35,341 nucleotides of DNA from a virus: the IMG/VR virus record IMGVR_UViG_3300037852_000181, positions 1 to 35,341 of that record, one strand, 5' to 3'. The position numbers and the translations under genes are program-made. The notes beneath the pieces are model-generated. The model saw nothing but the letters and a program-made list of their open reading frames with translations. It made no database searches and was not told the origin of the DNA. Below are positions 1-35,341 of this stretch, in pieces (the first letter of the stretch is position 1; each line of letters begins with the position of its first letter).

Positions 1-85
1 GTTTTACTTCTACGATGCATCTGTTCCCCATCTCTGGTTTACCTTCAGGTTCAGCAGCCCAGCGTCCGTAGCGTCTTTCAGTCAT
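1..85 (-). CDS. Small phage protein, N-terminal part (runs off the window)
   Basis: Only the first 28 codons are inside the window, starting MTERRYGRWAAEPEG and reaching RCIVEVK at the edge. The ATG at 85 follows an AGGAT-type ribosome site about 6 nt upstream. The R-Y-G-R-W opening and the R-C-I-x-E-V segment resemble a widespread short tailed-phage protein that usually continues into a Cys-containing C-terminus. That resemblance is from memory; the rest of the gene is not visible. It would be the promoter-distal gene after the 0.49-kb gap to its right. Confidence 0.6.
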   Translation of the reverse strand, partial: MTERRYGRWAAEPEGKPEMGNRCIVEVK

Positions 86-570
86 AGTTTATCCTCATAG
101 TTAGCATTAGACAATAGGCCGCTTACCGCAGCGTCGGGGCCTATTACCAGAGACCTGGACTAAGCCCATGCGGTATACGACGATTGAATAGCGAGTATAG
201 CCATGATGTTTTTTATAGAGAACCACCTCTGTCGGGGAGTCTGAGTATAGACTAACTTCTTAGGAAGCCCCTTATTGTGTATCCATGGTTGCGGATAGCC
301 AGTCAATCCTCAACTATCCCGGTTGGTAAGTCCTATCCTTGCTGGTGCTTCACAGCATTAGCTTTTCAGGCAAACGGACCCGCTCGCGTCTCCTTCATCG
401 GATGATTTGCTTGTGGAGCTCTATCGGTATTAGCCGGGCTGCAAGGGCTTACCGATTTGACATAGTGAGGAGGGTGTTTTATCTACCGTCTCACTACCTT
501 CCAGGTTCCTTGCGTCCACAAGAACTTGGATCGGGCCGTTCGAGGATGAACACTCGGCGGCCCAACTTTT
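86..570. other. Gene-free stretch
   Basis: No ORF longer than about 20 codons with a ribosome site is seen on the minus strand, and the plus-strand ORF of 106 codons here lacks a Shine-Dalgarno and resembles nothing. One inverted repeat is clear: AATAGGCC (113-120) with GGCCTATT (138-145), just upstream of the edge gene. It has no T-run, so it looks like a leader hairpin rather than a terminator. I see no tRNA and no convincing promoter. Confidence 0.5.
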
Positions 571-846
571 TTATGGGGTTGTTTTGTCTTTGGCAAGTCT
601 ATTCTGTATTTCTAGCATTTTCCATAATGCTTGGCCGTAGGGGCCAGCCAGTATCTTGAGTGTTTCCTTGAGTTTGTCGGTCAAGACAACAGATTGCCAG
701 AATTCTTCAGTAGATCCCAAGTCACCCAGAAAACCATCAGCATTAGACTGATATTTTATCTCTAGATACTCTAGCATTTTCTGGGTTTTTTCAAACATAG
801 CGCCGCTTACGGGCTGCCAATACTTGTTGTACTCATCGTCGGTCAT
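571..846 (-). CDS. GPH-motif family small protein (91 aa)
   Basis: Function unknown. It belongs to the paralogous family scattered through this window, recognised by a C-terminal block, here LAGPYGQALWKMLEIQNR near residues 66-83, preceded by a predicted amphipathic helix (KLKETLKI). The N-terminal half is charged and helical with no transmembrane segment. The ATG at 846 sits behind AAAGGAGG with good spacing and overlaps the upstream gene stop by 4 nt, so the two are probably translationally coupled. This is an isolated copy, 16 kb from the nearest tandem array. Confidence 0.75.
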   Translation of the reverse strand: MTDDEYNKYWQPVSGAMFEKTQKMLEYLEIKYQSNADGFLGDLGSTEEFWQSVVLTDKLKETLKILAGPYGQALWKMLEIQNRLAKDKTTP

Positions 847-1106
847 GGGGCCTCCTTTGCTTTATTCAGCAGCTCCTCCAGCATTTCTTCAGCTATTTCA
901 CCAAAAGCGGTTCTGAACAGTGGTCGCAGCGTTGCCCTTATAGCGGCCATGTCGGGCTCACCCATGCGTTTAACCAGCTCGGTGGCAGTACCCTCCCGGT
1001 AAATGAGACCCTCACGTACAGGCCCCTCAGGGCCTTGTCGCCACAGAATGAAACCTTTGCCGTCCGCCTTCATGGAGGCAAACCACTCTCCGGGTTTATA
1101 TTTCAT
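843..1106 (-). CDS. Hypothetical protein (87 aa)
   Basis: Unrecognised. The N-terminal half (about 1-45) is beta-rich with Trp, Gly and Lys; the C-terminal half is helical with an acidic end (EIAEEMLEELLNKAKE). No signal peptide or membrane segment is visible. It starts 3 nt after the stop of the GNAT-like gene and overlaps the next gene by 4 nt, so it is probably part of one short operon with them. The ribosome site is weak, which is consistent with coupling. Confidence 0.65.
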   Translation of the reverse strand: MKYKPGEWFASMKADGKGFILWRQGPEGPVREGLIYREGTATELVKRMGEPDMAAIRATLRPLFRTAFGEIAEEMLEELLNKAKEAP

Positions 1107-1109
1107 TGA

Positions 1110-1970
1110 TCAACTCTCCGTGATTATAGGTCGTTTGAAGTTGTAGGGCGTGGCAGGAATTACCTGCGTGGCACGTCGGTGCAGTGGCTTGGCCAGAATT
1201 TCCATAGGAAGCAGATTCATATCAACTACCATGAAGCTAGACCCTAGGATAGCTCGTAGCTTCTCAGGGTCACTGGTCCCATGGGTATTAACCAGATGCC
1301 GCATGGTGCAGTACTGCCCATTGAAATACATGTAGTTCGTACCCTCTTCCAAGGCAAAGGGCCTGAATCCAGCCCCTATGTGGGAGCCGCCATTGAAGCC
1401 TAGGTTGGGGTTGATGAAGGTGAAGAGTATCGTGGTGTCAAAATACTCGGCTAATCTGCTGCACAGGCGTTTGGTGAAATGACTGAAGGCGTTTGTCGGT
1501 GCCCACCTGAATGCAAAGAAGCGGGTAAAGGCCATAGCTTCTTTCGGGGGTACGTGATCTTTGATTTTGCTCAGGACATGCTTCAGATCACAATAAGCAA
1601 CACTGCCCATGCAAACAATTTTGTCACTTACGGGGTCTTGCAGAGCGTAATGATAGCCGGGTCTGAATGATCCCACGTAGTGAAACGCTTCATGAAAGAT
1701 CCGAGCTACAGCTTCATCAAGCTGAACGAAGTGCAGGCTCTCTAGCTTAATTTCATTGCGTGGGGGTTTTAGGTAGTGAGTGTGCTTCTTAGTTCGGGCT
1801 TGAAGCAGTGTGGCTATTCTGTACATCTCAGTTTTAGAGTCACCCGGCATCAGCCTTGGCAGGTGAAGTAGAGTTTGAGAGCGTAGTGCTAGAGGGTCAA
1901 TGTTATGCGCCATGGCGCATTTATTCACCTCCTTGGGATCAAGAAGTGTCACCAGTTCGTTTACTGTCAT
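1110..1970 (-). CDS. GNAT-fold protein resembling Mom-type DNA modification enzymes (286 aa)
   Basis: The middle and C-terminal part (about 130-240) has the GNAT layout: a strand, then FTRFFAFRWAPTNAFSHF, then LFTFINPNLGFNGGSHIG and a late FNGQYCTMRHL strand. The N-P-N-x-G-F-x-G-G-x-x-x-x-A-G-F pattern is like the D-P-x-x-G-H-x-G-x-x-Y-x-A-x-x-F of phage Mu Mom and related phage acetyltransferase-fold proteins, which modify DNA bases. This is family resemblance seen by eye. The first 100 residues are unassigned. The start is uncertain: ATG 1970 overlaps the upstream gene by 32 nt, while ATG 1913 (267 aa) lies 14 nt behind a perfect AAGGAGGT. Confidence 0.55.
   Translation of the reverse strand: MTVNELVTLLDPKEVNKCAMAHNIDPLALRSQTLLHLPRLMPGDSKTEMYRIATLLQARTKKHTHYLKPPRNEIKLESLHFVQLDEAVARIFHEAFHYVGSFRPGYHYALQDPVSDKIVCMGSVAYCDLKHVLSKIKDHVPPKEAMAFTRFFAFRWAPTNAFSHFTKRLCSRLAEYFDTTILFTFINPNLGFNGGSHIGAGFRPFALEEGTNYMYFNGQYCTMRHLVNTHGTSDPEKLRAILGSSFMVVDMNLLPMEILAKPLHRRATQVIPATPYNFKRPIITES
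1905..1920. repeat. 16-bp perfect palindrome at the GNAT-like gene start
   Basis: ATGCGCCATGGCGCAT is its own reverse complement. On the minus strand it follows AAGGAGGT (1927-1934) by 6-7 nt and opens a five-codon reading frame (MRHGA, stop) that overlaps the alternative GNAT start at 1913 in another frame. It may hide that start in a hairpin or act as a DNA site. Confidence 0.6.
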
Positions 1971-2283
1971 TCCTAGCTTCCATCATTTTTAAGATTGTAT
2001 GGCCATGTGGCCCACCGAGAAGTTTGATTTTCTCAATGTGTTCTTTGTCAAGGGGAAGATATTGAAAAGCATGCATGCTTTTTTCGGGTGCAATTAATTT
2101 TACCAATTTATGTAAATCATCATCATTTCGGTAAGGTCTTCCTTTCATGTGGAAAACAGCAGCATGTAGGTATTTTGCATAGTCACAGTAGTTGCACAAA
2201 GTAACTGTCCTATTACAGGTTAAACAGAACCAATTTGATCTACTATTTAGCGGCAAATCGGATACACCACCCCTCAGGTTCAA
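1939..2283 (-). CDS. GPH-motif family protein with N-terminal zinc-ribbon (114 aa)
   Basis: The N-terminal segment has two Cys pairs (CLTC near residue 20 and CNYC near residue 32), a likely zinc ribbon. The C-terminus has the family block LGGPHGHTILKMMEARND. A zinc-ribbon plus GPH-motif layout recurs in the plus-strand member at 21927-22262. The chosen ATG (2283) overlaps the upstream Cys-rich gene by 41 nt; a TTG at 2256 would also keep both Cys pairs. Role unknown; zinc binding suggests nucleic-acid or protein contact. Confidence 0.65.
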   Translation of the reverse strand: MNLRGGVSDLPLNSRSNWFCLTCNRTVTLCNYCDYAKYLHAAVFHMKGRPYRNDDDLHKLVKLIAPEKSMHAFQYLPLDKEHIEKIKLLGGPHGHTILKMMEARNDSKRTGDTS

Positions 2284-2434
2284 TGAAACCAGCTACCCCT
2301 TCACAAGCATGTGGAGGGATGAAGTGCTTGCAATCATCACAATCAGAGGATTTGGAGCTCTTATCCACATAATGGACTTCAGCCTTGGTGTGTTTGCGTT
2401 TTAAAGAATTGACTACGTTACCATTCATTTGCAT
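2243..2434 (-). CDS. Small Cys protein resembling HiPIP-like iron-sulfur proteins (63 aa)
   Basis: The C-terminal half carries C-x2-C-x-H-F, then C, then P-E-G-W-C-I-R-F. This matches the C-x2-C ... C ... G-W-C pattern of short phage proteins usually annotated as high-potential iron-sulfur-like. The N-terminus is Lys-rich. Four Cys (near residues 32, 35, 44 and 57) could bind a cluster or zinc. The ATG lies about 20 nt upstream of the terminator-like hairpin at 2468-2511 and no strong ribosome site is seen, so expression may be low. Confidence 0.6.
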   Translation of the reverse strand: MQMNGNVVNSLKRKHTKAEVHYVDKSSKSSDCDDCKHFIPPHACEGVAGFIEPEGWCIRFAAK

Positions 2435-2467
2435 GACCTATCTTTCAAATGGCCTGCACACAAAAGA

Positions 2468-2511
2468 ATGCCCCGTGTGAACAGGAGGAGAACCCAAAAC
2501 ACACGGGGCAT
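2468..2511 (-). terminator. 12-bp hairpin with Shine-Dalgarno complement in the loop
   Basis: ATGCCCCGTGTG (2468-2479) pairs perfectly with CACACGGGGCAT (2500-2511). Read on the minus strand the stem is followed by TCTTTTGTG, a modest T-run, so it probably ends transcription of the 2557-3580 genes. The 20-nt loop on the minus strand contains TTCTCCTCCTGTT, the exact complement of the ribosome site AACAGGAGGAGAA used by many genes of this window. Confidence 0.65.
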
Positions 2512-2556
2512 CTTTTCGATGCAGGCCAAAAAGAGGGGGAACGCCTTTTGGCGGCA

Positions 2557-2871
2557 TCAAACCTTAGAGTTACTTATGGGTACAGAGGTGACAAATGCGC
2601 TTTGAGAGTCGATTACAGCGTAGATCATCCATCCTCCTCCGCTTATTGTGGCCTTAGTCTGCGCTGCACGTTCAGCTTCTTCAAGGGTTTTATATTCATC
2701 ACGGCTATAATGACCGACTCCAGTCTTTTTCACAACCGTGAAGTAATCGGCGTGTTCACGAAAGTATGCGTCTCGCTCTTCATATGTTTTGAAGTCAGGC
2801 GGCATTGTTTTTGTAGCTTCTATTGCCTGAAGCAATCCTGCCTTGATTTTCTCAAACGCCTTCTTGGTCAT
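2557..2871 (-). CDS. Hypothetical phage protein (104 aa)
   Basis: The opening MTKKAFEKIKAGLLQAIEAT is an amphipathic helix like those starting some HTH/antitoxin proteins, but no HTH follows. The C-terminal half (FKT..., TLEEAERAAQ, then WMIYAVIDSQSAFVTSV) looks like a small alpha/beta domain common in phage hypothetical proteins. The ATG at 2871 follows GGGAGGCC and overlaps the gene upstream by 20 nt. It is the last gene before the hairpin at 2468-2511. Confidence 0.65.
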   Translation of the reverse strand: MTKKAFEKIKAGLLQAIEATKTMPPDFKTYEERDAYFREHADYFTVVKKTGVGHYSRDEYKTLEEAERAAQTKATISGGGWMIYAVIDSQSAFVTSVPISNSKV

Positions 2872-3034
2872 AAGGCCTCCCTATGTGAGCATGCATAGAA
2901 TGCAGTAGTTCATTTTCCTCCAAGTCTATTTGTTCAAGTGCAAGGGTGATTGCCTCCTTGCTTGATTGGGCTTCTAGCCTTAGGGAAATCTCCCGGTATG
3001 GTTCGATTGAAATATCAACGTTCCACATCATCAT
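2852..3034 (-). CDS. Hypothetical protein (60 aa)
   Basis: The start is set at the first of three consecutive ATGs (3034), 9 nt after AAGGAGG; a longer reading frame upstream has no ribosome site. The protein (MMMWNVDISIEPYREISL...) has a beta strand then a helix (SKEAITLALEQIDLEEN), a layout of small acidic alpha/beta phage proteins. It overlaps genes on both sides, fitting a coupled operon. Function unknown. Confidence 0.6.
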   Translation of the reverse strand: MMMWNVDISIEPYREISLRLEAQSSKEAITLALEQIDLEENELLHSMHAHIGRPYDQEGV

Positions 3035-3206
3035 TGATGCAGACCTCCTTTGCTTGTTGTAGTTTCTTGATTGCTTCAGCCAGTATCTTATAGGGGCAGT
3101 CATCATCATGGTAGTCTGGCTGATCAGTTTTGGTAAGACACGTACACGAAGCAACCTGTGCCATTGCAGCGGAACCGATTGCCGTATTGATTTGGTCTAC
3201 GGTCAT
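3015..3206 (-). CDS. Small Cys/His protein (63 aa)
   Basis: Central segment CTCLTKTDQPDYHDDDCPYK has Cys, Cys, His and Cys in a spacing that could bind zinc; similar C-x-C ... H-x3-C-P-Y segments occur in small phage proteins of unknown role. The rest is helical. It overlaps the ParB-like gene by 4 nt at its start and the 60-aa gene by 20 nt at its end. Confidence 0.6.
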   Translation of the reverse strand: MTVDQINTAIGSAAMAQVASCTCLTKTDQPDYHDDDCPYKILAEAIKKLQQAKEVCINDDVER

Positions 3207-3580
3207 GCTTTCTCTTCATAGGTCTGAGGAAAAGCAAAGATGTACTTGAGGCAAATATGCCATTCAGCCTCAAGTTGGATATATGGCATTTTCGTCTTGT
3301 CTACACAATGACGATACCACCTATGGTCACCATCAATAACGATGGGTTCCTGGGAAATTAGTACAGGGGTCTTGAGCCATTTTTGTGGAATGGCCATGGC
3401 CTTATCAATGTCAATGGCCTGATGGGCTCGGACCGTAAGAGGGTCCATTTCCCCGGCTGCGAATTTGACATTGAGGGTGCCAAGGTAGGCAAGTAGCGAG
3501 GGGATATCAGCATCGTCTAGCTGAGGCATATCAGCCCTAGAGACAGTGCCATCATCACCTTTGGGTATGATTATGTTCAT
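3203..3580 (-). CDS. ParB/Srx-fold protein (125 aa)
   Basis: Residues about 70-110 have the ParB N-terminal (ParB/sulfiredoxin) core: a strand LKTPVLISQ, then the loop VIDGDHRWYRH corresponding to the D-G-x-H-R motif, then a strand. Stand-alone domains of this kind are common in phages, with roles as nucleases, NTP-dependent switches or DNA-binding factors; which applies here cannot be told. The ATG at 3580 follows CAGGAGGAT. It is the first gene downstream of the terminator at 3613-3646, so it probably has its own promoter or depends on read-through. Confidence 0.6.
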   Translation of the reverse strand: MNIIIPKGDDGTVSRADMPQLDDADIPSLLAYLGTLNVKFAAGEMDPLTVRAHQAIDIDKAMAIPQKWLKTPVLISQEPIVIDGDHRWYRHCVDKTKMPYIQLEAEWHICLKYIFAFPQTYEEKA

Positions 3581-3612
3581 TTCATCCTCCTGTTGTGGTA
3601 AATGAACTAAGC

Positions 3613-3646
3613 AAAAAAAGAGCCCCGCCAGAAGCTAGCGGGGCTC
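3613..3646 (-). terminator. Intrinsic terminator, minus strand
   Basis: GAGCCCCGC (3620-3628) pairs with GCGGGGCTC (3638-3646). On the minus strand the stem is followed by seven T (3613-3619). It ends transcription from the 3700-4071 gene. Confidence 0.85.
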
Positions 3647-3699
3647 AGTTAGGTCCGAGGGATCGATAGGGAGGGACCTCGAACCGGGAGAACCTTAAA

Positions 3700-4071
3700 T
3701 TATTTAGCAGCTCTGATCCAGTAACGGGTAACAGGGCGGCCACCAGCACGTTTTTCAGTGTCTTTATCAACCTCCCAGCCATTCTTGGCCAGAGTTGTCA
3801 GTACATTCAACTGGATAGACCCAACCCGTTCTTTGACTTCAGCAAGTGTAGCTCCTGACTTACGCGCATACATTGTAGCAGCCTCGGAGCGAGCACTGCC
3901 TTTGCGGAGCCCGAACTTATCTCGCACGACAGCAGGCTTGGGAGCCTTTTTAACCTTAACCTCTTTTGAGGCTTTGGCTTTTTTCACAATCGATTTTCGG
4001 CCTTTGGCTTTGACAGTTTTCGCTGGCTTGGCCTTGGCCTCAACTTCATTTAGCTCTTCTGTATCACTCAT
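3700..4071 (-). CDS. Winged-helix DNA-binding-like protein with Lys/Ala-rich N-terminus (123 aa)
   Basis: The first 50 residues are an H1-like Lys/Ala/Pro-rich tail (KAKPAKTVKAKGRKS...). Residues about 53-123 look like a winged helix: FGLRKGSARSEAATMYARK, ATLAEVKERVGSIQLNVLTTL, and a basic wing RAGGRPVTRYWI. Phages and bacteria carry many such small DNA-binding proteins (DUF3489-like). A role in genome organisation or transcription is inferred. It resembles the layout of the protein at 23185-23802, with the tail at the opposite end. A terminator lies just downstream. Confidence 0.6.
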   Translation of the reverse strand: MSDTEELNEVEAKAKPAKTVKAKGRKSIVKKAKASKEVKVKKAPKPAVVRDKFGLRKGSARSEAATMYARKSGATLAEVKERVGSIQLNVLTTLAKNGWEVDKDTEKRAGGRPVTRYWIRAAK

Positions 4072-4127
4072 AATTATGTACTCTGTTTGTAGGTGCCTAG
4101 TAGATTTTATCTAAGCCCATTGGATTC

Positions 4128-4319
4128 TCACGTCAAGAAAGATTTGACACCGAAATAGATGTCAATCAATCCCATGACGATTATTGCAGTGTTGGCATAT
4201 ATCCAAGGGATAAGTTTGACACCAAACGTTTTTTCCCCAAAGTGGGTTGAACCGGGTGGGTCTGGCAGGAGTCCTATCCAAATGTTTAGGACTCCCACCA
4301 TAATAAATACTAGGCTCAC
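4128..4319 (-). CDS. Small membrane protein, two TM segments (63 aa)
   Basis: Two hydrophobic segments (SLVFIMVGVLNIWIGLL near 2-18; WIYANTAIIVMGLIDIYF near 39-56) separated by a short polar loop predict a hairpin membrane protein. No family recognised. It overlaps the HTH gene upstream by 4 nt and is probably coupled to it. Confidence 0.6.
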   Translation of the reverse strand: MSLVFIMVGVLNIWIGLLPDPPGSTHFGEKTFGVKLIPWIYANTAIIVMGLIDIYFGVKSFLT

Positions 4320-4606
4320 TTCAGCGATTCACGGAACTTGCGGCGGGCCTCAGCAGTGATGGGGATGTTATCCACACCAGCAGCAACAAGGACAGCTGCT
4401 ACCGTTGCCAATTGGGGCCGCTTGGTCTTGCGGAGCTTCCAATTGTGAATGGTGCTTGTAGCAACCCGAGTTTTGGCTGAAGCTTTCGTTACACTTAAGT
4501 CAGCCGTTTCCATCGCCGTGTCAACCAAATCCAACACAGGGTCATGGTCTTGTGCACCCCACGTGTACGTGGTGTAGCGAGTTAAGCCGTTCTTCTTTTT
4601 AGCCAT
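4316..4606 (-). CDS. XRE-type helix-turn-helix regulator (96 aa)
   Basis: Residues about 27-75 form a Cro/CI-like HTH: DTAMETADLSVTKASAKTRV, then ATSTIHNWKLRKTKRP, then a hydrophobic helix ATVAAVLVAAG. The turn AKTRVATSTIHNW is typical of the second and third helices. The C-terminus is short and basic. It probably represses or activates a phage promoter; its site is not identified. The ATG follows AGGAGTAATTTCTAA. Confidence 0.65.
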   Translation of the reverse strand: MAKKKNGLTRYTTYTWGAQDHDPVLDLVDTAMETADLSVTKASAKTRVATSTIHNWKLRKTKRPQLATVAAVLVAAGVDNIPITAEARRKFRESLK

Positions 4607-4620
4607 TTAGAAATTACTCC

Positions 4621-4965
4621 TTATTTGGTGACAAAGTGACCACGACCACGACGCGTAGCTGCCCCTGCTTCCAGGATCGCTATGATGTAGTGGGCGTAAC
4701 CTGACTCTGCGCCATTGTGCCTTTTGATGATTTCCTTGACGTTGTTGGACCCAAAAACGGTATTGGGTGGCATTGCTCTGATATCGTTGATGACAAGCTC
4801 TTTGATTGTGGTTGCCGAACTGGCAGCCTTGACCTTGCCCTGTTGCACCACAGCATTACCAATCCGTCGCGGGGGTTGAAAGTCAAGTGCAATCCCCGTA
4901 AGTGATTCCATCACCCTTTCAAGGTTTTTGCCGTCTACTACAAAGTCAAATTTCCATAGAGACAT
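4621..4965 (-). CDS. Hypothetical protein, possible winged helix (114 aa)
   Basis: Residues about 55-114 (IKELVINDIRAMPPNTVFGS, NNVKEIIKRHNG, YAHYIIAILEAGAATRRGRG) have the helix-helix-wing feel of a small DNA-binding domain with a Gly/Arg-rich turn near the end. The N-terminal half is beta-rich. The assignment is by eye only. It follows repeated element copy 1 and a CAGGAGGAG ribosome site. Confidence 0.55.
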   Translation of the reverse strand: MSLWKFDFVVDGKNLERVMESLTGIALDFQPPRRIGNAVVQQGKVKAASSATTIKELVINDIRAMPPNTVFGSNNVKEIIKRHNGAESGYAHYIIAILEAGAATRRGRGHFVTK

Positions 4966-4981
4966 TTTCTCCTCCTGTTGT

Positions 4982-5036
4982 GAAGCACTAATGCTTCTTA
5001 CTGCGGTAAGCTAGTTACCGCAGTGTAGAAACATTA
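4982..5036 (-). promoter_or_regulatory. Intergenic hairpin element copy 1
   Basis: First (leftmost) of 21 copies. Inner stem 5001-5009/5015-5023; SD-proximal GAAGC/GCTTC pair 4982-4986/4993-4997; outer arm ends at 5036, overlapping the stop of the ParB-like gene. Confidence 0.75.
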
Positions 5037-5867
5037 AACCACATTGCCAGACGAGGTAACCTCAAGCCTAGGAAAGGCCTCAGGTTTGGTACCCTGACTC
5101 TGCCACTTTAGTATTCGAAGTTCTTGACCGTTGAAAGCAGCGTTAGCCGCCTTGATCATCAAGGCGATGGTCATGACGGCGTCTTTTCGACTACCTTCAG
5201 CCGTGAAGTACATTCGTAGCCTGAAGAATGGGTCATTGATGCTGACACCAGCTGGGTTCTCCAGCGTGAATACCAGCCTCTCAGCCAATTCAGGGCTACG
5301 GTTAACAAGGACGTAGTAAAAGAACCCAACTAGTGAGGGGTTGGCGACACCACGTAGGTTTCGTACCCGTTCAATAGCACGCTCAATACCGGGGTTGTCC
5401 TGGTACATCAGTTCGATGTCTGAGTTTTCAATCCGGTTTGTAGGTTTGGCGTAGGTTTCAATAATGCCACGTTGCCACCTTAACAGCCATTGCAAGGCCG
5501 CTGAGGTATATTGGCGGTAGCGTGTGGCACCATGCAAGGCTAGCACGTCAGCACCGCTGCGTGGCTTGCGTAGGGTGTCAATGGTAGCGAAGGCGTCAGG
5601 TTCAATACCGTAAATTACTGCGGTTTTGATTGGCATTTTGGCTTCAATGACAGCCCAAAGACGGTGCTGGCCATCAAGGATCTCTTTGTTCTTAGAGAAC
5701 TTGATGGTATCACCGTTGAACTTCCACTTTCCATCGATGATCTGTTTTGAGATACGCTTGACGTGTTGGTCGTTAAGCGGCCGATTTAGGGTGTTCCGTT
5801 CCAACATCTCCATTGCCATTTCCGGCGTTAGGAGAATCACTTGCGGACTTGAAAGCGGCCCATGCAT
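5034..5867 (-). CDS. ParB-like DGQHR-motif protein (277 aa)
   Basis: The N-terminal third has the ParB-like core: LTPEMAMEMLERNTLNRPL, then GDTIKFSKNKEILDGQHRLW with the D-G-Q-H-R signature, then AVIYGIEPDAFATIDTLRK and a G-A-D-V-L segment. Phage proteins of this type are common and often called ParB-like nuclease-domain proteins; a DNA transaction or transcription role is the usual guess. The C-terminal 150 residues are helical. ATG 5867 is chosen because GGAGG lies 9 nt upstream; an ATG at 5912 has no such site. It still overlaps the upstream gene by 95 nt. Confidence 0.7.
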   Translation of the reverse strand: MHGPLSSPQVILLTPEMAMEMLERNTLNRPLNDQHVKRISKQIIDGKWKFNGDTIKFSKNKEILDGQHRLWAVIEAKMPIKTAVIYGIEPDAFATIDTLRKPRSGADVLALHGATRYRQYTSAALQWLLRWQRGIIETYAKPTNRIENSDIELMYQDNPGIERAIERVRNLRGVANPSLVGFFYYVLVNRSPELAERLVFTLENPAGVSINDPFFRLRMYFTAEGSRKDAVMTIALMIKAANAAFNGQELRILKWQSQGTKPEAFPRLEVTSSGNVV

Positions 5868-6339
5868 TCGAGAATTCCTCCATCCATTTCGCTGCTGCGT
5901 CGACATTTGCATTAACAGCTTTGATTCGAGTTGCGTTACTCCTGACTATAGAAATCACGTCATTGACGTCTGGCAGCCTTGATATGGTAAGTAAAGCTGG
6001 GCCGAACGTACCCCATAAATCTGCGTTAGCACGTACTTTACTTCGATATCTTTCACTTTGGGCACTGTTTCGGCTTCGCATGCCTTTAAGTTGCTCAGGT
6101 GTCATACGCTTCTTGATGTTGTCAGCAAGGTTGCGAAGCCCAACTTCTGCATTGAGCCCTAGTGATAGTTCAGCTGCTGTTCCATATTCAAGGACAATTC
6201 TTGCTTGTGTCACAGTAGAACGTGAGATGCCTTTGGCTAGAGATTCTTCAACAGCCGTTGTTGCCCCAGGATTTTTGATTAGGGCAGAGGCAATATCCAA
6301 GGCTATCTTGGCCGCTTCTTGCATTCGTTTTGATGTCAT
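5773..6339 (-). CDS. Hypothetical, possible DNA-binding partner of the ParB-like protein (188 aa)
   Basis: Residues about 30-80 (AVEESLAKGISRSTVTQARIVLEYG, TAAELSLGLNAEVGLRNLADNIKKRM) resemble an HTH followed by the helical segment of ParB-related phage regulators. The C-terminal third is helical, ending in a Gly/Asn-rich tail. The tail-coding part overlaps the ParB-like gene by 95 nt in another frame. The ATG at 6339 follows AGGAGGAG. It is the gene directly after element copy 2. Confidence 0.6.
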   Translation of the reverse strand: MTSKRMQEAAKIALDIASALIKNPGATTAVEESLAKGISRSTVTQARIVLEYGTAAELSLGLNAEVGLRNLADNIKKRMTPEQLKGMRSRNSAQSERYRSKVRANADLWGTFGPALLTISRLPDVNDVISIVRSNATRIKAVNANVDAAAKWMEEFSNAWAAFKSASDSPNAGNGNGDVGTEHPKSAA

Positions 6340-6353
6340 ATCTCCTCCTATTT

Positions 6354-6402
6354 GAGCGTTTGATGGCTCACCACAACAGCCCGTAGGCTGTTGGACGTGA
6401 AC
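6354..6402 (-). promoter_or_regulatory. Intergenic hairpin element copy 2 (divergent)
   Basis: Inner stem CAACAGCC/GGCTGTTG with loop UACG on the minus strand. The outer arms differ in sequence from other copies (ATAGTTCAC with GTGAGCCAT) yet still pair at 8 of 9 positions. SD-proximal pair is GAGC/GCTC. Confidence 0.7.
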
Positions 6403-7619
6403 TATCCGTAGACGTTAGAAATGTGAATACACTGCCCAAATGGGGCTCGCGATGATAGGCGCTCAAAGTCATGATCTTGACAGTAGACTGCCCAGAGCAT
6501 TGGGCAACCGGGGTCTTCACCAAAGTCATTGACTTCCAAGTCCGTCAAATAGATAACGCAACTGGCATCGGGAACATTTGCTTGCAGCCATTTGAAGCTA
6601 TTGCTGAAAGCAGTACCACCGCCTCGGTAGTGACCAGCTGTCACGATGTCACCTCGGTAGTAAGTATCCACGTGATGAACATCGGTGTCAGCGTAAACCA
6701 CCGTGATCATGTCAGCAGTTCCTTCGTCTAGCGCACCAGCTACTTCACTGACCATTTGTCGGCAAAGTTCGAAGCTGATGGAGCCTGATATATCAACGAA
6801 GAAAACTAAGTGTTGGAGCCGATCAGGTATAGATCCTGGTAATAGTGCACCAATAGACATACTGCGTCGGCTTAGCCTTGCCCAACTGATTTCCCTAGAA
6901 AGGGATTGATCAATGAAGCGATGGGTTTGCTCACGCCAAGAGATCTTTGGCTTTTTCAGGTACTCAATGAGCTTCTGGAGTGAGCCGGGGATGTGCCCCG
7001 CATTGTTACCAGCCGCAACCTGCACCGCAATTCGCACTGCGGTTTCCCAAGTCTGACTGGCTTCACTTTGTTTGCCGGGCGTAGGTGAATCTATAACCCC
7101 ACCGCAACCACCGGGATCATTACCAGAACCGATGTTGATGACAATCTCGGTAAACGGTAGCTTATCGTAGATGGTTTCAGTGTTCATGTTTTCGAATTGG
7201 GCATCGTATAGATAACCCGTAACACCTTTGTACTTGGGATCACCCATCATATCCACGCTGATAGGATCACCGGGCAGTTTGAAGCCTGCCTTGATCAGAT
7301 CAGAGTTGATGACGAAATCACCAGCCATGTTCCAAATCATGGGATTGCGTGATCCACGCCGTGAAAAGTGTTGCAAGCAACAATGTTCCACTTCATGGGC
7401 CACTACAGCTTCACACTCTTCATCATCAATTTTGTGAACAAAGTCAGGTGAATAGAAGAGGTTGATACCGTCAACCGCCATGGTAGTGATCTCTCCAAGA
7501 CCGTTTTCCTCGGTTGCCTCAACCAACTTGAGTTGAAGCGCTAGGAACCCAAAGAAACCATTACGCACAAGCATGTTTGTACGCGCACTGATAATCTTAT
7601 TTCTTGCAGCTCTATCCAA
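6402..7619 (-). CDS. VWA-domain / metallopeptidase-like protein (DUF2201, COG3864 type; 405 aa)
   Basis: The N-terminal domain has a zincin motif HEVEH (75-79) and the family segment WNMAGDFVIN (96-105). The C-terminal VWA-like domain begins near 268 with VFFVDISGS (272-280), the D-x-S-x-S metal site, and a later TDLE segment. Proteins of this layout are encoded with MoxR AAA+ ATPases, as here (8674-9708), and the pair is thought to act as a chaperone or remodelling system; the substrate is unknown. The start is TTG 7619, 5-6 nt after GGAGGAG. Protease activity is not proven by the motif alone. Confidence 0.85.
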   Translation of the reverse strand: MDRAARNKIISARTNMLVRNGFFGFLALQLKLVEATEENGLGEITTMAVDGINLFYSPDFVHKIDDEECEAVVAHEVEHCCLQHFSRRGSRNPMIWNMAGDFVINSDLIKAGFKLPGDPISVDMMGDPKYKGVTGYLYDAQFENMNTETIYDKLPFTEIVINIGSGNDPGGCGGVIDSPTPGKQSEASQTWETAVRIAVQVAAGNNAGHIPGSLQKLIEYLKKPKISWREQTHRFIDQSLSREISWARLSRRSMSIGALLPGSIPDRLQHLVFFVDISGSISFELCRQMVSEVAGALDEGTADMITVVYADTDVHHVDTYYRGDIVTAGHYRGGGTAFSNSFKWLQANVPDASCVIYLTDLEVNDFGEDPGCPMLWAVYCQDHDFERLSSRAPFGQCIHISNVYG

Positions 7620-7635
7620 TTAACTCCTCCTGTTT

Positions 7636-7686
7636 GGTAAATTACCTAAAAGTAGGCCGATGCAGAAGGTGGTAACTGCATCGGCC
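7636..7686 (-). promoter_or_regulatory. Intergenic hairpin element copy 3 (atypical)
   Basis: Keeps the architecture but not the sequence: inner stem GGCCGATGCAG/CTGCATCGGCC (7655-7665/7676-7686) and an SD-proximal hairpin GGTAA/TTACC (7636-7646). The outer helix is not evident. A second inverted repeat, TTGTGCCT/AGGCACAA, lies just beyond at about 7688-7726. Confidence 0.55.
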
Positions 7687-7731
7687 CTTGTGCCTCGCGC
7701 GGGTTATGAGCCTTACAAGGCACAAACTCAA

Positions 7732-8076
7732 TTAGCGAACTTCAAATGAGATGCGTTCGTCAATGTCATCACGGAGGTACTTGCTGTAGGTCACGAAGTC
7801 AGCTTCCTTAAACTCAGCTGCTTGGAACCGTTCAACAGGTACCAGCTTAAGAAGTGCCTTGAACATGCCACCCAATCGGGTACCTTCCTTGTGCTTCAGC
7901 TTGGTTCTGACTACTTTCTTGACATGATCGTCAATAGTTTTGCAAGCCTTGGCAGTAGGTTTTAGCCGGGCAGCCAAGTCAATGAGGTCTGGTTCTGACA
8001 TTGATTCCAGGTCTTCAACGAAGTCTTCAAGGATAGCAGTCAGGGTAGTCAAGTCGGTTTGCTGTGCTTTCTTCAT
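7732..8076 (-). CDS. Hypothetical protein (114 aa)
   Basis: Mostly helical and charged (TLTAILEDFVEDLESM, LIDLAARLKPTAKACKTIDDHVKK), ending in a beta-rich segment. The start is set at ATG 8076 (MKKAQQ), 5 nt after the upstream stop; a longer frame overlaps that gene without a ribosome site. It lies between the VWA and MoxR genes, so it may belong to their module, but that is inference from position. Confidence 0.6.
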   Translation of the reverse strand: MKKAQQTDLTTLTAILEDFVEDLESMSEPDLIDLAARLKPTAKACKTIDDHVKKVVRTKLKHKEGTRLGGMFKALLKLVPVERFQAAEFKEADFVTYSKYLRDDIDERISFEVR

Positions 8077-8081
8077 GACTG

Positions 8082-8441
8082 TTACTTCGCCAATGGCAGG
8101 ACTTTGTCTTCTATGAATTCGATAACTTGTTTCCAAGTTTTATGGTCGTCATTTAGTCTTGCAAGCGATGCTTGTGTGGTCCATGCAAGCCCGAATGATA
8201 CATTATCCTTTAGCATGCCTGCACCTTGACCTCCTGATGGATATTTCTTACCCGGAGGTATAGGTATTAACCGACTGAAACTGTCAGCCTTCCAATAGCA
8301 TCCATGCTGATCCGCCCAGACTCCAAGACAGCAAAATCGCTCGCCATCTGGTGAAACCAAAGTCCTTTTGGTTTTTTTGTAGGATCCGTCTTTTAGATTG
8401 CGGATCCATTTCAAGACGTCTTTGCGTAGTAGTTTGGCCAT
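8082..8441 (-). CDS. Conserved phage protein with FCCLG motif (119 aa)
   Basis: The pattern W...L..G.Y.....L....G..FCCLGVWADQHG near residues 11-48, followed later by LARLNDD and a helix, is familiar from a widespread tailed-phage hypothetical family whose function is not known to me. The ATG at 8441 is chosen because CAGGAGGAG lies just upstream, next to element copy 4; the longer frame would run through that element. Confidence 0.65.
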   Translation of the reverse strand: MAKLLRKDVLKWIRNLKDGSYKKTKRTLVSPDGERFCCLGVWADQHGCYWKADSFSRLIPIPPGKKYPSGGQGAGMLKDNVSFGLAWTTQASLARLNDDHKTWKQVIEFIEDKVLPLAK

Positions 8442-8460
8442 TTGTGACTCCTCCTGTTTT

Positions 8461-8518
8461 GAAGTGCCACTGTTGGCGCTTCTCACAAGCCTGCGTACAG
8501 GCTTGGACAGAAGCGTCA
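8461..8518 (-). promoter_or_regulatory. Intergenic hairpin element copy 4
   Basis: Inner stem CAAGCCTG/CAGGCTTG (8486-8493/8498-8505), loop UACG on the minus strand. The SD-proximal hairpin is extended: GAAGTGCC with GGCGCTTC. Its outer arm reaches the stop of the 52-aa membrane gene at 8516. Confidence 0.7.
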
Positions 8519-8674
8519 CATATTTAGATAGCCTATTATCAACACGACTGCGGTGAATGCATCTATTGCTAGGAACTTTGCAAGCTTTCGCCTATCTCCA
8601 TTAGCTATGCTTACACTGTTTCCCATCATCATAGTCATTGTGATAACGAAGGCTACTATTGGGAATATTTTCAT
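8516..8674 (-). CDS. Small membrane protein, two TM segments (52 aa)
   Basis: MKIFPIVAFVITMTMMMGN forms a first hydrophobic segment and FLAIDAFTAVVLIIGYLNM a second, with a short basic turn (NGDRRKLAK) between them. The start overlaps the MoxR gene stop by 1 nt (TAATG), a strong sign of coupled translation, and the stop falls in element copy 4. A small hairpin membrane protein fits, possibly holin-like, but there is no endolysin nearby to support that. Confidence 0.6.
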   Translation of the reverse strand: MKIFPIVAFVITMTMMMGNSVSIANGDRRKLAKFLAIDAFTAVVLIIGYLNM

Positions 8675-9708
8675 TACAGCCTCATGGAGGTGTTTTCCCT
8701 AGCCCACTTTCCAAACGTATTAGTTTCACAAAGCAATGGATCACGCTTTGAGCCGTCAAGGATAACCACGGTAGCCATGTCAGCACCAAAATTATCCCGC
8801 TTGATGTACTTGTAGATCTGAGGAAAGTTCTCAGGTGTCAGTTTGCGAGCCAATAGACTCGTTAAAGCATAACGAGATGCTGGTTCTTCAGGTATGGGTG
8901 TCTTGTTGGGGTTAGCCAAGATCTCTTCAATGTCAGGTAAATCAACTGCCCTGAAGTACATCTCAACTTCCGTTGCTGCACCCTCACCAACGATGGCACA
9001 TAAAGCTTTGAATCGCATGTCAGGGGTTAAGCCAAACATAGGTGATGCCATTTCCCAAGAACGTGGTGTTGGGAATGCTAAGTTGGTTGCGCCCTCCATT
9101 GAATGGATAAGGTTAGGCCTGAACTTCATAAACCCGATTAACAACGGGTTGATGTCGTGCAGGTTGGCCCACGCTCGCCAAATGTCTGCATCAGCTCTGA
9201 TATGGATGTGAGCAAAGCGGTTGGCTAGCGCAGTTGAAATAGACACCGCAGCTGCTCTATCCTCACGGCGGTTGCCAGCGGCTGTAGGCCACCATCCAGG
9301 TGGTAGCTTGTACTCACCAATCTGGCGTTCAAGTACCACACGGTAGATGCAGGATTGCAGGTTCTTGTTGGCATCACTCAATTCATCAAAGGCAATGATG
9401 CCACGTGGCCCATCCCGTTCTGCATTGGGCCAGTACTCCGCACGCAACCACGTTGCTACACGCCTTTCAAGATCCGGCACAGGGATACCTGTAAGGTCTT
9501 CAGGCAGCATAGTGCCCACGCGGACATCAATGAAGCCTGACTTGATTGGATCTTCATCAGCGAGTTGCCGCATGATGGCTGATTTGCCAACACCCGGTGC
9601 ACTGTGGAAGTAAGTTGGGATGTTATGTTCCCTGAACACCTTGGCCAGATCCTTGGCCTCTTCGATGTTCATGGTTTTAATTTCAGTCGGTCCTGTAGTG
9701 TCAGTCAA
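8674..9708 (-). CDS. MoxR-type AAA+ ATPase (344 aa)
   Basis: Walker A SAPGVGKS (36-43), Walker B GIIAFDEL (103-110) and a sensor-1-like TAAGNR (142-147) identify an AAA+ ATPase of the MoxR/AAA_5 group. Such ATPases work with VWA proteins, and the VWA/metallopeptidase gene is about 1 kb downstream in the same operon. Together they probably form an ATP-driven remodelling machine. The start codon is TTG (9708) after GGAGGAG with 7-nt spacing; the same rare start is used by the VWA gene. Element copy 5 precedes it. Confidence 0.9.
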   Translation of the reverse strand: MTDTTGPTEIKTMNIEEAKDLAKVFREHNIPTYFHSAPGVGKSAIMRQLADEDPIKSGFIDVRVGTMLPEDLTGIPVPDLERRVATWLRAEYWPNAERDGPRGIIAFDELSDANKNLQSCIYRVVLERQIGEYKLPPGWWPTAAGNRREDRAAAVSISTALANRFAHIHIRADADIWRAWANLHDINPLLIGFMKFRPNLIHSMEGATNLAFPTPRSWEMASPMFGLTPDMRFKALCAIVGEGAATEVEMYFRAVDLPDIEEILANPNKTPIPEEPASRYALTSLLARKLTPENFPQIYKYIKRDNFGADMATVVILDGSKRDPLLCETNTFGKWARENTSMRL

Positions 9709-9725
9709 TTGTTACTCCTCCTGTT

Positions 9726-9775
9726 GAAGCTAGGATGCTTCTCACTGCCCCTATAAGGGGCAGGACAGAAACATC
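9726..9775 (-). promoter_or_regulatory. Intergenic hairpin element copy 5
   Basis: Inner stem CTGCCCC/GGGGCAG (9745-9751/9757-9763). The outer helix is GATGTTTCT/AGAAGCATC, a G-C for A-U compensatory change compared with most copies. Confidence 0.75.
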
Positions 9776-10142
9776 ATTCTTCATCAACTTCATCAACCTC
9801 AACTGTTCTGCGGGTCTTTTTCTTGATGTTGAGGTTATGTGAGGCATTTATAATGGAATGCTTTACCTCATGAAGATGCCTGAAATGTTGACGAGCATAA
9901 TAGTCATTACTGTTGCCGACGCGGGTCTTGGTGTTGGCAATCCTCACTTCATATTCGTCATGAGTATCAGGTTCATGGTCATTACCAGGAACCGTATATT
10001 TGTAGACAAATGCTGATTTGGTCGGTGATACTTGAACTATCCAAGCTGGGGTTATTTCAAGTTCAAGTGGCAGATCCAGGGTAAATGGTGTTGACTCTAC
10101 TGCTTCAGCAGTAACAGTAGCATTCTTAACTTTACGCGTCAT
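9774..10142 (-). CDS. Hypothetical protein (122 aa)
   Basis: A short Lys/Thr-rich start is followed by a beta-rich middle (TPAWIVQVSPTKSAFVYKYTV, EYEVRIANT), a His-rich helix (RQHFRHLHEVKHSI) and an acidic end (EVDEVDEE). It overlaps the DUF3150-like gene stop by 1 nt (TAATG) and precedes MoxR, so it is probably part of that module. Function unknown. Confidence 0.6.
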   Translation of the reverse strand: MTRKVKNATVTAEAVESTPFTLDLPLELEITPAWIVQVSPTKSAFVYKYTVPGNDHEPDTHDEYEVRIANTKTRVGNSNDYYARQHFRHLHEVKHSIINASHNLNIKKKTRRTVEVDEVDEE

Positions 10143-11026
10143 TAGGTCATGTATCCTTTCACTTTCTTGAGGAGGGCGTCAGCCTTTGATAGTACTTGCT
10201 GCCGCACCTTGACATCGCTTCTTAGTATTTCAGGGCTGTGTGCAACTAGATCATCCAGCAGCTGCTTCTGCAAATCATCTATGCGTTTGTCCCCAGTGAT
10301 GTTTAATAATGGCATCATTTGGGCAAACTCGTTGATGTTGTAGACAATAGAATCACGGATGATGCCGTTGGACCTCTTACCGTCTTTGGCCGGTTGGTAG
10401 TTTTTCAACTTTTCCTTGAGGTTGCCAACCTTTTCTGCGACGCGTTCAAACACGTCGTTCATGGCCTTTTCTATCCGCATGTCACAGCGTTGCTCAATGT
10501 CTTTGACAATAGCCTTCGTTGCATCCTCACTTAACTTTGCGCGGAAGTCTTTTGACTCAGGCACCTTCTTGACTTCAAGGTCAATGCTGAACTTTTTCTT
10601 TAGTTCTAGCTCTGAAGGGTAGTCGTCTTCGTTGAACATGTCGCCAAGTCTAACCCTGGCCTCGTTGATATACTCTTTGCGATATTCTGGGGCTAGGAAT
10701 TTCTTCACTTCAGCCTCAGCTCGCCGCTTACCATCGAGCATATCAGCATGGTATCGTACATAGCTCACGGTTGAAAGTATCCGTGTGCCATCATCTTCCC
10801 ATGGCAAGGTAAGCACCTTGTGAGTCTTTTTGAGGGTAGAGTGAGCTACCGACATGCTCTTAAAGAACTGTTTAGCCACAAGACGTTTACTGTAACGCCC
10901 TGCTTCTGTCTTATCAGCTGAGAAGCTTTCATTTACTTCTTCACTGACTTCCTTATCAATGGCCATCCCGCCCCACACGTTTATGTGGAGAGAAACCAGC
11001 ATAGCCCGTTCACTGAGAGTACTCAT
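10142..11026 (-). CDS. DUF3150-like protein in the MoxR/VWA module (294 aa)
   Basis: The start (RAMLVSLHINVWGGM), then a charged helical region with SKRLVAKQFF near residue 46, then a long helical body, resemble phage and bacterial DUF3150 proteins, which are found beside MoxR and VWA genes. The assignment rests on that pattern plus the neighbouring genes. No catalytic motif is visible and no membrane segment. It may be a substrate, adaptor or third subunit of the MoxR/VWA system. Element copy 6 and AAGGAGGAG precede its ATG. Confidence 0.55.
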   Translation of the reverse strand: MSTLSERAMLVSLHINVWGGMAIDKEVSEEVNESFSADKTEAGRYSKRLVAKQFFKSMSVAHSTLKKTHKVLTLPWEDDGTRILSTVSYVRYHADMLDGKRRAEAEVKKFLAPEYRKEYINEARVRLGDMFNEDDYPSELELKKKFSIDLEVKKVPESKDFRAKLSEDATKAIVKDIEQRCDMRIEKAMNDVFERVAEKVGNLKEKLKNYQPAKDGKRSNGIIRDSIVYNINEFAQMMPLLNITGDKRIDDLQKQLLDDLVAHSPEILRSDVKVRQQVLSKADALLKKVKGYMT

Positions 11027-11040
11027 TTATCTCCTCCTTG

Positions 11041-11092
11041 GAAGCGTAATTGCTTCTCACTGGCCTCCGCAGAGGCCAGGACAGAAACATTA
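11041..11092 (-). promoter_or_regulatory. Intergenic hairpin element copy 6
   Basis: Inner stem CTGGCCTC/GAGGCCAG; minus-strand loop UGCG closed by C-G, a UNCG tetraloop. The outer arm ends at the stop of the lipoprotein gene. Confidence 0.75.
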
Positions 11093-11275
11093 CTCTTGGT
11101 GAGGATCAATGAAGCCTTCGCCCCCACGGGCACTACCCATGAATCGGGGATCTTGTACTGTACCTCTCATGTTGGCGTGCGGTGCACGAGCCAAGCCCAT
11201 TGAACCAGAAGGTCTGCCATTAGAGGCACAACCCATCAGTACGCCAGCAAGTAGAATTAAGGACAAGTACTTCAT
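11090..11275 (-). CDS. Small lipoprotein (61 aa)
   Basis: MKYLSLILLAGVLMGCASNG is a lipoprotein signal with lipobox L-M-G-C; the mature part would begin at Cys 15 and is short, Gly/Arg-rich and probably unstructured. Such a protein would be anchored in a Gram-negative envelope. It could be a small outer spanin or a superinfection-exclusion lipoprotein; the sequence does not decide. ATG 11275 is 6 nt after GGAGG and preferred over the ATG at 11281. Confidence 0.7.
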   Translation of the reverse strand: MKYLSLILLAGVLMGCASNGRPSGSMGLARAPHANMRGTVQDPRFMGSARGGEGFIDPHQE

Positions 11276-11289
11276 TATCATCCTCCGTT

Positions 11290-11341
11290 GAAGCAAAAGT
11301 GCTTCTCACAGCAGCTCGTAAGCTGCTGGACAGAAACACTA
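11290..11341 (-). promoter_or_regulatory. Intergenic hairpin element copy 7
   Basis: Inner stem CAGCAGCT/AGCTGCTG with minus-strand loop UACG. The outer helix AGTGTTTCT/AGAAGCACT changes a pair in both strands relative to the common form. Confidence 0.75.
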
Positions 11342-11461
11342 AAACAACCAGCATTCTTCATGTTCACCAACAGGTTTTGCTGGTGAACAACGCAGATAGA
11401 AATACCAACCTGAGGCAATGCGGTATTTCCAGACCACACCCTTTATGATCGTTACGATCAC
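11339..11461 (-). CDS. Very small protein, GTG start (40 aa)
   Basis: MIVTIIKGVVWKYRIASG then an aromatic stretch (WYFYLRC) and an acidic end. The GTG start overlaps the upstream stop by 1 nt (TAGTG) and the TAG stop lies in element copy 7, the same arrangement as other small genes here. The hydrophobic start could associate with the membrane. Function unknown. Confidence 0.55.
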   Translation of the reverse strand: MIVTIIKGVVWKYRIASGWYFYLRCSPAKPVGEHEECWLF

Positions 11462-11892
11462 TAGTGATTGTCTTGCGTCAGGTACCCAATTTCCCAATCG
11501 ACGACGCCGGTTTCGAGAAAGTTGCGGATCGTCTTGGCCACCATATCAGGCTTGAGGTTGCCGTCGAGCTGGCCCCACAGCAATTGACGGAGCTTGGTAG
11601 TGTCGTGTTGCTGCTTGTATACGTATTCTTTGGCATCATCGTAACTCAGGCCCATTTCGATGCCCATCCAGAAGCCGATGCAGCCAATCATGTCGTCGCT
11701 GTCGAATCTCTTGTTGCCAGCAGAGTTCATGTTGAATGCCTTTGCAGCGATAGGTGTTTCGTCTGCAAACAAACCCGGTGTGTTTGGTTGCCAAACCATC
11801 TCACCTGACTCCATCATGCGCATGACCTGAATGAGCGCAGACTTTTCAGACTGCGTCATATCAAGTTCCTCAGGTATTCTGAAGTTTTCCAT
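11461..11892 (-). CDS. Hypothetical protein (143 aa)
   Basis: A soluble, mainly helical acidic protein: MTQSEKSALIQVMRMMESG, then FDSDDMIGCIGFWMGIEMG and a helical C-terminus with W at 107 and 133. No family recognised. AAGGAGGAG and element copy 8 precede the ATG. Confidence 0.65.
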   Translation of the reverse strand: MENFRIPEELDMTQSEKSALIQVMRMMESGEMVWQPNTPGLFADETPIAAKAFNMNSAGNKRFDSDDMIGCIGFWMGIEMGLSYDDAKEYVYKQQHDTTKLRQLLWGQLDGNLKPDMVAKTIRNFLETGVVDWEIGYLTQDNH

Positions 11893-11907
11893 AGTTTTCT
11901 CCTCCTT

Positions 11908-11958
11908 GAAGCTAAATGCTTCTCACTGCCACTCGTAAGTGGCAGGACAGAAACATTA
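11908..11958 (-). promoter_or_regulatory. Intergenic hairpin element copy 8
   Basis: Inner stem CTGCCACT/AGTGGCAG with minus-strand loop UACG; identical stem to copy 15. The stop of the 49-aa gene forms its 5' edge. Confidence 0.75.
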
Positions 11959-12105
11959 GCCCGCATCACGGCCTTCATAGTGCTCGGTTTTGTTCTTGCG
12001 TTCGGTGACTTCTACACCTCGCCAGTAACCTTGCCAGTAGCCTATCCAGTAAACACCCACACCAAGCAGGGTGCCTACTGCAACAGCTAGAAATTGGTCA
12101 CTCAC
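11956..12105 (-). CDS. Small single-pass membrane protein, GTG start (49 aa)
   Basis: MSDQFLAVAVGTLLGVGVYW is a transmembrane segment followed by an aromatic repeat (WIGYWQGYWRG) and a charged tail (VEVTERKNKTEH). The GTG start overlaps the preceding gene by 8 nt. The layout (N-terminal anchor, short charged tail) is common among phage membrane miniproteins of unknown role. Confidence 0.55.
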   Translation of the reverse strand: MSDQFLAVAVGTLLGVGVYWIGYWQGYWRGVEVTERKNKTEHYEGRDAG

Positions 12106-12298
12106 CGGTGACCTCGATCTTGAAGCCCGTCAGCTTGACAGGCATCGACTGTCTTGTGACGTAAATTGTTGGGATGGAGGCCCCCTGACTTGGGGTTCTC
12201 TTTTCACCGTTTTCGTCCACCTCATGATAGACGAAGGTGCCGGGGGTGTCTTTCATCCATGCGAAGTGCAGAACAGTCTTGCTTCCCTTTTTAATCAT
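12098..12298 (-). CDS. Hypothetical protein (66 aa)
   Basis: A small beta-rich soluble protein (SKTVLHFAWMKDTPGTFVYHEV, IPTIYVTRQSM, KLTGFKIEV). The start at 12298 is chosen for its GGAGGAG ribosome site; the longer frame would translate through element copy 9. Its end overlaps the 49-aa membrane gene. Function unknown. Confidence 0.65.
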   Translation of the reverse strand: MIKKGSKTVLHFAWMKDTPGTFVYHEVDENGEKRTPSQGASIPTIYVTRQSMPVKLTGFKIEVTGE

Positions 12299-12312
12299 AT
12301 TCTCCTCCTGTT

Positions 12313-12363
12313 GAAGCTGAATGCTTCTCACAGCAACCCATAGGTTGCTGGACAGAAACATTA
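12313..12363 (-). promoter_or_regulatory. Intergenic hairpin element copy 9
   Basis: Inner stem CAGCAACC/GGTTGCTG, minus-strand loop UAUG. Followed by the ribosome site AACAGGAGGAGAA. Confidence 0.75.
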
Positions 12364-12474
12364 GCTATTGACTTTATCAGCAATATCAGCGATGCGATTT
12401 AATGCTTTGCTGATTTCGTATGCCCCCATATAGACAGCAAAAGCTATTAGGAGCATTCCTATTATCATATCCAT
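12361..12474 (-). CDS. Small single-pass membrane protein (37 aa)
   Basis: MDMIIGMLLIAFAVYMGAYE is a transmembrane segment followed by a short helix (KALNRIADIADK). The start at 12474 overlaps the stop of the 34-aa gene (TGATG), and its stop lies in element copy 9. A longer in-frame start exists but would overlap the 34-aa gene completely. Confidence 0.55.
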   Translation of the reverse strand: MDMIIGMLLIAFAVYMGAYEISKALNRIADIADKVNS

Positions 12475-12578
12475 CACCGTTTCCTCACATTGGTGAGAAT
12501 GAAGAAAGCCCCAACCAGGAGCCATGGTGTGGACGGTAGCAGTACCATCATCCACGCAGCAACAGCTGTTGTAGACAT
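12474..12578 (-). CDS. Very small membrane protein (34 aa)
   Basis: MSTTAVAAWMMVLLPSTPWL with a second hydrophobic stretch VGAFFILTNV and basic end VRKR. It sits 1 nt after the stop of the RMF-like gene with AAGGAT upstream, and overlaps the next start by 1 nt, so it fits the coupled gene chain. Could be holin-like; unproven. Confidence 0.5.
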   Translation of the reverse strand: MSTTAVAAWMMVLLPSTPWLLVGAFFILTNVRKR

Positions 12579-12579
12579 G

Positions 12580-12774
12580 TCAGATATCCTTCTGATAGGT
12601 CTCATTGATGGGGCTGGGCAATAGCACCGATGCCAGATTGTAGCCCTCATACCATTGTTTTATGGCACAGATAGGGCCAGACTCTAGGTACGGGTTCTTG
12701 GAACGTGGGATGCCCTGTTCACGGGCTCTAATGCCTGCTGACCACGCGATCTGTTCAATAGAACCATTGTGCAT
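12580..12774 (-). CDS. RMF/CrpP-like small protein (64 aa)
   Basis: The pattern AWSAGIRAREQG (about 10-21), NPY (27-29) and W-Y-E-G-Y-N-x-A (41-48) matches the G..A...G....NPY......W..GY..A layout of small phage proteins annotated as ribosome modulation factor/CrpP-like. RMF dimerises ribosomes in Gammaproteobacteria; phage relatives may act on ribosomes or be unrelated in function. ATG 12774 follows GGAGGAG next to element copy 10. Confidence 0.55.
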   Translation of the reverse strand: MHNGSIEQIAWSAGIRAREQGIPRSKNPYLESGPICAIKQWYEGYNLASVLLPSPINETYQKDI

Positions 12775-12788
12775 TTTCTCCTCCTGTC

Positions 12789-12840
12789 GAAGCTGAATGC
12801 TTCTCACAGTAGCCCGTAGGCTACTGGACAGAAGTATTCA
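12789..12840 (-). promoter_or_regulatory. Intergenic hairpin element copy 10
   Basis: Inner stem CAGTAGCC/GGCTACTG with minus-strand loop C-UACG-G, a classic UNCG tetraloop. Outer arm is GAATACTTCT, with one A-C mismatch. Confidence 0.75.
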
Positions 12841-12945
12841 GATCATGATGATAAGAATCAGCATGGCTGATAGGTACAATGACCATCTGAAGAACCTATT
12901 ATCGTCACCCATGGCTATGAGTAGTCGTCTGAATTGCTTACTCAT
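12838..12945 (-). CDS. Very small membrane protein (35 aa)
   Basis: MSKQFRRLLIAMGDDNRFFR is polar and basic, then WSLYLSAMLILIIMI is a C-terminal transmembrane segment that ends the protein: a tail-anchored layout. The start overlaps the 43-aa gene stop by ATGA. A longer in-frame version (64 aa) would overlap that gene almost completely. Confidence 0.5.
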   Translation of the reverse strand: MSKQFRRLLIAMGDDNRFFRWSLYLSAMLILIIMI

Positions 12946-13073
12946 GGGTACACGAAGATAGTGAGAGGTTCTGAAGACATGCTGATCAGCCAAAGGATGA
13001 TACTTGCTGATCCAATCAGCATCAGCATCCATCCAATGCCCGGCATTGGATCAGGTTGATGATTTTCATCCAT
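12942..13073 (-). CDS. Small single-pass membrane protein (43 aa)
   Basis: MDENHQPDPMPGIGW is an acidic N-terminus; MLMLIGSASIILWLISM is a transmembrane segment; the end is SSEPLTIFVYP. The start has GAGG about 8 nt upstream and lies 3 nt after the stop of the 45-aa gene; the end overlaps the next gene by ATGA. Confidence 0.55.
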   Translation of the reverse strand: MDENHQPDPMPGIGWMLMLIGSASIILWLISMSSEPLTIFVYP

Positions 13074-13076
13074 GGC

Positions 13077-13214
13077 TTACCTCAGGCTGAATCCCATCAG
13101 AATTGTCAGGGCAAGAAGGCAAACAGCCACGATGCCAATGATGATGTTGTCCCTTGTGTTGTTGGGGTCGCCAATGTCTTCCCCAAGCAGTTCCTCTCGA
13201 TCCATATCTGGCAT
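13077..13214 (-). CDS. Small single-pass membrane protein (45 aa)
   Basis: An acidic N-terminus (MPDMDREELLGEDIGDPNN) is followed by a transmembrane segment IIIGIVAVCLLALTILMGF and a short end SLR. A strong AAGGAGGAG ribosome site and element copy 11 precede the ATG, making the reading frame secure despite its size. Confidence 0.65.
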   Translation of the reverse strand: MPDMDREELLGEDIGDPNNTRDNIIIGIVAVCLLALTILMGFSLR

Positions 13215-13227
13215 TTTTCTCCTCCTT

Positions 13228-13280
13228 GAAGCTTAATGCTTCTCACTGCCCTCATTACTGAGGGCAGGACAGAAACATTA
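13228..13280 (-). promoter_or_regulatory. Intergenic hairpin element copy 11
   Basis: Inner stem CTGCCCTC/GAGGGCAG extended by an A-U pair over minus-strand loop GUAA, a GNRA tetraloop. Confidence 0.75.
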
Positions 13281-13529
13281 GTTCCAGTCACGCCACTGTT
13301 CGTCGTCGATCCTGAACTGGTTCTCAGCACGCTTCTTGATTGCGTTGACTTCCCGCTGTGCATTGGCTTCAGTGCGGCGTCTGATTGCTGCTTGGATTTC
13401 AGCATTGACTTGGTCTTCATCGATGGCCTTTTGGTACTTGGCATCACGTCGATCATACCAAGCTGTGAGGCCATAGACCCCACCGATAACGACTGCGGCC
13501 AACACAATGGTTCCAATTAGACCTTCCAT
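13278..13529 (-). CDS. Membrane-anchored coiled-coil protein, possible inner spanin (83 aa)
   Basis: MEGLIGTIVLAAVVIGGVYG is an N-terminal anchor; the rest (WYDRRDAKYQKAIDEDQ..., RRRTEANAQREVNAIKKRAE) is a charged, probably coiled-coil helix. That layout fits inner spanins (Rz) of Gram-negative phages, and a small lipoprotein is encoded at 13938-14102, but the two are separated by two genes and no lysis gene is near. ATG 13529 follows AAGGAGGAG. Confidence 0.55.
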   Translation of the reverse strand: MEGLIGTIVLAAVVIGGVYGLTAWYDRRDAKYQKAIDEDQVNAEIQAAIRRRTEANAQREVNAIKKRAENQFRIDDEQWRDWN

Positions 13530-13546
13530 AGTTCTCTCCTCCTTAT

Positions 13547-13597
13547 GAAGCGTTAGCGCTTCGCAGAAGGGCACGTGTGCCCCTCGCCGAAACGTTA
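13547..13597 (-). promoter_or_regulatory. Intergenic hairpin element copy 12 (divergent)
   Basis: Inner stem GGGCAC/GTGCCC. Outer arms AACGTTTCG and CGAAGCGCT pair at 8 of 9 positions despite changed sequence. Confidence 0.65.
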
Positions 13598-13786
13598 TAT
13601 TGTCGGATCAAGGATGAACAATAGGTTAAGCGCAAAGGCCACCTTGTCTTCATGGTCCGGTACGTAGTGGTGTGCAGTCAACACCACACAAGAAAAAGTA
13701 AAGAGCATTAGGCGGTAATGCGTCCTTTTGACCTTTATTCTCTTGATTGGCGGCAAGTGCACAGGCGAAAGTTTGAAGCCTTTCAT
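13595..13786 (-). CDS. Small membrane protein (63 aa)
   Basis: A basic N-terminus (MKGFKLSPVHLPPIKRIKVK) leads into two hydrophobic stretches (LMLFTFSCVVLTA and VAFALNLLFIL). The stop lies in element copy 12 and the start overlaps the 46-aa gene by ATGA, which supports this frame over the overlapping 74-codon frame at 13650-13874. Confidence 0.55.
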   Translation of the reverse strand: MKGFKLSPVHLPPIKRIKVKRTHYRLMLFTFSCVVLTAHHYVPDHEDKVAFALNLLFILDPTI

Positions 13787-13923
13787 CTGTGGTCGCTCCG
13801 TTTGTACTCGTCAACAAACAGTCTGGCGCGGTACGTTTTTGCCATTTCCATTTCGAAATCTTTGTTGATCCCAATCAGGTTGACAAAAATAGACAGCGTC
13901 ACACTCCATGTGAGGGCTCGCAT
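13783..13923 (-). CDS. Very small membrane-associated protein (46 aa)
   Basis: MRALTWSVTLSIFVNLIGIN is hydrophobic, then a charged helix (KDFEMEMAKTYRARLFVDEYK). AAGGCGG lies upstream; the start is 14 nt after the lipoprotein stop and the stop overlaps the next gene. Short anchor plus charged tail; role unknown. Confidence 0.55.
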   Translation of the reverse strand: MRALTWSVTLSIFVNLIGINKDFEMEMAKTYRARLFVDEYKRSDHR

Positions 13924-13937
13924 TGGCGCACCGCCTT

Positions 13938-14102
13938 TTACTCAGCGAGTTGCCTCGCAGCGGCTTGCTCATAGAGTTGTTCACGGATGGTTTGGGTTGA
14001 AGTCAGTTCAGCATGGATGTCTATGGCAGAGCATCCCATCACCAGCACTGATAGAATTACAAACCAAATTTGCCTATAACGGGCGAGTGGATCTTTTGGC
14101 AT
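13938..14102 (-). CDS. Small lipoprotein, possible outer spanin (54 aa)
   Basis: After a basic start (MPKDPLARYRQI) a hydrophobic segment WFVILSVLVMGC ends in lipobox V-M-G-C; the mature part of about 31 residues is polar and helical (REQLYEQAAARQLAE). Outer spanins are small lipoproteins like this, though usually Pro-rich, which this is not. AGGAGGAG and element copy 13 precede the ATG. Confidence 0.6.
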   Translation of the reverse strand: MPKDPLARYRQIWFVILSVLVMGCSAIDIHAELTSTQTIREQLYEQAAARQLAE

Positions 14103-14116
14103 TTCTCCTCCTGTCT

Positions 14117-14171
14117 GAAGCGATAGATGCTTCTTACTGCGCTGATTGCTCAGCGCAGTGTAGAAACATCT
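14117..14171 (-). promoter_or_regulatory. Intergenic hairpin element copy 13
   Basis: Inner stem CTGCGCTGA/TCAGCGCAG over minus-strand loop GCAA (GNRA). Outer helix AGATGTTTCT/AGAAGCATCT, ten pairs. No long gene ends at its 5' edge; the 119 nt beyond (14173-14291) hold only a weak 24-codon GTG frame. Confidence 0.7.
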
Positions 14172-14291
14172 GTGGGGCGCATGATTGTGGGTTGATGAAG
14201 TGCTAGTGATGCAGGATATTTCACGAGGTTAAGGCCCCGTTTTGCCTCTCCCTGCGCACTCCTAATTTACCCAACTAGCCGCAATGGCGCG

Positions 14292-14558
14292 CTAAGTTGA
14301 GAAGCCGTTTTGGCCGTGTACGCTAGGCAGGTCTTCTTGATGGGCCTTGGGTGATTCCAAGTCTTTTAGAGATTGATCAACCAGTGCCCTCACTTCTTCA
14401 ATAGAGTGAGCCTTGAAGCGAGTTGGTTGATCATTGAAGTACGCGCGATACATGCGCGTATGTCTGCCAGTAGCCTTGATGACGTATTGACCTTCAGGGA
14501 TGGTCAAGTAGGCTTCCTTGGTTTCAATCAAGGTTGCCCAACCGAATGATGTCGTCAT
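14292..14558 (-). CDS. Hypothetical protein (88 aa)
   Basis: A small soluble alpha/beta protein: MTTSFGWATLIETKEAYLTI, GQYVIKATGRHTRMYRAYF, then helix SIEEVRALVDQSLKDL. The start at 14558 overlaps the stop of the 30-aa basic gene by ATGA; the longer GTG frame is less likely. Function unknown. Confidence 0.6.
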   Translation of the reverse strand: MTTSFGWATLIETKEAYLTIPEGQYVIKATGRHTRMYRAYFNDQPTRFKAHSIEEVRALVDQSLKDLESPKAHQEDLPSVHGQNGFST

Positions 14559-14647
14559 TTGCGTTTCCACCTTTTGGTTAGTTTCTTGAGCCTGCGCTTG
14601 GCCTTCTTGGTGAGTTCCACCTTGAGGTACCACAATGGTAACTTCAT
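14555..14647 (-). CDS. Very small, strongly basic peptide (30 aa)
   Basis: MKLPLWYLKVELTKKAKRRL continues into a Lys/Arg-rich helix; about 13 of 30 residues are Lys or Arg, without acidic balance. It has its own AGGAGGAG ribosome site behind element copy 14 and overlaps the next start by ATGA. It could bind RNA or act as a translated leader coupling expression of the 88-aa gene. Confidence 0.55.
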   Translation of the reverse strand: MKLPLWYLKVELTKKAKRRLKKLTKRWKRK

Positions 14648-14664
14648 AATTTTCTCCTCCTGTT

Positions 14665-14715
14665 GAAGCTTAATGCTTCTCACAGCAGCTCGTAAGCTGC
14701 TGGACAGAAACATTA
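14665..14715 (-). promoter_or_regulatory. Intergenic hairpin element copy 14
   Basis: Same inner stem as copy 7 (CAGCAGCT/AGCTGCTG, loop UACG on the minus strand), followed by AACAGGAGGAGAA. Confidence 0.75.
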
Positions 14716-14805
14716 CTTAGTAGATCTCCATATAGCAGCGATGATCACCGCTGATATACAGATGCAGAATACACTGAATGCGACTGCGCCAGCTACATCA
14801 CCCAT
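14713..14805 (-). CDS. Very small membrane protein (30 aa)
   Basis: MGDVAGAVAFSVFCICISAV plus IIAAIWRSTK: essentially one transmembrane helix with a short basic end. AGGAGG is 4 nt upstream of ATG, it begins 9 nt after the DoxX stop, and its stop lies in element copy 14. Confidence 0.55.
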   Translation of the reverse strand: MGDVAGAVAFSVFCICISAVIIAAIWRSTK

Positions 14806-14814
14806 TGCTGCCTC

Positions 14815-15264
14815 CTAGAAGCTGATGATGTAGCTGTCCAAACTGTACGGCCCACCACCCATGAAGATCAGCGTTAGCAAGATGATGGCGTACATAACCT
14901 CAGGGAGGTACAGTACATCATCCACGTAGTCAGCACGATCAATAGGCTTCCATGCTGCAATGCGCTTCAAGCCATCGACTGCGGTTGCACCGCAACAGAT
15001 GATCAGAAGCCCAATTGAAGCAATTGGTGTCAAGAAACCCAGCATCAACGCAATGCCGCCCCAGAACTCACCCAATGGCACAAGCCAGCTGGCGAGCTTT
15101 GGATCAGGCACATCATCGACCACCATGGTGGAGTACACCACAGAGTGCCGTTGCTTGTTGAAGATCTTATGATAGCCGGAGATGCTGAAGAACACACCCA
15201 TGGTCACCCGCAAGATTGTGATGGCGACTAAGGGCAAGTTGAAGCCTAAGAATATAAATTCCAT
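14815..15264 (-). CDS. DoxX-family membrane protein (149 aa)
   Basis: Four hydrophobic segments (about 8-28, 56-76, 78-98, 120-138) with the DoxX-like signature ILRVTMGVFFSISGYHKIF, the central PLGEFWGGIALMLGFLTPIA and a late M-Y-A-I-I-L-L-T-L. DoxX proteins are small inner-membrane proteins in bacteria, some linked to thiol redox or respiratory complexes. One in a phage is unusual; it may change host membrane physiology during infection. ATG 15264 is set by GGAGGAG; element copy 15 precedes it. Confidence 0.75.
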   Translation of the reverse strand: MEFIFLGFNLPLVAITILRVTMGVFFSISGYHKIFNKQRHSVVYSTMVVDDVPDPKLASWLVPLGEFWGGIALMLGFLTPIASIGLLIICCGATAVDGLKRIAAWKPIDRADYVDDVLYLPEVMYAIILLTLIFMGGGPYSLDSYIISF

Positions 15265-15278
15265 TCTCTCCTCCTGTT

Positions 15279-15328
15279 GAAGCAAATGCTTCTCACTGCC
15301 ACTCGTAAGTGGCAGGACAGAAACATTA
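15279..15328 (-). promoter_or_regulatory. Intergenic hairpin element copy 15
   Basis: Inner stem CTGCCACT/AGTGGCAG, minus-strand loop UACG, nearly identical to copy 8. Confidence 0.75.
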
Positions 15329-15556
15329 TTCTTTGTCGGGCTTTACTTTATCTTGTTTGCCTCTCCAGGCACCAGCCAGTTCCCATTTTTCCTTATCGTA
15401 AGGATGATCCTCATTGGGCCAAATACGCACTACTATGACCTGTCCGGTCTTTTTGTTTCTTAAACGAGCGAAACCATTGGGAACATAGGTATCTGTGCCT
15501 GTTTTTGGTCCAGGTCCCCATGCACAAATGCTGTTCCTAATCTGATCATAGCTCAT
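15326..15556 (-). CDS. Hypothetical protein (76 aa)
   Basis: A small basic beta-rich protein (GFARLRNKKTGQVIVVRIWP, EKWELAGAWRGKQ) resembling a short beta-barrel or SH3-like fold, by eye only. No membrane segment. AGGAGGAG precedes the ATG. Confidence 0.6.
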   Translation of the reverse strand: MSYDQIRNSICAWGPGPKTGTDTYVPNGFARLRNKKTGQVIVVRIWPNEDHPYDKEKWELAGAWRGKQDKVKPDKE

Positions 15557-15575
15557 TTTATTTCTCCTCCTGTTT

Positions 15576-15630
15576 GAAGCTCAAGCGCTTCTGACGACGC
15601 TGGGTGTTACCAGCGTCGGGTAGAAGCTCT
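15576..15630 (-). promoter_or_regulatory. Intergenic hairpin element copy 16
   Basis: Inner stem CGACGCTGG/CCAGCGTCG, loop UAACAC on the minus strand. Outer arm AGAGCTTCT pairs AGAAGCGCT with one mismatch. Confidence 0.7.
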
Positions 15631-15633
15631 CAG

Positions 15634-16086
15634 CTATTGCATGATTTGGCAGTTGCCGCCGATGGTAGGCCAGCAATAGCTGCCAGTGTCGGAAGGTCCG
15701 TTTGGCTCAGTATGACCATGACCTTCGTGGCCACCATGACCACCAGAAGACCCGTGGCCACCATGTCCTTGACCACCGGGGCCATTGCCTGGACCGGCAG
15801 GACCACCATTGGGGCCACCGGGGCCACTAGGACCACCGGGAGAACCACCCATGCCGTTGCCGCCATGACCACCACCGGGACCACCAGCGGGGCCAGCGCC
15901 GATACCAGCACCAGTTCCACCACCCATGCCACCGTGACCACCGCCCATGCCAGCTCCTGCACCGCCACCAACGCCGCCACCGGCTCCACCACCACTCCCA
16001 TGAGCACTGGCGCTCCCGATTGACAGGGCAACGCTAGCGATCATGAAAGTGCCAGCGACCACTGACATTAGAAATCTATTAGACAT
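15634..16086 (-). CDS. Exported Gly-rich repetitive protein (150 aa)
   Basis: MSNRFLMSVVAGTFMIASVA with ALSIGSASA gives a Sec signal peptide, probably cut after ASA (residue 29). The mature part is about half Gly: GGG/GGH repeats, then collagen-like GPxGGP triplets (GGPSGPGGPNGGPAGPGNGP), then HGGHEGHGH, ending with a Cys pair in SYCWPTIGGNCQIMQ. The His-Gly stretches could bind metal. An exported Gly-rich protein is unusual for a phage and may act at the cell surface or periplasm. Start set by AGGGAGAATGTT. Confidence 0.65.
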   Translation of the reverse strand: MSNRFLMSVVAGTFMIASVALSIGSASAHGSGGGAGGGVGGGAGAGMGGGHGGMGGGTGAGIGAGPAGGPGGGHGGNGMGGSPGGPSGPGGPNGGPAGPGNGPGGQGHGGHGSSGGHGGHEGHGHTEPNGPSDTGSYCWPTIGGNCQIMQ

Positions 16087-16099
16087 AACATTCTCCCTT

Positions 16100-16153
16100 G
16101 AAGCATGATGCTTCAGACTGCACTGGATTGCTCCAGTGCAGGGTAGAAGCATC
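16100..16153 (-). promoter_or_regulatory. Intergenic hairpin element copy 17
   Basis: Inner stem CTGCACTGGA/TCCAGTGCAG over minus-strand GCAA (GNRA). Outer helix GATGCTTC/GAAGCATC is fully Watson-Crick. Confidence 0.75.
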
Positions 16154-16337
16154 AGTTCACGAGGTTGGGGTCGGCGAAAGCCTTGTCGAGTTCATCCAAG
16201 AACTCAACACAGTCTTCAGAGCTGGTACCACCGCGCGCCGTGTCTTCCAGCACATCGCTGGGGCTGACATGGTAGGGATGCACGCCGATCTTCGCTGAGA
16301 AGTTCATAAGCTTGTCGCTCACTTTGTGACTACGCAT
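16152..16337 (-). CDS. Small protein of the VHP paralogue trio (61 aa)
   Basis: The segment KIGVHPYHVSPSDVLEDTA with later SSEDCVEFLDELDKAF resembles EIMQVHPNRVTDDQARAACE...SQDQYDALMDFIE of the next gene, and more weakly the protein at 16993-17232. Three adjacent paralogues of about 60-80 aa suggest local duplication. All are acidic and helical. Function unknown. ATG 16337 is set by AGGAGGAG. Confidence 0.65.
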   Translation of the reverse strand: MRSHKVSDKLMNFSAKIGVHPYHVSPSDVLEDTARGGTSSEDCVEFLDELDKAFADPNLVN

Positions 16338-16355
16338 AGTATCTCCTCCTAGTTT

Positions 16356-16412
16356 GAAGCATGATTGCTTCTGACTGCACTGGGTTGCCCCAGTGCAGGG
16401 TAGAAACAATCA
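16356..16412 (-). promoter_or_regulatory. Intergenic hairpin element copy 18
   Basis: Inner stem CTGCACTGGG/CCCAGTGCAG over minus-strand GCAA (GNRA). Outer helix GATTGTTTCT/AGAAGCAATC, ten pairs, both strands changed. Confidence 0.75.
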
Positions 16413-16601
16413 GTTCGGCTGGCGCGCTTCAATGAAGTCCATCAGCGCGTCATACTGGTCCTGACTGATGGTGCCCTCTTCACACGCAGCGCGGGCCTGA
16501 TCGTCGGTCACCCTGTTGGGATGTACCTGCATGATTTCCGTGGCCTCCATGACGAGCGCCGGGATTTCAACATGTTTGGCAGGCTTTACTTTGCGTAACA
16601 T
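16410..16601 (-). CDS. Small protein of the VHP paralogue trio (63 aa)
   Basis: MLRKVKPAKHVEIPALVMEA then MQVHPNRVTDDQARAACEEG and TISQDQYDALMDFIEARQ. Same order of helix, V-H-P turn, Ala-rich helix, Gly and acidic helix as its neighbour at 16152-16337. ATG 16601 follows AGGAGGAG behind element copy 19. Confidence 0.65.
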   Translation of the reverse strand: MLRKVKPAKHVEIPALVMEATEIMQVHPNRVTDDQARAACEEGTISQDQYDALMDFIEARQPN

Positions 16602-16616
16602 GATAACTCCTCCTGT

Positions 16617-16669
16617 GGAGCGGAATGCTCCTTTGTGCGCTGATTGCTCAGCGCACCGTAGAAACATTA
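16617..16669 (-). promoter_or_regulatory. Intergenic hairpin element copy 19
   Basis: SD-proximal pair is GGAGC/GCTCC instead of GAAGC/GCTTC, and the outer helix keeps pairing (AATGTTTC with GGAGCATT). Inner stem GTGCGCTGA/TCAGCGCAC, GCAA loop. Confidence 0.75.
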
Positions 16670-16891
16670 CGGGGGTGGTTTGTCTTCTGGATTAAGGCAA
16701 TGAAGACATATTGTGTAACGATTTGGCCTATGGCGGCTTGGTTGCCAACCCACATCGTCACAGAAGTTACAGTTGATGACTATTTTCTTGGCCGTTTTGG
16801 CTGTTGGCGTGAAGATCTCAACATCTTTGCTCATTCGAGCCCTGATGGAGTCATAGTCAAACACGGCCTCTCTTGCTTTGTAGTCACTCAT
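16667..16891 (-). CDS. Small zinc-ribbon protein (74 aa)
   Basis: C-terminal half carries CNFC ... CLHC with about 18 residues between the pairs, and a basic stretch (QPSRHRPNRYTI) in the loop: a probable zinc ribbon that could bind nucleic acid. The N-terminal half is helical and charged. AAGGAGGGG precedes the ATG. Confidence 0.65.
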   Translation of the reverse strand: MSDYKAREAVFDYDSIRARMSKDVEIFTPTAKTAKKIVINCNFCDDVGWQPSRHRPNRYTICLHCLNPEDKPPP

Positions 16892-16908
16892 TTTCCCCTC
16901 CTTTGTTT

Positions 16909-16962
16909 GAAACAAAATTGTTTCTCACTGCACAGCTTTCACTGTGCAGGACAGAAACAATT
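16909..16962 (-). promoter_or_regulatory. Intergenic hairpin element copy 20
   Basis: SD-proximal pair GAAAC/GTTTC and outer helix AATTGTTTCT/AGAAACAATT, all Watson-Crick: clear co-variation. Inner stem CTGCACAG/CTGTGCAG over GAAA (GNRA) on the minus strand. Confidence 0.75.
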
Positions 16963-16992
16963 GCTTGTTAATGTCTTTACGCCGGCCGATGA

Positions 16993-17232
16993 TTAGTCTT
17001 CGTCTTCATCATCAACGTCGACGCTGTCGCCCTTGCTGTCACCGTCGACGTTGCCTTCGATGCCGAGTTCCTTCAGAAACTGCATGAACTCAGCGGCGTC
17101 GCCGTCATCGATGTTGCCAGCAGAGACTGCATTGGTGACCGCCGTTTCATCGAGCTGATGCGGTGCCACGTCGGAGCCGACTGCAATCTTGTTGGCAAGT
17201 TCTTGGATGCGTGGGGTTGCTGTAGCTGCCAT
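16993..17232 (-). CDS. Acidic protein related to the VHP trio (79 aa)
   Basis: Residues 7-56 (IQELANKIAVGSDVAPHQL, TAVTNAVSAGNIDDGDAAEF, MQFLKELG) follow the pattern of the two neighbouring paralogues. The C-terminus is an Asp/Glu tail (DVDDEDED) that could mimic DNA or bind basic partners. The gene has higher GC third positions than its neighbours. AGGAG precedes the ATG. Confidence 0.6.
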   Translation of the reverse strand: MAATATPRIQELANKIAVGSDVAPHQLDETAVTNAVSAGNIDDGDAAEFMQFLKELGIEGNVDGDSKGDSVDVDDEDED

Positions 17233-17269
17233 CTATCTCACTCCTGTTTTCACTTGAGGTTATCAAGTG

Positions 17270-17322
17270 GAAGCACAATTGCTTCACACTGCACCCCGTA
17301 GGATGCAGGCCTGAAACAATTA
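17270..17322 (-). promoter_or_regulatory. Intergenic hairpin element copy 21 (rightmost)
   Basis: Inner stem CTGCATCC/GGGTGCAG with minus-strand loop UACG; outer helix AATTGTTTCA/TGAAGCAATT, ten pairs. An extra hairpin CACTTGA/TCAAGTG (17251-17269) lies between this copy and the ribosome site, unlike other copies. Confidence 0.7.
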
Positions 17323-17640
17323 GGGCCAGATTCTGTATTTGTTTGGGTCGATGCCACGTTGCAGCATGACAGCCCGAACGATGACTGAGCCATATGGCCC
17401 AGCAAACATTCTCAGCAATCTCTGCTGCTGAGGAAGCGTTGGTGTTGAACCACGCCGTGCATTGGTACCCATGTGCTCAGATACCATGTTGCGGCCTTTT
17501 GGATCAGTTCGCTTGTAACCAAGCAAGAGGCCCAATGTAGTCCAGCCACGTTCATTGGCATTCTTGAGTGGCATATTACGCCGCGCATATGTCCACATGC
17601 GGCCCCACTCAACCTTTTGAGATTCAGTTTTGGCTTTCAT
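17320..17640 (-). CDS. GPH-motif family protein (106 aa)
   Basis: The C-terminal block is FAGPYGSVIVRAVMLQRG (about 80-97), preceded by helix LPQQQRLLRM. The N-terminal half has a basic segment (WGRMWTYARRNMPLKNANERG) and GLLLGYKRTD, where the arrays usually have F-x-x-F-L-G. A second isolated copy outside the arrays. GGAGGGAG precedes the ATG and the start overlaps the gene upstream by 4 nt; its stop lies in element copy 21. Confidence 0.7.
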   Translation of the reverse strand: MKAKTESQKVEWGRMWTYARRNMPLKNANERGWTTLGLLLGYKRTDPKGRNMVSEHMGTNARRGSTPTLPQQQRLLRMFAGPYGSVIVRAVMLQRGIDPNKYRIWP

Positions 17641-17918
17641 TTCTCCCTCCAGTGTTCATGTAGTTTTCGTTTGCCCTCACTCACCGCAACCTGATCATAG
17701 TTGGGATGACGTTGCCACCAAGTCAGCTTGCGCTCACAGATAACAAGTTCACGTATAGCCTGACGCTTCTCAGCATCAGTGCTTAGCGTATTGTCACGAA
17801 TGAATCGCAAATACATGAAATTGTGGTAGTGAGTGAGGTATCCTTTGACTGCATTCATCTTGTGGTAAGGCTGGAAGTATGCAGGTTTTTCTTGTTTGCC
17901 TTCACTGTAAACAAACAT
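17637..17918 (-). CDS. Conserved phage hypothetical protein (93 aa)
   Basis: The pattern AVKGYLTHYHNFMYLRFIRD, then AIRELVICERKLTWWQRHPN is familiar from a small helical phage family (Y-L-x-H-x-x-x-x-x-Y-L ... E-L-x-I-C-E-R-K-x-x-x-W-x-R-H). Its function is not known to me. No membrane segment. It ends by overlapping the GPH-motif gene by 4 nt and starts 3 nt after the previous stop. Confidence 0.65.
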   Translation of the reverse strand: MFVYSEGKQEKPAYFQPYHKMNAVKGYLTHYHNFMYLRFIRDNTLSTDAEKRQAIRELVICERKLTWWQRHPNYDQVAVSEGKRKLHEHWREK

Positions 17919-17921
17919 GGC

Positions 17922-18260
17922 TTACTGCTTGACAATTGAGAGGATATTATTGGCACCAAATCGTTGAACCGCGTCATTATACGCACGCTCAACGTCAGTA
18001 TGATGGATGATGACAGTTTCTAGTGAACTACCATCTAACTTCACAGCGTCCTTTCTCAAGGTGACTTTGAACTTCATGCGCTGTAGATCTGATGTTGACA
18101 AAGGGAAGTTGTCAGCATCATAAGCAGTGAGCTCTTCAACGTAAAAGATGCTTGGACGCTTGACATGTTTAATGGCAGCATCCTGCGCCTCTTGCTCAGT
18201 GTCAAAAGGACCAACGTAGGTTCTTTGACCATCATCATCTATTATCATGATGTATTTCAT
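17922..18260 (-). CDS. Hypothetical protein (112 aa)
   Basis: N-terminal alpha/beta unit MKYIMIIDDDGQRTYVGPFD followed by helix TEQEAQDAAIKHVK resembles small phage domains that start with an I-x-D-D-D strand; the C-terminal half is a second alpha/beta unit. AAGGAGGAAAGG gives a strong ribosome site at 18260. Function unknown. The 163 nt upstream (18261-18423) hold no convincing gene. Confidence 0.65.
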   Translation of the reverse strand: MKYIMIIDDDGQRTYVGPFDTEQEAQDAAIKHVKRPSIFYVEELTAYDADNFPLSTSDLQRMKFKVTLRKDAVKLDGSSLETVIIHHTDVERAYNDAVQRFGANNILSIVKQ

Positions 18261-18423
18261 CCTTTCCTCCTTTGCTAATCACTCATGGCAAGGGCCGGTC
18301 ACGGGGGAAAATGACCGCTGCTACCAAACCAGCGCAGGAATCTAATCCGTCTACTTCTGGTATCATCTACAGCATTGTGGCCCTTCTCATGAATGATCAC
18401 TTACAAGATGGGGCGTGTTGACG

Positions 18424-18624
18424 TTACTTCTTTGGCAAAGCCTGTTGGATGCGGTAGGCCAAGTCTAGCCTCGTATCAGCATATTGCTTGAATGCTGATT
18501 TGAGGCTGTGATTCGGTGCTCGGTCAGCTAACTCAGCAAGGCGGTTGCCGTCTTGCTGAAGCAACATTTGGATTAGTTCCAGGTTGTTGGTCAGCAACGT
18601 TGTGAGGCTGGGTGAGATGTTCAT
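18424..18624 (-). CDS. Hypothetical helical protein (66 aa)
   Basis: Nearly all helical (LTTLLTNNLELIQMLLQQDG, RLAELADRAPNHSLKSAFK), ending in a basic PKK. Could be a small dimer. It overlaps the next gene upstream by 4 nt. Function unknown. Confidence 0.6.
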   Translation of the reverse strand: MNISPSLTTLLTNNLELIQMLLQQDGNRLAELADRAPNHSLKSAFKQYADTRLDLAYRIQQALPKK

Positions 18625-18923
18625 ATCAAAGCCCCACCCATGAATGGATCGGGCTTGGGTGCAGCGCGCCCTTCAAACCTGTGTTCGACTTGCAACTCAC
18701 CGCCATCTTCAATCAGGTTCAGGGCATCGCTGAATAAGATGCCCCAACCATAAACCTTAGTGGCCACGCCAACAAACGGCGCGCTGTCATTGGTTTCGAC
18801 AGCCCAACCGTAATTGGCTTGATCAGCAACTTCTACACCGTAGCGTTGCTCAATCCATTTGTATTGGCTGGCGTAAACAGCCGTTTCAGTCTTGTTAGTT
18901 TCTTCACTGGTTACAATTAACAT
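18621..18923 (-). CDS. Hypothetical protein (100 aa)
   Basis: An alpha/beta protein with aromatic/Gly turns (YASQYKWIEQRYGVEVADQ, YGWAVETNDS, VYGWGILFSDALNLI) and a flexible Pro/Gly end. The Y-G-W segments are distinctive but not a family I can name. AGAGGGAA lies upstream. It is the first gene of the long minus-strand run after the 1.1-kb gap. Confidence 0.6.
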   Translation of the reverse strand: MLIVTSEETNKTETAVYASQYKWIEQRYGVEVADQANYGWAVETNDSAPFVGVATKVYGWGILFSDALNLIEDGGELQVEHRFEGRAAPKPDPFMGGALI

Positions 18924-20015
18924 GAATTGGGTTCCCTCTTTGAGCGCCCCATCATGTAAGTGATCAAGATAGTAAAAGGGTGCTAGCTTTGGGCCAGCAC
19001 CCTTTCACCGTATAAACAAGGAGGAGGAGATAAATTTCCACTGCATTCATGTTTGCTTTCAAACAAACCACCATTGAATGCTTGCTAGTGGTTAGGTTTT
19101 TTGTTGTTTGGCTTTGAAAGCAGGTTGAAGGGATGGTTGATTTGGGTTTGCGTTTACCGTGCACCGCTCATTACTTTGCAGTATTCTGCGCTACGTATAA
19201 CAGCACTGCCCGAGGTTCAAGTACAGTGAAGTGAACAACAGGACTCACGTGGGCGTGGGTTTGGAACCCCACAGCTATTAAACCTTGTAGCGTCAACTGG
19301 CATCGGCCGGGTTAGGCTTTAAAGCCCTAGCAAGCCTCATACGTGCGTTTTGGGGTTTTAGGCTAGGTGACCAGCTTAACCGCCGTAAAACTTACCGGCG
19401 GTCATCATAGGCCAGCCTAAGCACCCTTTAGCTTGTATGAAGGCAAACATGATTATGCAATGAAACCGTGGCCTGATACGCGCGGCGCTAACGGTGACGT
19501 AAGGTCACCACGCCTTAAGGGGTTTTGCCGCAGTGAGCGCCGCATGAGATGTCACTGTTGCTTTAGTGACGCATGCTAGGGGTTTTAACGCTAACCCTTG
19601 CTACTTACCGCAGGTATACCACCATACGCTTACCCAATGAAGGGCAGGCACAATCCGGGGCAGGGTTTCTCTCATCACCATTAACCAAAGTAAGCGCAGG
19701 TTTTACAGTGACTATGACCTAGCATAGCCAAGTGGCATAAAAACCTTGCGGCAAACCGCAGTAACCCCGCTCAAAGCCGCCTTAGGCTTAGCTACGGGAA
19801 GCAACCTGAGTTAACCCGCTATTAGTGGCCTAGCTTTGCCCGGTGACTTAACCGGCGCTTTTGCAGCCTAGGCTTGGCCGCGCCGCTCATGAGGCGCAAC
19901 ATGCGCCCTATAAGTGACTGTTTGCGCTGCATAATTGGCCCAAATGGTGAGGGCGCAAATCAAGCAACAGTGCCCAACAGTGGCAGCGCGGCAAAGAAGC
20001 CTCAAGCCGAACTCG
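18924..20015. other. 1.1-kb gene-free, hairpin-dense region
   Basis: Stops are frequent in all frames, so this is not coding. It holds many local inverted repeats: 18975-19005; TGCTTTCAAA/TTTGAAAGCA (19054-19122) with a further CAAAC/GTTTG pair inside; ACCGCCGTAA/TTACCGGCGGT (19379-19402, one bulge); GGTGAC/GTCACC (19493-19509); GTCACT/AGTGAC (19551-19570); TGCGG/CCGCA (about 19747-19760). GGGGTTTT occurs three times (19352, 19519, 19579). A plus-strand AAGGAGGAGGAGATAA at 19019 has no ORF of note. Candidate roles: a large structured RNA, a replication origin, or both. Confidence 0.5.
18975..19005 (-). terminator. Probable terminator hairpin, minus strand
   Basis: AAAGGGTGCT (18975-18984) pairs with AGCACCCTTT (18996-19005), ten pairs; on the minus strand the stem is followed by TTACTATC, a weak T-run. 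It would stop transcripts coming from the gene-free region or the 20-21.6 kb array. Confidence 0.55.
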
Positions 20016-20321
20016 TTACTTCGTTCTCAGTTTCAGCGACACGCCATGGCGCAGCAATCCCATCTTCAGAACAGCAATCGCATGTGGTCCCGTAAGCAGT
20101 TCCAGCTTTTTTACATCTTCGTCAGTCATCTCCTTCATGATATCGAAGTTCTTATCTTTGCCACGAAGAAATCGACTAAGATAGTCATAATCCGAATCAT
20201 CTATGCCAAGCATGAGAAGATTATTATGCGCACAGACCCTGGCATGCATTGATCTCCAGAAGAAACTGCCTCCTTCCATTTTGTCTTCAAGCGTAGTTAT
20301 CTGAATTGGAGTAAGACTCAT
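20016..20321 (-). CDS. GPH-motif family protein, array A (101 aa)
   Basis: C-terminal block LTGPHAIAVLKMGLLRHG followed by a basic end (SLKLRTK). The N-terminal part differs from its four array neighbours (ITTLEDKMEGGSFFWRSMHA), but the helix EDVKKLEL before the block is shared. Start 20321 chosen because it overlaps the preceding gene by ATGA; the longer frame lacks a ribosome site. Last gene of array A, just before the hairpin-dense region. Confidence 0.7.
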   Translation of the reverse strand: MSLTPIQITTLEDKMEGGSFFWRSMHARVCAHNNLLMLGIDDSDYDYLSRFLRGKDKNFDIMKEMTDEDVKKLELLTGPHAIAVLKMGLLRHGVSLKLRTK

Positions 20322-20629
20322 CTCATACCTCGTCTGATTAGCAAAGCTTTGTACAAAGCTAATCCATGTGGGCCAAATAACCAATTTACGTTGAATTTGC
20401 CTTCCCTGACAGCAAGATCAAGATCGTTACTTACTTTGTAGGCGTCGTATTTTGTACATTTATAACCAAAAGACTTAAGGATGAAATCATCCAAGTCAGT
20501 AAATGAGTTGTAAGATCGGTTTCCTTCAAACTTTAATAGACCATCTTCTACCCAATTGAAGATAAGTTGGTGGACCTCAGGGTATTCATATGATCGGTCT
20601 GTCACTACACCATTCCTAAGATGTCTCAT
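20318..20629 (-). CDS. GPH-motif family protein, array A (103 aa)
   Basis: Shows the array A layout best: HQLIFNWVEDGLLKFEGNRS (about 20-39), FTDLDDFILKSFGY (43-56), a charged helix, then LFGPHGLALYKALLIRRG (84-101). The next gene is clearly paralogous along its length. Soluble, mixed charge, no known domain. Overlaps both neighbours by ATGA. Confidence 0.75.
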   Translation of the reverse strand: MRHLRNGVVTDRSYEYPEVHQLIFNWVEDGLLKFEGNRSYNSFTDLDDFILKSFGYKCTKYDAYKVSNDLDLAVREGKFNVNWLFGPHGLALYKALLIRRGMR

Positions 20630-20913
20630 TTCATCCCACGTCTAATCAGTAATGCCTTGTATAGTGTCAGCCCATGTTCACCAAACAACCACTCAACATT
20701 TAATATCCCATGGAATATGGCTTGATCGAGCCTGGAACAGTTTCTCAAGATAGAATCTTCTGCAAGATAACCAAATGATTTGAGGATGAAGGTATCTAAG
20801 TCAGTATAATCTTCAAACGATCTCTTACCATCAAATTCAAGTAAACCTTCATTTACCCAACCAAAGATTTTGTTATGAATGAAGTAATAACAATTATGAT
20901 CATCTCGTCTCAT
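20626..20913 (-). CDS. GPH-motif family protein, array A (95 aa)
   Basis: HNKIFGWVNEGLLEFDGKRS, then YTDLDTFILKSFGYLAED, then LFGEHGLTLYKALLIRRG: over 50 percent identical by eye to the gene at 20318-20629 in aligned blocks, so these two are a recent duplication. The GP of the motif is GE here. ATGA overlap on both sides. Confidence 0.75.
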   Translation of the reverse strand: MRRDDHNCYYFIHNKIFGWVNEGLLEFDGKRSFEDYTDLDTFILKSFGYLAEDSILRNCSRLDQAIFHGILNVEWLFGEHGLTLYKALLIRRGMK

Positions 20914-21287
20914 TCATCGACCCCCCTCAAACCGTCAGCATGTCTAGCCAAGTAAGCTTTGAACAGCGTAAATCCGTCATCATAGAATAACCAATCCAGT
21001 TTCCCATTCATTTCAAAGACAAATTCACGTACTTTGACCCAAATAGCTTCAGAACTTCTATCTTCAGGTGTGTAACCAAAGCTATCCAAGATGAAATAGT
21101 CTACGTCTCGTCCATCGTTTGGGCCTAGAATATTCAGCTTGCCTTCTATCATCCATCGCAAGAACAACACTCTCATATCAGCGTAGGAATGTTTGCCTGT
21201 GTGCATGACATCATAATCCTTAACTGAGGTAAACAGTCTCTCAAACTTTGCTATTGGATCCCAATTCCAAGGATGTATCCTACTCAT
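20910..21287 (-). CDS. GPH-motif family protein, array A, degenerate motif (125 aa)
   Basis: Keeps VLFLRWMIEGKLNILG, VDYFILDSFGYTPED and a C-terminal LFYDDGFTLFKAYLARHA in which G-P-H is replaced by Y-D-D. An N-terminal extension of about 35 residues is added. The family fold is probably kept while the motif has diverged. ATGA overlap on both sides. Confidence 0.7.
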   Translation of the reverse strand: MSRIHPWNWDPIAKFERLFTSVKDYDVMHTGKHSYADMRVLFLRWMIEGKLNILGPNDGRDVDYFILDSFGYTPEDRSSEAIWVKVREFVFEMNGKLDWLFYDDGFTLFKAYLARHADGLRGVDE

Positions 21288-21622
21288 AACTTCATTCCAC
21301 GTTTAGCCATTTTAGCCTTGATCAAGGTCAAGGCATGCGGACCATGGAGCCAATCTGCACCTAGGATCATCCTATCCCTGACTAATTTATTGAGACTCAG
21401 CCAGCTCTCCTGATCGTCACTAGATAACTTCAAATCAAATAATCTGATAATAAAATCATCTATAGGATTAGGATAGCGTCCATCTTGGACTTTTTCTTTC
21501 TCAGACTCATTCAAAGGAATAGGAAGAGACCCATCTTCGGCTAGTTTAACAAAGATGTTGTAGACATCTGTGTAATCGTAAAACTCAGGCATCCCAACTT
21601 GTATTTCGCCCTTTTTTGCCAT
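21284..21622 (-). CDS. GPH-motif family protein, array A, first gene (112 aa)
   Basis: YTDVYNIFVKLAEDGSLPIP, IDDFIIRLFDLKLSSDD and LHGPHALTLIKAKMAKRG follow the array A layout. It begins the array; a 57-nt C/A-rich gap separates it from the divergent plus-strand operon at 21680, so a promoter for each direction should lie there or further in, though none is obvious. Confidence 0.7.
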   Translation of the reverse strand: MAKKGEIQVGMPEFYDYTDVYNIFVKLAEDGSLPIPLNESEKEKVQDGRYPNPIDDFIIRLFDLKLSSDDQESWLSLNKLVRDRMILGADWLHGPHALTLIKAKMAKRGMKL

Positions 21623-21679
21623 AACTCACCCAAACCCAAAAACCACAACTTCCGCAACCCAAAACAAGGACACCCCACA

Positions 21680-21940
21680 ATGTCAGCCTATTTTGATAAA
21701 AACCACGATCTGTGGATAGAGGTAAGCCTACTCCAGCTGCCAGATGATATCAAGATAACAGGAACCATAACTCAATCCCAACCCATGCAATCAACTAATC
21801 TACCGCTAGGCAATTATGCCTATGGAACTTATTATCCACCAGCCGCAACTCCAACCCCAATTACGTATATGAATTTGACCAAATACATCCATGATCAAAC
21901 CCTACTCAAGATAGTGAAGAAATTAGATGAAGACGTGTGA
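21680..21940 (+). CDS. Hypothetical protein (86 aa)
   Basis: MSAYFDKNHDLWIEVSLLQL then DDIKITGTITQS and a helical acidic end (ILKIVKKLDEDV region). Start 21680 is preferred because AAGGA lies about 9 nt upstream; the longer frame runs across the divergent gap. First gene of a plus-strand operon; overlaps the next by 14 nt. Confidence 0.6.
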   Translation: MSAYFDKNHDLWIEVSLLQLPDDIKITGTITQSQPMQSTNLPLGNYAYGTYYPPAATPTPITYMNLTKYIHDQTLLKIVKKLDEDV

Positions 21941-22262
21941 AAGCTGCAAGTATGCAATCTTCAAGGAAGAAGGATATTCTAACTACACCGTAGAAGGAGT
22001 AACTTTTTATTGCTTCCTCAAGAAGCATCCAGAAGCACCACTTGACAGATGGTACGGAACAGACAAACGGTTAGATTACGCAGACAAATGCACCTCCTAT
22101 AAACAAGGAGAATCAATATCAATGGATGTAGATCAGACAGACTACGAACTCACCCCAATTCAAGTATGCATGTATAATCTTACGACAGACGACGACCTAG
22201 ATGCAGGACCTTACAAAGACACGCTAACCAAGATGCTCAAGATTAGACGAGATAACTCATGA
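21927..22262 (+). CDS. GPH-motif family protein with N-terminal Cys cluster, plus strand (111 aa)
   Basis: N-terminus MKTCESCKYAIF, then YCFLKK and later DKCTSY: four Cys that could bind zinc. The C-terminus carries DAGPYKDTLTKMLKIRRD, the family block, at the very end as in the minus-strand copies. It is the only member on the plus strand and pairs a Cys cluster with the motif as does 1939-2283. Overlaps both neighbours. Confidence 0.65.
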   Translation: MKTCESCKYAIFKEEGYSNYTVEGVTFYCFLKKHPEAPLDRWYGTDKRLDYADKCTSYKQGESISMDVDQTDYELTPIQVCMYNLTTDDDLDAGPYKDTLTKMLKIRRDNS

Positions 22263-22486
22263 AACACGCCAGACAAGACTACAACCATATTCAAGATCCA
22301 CTTAATAAGATCCCCCAAGATGAACCAGTGTTCCTCTTACGAGGACAAGACGTGCTAGCTCCACCAATATTGGAGCTGTATGCATTCATGGCAGCTCTTG
22401 CAGGTAGACCAGAATTAGCACAGCTTACCTTGGAGCAGGCAAAGCTGATGCAAGAGTGGCCTAAGAAGAAGATTCCAGACCTATAA
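22259..22486 (+). CDS. Conserved phage hypothetical protein (75 aa)
   Basis: The pattern FLLRGQDVLAPPILELYAFM, then EQAKLMQEWPKKKIPDL is familiar from a small helical phage family (R-x-Q-D-x-x-A ... A-x-x-M-x-x-W-x-x-K-K-x-P-D). Function unknown to me. ATGA overlap with the preceding gene; it ends the plus-strand operon. Confidence 0.7.
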   Translation: MKHARQDYNHIQDPLNKIPQDEPVFLLRGQDVLAPPILELYAFMAALAGRPELAQLTLEQAKLMQEWPKKKIPDL

Positions 22487-22924
22487 TACGATCAAACTTC
22501 CTAGCGAGAGAAATATCTGGGCGGAAGGAAGTTCAAGATGAGGGTAATATTTGTAGATTTTGTATGAATTGCTGTGTCTAATTAATTAAAAGCTGCTTAT
22601 AATAGGAGACAGATCAGGCCTCCTCGTATATTTCTTCTTCGCAATATTATGTAAGACTTAGATGAAGAAGAAGACAAATCAGTAGATGAGCCATTTAATA
22701 GCGCGCTCGATGAGCCAAATCCAACTCTTGGTCTTATTAATTTTCTTCTTCGCCGGGCGAATCTTCTTCCTTACAAAATAAGGTAATAAACTCCCTTGAC
22801 AGGCTTAATGAAGTGATTTAATGGAGTAAATCAGGTTATTCAATTAGGGGAAGAACTCATTCAAATTGTTAGGTATTTAATTCACTGTTTGTACTCACCT
22901 GATTTACTAAGCTATTGAAACACA
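22487..22924. other. AT-rich gene-free region with repeated AAATCAGGT sites
   Basis: No gene. GTAAATCAGGT (22826-22836) and its inverse ACCTGATTTAC (from about 22898) form an inverted repeat; the longer ACTCACCTGATTT (22893-22905) is the exact inverse of AAATCAGGTGAGT at 24043-24055 on the far side of the 22.96-23.8 kb genes. An AACTTCC/GGAAGTT pair lies near 22495-22545. TATAAT at 22598 and TTGACA at 22796 are not properly paired with partners. Confidence 0.45.
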
Positions 22925-22958
22925 AAAAACCCGCAAGCCCTAAGGCCTGCGGGTTTTG
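22925..22958 (-). terminator. Strong, bidirectional-looking terminator
   Basis: AAAACCCGCA-AGCC (22926-22939) pairs with GGC-CTGCGGGTTTT (22944-22957), one mismatch. A-rich on the left and T-rich on the right, so it can work in both directions: for the 22961-23134 gene on the minus strand, and for the plus-strand operon. Confidence 0.85.
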
Positions 22959-22960
22959 TT

Positions 22961-23134
22961 TTACGTTGTCAGCACGGCACCATGGTCAAGTAACCACATG
23001 TACCATTGCAGCACGTGATAATCATACGGTTCACGTGAGGCAATTTTGATGATGCAGTAACTCAGCGCTAAGGGGTAGCGGCGCAAGTGAGCTTGCCCGG
23101 TTGATATCACCACATGCTTTTTGACTAGGTTCAT
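22961..23134 (-). CDS. Hypothetical basic protein (57 aa)
   Basis: MNLVKKHVVISTGQAHLRRY then an aromatic helix (EPYDYHVLQWYMWLLDHGA). The ATG at 23134 follows GAGGG within the T-run of the upstream terminator, so it depends on read-through. Function unknown; GC-rich codon use like the next gene. Confidence 0.5.
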   Translation of the reverse strand: MNLVKKHVVISTGQAHLRRYPLALSYCIIKIASREPYDYHVLQWYMWLLDHGAVLTT

Positions 23135-23146
23135 TGCAGCCCTCAC

Positions 23147-23176
23147 AAAAAAATAGCGGGGCATTTGCGCCCCGCT
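23147..23176 (-). terminator. Intrinsic terminator, minus strand
   Basis: AGCGGGGC (23155-23162) pairs with GCCCCGCT (23169-23176); on the minus strand seven T follow the stem. It lies 8 nt after the stop of the H1-like gene. Confidence 0.85.
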
Positions 23177-23184
23177 TGGTTCAA

Positions 23185-23802
23185 TTACACGTTGTCAACG
23201 GTTGACGTTTCAACCGGTTCAAGGTGGCCGGTTGTGGTACCTTGAACCGTATCAGCTAAGCCGTTGTTGTGAGCGCCGGTTGCACTGTCATCAACCGTCA
23301 CCGTTGCAGCCGCTGGCGTCATCACGTCAGCAGGCTTGGCCTTGGGCTTGCGCGCCACGCTGGCACGCTTTGCCTTGACCTTGACCGGCGCAGCCTTGAC
23401 CGGTTTAACCGGCTCAGTAGCCTTGCCAGCCTCAACGGCGGCTTGTTCAAGCTTAACTGCAAGGTCAATACGCTTTTGGCCTTTGGGCGTGACGGTGACC
23501 TTGTAAATTTCACCGCCGTTGCGTTTGCCTACGGCATGCCGGTCAAGTAACCGGTCAGTTACAAACCCGCGCATTTTGTTCAGCTGCTGATTGTCACAAG
23601 CCATCATGATTTCAGCACCTGTCACGCCATGTTCACGCAACGCCATGGCGTTAGCAAAGCACTGCTTGCCGTGACGTGCGCCAAGCCTGTGTATGGTCAT
23701 CAGTTGTTCAGGGGTTGGTTTTGGCCCAAGTAACTTGGCCATGCCCGGTGCCTGCCACTTTGCCAACTGGTCACCATACGCTTCATAAATTTTGTTAGTC
23801 AT
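23185..23802 (-). CDS. Probable DNA-binding protein with H1-like tail (205 aa)
   Basis: Residues about 28-115 are a compact helical/winged region: LMTIHRLGARHGKQCFANAM, GVTGAEIMMACDNQQLNKMR, DRLLDRHAVGKRNGGEIYKV and TVTPKGQKRI. After about 125 it becomes Lys/Ala/Pro-rich (PVKPVKAAPVKVKAKRASVA), like histone H1 or phage nucleoid proteins, with a Thr/Val-rich end. Codon use is GC-richer than flanking genes. The coding DNA includes a 10-bp inverted repeat near its end (23216-23248). A structured leader lies upstream, suggesting regulation at the mRNA. Confidence 0.6.
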   Translation of the reverse strand: MTNKIYEAYGDQLAKWQAPGMAKLLGPKPTPEQLMTIHRLGARHGKQCFANAMALREHGVTGAEIMMACDNQQLNKMRGFVTDRLLDRHAVGKRNGGEIYKVTVTPKGQKRIDLAVKLEQAAVEAGKATEPVKPVKAAPVKVKAKRASVARKPKAKPADVMTPAAATVTVDDSATGAHNNGLADTVQGTTTGHLEPVETSTVDNV

Positions 23803-24264
23803 AGCATTTCACCTTTTTCAATGGCTAAAGCCGCAGGCGGTATGCCTGCGGTGCGTTAGCCTTTTCACAATGTCAATGAAGCGCCTAGCGCCTCACCGTG
23901 GCCGGGCAACGTGCCCGGCCAAAACAGCCCGGTTGTGGTTAGCAACCATCATCAAGGTAAGTGAGTGATTTGTTTTTTTATGTATTTTTTTGTGGCAACA
24001 ATAAGGTATTATTTTTTTTATTGTTTTATTTCTGCCGCAATCAAATCAGGTGAGTTAGTCAGGTAGTGTGGCTATCAATGGGTAGGTAGGTGGCTTGCGC
24101 GGCCGTAGGTGGCCTATATTGGCTGAGCAACTTAGGTTTTTGAAAAAGGTGACCCCCACAGGTAATTTCTTCTCTTCACCCCCTTACATTACATACTACT
24201 TTTTTAGCAACTTCCTAGGAAGTTGCTACCCCCTTACATTGCTAATTAAAAATTTAAGCACTTC
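23803..24264. other. Structured leader and T-rich spacer
   Basis: No gene. Next to the H1-like start are two strong hairpins: GGCTAA-CCGCAGGC/GCCTGCGG-TTAGCC (23823-23861) and GGCCGGGCA/TGCCCGGCC with a 3-nt loop (23900-23920). A T-rich stretch (about 23970-24032) follows; read on the minus strand it is A-rich and may carry the promoter. AAATCAGGTGAGT lies at 24043-24055. The right part holds a palindrome and direct repeats described separately. Confidence 0.5.
24178..24240. repeat. 22-bp palindrome flanked by 13-bp direct repeats
   Basis: AGCAACTTCCTAGGAAGTTGCT (24206-24227) is a perfect palindrome. ACCCCCTTACATT occurs directly at 24178-24190 and 24228-24240, the second abutting the palindrome. 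A half-site CTTCCTAGGA recurs at 24261-24270 inside the end of the 48-aa gene. Suggests a protein-binding or recombination site. Confidence 0.6.
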
Positions 24265-24411
24265 CTAGGATACAATTTTATAAAATGCATAGATTGCTAC
24301 AAACATAGCTACAACTAATACAATCCCAGCCAAACCTTGTTCCTGATAGAGAGCTAAAATCAGTCCAACTAAAATGAGTAGCTGAATTGTCAGATTTGTT
24401 TTTTCTTTCAC
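24265..24411 (-). CDS. Small membrane protein, GTG start (48 aa)
   Basis: Two hydrophobic segments (IQLLILVGLILALYQ and IVLVVAMFVAIYAFY) joined by EQGLAG, with a Lys-rich start: a hairpin membrane protein. GTG 24411 has AGGAA upstream. It follows the last GPH-motif gene of array B by about 30 nt, so it may be expressed with that array. Function unknown. Confidence 0.5.
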   Translation of the reverse strand: MKEKTNLTIQLLILVGLILALYQEQGLAGIVLVVAMFVAIYAFYKIVS

Positions 24412-24440
24412 TTTTTATAATTCCTGCCTTGGATACTTAC

Positions 24441-24701
24441 TTAAGATTCTGAAGGTTTCCCCCGATGTCTGATTTTCCACACCTTATACAATATGCCCCG
24501 GTATGGGCTATTCAGCATATGTACCTTTGCTACTGTTTCTGGTGATGCTGCCCAAGCGTCCATATGGACCTGATAAGTATCATCATCCTTGACTATCCCA
24601 ATAAAATCCCAGAAATTGTCTGGCTGTTCTCCTATCTTCAGGACATGGAGGTACCAGTTATCATATGCTTTCTGTAGTTCTTTGGTTGGAATGTATTTCA
24701 T
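24441..24701 (-). CDS. GPH-motif family protein, array B (86 aa)
   Basis: Array B layout: N-terminal helix (LQKAYDNWYLHVL), FWDFIGIVKDD near residues 30-40, then HMDAWAASPETVAKVHM and LNSPYRGILYKVWKIRHR. The G-P of the block is S-P. Eight nt after the 37-aa gene; weak ribosome site. Last family gene of array B. Confidence 0.7.
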   Translation of the reverse strand: MKYIPTKELQKAYDNWYLHVLKIGEQPDNFWDFIGIVKDDDTYQVHMDAWAASPETVAKVHMLNSPYRGILYKVWKIRHRGKPSES

Positions 24702-24709
24702 AGGGTTGC

Positions 24710-24823
24710 CTAGTAGAGGTGGAGCAGGATAGCTGTTTTGCTATGGTATCCTTGATGCTGGTAGCCTTGGTTGGGATCGTAAGGGTAGACGTAGAACATG
24801 CCCCAGTGACTGATACTGATCAT
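24710..24823 (-). CDS. Very small Tyr/His/Gln-rich protein (37 aa)
   Basis: MISISHWGMFYVYPYDPNQG then YQHQGYHSKTAILLHLY: aromatic, with a Y-x-H/N-Q-G repeat. It overlaps the preceding GPH-motif gene by ATGA and fills the only sizeable gap in the lower half of array B, which supports it being real. Function unknown. Confidence 0.45.
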   Translation of the reverse strand: MISISHWGMFYVYPYDPNQGYQHQGYHSKTAILLHLY

Positions 24824-25143
24824 GGTTGTTCTGCTCTCCTCTGTACATGCCTATATTCTGCTGACTCTGAGTAAGCCTTTACTTTGAGATCGTACCTGTA
24901 ACCTCGCAGGGACATCAGCTTGGCTACCGCTTGATAATGCGGGCCTGCCAAGGCGTGGCAGCGGTCGGCCGCACCATCGGTGAGGTTCCAGCCTGGATAC
25001 GCACCTGCTGGCGGGCTGTGGTCCATACCTAGGAACTTCCAGAAATACATACCTTTGCCTTCGGTTAGGTCTCCTTCAGGATAGAATACTTCTACAAAGT
25101 GGTTATAGGCTGCTGTTACCGTGTCATCGCTGACGTTCTTCAT
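24820..25143 (-). CDS. GPH-motif family protein, array B (107 aa)
   Basis: FWKFLGMDHSP near residues 34-44 and LAGPHYQAVAKLMSLRGY near 65-83, followed by a basic extension (KVKAYSESAEYRHVQRRAE) not seen in most members. ATGA overlap with the gene upstream. GC-richer third positions than neighbours. Confidence 0.7.
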   Translation of the reverse strand: MKNVSDDTVTAAYNHFVEVFYPEGDLTEGKGMYFWKFLGMDHSPPAGAYPGWNLTDGAADRCHALAGPHYQAVAKLMSLRGYRYDLKVKAYSESAEYRHVQRRAEQP

Positions 25144-25403
25144 TGGGTTGCCTTGAGGCAGATCATCTTGATAATAGCGGCGTAGTACGGGCTAATTAAT
25201 AAGTTGATCTTGCGTGCCTGTTCGTGGGTCACCATCAGGTATGGCCTTGTGTTATGCATGGCTACGTCGGGTGGGGCTAGGTCTAGGTAGTTGACAAAAC
25301 TGATCTCATCTCCGCATACCAGCATCCAGTGCTTGGCTGCCTTCCAGTAATTGTCCCTGTATATGTAGGTCTTGTCGGCTAATGCCCTTGGTGTGGGCGT
25401 CAT
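25140..25403 (-). CDS. GPH-motif family protein, array B (87 aa)
   Basis: ISFVNYLDLAPPD occupies the F-x-x-F-L-G position and LISPYYAAIIKMICLKAT the C-terminal block; helix THEQARKINL precedes it. The start is set at 25403 because it overlaps the 58-aa gene by ATGA; upstream in-frame ATGs would overlap that gene more. Confidence 0.7.
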   Translation of the reverse strand: MTPTPRALADKTYIYRDNYWKAAKHWMLVCGDEISFVNYLDLAPPDVAMHNTRPYLMVTHEQARKINLLISPYYAAIIKMICLKATQ

Positions 25404-25576
25404 GATGGCGGATCCCATATGTATACTACCTTGCTGTCTGGTCTGCGAAATCCAACTAGTTTGCATTGGGTGCATGCGACGTAGGTGCACGTTGGCGTGC
25501 CGTATCGGAACATAGGCCCCTCTACGTGCTTTTGCCGCTTGCCAGACTCTTTCCAGTTATGTTGATGATTTTCCAT
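25400..25576 (-). CDS. Small Cys protein (58 aa)
   Basis: MENHQHNWKESGKRQKHVEG then CTYVACTQCKLVGFRRPD: three Cys plus nearby His, ending with V-Y-I-W-D-P-P. Phage genomes often carry a short H-x-W ... C-x2-C ... R-x-P protein of this look, a probable zinc ribbon. It overlaps both neighbouring GPH-motif genes and so is part of the same transcript. Confidence 0.6.
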   Translation of the reverse strand: MENHQHNWKESGKRQKHVEGPMFRYGTPTCTYVACTQCKLVGFRRPDSKVVYIWDPPS

Positions 25577-25844
25577 ATCTGGCCTCTATGATCTTGAACA
25601 GGGTTTCTTGGTGCGGGTTGTCTGAAGCCAGGATTTCCAGCTTCTTATAGGTGGCTTGATCTACAACTATTTTCCAGGTTTCGTCATATTCAAAATATTT
25701 CTTTTCTGGAATACCCAAGAACTCAAAGAACTGTTTTTCAACATTTCTTGTCCAGGTAACAGAATGGCTGTATCTTCTCATCCAGACAGTTTGTGCGTCT
25801 ATCAATAAATGTGACGGGACTGCGTATCTGAATTTACTGGTCAT
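25557..25844 (-). CDS. GPH-motif family protein, array B, degenerate motif (95 aa)
   Basis: FFEFLGIPEKKYFEYD is a good match to the middle block; the C-terminal block is altered to LASDNPHQETLFKIIEAR (G-P lost, spacing shifted by one or two). The N-terminal helix (LLIDAQTVWMRRY) matches its neighbours. Start 25844 is the first ATG after the upstream stop. Confidence 0.65.
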   Translation of the reverse strand: MTSKFRYAVPSHLLIDAQTVWMRRYSHSVTWTRNVEKQFFEFLGIPEKKYFEYDETWKIVVDQATYKKLEILASDNPHQETLFKIIEARYGKSST

Positions 25845-25852
25845 CAAAGCTG

Positions 25853-26197
25853 TTACTCTGGATTGTACCATGTCATGTCGGTTGCAAGTGGGTGCCTGAT
25901 CCATTCATCTTCATCGGTTGAAACATCAGCTGGGGGCGAGCCATACTTGGCAGTTGCGGCTTTCAGCAGGGTCCAGATATGCTCTGGGCTGGCTTTCAGC
26001 GCGTTGATTTTCGCTGCTGCCAGTTCGCTGACATCTAGCGTAGGTTCTTTGCCAAAATGATATGCGACCCGTTGCATTTGATTGAACCCTATGAACTCTT
26101 CAAAGTGGGTGTAGCCATAATCAAATTCCTTAAATTTGCTATGGTGAACCCTATAGATCATCTTGGCTTGATTGATCTGATGTCTGCTGACTTTCAT
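25853..26197 (-). CDS. GPH-motif family protein, array B, degenerate motif (114 aa)
   Basis: HFEEFIGFNQMQR is the middle block; LKASPEHIWTLLKAATAK replaces the C-terminal block, with an acidic tail (PADVSTDEDEW) added. The start at 26197 overlaps the upstream gene by 47 nt, but its N-terminal helix aligns with the paralogues (NQAKMIYRVHHSKF), which supports it over the ATG at 26161. Confidence 0.65.
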   Translation of the reverse strand: MKVSRHQINQAKMIYRVHHSKFKEFDYGYTHFEEFIGFNQMQRVAYHFGKEPTLDVSELAAAKINALKASPEHIWTLLKAATAKYGSPPADVSTDEDEWIRHPLATDMTWYNPE

Positions 26198-26489
26198 CTT
26201 TGATTCTCGAATAGTGTGCTTTTAGCAGTGCGTAAGAGTACGGGCCTGCCAGTGCTTTGACTACTTCATTGGCTTGTTTGGATAAATGGACAATATGATG
26301 AACTGTGCCATCTGGCCTTAAGTGAAAGTTTACTGCCCCCTTAATGGGTTCGCCTTCTTTATTTGGTCCCAGATAAGGCAGTAGGAAAGTGAAAAATTCA
26401 TAATCCCTAAAGTGACGTGGCACCCTGCTTTCAACGTACCTGATATAATTAGCTTCTGCTTTTTGATATAAATCGTAATCTATCCACAT
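26151..26489 (-). CDS. GPH-motif family protein, array B (112 aa)
   Basis: EFFTFLLPYLGPNKEG near residues 35-50 and LAGPYSYALLKAHYSRIK near 82-99, preceded by helix LSKQANEVVKA. Ends in a Ser/Gln/Asp-rich tail. Start 26489 lies just inside the upstream gene end and aligns with the N-terminal helix of the paralogues (LYQKAEANYIRYV). Confidence 0.7.
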   Translation of the reverse strand: MWIDYDLYQKAEANYIRYVESRVPRHFRDYEFFTFLLPYLGPNKEGEPIKGAVNFHLRPDGTVHHIVHLSKQANEVVKALAGPYSYALLKAHYSRIKDESQQTSDQSSQDDL

Positions 26490-26734
26490 CTGATTTTCCA
26501 CGCTTTGTACAAGGTTTGGTAGTGCGGGCTGAGAAGCATATCCATCCTGTGCTTGAATTTGTCTGGGATATGGTATCTCCACTCCTCAAGCGTTATTGGC
26601 GCTACTTTTGGGTTCGTAGTAGCCTCTTCCCATGTAGTACCCAGCCAGTCATAAAAATCTTGGTATCGTAATCCTGTAAGTCTGTGATAGCGCCACAAAC
26701 CTATGTTAAGTTCTTCACCTGTGAACCACGCCAT
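26480..26734 (-). CDS. GPH-motif family protein, array B (84 aa)
   Basis: DFYDWLGTTWEEA near residues 26-38 and LLSPHYQTLYKAWKIRCG at the very C-terminus. One of the shortest members, close to a minimal family unit of N-terminal helix, F-x-x-F-L-G, spacer and block. TAATG overlap at its start. Confidence 0.75.
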   Translation of the reverse strand: MAWFTGEELNIGLWRYHRLTGLRYQDFYDWLGTTWEEATTNPKVAPITLEEWRYHIPDKFKHRMDMLLSPHYQTLYKAWKIRCG

Positions 26735-26997
26735 TAGGATTTTCCTTGTCTATGTGCCCATGCCCAGAACAGAGCTTCACCATGTGGGCCTAGGAACTGT
26801 TCCAGTTTTTTGAAGGCATCATCCTTCATGTAGTAGAGGGTGCGGCTTGAAGTGGTTCGTGGCTTCTGTAATGGAATGTGTAGGTAAGCTGAAAAACAAA
26901 TGCAGCCCTCTTCAAGCAGTATCGCAGGCATTTTAGCTCTTATGTTTTCGTATTTGGTCCAAGCTTGCTCGATAGCCTCTTCAACTACCCACGGCAT
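26734..26997 (-). CDS. GPH-motif family protein, array B (87 aa)
   Basis: CFSAYLHIPLQKP is in the middle position and FLGPHGEALFWAWAHRQG ends the protein, with helix DDAFKKLE before it. The conserved Lys of the block is Trp here. It overlaps the next gene by 1 nt (TAATG). Confidence 0.75.
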   Translation of the reverse strand: MPWVVEEAIEQAWTKYENIRAKMPAILLEEGCICFSAYLHIPLQKPRTTSSRTLYYMKDDAFKKLEQFLGPHGEALFWAWAHRQGKS

Positions 26998-27006
26998 TAG
27001 GGTTTC

Positions 27007-27357
27007 CTATCTAAGAAAATCATAGTAGAAACTCATTACAAACGCTGAGTAATAGTAGGTGTATTTTTTTAGTTTCATCCAAACCCAGCCCAAGCCTGAG
27101 TACTTTCTGACCACCATTGCCTTGAGCACCAACTCACCGTGCTCTGAGTTGAGCAATTGGATAATGTGCTTGGTGTGGGCGCTCACTGGCACTTCAACTA
27201 CATCTGGATTTTTCATATTAAATTGAATCGTGTGCAGCCCATAATCTATGAATGCTGCAAACTCATAGATGTTTTTCAGTTTCTTATAGTTTAGTTTTCT
27301 GTTTTCACAGAACCGATCATAGGCTGGTGCGCCTTCACTTTGAACAAGCTCATTCAT
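27007..27357 (-). CDS. GPH-motif family protein, array B, first gene, with hydrophobic C-terminal extension (116 aa)
   Basis: IYEFAAFIDYGLHTI and LNSEHGELVLKAMVVRKY (about 68-86) mark the family. A C-terminal extension of about 30 residues is aromatic and hydrophobic (KKYTYYYSAFVMSFYYDF), which could bind a membrane or partner. It starts array B; the divergent gap to the plus-strand genes (27358-27447) must hold its promoter. Confidence 0.7.
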   Translation of the reverse strand: MNELVQSEGAPAYDRFCENRKLNYKKLKNIYEFAAFIDYGLHTIQFNMKNPDVVEVPVSAHTKHIIQLLNSEHGELVLKAMVVRKYSGLGWVWMKLKKYTYYYSAFVMSFYYDFLR

Positions 27358-27447
27358 TGGGTTCCCCTTGTTGAAACAAAACCTGATGTTATCATGCGCG
27401 GCGTGCTTCTTACAGGAAGTAATGTTTCATCGTAAAGGGAAAGTTAG

Positions 27448-27612
27448 ATGGCCAAACACAGTAAAGCCCATCCTGGGTTCAAGGCGGTTGAAGCAAAGAT
27501 AGGTAAAAATCCTAAGATAAAGAATCCTGGTGCAGTACTAGCAGCAGCTTCGAGGGGTGCCAGTAAGGCAGCTCACAAAGCTAATCCTCGCTTGAATAAG
27601 GTGAAAGGGTGA
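27448..27612 (+). CDS. Small basic phage protein ending in RLNKVKG (54 aa)
   Basis: MAKHSKAHPGFKAVEAKIGK, then AGAVLAAASRGASKAAHKA-like helix (here GAVLAAASRGASKAAH) and PRLNKVKG. The H-P-G-F-K-A-V opening and L-K/N-x-V-K-G ending are familiar from a very common small phage protein of unknown function, probably nucleic-acid binding. AAGGGA lies upstream. First gene of the right-hand plus-strand block. Confidence 0.65.
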   Translation: MAKHSKAHPGFKAVEAKIGKNPKIKNPGAVLAAASRGASKAAHKANPRLNKVKG

Positions 27613-27857
27613 GGTTTCAAATACAAGGTGACACCCTTGTACTTGAAGACGGTACTGTAATTCCATTTGATGGAGGATTCCCTATGCCTTTGAAAAAGGG
27701 TAGTAGCCCCGCAGTTAAGAAACAGAATTTTAAGGAATTTCACAAAGGTAAAACATTTGCACACACTGAGGCTAAGTTCGGCAAGGAACGAGCGAACAAG
27801 CAGGCAGTGGCTGTTGTATTGAGTGAGGCCCGCAAGGGTAAGAAAAAGCCGGTTTAG
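27609..27857 (+). CDS. Small basic phage protein (82 aa, or 57 aa from ATG 27684)
   Basis: The C-terminal part MPLKKGSSPAVKKQNFKEFH...GKERANKQAVAVVLSEARKG matches a common small phage family (MPLKKG ... K-Q-A-V-A-x-x-L-S-E-A). GTG 27609 overlaps the preceding stop (GTGA), but ATG 27684 has GGAGG 7 nt upstream and matches the family start, so the shorter form is at least equally likely. The last ten nt, including the stop, are also the first ten nt of the tRNA. Confidence 0.65.
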   Translation: MRFQIQGDTLVLEDGTVIPFDGGFPMPLKKGSSPAVKKQNFKEFHKGKTFAHTEAKFGKERANKQAVAVVLSEARKGKKKPV

Positions 27858-27922
27858 CTCAGTGGTAGAGCTACTGCTTTGTAAGCAGTGGGTCGGGAGT
27901 TCGAACCTCTCAACCGGCTCCA
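27848..27922 (+). tRNA. tRNA-Thr (anticodon UGU)
   Basis: Acceptor GCCGGTT/AACCGGC (27848-27854/27912-27918), discriminator T, encoded CCA (27920-27922). The anticodon stem ACTGC/GCAGT encloses loop TTTGTAA with anticodon TGT, reading ACA codons. D-loop GGTAG and T-loop GTTCGAACCTC are canonical. Its 5' end overlaps the preceding CDS. Confidence 0.95.
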
Positions 27923-27928
27923 GACAAG

Positions 27929-27966
27929 AACACCCTCTGGTGGCCGGAATGAAACCAGAGGGTGTT
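27929..27966 (+). terminator. 12-bp hairpin after the tRNA
   Basis: AACACCCTCTGG (27929-27940) pairs perfectly with CCAGAGGGTGTT (27955-27966). No T-run follows, so it may be a processing or stability hairpin for the tRNA transcript rather than an intrinsic terminator. Confidence 0.55.
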
Positions 27967-28094
27967 CGAGTGGGGTGGCTTATACCCCCTCCAGCTGAGT
28001 TTGCTGCCCAGCCTCCTATGCCTGCCATAAGCTATTTGCATTTTCAAGTAGGAACAGTTATTTATACGATAGTTTTTAAAGTTGAGGGCTGCGT

Positions 28095-28325
28095 ATGTCT
28101 GATTTTGTTGTGGGGTCGGTCAAGTGGTTCAACCCCTTGAAAGGATACGGTTTCGTAATTCATGAGGGCAAAGACGTTTTCATACACAGTAAAAGACTTA
28201 GAGAATCTGGGCTTGTAGTGTCAAAAGATACAACGATTATAAATTTAGATCCCGGTGAGAGGCTTAAATTTAGAATTGAAACCGGCCCAAAGGGGCCATT
28301 TGCAACCGAAATCTCAAAGGCATAG
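28095..28325 (+). CDS. Cold-shock-domain protein (76 aa)
   Basis: RNP1-like KGYGFV (residues 15-20) and RNP2-like DVFIH (27-31) in the typical order after GSVKWFN, in a 76-residue protein of normal CSD length. Binds single-stranded RNA or DNA; in a phage it may act as an RNA chaperone or antiterminator, or help translate structured phage mRNAs. Its basic loop (HSKRLRESG) and C-terminal strand (KFRIETGPKGPFATEI) match the fold. GAGGGC precedes the ATG. Confidence 0.9.
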   Translation: MSDFVVGSVKWFNPLKGYGFVIHEGKDVFIHSKRLRESGLVVSKDTTIINLDPGERLKFRIETGPKGPFATEISKA

Positions 28326-28327
28326 AC

Positions 28328-28825
28328 ATGGCTAGCCCTAATTTCAATGAAATGCAGACTACAACAAAACAAAACAGATCAGGGGGTAAGAAAGGGTTGA
28401 AGAAGGCACAGGCTGGGGTGCCTATCCCTGCAAAAGACTTCTCTTCAGAGAAAAAAGAGGCCGCAGCAGCTGGTCGATCCAGCAGCACACCAGTACCTGA
28501 GAAAAAGTCTTGGGAAACTTCAGGCCAAGATATGATGTCTGATTACCGTGAGGCACGACGTCAGGGAAAATCAGCTGAGGATTATGAAGATAGCGCTCGT
28601 GATCGTATTTCAGACGTAGCCGGTCAGCGTCGTATGGACGCCAAAGAAATCAATAAAGACGAATACCCTACGCATGAAGGCGGGCATGACCGAGGCAAGT
28701 CAGCATTTGGCAATCCACCCAAGAATGCTCATGGATTTGGCCATACAAGTTCAAATAAAGATGGGCACTTGCGTAAATCAGGTCATCCCGGCGCACATCA
28801 ACTTGGAAAGAAGGGAAGTAAGTAA
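28328..28825 (+). CDS. Hypothetical low-complexity basic protein (165 aa)
   Basis: Hydrophilic and probably unstructured: Lys/Gln/Ser-rich start, EKKEAAAAGRSSSTPVPEKK, helix YREARRQGKSAEDYEDSARD, then a Gly/His-rich end. The final SGHPGAHQLGKK matches the end of the next protein (SGVSGAHRLGCK), so the two share a C-terminal tag-like motif. Function unknown. TAATG overlap with the next gene. Confidence 0.65.
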   Translation: MASPNFNEMQTTTKQNRSGGKKGLKKAQAGVPIPAKDFSSEKKEAAAAGRSSSTPVPEKKSWETSGQDMMSDYREARRQGKSAEDYEDSARDRISDVAGQRRMDAKEINKDEYPTHEGGHDRGKSAFGNPPKNAHGFGHTSSNKDGHLRKSGHPGAHQLGKKGSK

Positions 28826-29124
28826 TGGCTATGAAGAAAAAGATGGGTGGTGGTTATTCATTGAAACATGACAACCAGCCAAAGGGCAAAAGTATCGGTG
28901 TTCCGTCTAAGGTGGTTGATAGCATGCCCAAGGGTGGCAGCTCTGGCGGCATGCACTCTGGTCAGCCTTCAGGTCACAGCATTGGTGTTCCGGACCGTAG
29001 CAACCCTGTGAAGAACATGGGTATTTATGGCAAGGACAGTGGTGGTGGGATCTTCAAGACTAGAGGTAAGGTCTTGATCAATTCAGGTGTGTCAGGTGCA
29101 CATCGGTTAGGCTGTAAAAAATGA
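28825..29124 (+). CDS. Hypothetical Gly/Ser-rich protein (99 aa)
   Basis: Contains two repeats (KGKSIGVPSKVVDSMPKGG and SGHSIGVPDRSNPVKNMG) and ends with SGVSGAHRLGCK, shared with the protein before it. Gly/Ser-rich linkers and no hydrophobic core suggest a flexible protein, perhaps a minor virion or packaging-associated component given its position. Overlaps both neighbours. Confidence 0.65.
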   Translation: MAMKKKMGGGYSLKHDNQPKGKSIGVPSKVVDSMPKGGSSGGMHSGQPSGHSIGVPDRSNPVKNMGIYGKDSGGGIFKTRGKVLINSGVSGAHRLGCKK

Positions 29125-29447
29125 AGAAGCGTATTCGTACCCAGCCAACTAATCCATTTTATTCGAGTGAGCCCGCAGTAGCCAGAGGGCTCATGGCTAC
29201 TAAACCCCCTGTGCAGAATGCATCATTGGGGAACAAACCTTCAAAGACTACACCGCAAAAGCCCGGTAGGATGTCAGGCTTTGCGGGTTTTGTTGATAAG
29301 CATAAACCGAAGCAACAGGGCATTAAGCCAAAACCCCCTGCTTTTGTTCCCGGTGGAAAATCCAAGTCACCGAAGCAAACAGTGGTTAAAGCAACTAAGC
29401 CTCCCAAGAGGAATCTTGGCGGCATTAAAGCTATGAAGAGCATGTGA
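29121..29447 (+). CDS. Hypothetical Pro/Lys-rich protein (108 aa)
   Basis: Strongly basic and Pro-rich (KPSKTTPQKPGRMSGFAGFV, KHKPKQQGIKPKPPAF, KPPKRNLGGIKAMKSM). Predicted disordered and nucleic-acid binding. It lies between the Gly-rich proteins and the small terminase, with ATGA-type overlaps on both sides. Confidence 0.6.
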   Translation: MKKRIRTQPTNPFYSSEPAVARGLMATKPPVQNASLGNKPSKTTPQKPGRMSGFAGFVDKHKPKQQGIKPKPPAFVPGGKSKSPKQTVVKATKPPKRNLGGIKAMKSM

Positions 29448-30013
29448 TGACCTATCAGAGGAAGACTGATCAGCCCTATACTATGTCAGAGGCGTCGCTT
29501 GCTCAGCGCAGGAAGCCTACACAAGCTCGTCTTAAAGCTTGGCGTAAATGGCAAGTACCTGAAGGGGGCATTTTAAACCCTTATGGTCGTTCCGGTTGTG
29601 GTGATGGCACAGACAAAGATCATTTAGCTTTAAGGCCAAAGGAAATGCAACGTACAAGACTTTTTGTTACTAAGAATAAGCTTCGCGCACTTGAAGCACA
29701 TGAACTTCAAAAGATAGCTCGTGAATCTGCTGAAGACGCCATGGCCACCCTGAAGGAGATTTGTAAGAACCGACGTGCACCAGAGGCTACTCGTATTGCG
29801 GCTTCGGCAGTCATCCTTGACCGTGGTTACGGTAAGGCTTCTCAAACCAGCATTACTGCGAATGTGACCAATGGCAAAGCGCGCGATATTACTGCCGAGG
29901 AGCTCGACAGGAGAACTACAGCAGCTCTCAACCGAGTTGAAGAGCTTACTAACCGAGCGCCAAAAGCGGGAAAGAGCACGGAAGGACCTGCTGACATACA
30001 CAAGCTTAATTAA
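29444..30013 (+). CDS. Terminase small-subunit-like protein (DUF5681-type region; 189 aa)
   Basis: A basic start with GGILNPYGRSG (the N-P-x-G-R type motif), then a helical domain ending RRAPEATRIAASAVILDRGYGKASQ, which is typical of DUF5681-like proteins encoded just before large terminases. It would recognise phage DNA for packaging. The C-terminus (ITAEELDRRTTAALNRVEEL) is helical, perhaps for oligomerisation. Its last 143 nt overlap the large terminase in another frame. Confidence 0.7.
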   Translation: MMTYQRKTDQPYTMSEASLAQRRKPTQARLKAWRKWQVPEGGILNPYGRSGCGDGTDKDHLALRPKEMQRTRLFVTKNKLRALEAHELQKIARESAEDAMATLKEICKNRRAPEATRIAASAVILDRGYGKASQTSITANVTNGKARDITAEELDRRTTAALNRVEELTNRAPKAGKSTEGPADIHKLN

Positions 30014-31550
30014 TATCCCCAGTGGGCCTATCCGTGATGATCCAAATGAAGAGGACGAAATTGAGCAGTTTCGTCCTCGAAAACAATTATTTGGAGCCCA
30101 TCATCTTTTATGGTTAGACTGTCTTCAGCAAGTTGCTGACGGCAAAATCAAACGTCTTTTGGGCATGATGCCGCCCGGTTCTGCTAAGTCTATTTATACT
30201 TCAGTTGTGTTCCCCACTTATGTGATGGGACGTTTTCGTGGATCAAACATCATCCTTGCCAGTTATGGTTCTGACCTACCACGTAAATTCGGACGGCGAG
30301 CTCGATCGATCGTCCAGCAATCCATCTATAACCGAATATTTAACACACAATTATCAGCCGAGAGTCAGGCTGCTGATGAATGGGCACTTAATAATGGCAG
30401 CGAATGGTTGGCCCGTGGTATCCTTACTGGAATCACAGGTAATAGAGCCGATGGCATTGTTTGGGACGATTTAATCAGAGGTCGTGAACAAGCTGACTCC
30501 GATGTCATCAGACAGAAAACATGGGAAGCTTATGTTGACGACCTCGGCTCACGTAAAAAACCCCTTGCCTGGGAAATTGGCATTACAACCCGCTGGCATG
30601 AGGACGATCCCGCAGGTCGTATTTTACCAGAGCATTATAGTGGTGAGTCGGGATGGATCCACTGCCGGGACGGTAACGATTGGTACGTTGTATGCCTTCC
30701 CGCAATATGTGAAAGAGACGACGATATATTAGGGCGTAAGCCGGGTGAGATCCTTTGGCCTGAGTGGTTCAATGAGGAAATGTTCTCAACGCCAAAGCGT
30801 AACCCGCGCACGTGGAACTCACTATATCAACAGCGCCCAGCCCCAGATAGCGGTACATACTTTCAAAGTTCGTGGCTTAAAACCTATGAACAGAATGCCA
30901 AGAATGGTTTCCCATATGGAATGGAACACGGGGATCTGAACATCTATGGGGCCAGTGATTACGCGGTCACTGAGGGTCGTGAAAACTATACCGTCCACAT
31001 TGTGGTTGGTCTTGATCATAATGAAGATATTTATGTTCTAGATTTATGGCGTCAGCAGACTACATCCGATCACTGGGTTGATGCGTTTTGTGATTTAGTA
31101 AAACGTTGGCATCCTATTGGGTGGGCGGAAGAGTCTGGCCAAATTAATGCGTCTGTTGGCCCGTTCCTTGTAAAGCGTATGCGTGAGCGCCAAGCATTTG
31201 TTTCGCGCCTTCAATTTCCTTCGCTTAAATCTAAGACTATGCGGGCTCAGAGCATCATTGGTCGCATGGCTCAAAAGGGTTTGTATTGTCCTTTTGGAGC
31301 TGATTGGTTTCCAGAATTCAGACGTGAATTGATGGTGTTTGACGCTGGTAAGAATGATGACCAAGTGGACGCATTGGGGTTGATTGGTCAGATTTTGGAC
31401 AAAATGTTTGGTGCTGATAAATCTTCTAGTCAGAAGGAACCTCCTAAGGTATTGTCTACTAATCCAAATGATTGCACAGTTACGCTTGAAGATTTATTTG
31501 AAGCTAACGAAACACGTTATGACCGGTCAAGGATACTTAGGATCAATTGA
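29871..31550 (+). CDS. terL: Terminase large subunit (559 aa)
   Basis: ATPase: Walker A-like GMMPPGSAKS (about 98-107) and Walker B GIVWDDLI (195-202), after the HH-x-x-W-L-D-C-L entry helix. Nuclease: YGASDYAVTEG (about 358-368) supplies the first acidic residue, and DDQVDALGL (497-505) the late one. The length is normal for a packaging motor. It cuts and pumps DNA into the prohead through the portal encoded next. The start is uncertain: ATG 29871 has a weak site and overlaps the small-subunit gene by 143 nt, but the family N-terminal segment (RARKDLLTYTS) lies before the end of that gene, so a long overlap is real. Confidence 0.95.
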   Translation: MAKRAILLPRSSTGELQQLSTELKSLLTERQKRERARKDLLTYTSLINIPSGPIRDDPNEEDEIEQFRPRKQLFGAHHLLWLDCLQQVADGKIKRLLGMMPPGSAKSIYTSVVFPTYVMGRFRGSNIILASYGSDLPRKFGRRARSIVQQSIYNRIFNTQLSAESQAADEWALNNGSEWLARGILTGITGNRADGIVWDDLIRGREQADSDVIRQKTWEAYVDDLGSRKKPLAWEIGITTRWHEDDPAGRILPEHYSGESGWIHCRDGNDWYVVCLPAICERDDDILGRKPGEILWPEWFNEEMFSTPKRNPRTWNSLYQQRPAPDSGTYFQSSWLKTYEQNAKNGFPYGMEHGDLNIYGASDYAVTEGRENYTVHIVVGLDHNEDIYVLDLWRQQTTSDHWVDAFCDLVKRWHPIGWAEESGQINASVGPFLVKRMRERQAFVSRLQFPSLKSKTMRAQSIIGRMAQKGLYCPFGADWFPEFRRELMVFDAGKNDDQVDALGLIGQILDKMFGADKSSSQKEPPKVLSTNPNDCTVTLEDLFEANETRYDRSRILRIN

Positions 31551-34120
31551 TGCCCCAAATTGAGCTAGACGAGCTAGCAGGTGAAGACGGCGGTACTGAA
31601 TCGGCACGCCTTGCTAAGTTTTGGCATGATCAAATTGAGAAAATGGGCAAGGATAAGCGGTTCCTTCAGTTTATCAAACGCGGCCATAAGATTGAAGATC
31701 GTTATCGTGATGAACGCAACAAGGTTGATGAAGAGTCACGTCGACGATATAATTCACTTTGGTCTAACGTGGAAATTCTTAAACCAGCGATTTACGGGAA
31801 GACTCCAGTCCCGGTAGCGGAACGAAAATTTGGCGATAAGGATCCAATTGCACGGGGAGCCGCTCAAATTCTCGAACGTGCTCTCAGGAATGAGATAGAG
31901 ATTTGCGGCTTTCACGAAGCACTTTGTCAGGCAGTTGATGACTATTTGCTGCCGGGGCGAGGCGTTGTGTGGGTTCGATACGAGCCAGAATTTAGCGCGG
32001 GTGTCTCCCTCGTCGGTGAAAACTCCATAGACATGAAGGATTCTCAGGGCGAAATCAATCCTGAAGAGTTTGATAAGGAAGTTGAAGACGAGGACCCAAC
32101 AGAGGAAAAGCTTGAAGAAACCAATGATGAAATAGTTAGAGAGTCTACCCCTATTGACTACGTTCATTGGGAAGATTTCCTTATTTTTCCAGTTGGTGCC
32201 CGTACTTGGTCTGAAGTGGTAGCCATTGGTAAGCGCGTTTATATGACATTTACGCAAATGTCTGAGCGCTTTGGCAAGGATATTGCTAAGAAAATTCCAC
32301 TACAAAAGGACGAGCGCAAAAAGGAACGTTATGAAACTTCAGCTCTTGAGATTGAAATCAAGGGTGAAGTGTTTGAAATTTGGAATAAACAAGATAGGAC
32401 AGTTTATTGGGTAGCTGAAGGCTATAACTACCTGATGGATCGTAAGGACGATCCTTTGAACCTGGAACAATTCTTTCCAGTCCCTCGACCAATCATTGCT
32501 AATCAAACTACCAACACGCTGATTCCTGTTGGTGATTATATTCAATATCAAGATCAGGCTGCTCAAATTGACGAGCTGAGCCAACGTATAGCTATGCTTA
32601 CCCGCGCGTGTAAGGTCGCAGGTACTTATGCGTCGTCAGCTAAGGGTGTTTCGCGCCTTCTTAATGAGTCGGTTGAGAATGAGTTGATTCCTGTTGATGA
32701 TTGGGCCGCTTTTGCTGAAGGTGGTGGTATCGCTGGCATGATTTCATTCCTTCCCTTGAAGGAAATCATGGGCGTGCTGCAAGAGCTCGGTTCACTCAAG
32801 GATAAACAAATTGAAGAAATGGATCGACTTACTGGAATCAATGATCTTATGCGCGGCACCACTGACGCGCGTGAAACTTTGGGCGGTCAACGTCTTAAGT
32901 CAAACTACACTGGGACCAGACTTACAGCTCGGCAAAATGAGATGGCTAGGTTTGCTCGTGATACTGTGCGTATTATGGCCGATATCATGTGTCAGCACTT
33001 TGCGCCGAAGAGCCTTGTTGAGGCTTCGGGTGCGATGTTTGAGGAAGGACTAGGGGTAGACATTCAAGCTGTGCAGGCTGCACAGCAAGCAATGCAGGCT
33101 CCTCCTCCCCCGCCTCAAGGTATGGCAGGAACACCGCCTCCGGGCGCACCTCCAGGACCACCGGGTGCAGCACCGGGGCCGCCCGGCGCTGGTCCACCCG
33201 GTATGCCTCCAAAGCCAATGGGTGCCCCACCCCCCGGAGCACCCCCAGGTCCAGGTGGCCCACCGCCCCCAGCGCCGGGCGGCAACGTAGTTCCGTTCCA
33301 GCCACGGGCTCCAATGCCTCCGGGTATGCCTACGCAGCCAGCGCCGCCCCAAGCCCCGCCTGTCGCCCCTGGCTTGCCTATGCCTCCTCCCCCTGATCCA
33401 ATGCAAATGGCCACTCAGCAGGCCATACAGCGCATTGATTCGGCCATAGAACTGCTCAGAAATGAGCGTTTGCGTGGATTTAGGGTGGATATTGAGGTCG
33501 ATTCCACGATTTTTGGTGATGCGGCTCAAGAAAAGGGGGATAGAACTGAATTTATTAAGGAAGTTACCTCATATTTGCAGAATTCGCTTGCTATGTCGGC
33601 TCAAGTTCCGGAAATCACGCCGCTTTTGGGCAAATTACTGCAATTTGGCGTGCGTGGGTTCCGTGTTGGTCGCGATCTTGAGTCTTCTATTGAGGAATTC
33701 TGTGATCAGGCAACGAAGATTGCGAAACAGAGGCAGGCTGAGGCTAAGGCACAGCCGAATCCAGAACAGATCAAGGCGCAGGCACAGGCTATGCAGGCCC
33801 AAGCCACTATGAAGTCTGCCGATGCGCGTGCGAAGTCAGATCAGGCCAAATCTCAGGCTGATATTCAGGGTGCACAGATTGAAGCCCATTCAAATCAAAT
33901 GGAGCAACAGTCTGAAATGGCCCGTCAGACTATGGAAGACCAGAGTCAGCAACGAAATGACCAAGCTGACATGGCCATGAAGCAGATGGACGTCAGAATG
34001 CGCGAGATGGAAATGGCTATGGAACAAATGCGCATGCATGCTGAAATGATGAAGCCCCCGCCAACTGTGGATAACGGTGGTTTAGGCAATGGGCCACCGC
34101 CGAAAAAAGGAGCGGCATGA
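31550..34120 (+). CDS. Portal protein with Pro-rich insertion (856 aa)
   Basis: The N-terminal 500 residues follow large podovirus-type (P22-like) portals: RYNSLWSNVEILKPAIYGKT, VDDYLLPGRGVVWVRYEP, DYVHWEDFLIFPVGARTWSE and DRLTGINDLMRGTTDARETL. Residues about 516-617 are a low-complexity Pro/Gly/Ala stretch (PPPP, PGAPPGPP runs). After it come a helical region (RIDSAIELLRNERLRGF) and a long Gln/Met-rich coiled coil to the end, like the P22 portal barrel. ATG 31550 overlaps the terminase stop; a TTG one codon earlier is less likely. Confidence 0.9.
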   Translation: MPQIELDELAGEDGGTESARLAKFWHDQIEKMGKDKRFLQFIKRGHKIEDRYRDERNKVDEESRRRYNSLWSNVEILKPAIYGKTPVPVAERKFGDKDPIARGAAQILERALRNEIEICGFHEALCQAVDDYLLPGRGVVWVRYEPEFSAGVSLVGENSIDMKDSQGEINPEEFDKEVEDEDPTEEKLEETNDEIVRESTPIDYVHWEDFLIFPVGARTWSEVVAIGKRVYMTFTQMSERFGKDIAKKIPLQKDERKKERYETSALEIEIKGEVFEIWNKQDRTVYWVAEGYNYLMDRKDDPLNLEQFFPVPRPIIANQTTNTLIPVGDYIQYQDQAAQIDELSQRIAMLTRACKVAGTYASSAKGVSRLLNESVENELIPVDDWAAFAEGGGIAGMISFLPLKEIMGVLQELGSLKDKQIEEMDRLTGINDLMRGTTDARETLGGQRLKSNYTGTRLTARQNEMARFARDTVRIMADIMCQHFAPKSLVEASGAMFEEGLGVDIQAVQAAQQAMQAPPPPPQGMAGTPPPGAPPGPPGAAPGPPGAGPPGMPPKPMGAPPPGAPPGPGGPPPPAPGGNVVPFQPRAPMPPGMPTQPAPPQAPPVAPGLPMPPPPDPMQMATQQAIQRIDSAIELLRNERLRGFRVDIEVDSTIFGDAAQEKGDRTEFIKEVTSYLQNSLAMSAQVPEITPLLGKLLQFGVRGFRVGRDLESSIEEFCDQATKIAKQRQAEAKAQPNPEQIKAQAQAMQAQATMKSADARAKSDQAKSQADIQGAQIEAHSNQMEQQSEMARQTMEDQSQQRNDQADMAMKQMDVRMREMEMAMEQMRMHAEMMKPPPTVDNGGLGNGPPPKKGAA

Positions 34121-34386
34121 TGGCTATAGTCCCAATTTTAAAACCTACTGCGGATATATCGGAATATATGAAGGGGAAAATCAAACAGGAACCACGTCTT
34201 GTTTTGCTATCCAATGAAAATCATATCATGACGATTGCTGATAACTCTAATTGGGGGAAAACAACAACTATCTCGACTGATGGTTTGCAATCGCTTAGTG
34301 ACAACTTTCAAGCGCAGACGGATATTATGGATGTCCGGTTTCAGCAGGCACTGGATACTTTATTTGGTAAAGGAAATGTAGTGTGA
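34117..34386 (+). CDS. Hypothetical protein in the head module (89 aa)
   Basis: A small alpha/beta protein (PRLVLLSNENHIMTIADNSN) with a C-terminal helix (SLSDNFQAQTDIMDVRFQQA). Not recognised. Its place between portal and the conserved 99-aa protein suggests a head or packaging role. ATGATG start overlapping the portal stop; the second ATG (34120) is also possible. Confidence 0.6.
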   Translation: MMAIVPILKPTADISEYMKGKIKQEPRLVLLSNENHIMTIADNSNWGKTTTISTDGLQSLSDNFQAQTDIMDVRFQQALDTLFGKGNVV

Positions 34387-34682
34387 CCGTATTTGTATAC
34401 AGGAACGGTGAACTTATTGACAAACGGTATGCCCCTTCAAAGGTAGAAGGCGAGCAGGCTGCGTATGTGATTAGCGACATAATGCCTGAGACCCGGCATA
34501 TGGCCGACGGCAAGACTTATACAAGTAAATCAGAATACAGGAAAGCTACTAAGGCAGCTGGCTGTATTGAAGTTGGTAATGAGACTGCAACGCTTCTTAA
34601 GCCGCGTAAACGGGTTGAACTTGATCGTGGTCAGCGCAGAGAAGACATTCAGCGCACGATCTATAATCTGAGGAACAAATGA
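34383..34682 (+). CDS. Conserved podovirus head-module protein, GTG start (99 aa)
   Basis: VFVYRNGELIDKRYAP, then AYVISDIMPETRHMADGKTY, SKSEYRKATKAAGCIEVGNE and a basic helix. This order (Y-R-N-G-x-L-x-x-K ... Y-V-I-S-D ... S-K-S-x-x-R ... G-C-x-E-x-G-N-E) is familiar from a small protein found between portal and scaffold in many podoviruses; function unknown. GTG overlaps the preceding stop by 3 nt. Confidence 0.7.
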   Translation: MTVFVYRNGELIDKRYAPSKVEGEQAAYVISDIMPETRHMADGKTYTSKSEYRKATKAAGCIEVGNETATLLKPRKRVELDRGQRREDIQRTIYNLRNK

Positions 34683-34930
34683 GTAAACTACAGGACTTTA
34701 TACGTAAGAATGTAAAACTACCTGAAAATATGTACACTCGTGTTAAAGAAGATGGAGTACTGGTTGGGTATCATGATCTAGTTTTTTGGATGTCTGAAGA
34801 CTATGCATCTAGACTTATAGAGGATGGTTTTAGTGCAGTTTTGAAAGACATCCTTCAACATGATATTAAGTATTTAGAAGATAAACGTAAAAGCCTCCTA
34901 CCAAGCGGGCATAAGGAGTTCACATGTTAA
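34679..34930 (+). CDS. Hypothetical protein in the head module (83 aa)
   Basis: Alpha/beta: MSKLQDFIRKNVKLPENMYT, GVLVGYHDLVFWMSEDYASR, then an acidic/basic helix (IKYLEDKRKSL). Not recognised. Overlaps the gene before by ATGA and the scaffold-like gene by 7 nt. Confidence 0.6.
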   Translation: MSKLQDFIRKNVKLPENMYTRVKEDGVLVGYHDLVFWMSEDYASRLIEDGFSAVLKDILQHDIKYLEDKRKSLLPSGHKEFTC

Positions 34931-35341
34931 ATTCCCTGACTAAGCATTTTAATGATACCGTCTTTCGCGGCCCCGAAAATGAGGGCGGAACTGATGGCGG
35001 TGGTACTGAAGGCACTACTGTTCTTGATACTGACGTCGGCACTCCTGATGGTGGGGCTGATGCTGGTGATGGTGATGGTGGTGAAGGGGGCGGAGAACCG
35101 TCTAAACCGCTTACTGTTCGCGAGCAGCTTAAAAAGTCTATGGCAGAAGCGAGTGAAGACGCTGCCAATCAAACCAAGACTGCCAAAAAAGATCCTAAGA
35201 CTGGACGATTTTCGCAAGCGAAAGGGCAAGAAGCCCCCGCTGCTGTAACTCCAGCCCCAGTTACACCCACTATTGCTGCTCCTGACAGTCTGTCTAAGGA
35301 AGCAAAGGCTGAGTGGGATAAAACTCCACCGGTTGTTCAGC
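34924..35341 (+). CDS. Probable scaffold-type protein, N-terminal part (139+ aa, runs off the window)
   Basis: An Asp/Gly-rich acidic low-complexity start (EGGTDGGGTEGTTVLDTDVG, DAGDGDGGEGGGEP), then LTVREQLKKSMAEA and TPTIAAPDSLSKEAKAEWDK with T-P-P-V-V-Q at the edge. The P-x-S-L-S-K-E-x-K-x-x-W-D-K-x-P-P-x-V-Q segment is typical of a scaffold-like phage protein encoded between portal and major capsid. AAGGAG precedes the ATG. The C-terminus is outside the window, so the call is provisional. Confidence 0.65.
   Translation, partial: MLNSLTKHFNDTVFRGPENEGGTDGGGTEGTTVLDTDVGTPDGGADAGDGDGGEGGGEPSKPLTVREQLKKSMAEASEDAANQTKTAKKDPKTGRFSQAKGQEAPAAVTPAPVTPTIAAPDSLSKEAKAEWDKTPPVVQ

Follow-up and report, generated by a model that had tools for sequence, protein, structure and literature searches.

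An Intergenic RNA Element Family in the Window

The 35,341-nt virus contig studied here (IMG/VR record IMGVR_UViG_3300037852_000181, taken in its entirety and hereafter called the window) raises the question of what kind of repeated element separates many of its minus-strand genes and how such an element could act on their expression. An earlier note on this DNA had described a family of 21 structured intergenic elements before minus-strand genes. The existence of the family is confirmed by a covariance model of the outer and inner helices, by copies in other contigs and by controls. Its size is revised, as cmsearch with this model gives 20 copies and the position of the 21st had not been stated. 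All 20 copies lie on the minus strand, span 4972-5041 to 17241-17326 with E-values of 1e-9 to 1e-17, and are directly followed by a Shine-Dalgarno (SD) sequence and a start codon (Table 1). The model was built partly from the window copies themselves, thus their recovery alone is little proof, and the weight is carried by the copies in other contigs and by the controls. On the plus strand of the window cmsearch found no comparable match (best E 0.005), the strongest hits being antisense shadows of the copies. Relative to dinucleotide shuffles, 12 copies folded singly gave z-scores between -3.2 and -7.4; not one of the 200 shuffles folded equally well. The only other large structured gap seen in the array (7620-7732) forms a different double hairpin that is unmatched by the model.

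Each copy comprises three interdependent segments, namely arm 1, which contains the stop codon of the upstream gene, arm 2, and a 5-nt segment 3 adjoining the SD; the pairings of arm 1 with arm 2 (the outer helix), of arm 2 with segment 3, and of segment 3 with the SD are denoted 1:2, 2:3, and 3:4, respectively. The element has two stacked helices of ~9 bp and 8-10 bp, a small asymmetric internal loop, and a stable tetraloop. Among 80 apical tetraloops, 34 are of the UNCG and 16 of the GNRA type (about 1 and 2.5 expected), hence the element works as RNA. The internal loop is conserved and mostly has 3 nt on one side vs. 2 nt on the other; GUC/UG (53 of 143 copies) and ACA/CA (31 of 143) are its main types, and several others occur. 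The placement of the upstream stop codon in the outer 5' arm, as originally described, holds and recurs in other contigs: the stop lies at the outer-helix base, at -9 or -10 from the arm 1 end, in 98 of 138 copies and between -14 and -7 in 117. In about 15% of copies, among them those at 14108-14176 and 16900-16967, there is no upstream stop at 14 nt or less from the arm 1 end. According to a stop scan of the window, the upstream genes that end in arm 1 are ordinary genes of up to 430 codons.

Table 1. Element copies in the window and anatomy of the reference copy (seg, segment).
Feature	Position	Strand	Evidence
Copy 1	4972..5041	-	cmsearch 62.3 bits, E 8e-14
Copy 2, GTTCAC/GTGAGC class, seg3 GCTCA	6345..6411	-	cmsearch 50.5 bits; own complement
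Copy 3, longer seg2-seg3 spacing	8451..8523	-	cmsearch 54.5 bits
Copy 4, precedes ATPase gene	9717..9781	-	cmsearch 65.6 bits
Copy 5, precedes 294-aa DUF3150-like gene	11031..11097	-	cmsearch 70.9 bits
Copy 6	11282..11346	-	cmsearch 67.2 bits
Copy 7	11899..11963	-	cmsearch 72.5 bits
Copy 8	12304..12368	-	cmsearch 72.8 bits
Copy 9	12780..12844	-	cmsearch 61.3 bits
Copy 10	13219..13285	-	cmsearch 73.8 bits
Copy 11, TTTCG/CGAAG class	13536..13602	-	cmsearch 46.0 bits
Copy 12, without upstream ORF of at least 30 aa ending at arm 1	14108..14176	-	cmsearch 56.0 bits; stop scan
Copy 13 (reference copy)	14656..14720	-	cmsearch 76.7 bits, E 2e-17
Copy 14	15270..15333	-	cmsearch 69.8 bits
Copy 15	15567..15636	-	cmsearch 60.2 bits
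Copy 16	16093..16159	-	cmsearch 55.6 bits
Copy 17	16346..16416	-	cmsearch 65.4 bits
Copy 18, GGAGC/GCTCC	16610..16674	-	cmsearch 46.6 bits; own complement
Copy 19, GAAAC/GTTTC; upstream stop 42 nt before arm 1 end	16900..16967	-	cmsearch 61.4 bits
Copy 20, additional 7-bp hairpin between seg3 and SD	17241..17326	-	cmsearch 54.0 bits; fold
Reference copy: stop UAA of upstream gene, base of outer helix	14713..14715	-	sequence; stop position in all copies
Reference copy: arm 1, AAUGUUUCU	14706..14714	-	sequence; pair counts
Reference copy: inner 8-bp hairpin, UACG tetraloop	14683..14702	-	fold; 8/8 pairs covary
Reference copy: arm 2, AGAAGCAUU	14672..14680	-	sequence; pair counts
Reference copy: seg3, GCUUC, arm 2 complement, SD pairing possible	14665..14669	-	pair tests; fold
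Reference copy: SD, GGAGGAG	14654..14660	-	sequence

Covariation of the Outer and Inner Helices

The outer helix and the inner stems, which had been said to differ between copies yet always to pair, were assessed in 91 copies from 8 contigs, where 349 cells of the outer and inner pairs are changed on both sides, vs. 97 (sd 8.5) in shuffles; in a further count the corresponding values are 628 and 187 (sd 12). The inner stems vary freely between copies and 99.5% of cells are still paired. Covariation above a null, which the earlier note had proposed as a check, is found against shuffles and also under a tree-aware null, where significance is reached by all eight inner pairs and by the outer pairs 15-79 and 14-80. 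The outer helix thereby stands and recurs in other contigs, and the individual compensatory changes quoted in the earlier note are present in the sequence.

One further column pair, 16-78, covaries significantly under the tree-aware null. This covariation, together with the restricted loop repertoire, would suit a site at which a phage or host protein (a translation repressor or activator, or an antiterminator) recognizes the internal loop and the 1:2 and 2:3 pairings are its read-out. Given the several other loop types and the lack of any identified candidate protein, we regard such a binding site as distinctly unlikely.

A Competing Helix Next to the Shine-Dalgarno Sequence

The claim that GAAGC in arm 2 can alternatively pair with the GCUUC beside the SD is borne out by a test at the level of the whole helix, and this pairing also recurs in other contigs. 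Of the copies, 28 have an arm 2 other than GAAGC; in these the sequence GCTTC is never present, and 17 carry downstream the exact complement of their own arm 2; when the downstream sequence of another copy is substituted, the mean is 0.09 and the maximum 2. Counting of double-changed cells in the 91 copies from 8 contigs gave 9 for the 2:3 helix vs. 0.6 in shuffles. Under the tree-aware null the individual 2:3 pairs are not significant (helix p about 0.08); the support for 2:3 is the own-complement test. Segment 3 is not a mere copy of arm 1, since at the informative positions it tracks arm 2 at 72 and arm 1 at 2.

The 1:2 and 2:3 helices are mutually exclusive, and arm 1 could be covered by a ribosome, as judged from sequence and folding. 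We consider the structure of the element well supported; the mechanism proposed below is what this structure would allow.

Folding Predictions and a Proposed Translational Switch

When arm 1 is occluded in folding calculations, the mean 2:3 pairing is predicted to rise from 0.12 to 0.79 and the cost of opening the SD to fall from 2.94 to 1.87 kcal/mol over 118 copies, and from 3.05 to 1.48 kcal/mol for the window copies; this computed gain of 1-1.6 kcal/mol is small and lies inside the error of the folding model. With segment 3 scrambled, the opening cost stays at 3.30 to 3.25 kcal/mol upon arm 1 occlusion (p 3e-12); replacing segment 3 by A5 makes this cost low whether or not arm 1 is occluded. 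The folding also indicates a pairing missed in the earlier note, as segment 3 may pair with the SD when 1:2 is formed, which makes GCUUC a plausible output for a switch. The opening cost is 2.94 kcal/mol with segment 3 vs. 1.78 kcal/mol without it, an effect that is driven by composition: the SD is hidden equally well by a scrambled and by the native segment 3, hence 3:4 rests on composition and not on specific pairing. Nor is 3:4 universal, since two GATGC/GCATC copies retain 2:3 while their segment 3 is unable to pair with the SD; in these copies the effect of segment 3 is absent and folding predicts no gain upon occlusion (1.90 to 1.81 and 2.51 to 5.87 kcal/mol).

We propose, giving it close to an even chance, that the element acts in cis as a four-segment RNA switch of a polycistronic early mRNA, through which translation of each following gene is coupled to termination on the gene before it. 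In the ribosome-free state, arm 1 would pair with arm 2 atop the inner hairpin, and the free segment 3 would weakly pair with the SD, leaving the switch OFF-leaning. A ribosome at the upstream stop would keep arm 1 in its mRNA channel and open 1:2, whereupon the freed arm 2 would pair with segment 3 into a hairpin of 5 bp whose loop mostly has 5-6 nt, strip segment 3 from the SD, and allow a 30S subunit to load on the next gene. That a ribosome acts in this way in the cell, with activation as the net effect, we infer from the sequence and the modeled folds. Under this switch, copies with a remote upstream stop would stay OFF, and the conserved asymmetric internal loop is left unaccounted for.

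The same parts could instead serve RNA processing, which we find an unlikely role. The 17-20 bp interrupted hairpin would be an RNase III-type substrate at which the early transcript is cut between genes, and 2:3 would become a 5'-terminal protective hairpin adjoining the SD once cleavage has freed arm 2. The stacked helices, the internal loop, and the tetraloop described above, lying between early genes, agree with such a substrate, and cleavage would account both for the retained 2:3 helix and for the copies without an upstream stop; however, it gives no reason for a stop at -9 or -10 in most copies. The RNase III sites of the T7 early mRNA are likewise interrupted hairpins of similar length between early genes; the element differs from them in the stop fixed in the outer arm and in an exclusive second helix adjoining the SD. 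A role in insulation or traffic control, in which the hairpin compacts the intergenic region and isolates the SD from upstream sequence while 2:3 forms only during termination, delaying or shielding the next SD for a short time, would explain the stop position, both helices, and the occurrence before many unrelated genes. Folding, however, predicts a more open SD in the 2:3 state, not a less open one, and we hold this role to be quite unlikely.

The logic of four segments in the proposed switch is that of the ermC-type attenuator. In that system, stalling on the leader is thought to destabilize an inhibitory stem-loop (PMC5118997). The element resembles it, on the basis of sequence and folding, in having competing hairpins and an upstream ribosome that would decide SD exposure, but it has no leader peptide or drug, its proposed trigger being ordinary termination on a full gene, it occurs in up to 20 copies per genome, and its 3:4 pairing is weak. 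If the mechanism is true, the element would be a portable RNA part for almost any gene, coupling genes across ~70-nt gaps that are too long for a simple stop-start overlap, a natural tunable coupling element, and a test bed for mRNA reshaping by ribosome termination.

Distribution in Other Viruses

DNA patterns of the element were far more effective in finding relatives than protein searches; those in IMG/VR with the VWA and ATPase proteins of the window gave no useful relatives. The TTTCG-class pattern also matched many contigs by chance within genes, thus only model-confirmed records were counted. We identified ~160 further copies in at least 20 other IMG/VR contigs, a lower bound for the element-bearing contigs, which brings the family to ~180 copies. 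The covariance model revealed nothing convincing (best E 0.02) in Planktothrix phage Pag-Yong1 (OL906435), Thermus phage phiFa, Bradyrhizobium phage ppBjS10J-1, and an Alteromonas phage. Two Vibrio phage matches to the element query were rejected as they fail the model, and the class I pattern matched a single bacterial genome, an Acidobacteria MAG, at what is apparently a long DNA hairpin that arose by chance. We tentatively suggest, with some doubt, that these copies represent a widespread undescribed class of phage RNA switches, present in up to 20 copies per operon in several phage groups and possibly in isolated cyanophages, in which the terminating ribosome would be the signal and the stop would be placed so that the ribosome covers arm 1 and frees the next ribosome binding site. 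Whatever the mechanism, the family merits a record of its own as a structured RNA with ~180 copies, spread over more than 20 virus contigs and missing from Rfam.

Relation to Known Elements

Rfam 15 has no family that matches the element at gathering score in the window or at 10 other loci, and in this respect the statement that no phage element of such design has been described holds. Freshwater-2 reached 24.2 of the 49.9 bits needed (E 3.8) and does not recur in other element loci. The nearest described design is that of the SAS/ESAS sites of cluster K mycobacteriophages, which occur in many copies per genome immediately before the starts of small non-structural genes and have inverted repeats with a variable spacer (PMC3203893, PMC12699233); the authors concluded that the 17-bp inverted repeats of ESAS do not pair as RNA and interpreted them as DNA sites (PMC3203893). 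The element is similarly multi-copy, lies just upstream of starts, and has inverted repeats and a variable spacer, but it differs in its strong compensation, its RNA-type loops, and the absence of the SAS motif GGGATAGGAGCCC that adjoins the start in those phages and has no match inside any element with up to 3 mismatches allowed. Promoter early stem-loops (PeSLs) of T4-type phages, described as promoter-terminator composites (Arbiol 2010 and Comeau 2014, as summarized in PMC4503421), are also stem-loop cassettes between early phage genes and, by that summary, could border shuffled genes. The element differs from the composites so summarized in that the region has promoter-like and terminator-like sites only as often as expected by chance and no U-run terminator lies on the element: sigma-70-type promoter-like sites number 14 in the region vs. 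15 expected, and none of the terminator-like sites falls on any element.

A repeat acting at the DNA level without any RNA role, such as a recombination cassette, an operator, or a promoter that shuffles small genes, would fit the distribution of the copies, as 77 protein families are represented among the genes that follow 133 elements, and in the window each of the 20 copies stands before a different family, one copy per gene as at a cassette border. This reading is already disfavoured, and we judge it very improbable: the inner stems differ freely yet pair almost without exception, UNCG and GNRA loops predominate, the promoter and terminator counts are as given above, and both the orientation of the element and the position of the stop are fixed.

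Repeated Intergenic Elements in the Window

The window, an IMG/VR virus record of 35,341 bases with a GC content of 47%, carries the terminase and portal protein genes on the plus strand and a long array of small genes on the minus strand. The unit recurring on the minus strand reads stop codon, AAUGUUUCU, hairpin, AGAAGCAUU, a few nucleotides, GCUUC, the Shine-Dalgarno (SD) sequence GGAGGAG and the start. We name its parts arm 1 (which holds the upstream stop), inner hairpin, arm 2 and segment 3; arm 2 can pair either with arm 1 (outer helix) or with segment 3 (competing helix), the two being mutually exclusive. A covariance model, as proposed in the earlier note, was built, here from 47 sequences (model R1, outer and inner helix only), and its search of the window identified 20 copies, all on the minus strand and none in the late region; the 21st copy claimed by that note falls outside the family. 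As read by eye rather than counted by a tool, genes at the array junctions overlap or nearly touch, or else have an element between them, with few exceptions. The only other large structured gap noticed in the array holds a different double hairpin, which model R1 does not match.

Coordinates of features in the window and in element-bearing contigs
Sequence	Positions	Strand	Feature	Details
Window	4972-17326	-	Span of element copies	Model R1
Window	7620-7732		Two larger hairpins and SD in place of an element	Before the VWA/DUF2201 gene
Window	14815-15285	-	DoxX-like membrane protein gene	Pfam PF07681; early array
Window	15634-16152	-	Predicted 172-aa ORF	Within element array; very Gly- and His-rich; no Pfam hit
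Window	27848-27919	+	tRNA gene	Right part
L194	9323-9415		Element with insert CAGGTTTTTGCTTTCCGCAAAATACCGG
L194	9814-9869		Element with insert CAGGTTTTTGCTTTCCGCAAAATACCGG
L199	9580-9687	-	Atu_At1 sRNA (RF02496)	83.4 bits (gathering 60)
L200	3876-3986	+	Atu_At1 sRNA (RF02496)	52.4 bits (gathering 60)

Two Mutually Exclusive Helices

The elements make up a genuine RNA family that is widespread and so far undescribed. In 87 copies with ungapped arms, the five innermost positions of the outer helix are paired (G-U allowed) in 81 to 87 copies, and the next four in 73 to 85. The compensatory changes reported previously are present. Helix pair counts gave 93% of cells paired, with double-sided changes over the outer plus inner pairs in 349 cells vs. 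97 (sd 8.5) in shuffles, and in 628 vs. 187 in a larger set. In an R-scape-like covariation test made for this analysis, with a tree null, every inner pair reached E < 0.05, as did two outer pairs (15-79 and 14-80) and columns 16-78 of the internal loop; a second null preserving the changes of each column supports both helices. The inner stems, mostly of 8-10 bp, and the excess of UNCG (34, ~1 expected) and GNRA (16, ~2.5 expected) among apical tetraloops (n = 80) are an RNA signature.

Arm 2 holds a 5-mer, mostly GAAGC, of which segment 3 is the complement. GCTTC is present in 105 of 115 copies having GAAGC; the 28 copies with another 5-mer all lack GCTTC, and 17 of them carry their own exact complement, compared with a mean of 0.09 (maximum 2) in 2000 trials using downstream sequence from another copy, which bears out the competing GAAGC/GCUUC helix claimed in the earlier note. 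The observed variants are TGAGC/GCTCA, GGAGC/GCTCC, GAAAC/GTTTC, GAAGT/ACTTC, TGAAC/GTTCA and AGAGC/GCTCT, as well as GATGC/GCATC in weaker copies from two contigs. Where arms 1 and 2 are not perfectly complementary, segment 3 tracks arm 2 at 72 positions and agrees with arm 1 at only 2. Arm 1 is also the weaker partner at outer-helix position 4, since it forms U-G there in 67 of 87 copies, whereas the identical arm 2 base makes C-G with segment 3. Column counts for the competing helix gave 9 double changes vs. 0.6 (11 vs. 1.2 in a second count); a tree-aware null gave p 0.08 for the helix and no significant single pair, because few lineages vary at those positions. Both exclusive helices are supported by compensation.

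Upstream Stop Codon and Access to the SD

The upstream stop had been placed in the outer 5' arm, and indeed 98 of 138 copies have the stop of their longest upstream frame at -9 or -10 nt from where arm 1 ends, and 117 have it between -14 and -7. A ribosome with a stop codon in the A site covers ~12 nt beyond it; at this stop it would extend over arm 1 plus the internal loop's 5' side, leaving the inner hairpin uncovered. Folds and SD opening costs were computed with ViennaRNA. In free RNA, the outer helix averages 0.77 and the competing helix 0.17; the latter changes to 0.12 when only the sequence preceding arm 1 is single-stranded, and to 0.79 when arm 1 is covered too. Covering arm 1 makes the SD cheaper to open: across 118 copies the cost drops from 2.94 to 1.87 kcal/mol, and for the window copies it drops from 3.05 to 1.48 kcal/mol. 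With segment 3 scrambled the cost stays flat (3.30 to 3.25 kcal/mol), and with segment 3 replaced by A5 opening is cheap in either state. Since the fall needs native segment 3, this segment appears to hide the SD unless removed by arm 2. In a second contig set, most of whose contigs had not contributed to the model, the cost fell from 3.11 to 2.29 vs. 3.58 to 3.54 in the control (p 4e-5).

Arm 2 would then pull segment 3 off the SD once a terminating ribosome covers arm 1, and these modest, computed gains suggest that termination activates the next gene. The GATGC/GCATC copies have neither segment 3:SD pairing nor a folding gain, so the competing helix is better evidenced than its supposed output. 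Translational coupling via the terminating ribosome is, tentatively, the most likely mechanism; its main rival, that the element is an RNA processing site, seems rather improbable to us.

Relatives in Other Contigs

Element DNA patterns recovered contigs missed by protein searches. Model searches identified 64 copies in seven contigs, and extra copies in 20 of 22 further contigs. The fetched DNA yielded 180 matches with E up to 0.02 across 27 sources including the window, a set containing a few near-duplicates (e.g., contigs L188/L192 and L193/L206) and at least one antisense shadow (L194, plus strand). The window shares with several element-bearing contigs an early module of a 290-310-aa protein (32% match to a DUF3150-annotated protein of Synechococcus phage MinM2), a phrog_1297 ATPase and a VWA protein (phrog_1314, Pfam DUF2201). 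Apart from this module, the genes that follow the elements vary widely: 133 downstream proteins constitute 77 families, and the 20 in the window constitute 20.

A matching early module is encoded by an isolated phage, Planktothrix phage Pag-Yong1 (OL906435), which has several hairpins between genes, in which a UGA stop sits at the outer arm, 7 of 9 outer pairs are present and the 3/2 internal loop is GUC/UG, GCC/UG or ACC/UA; in at least two copies, GATGG...CCATC could form a competing helix. The covariance model search of this genome left these hairpins undetected, and the search for them also gave intragenic and opposite-strand matches; thus we regard them only as candidate distant relatives, outside the family. 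Pag-Yong1 also has a second repeated hairpin, GGTTCAGNCTGAACC, at or shortly past the stop codon at many gene junctions.

The ~25-nt insert in contig L194 is nearly identical at its two sites. In one element it sits in the apical loop, and in the other it separates arm 2 from segment 3; it resembles a small mobile hairpin inserted without disturbing the helices. Contigs L199 and L200, both element-bearing, contain Atu_At1, an sRNA described from Rhizobiales; this shows that the sRNA occurs in virus contigs and hints at an alphaproteobacterial host.
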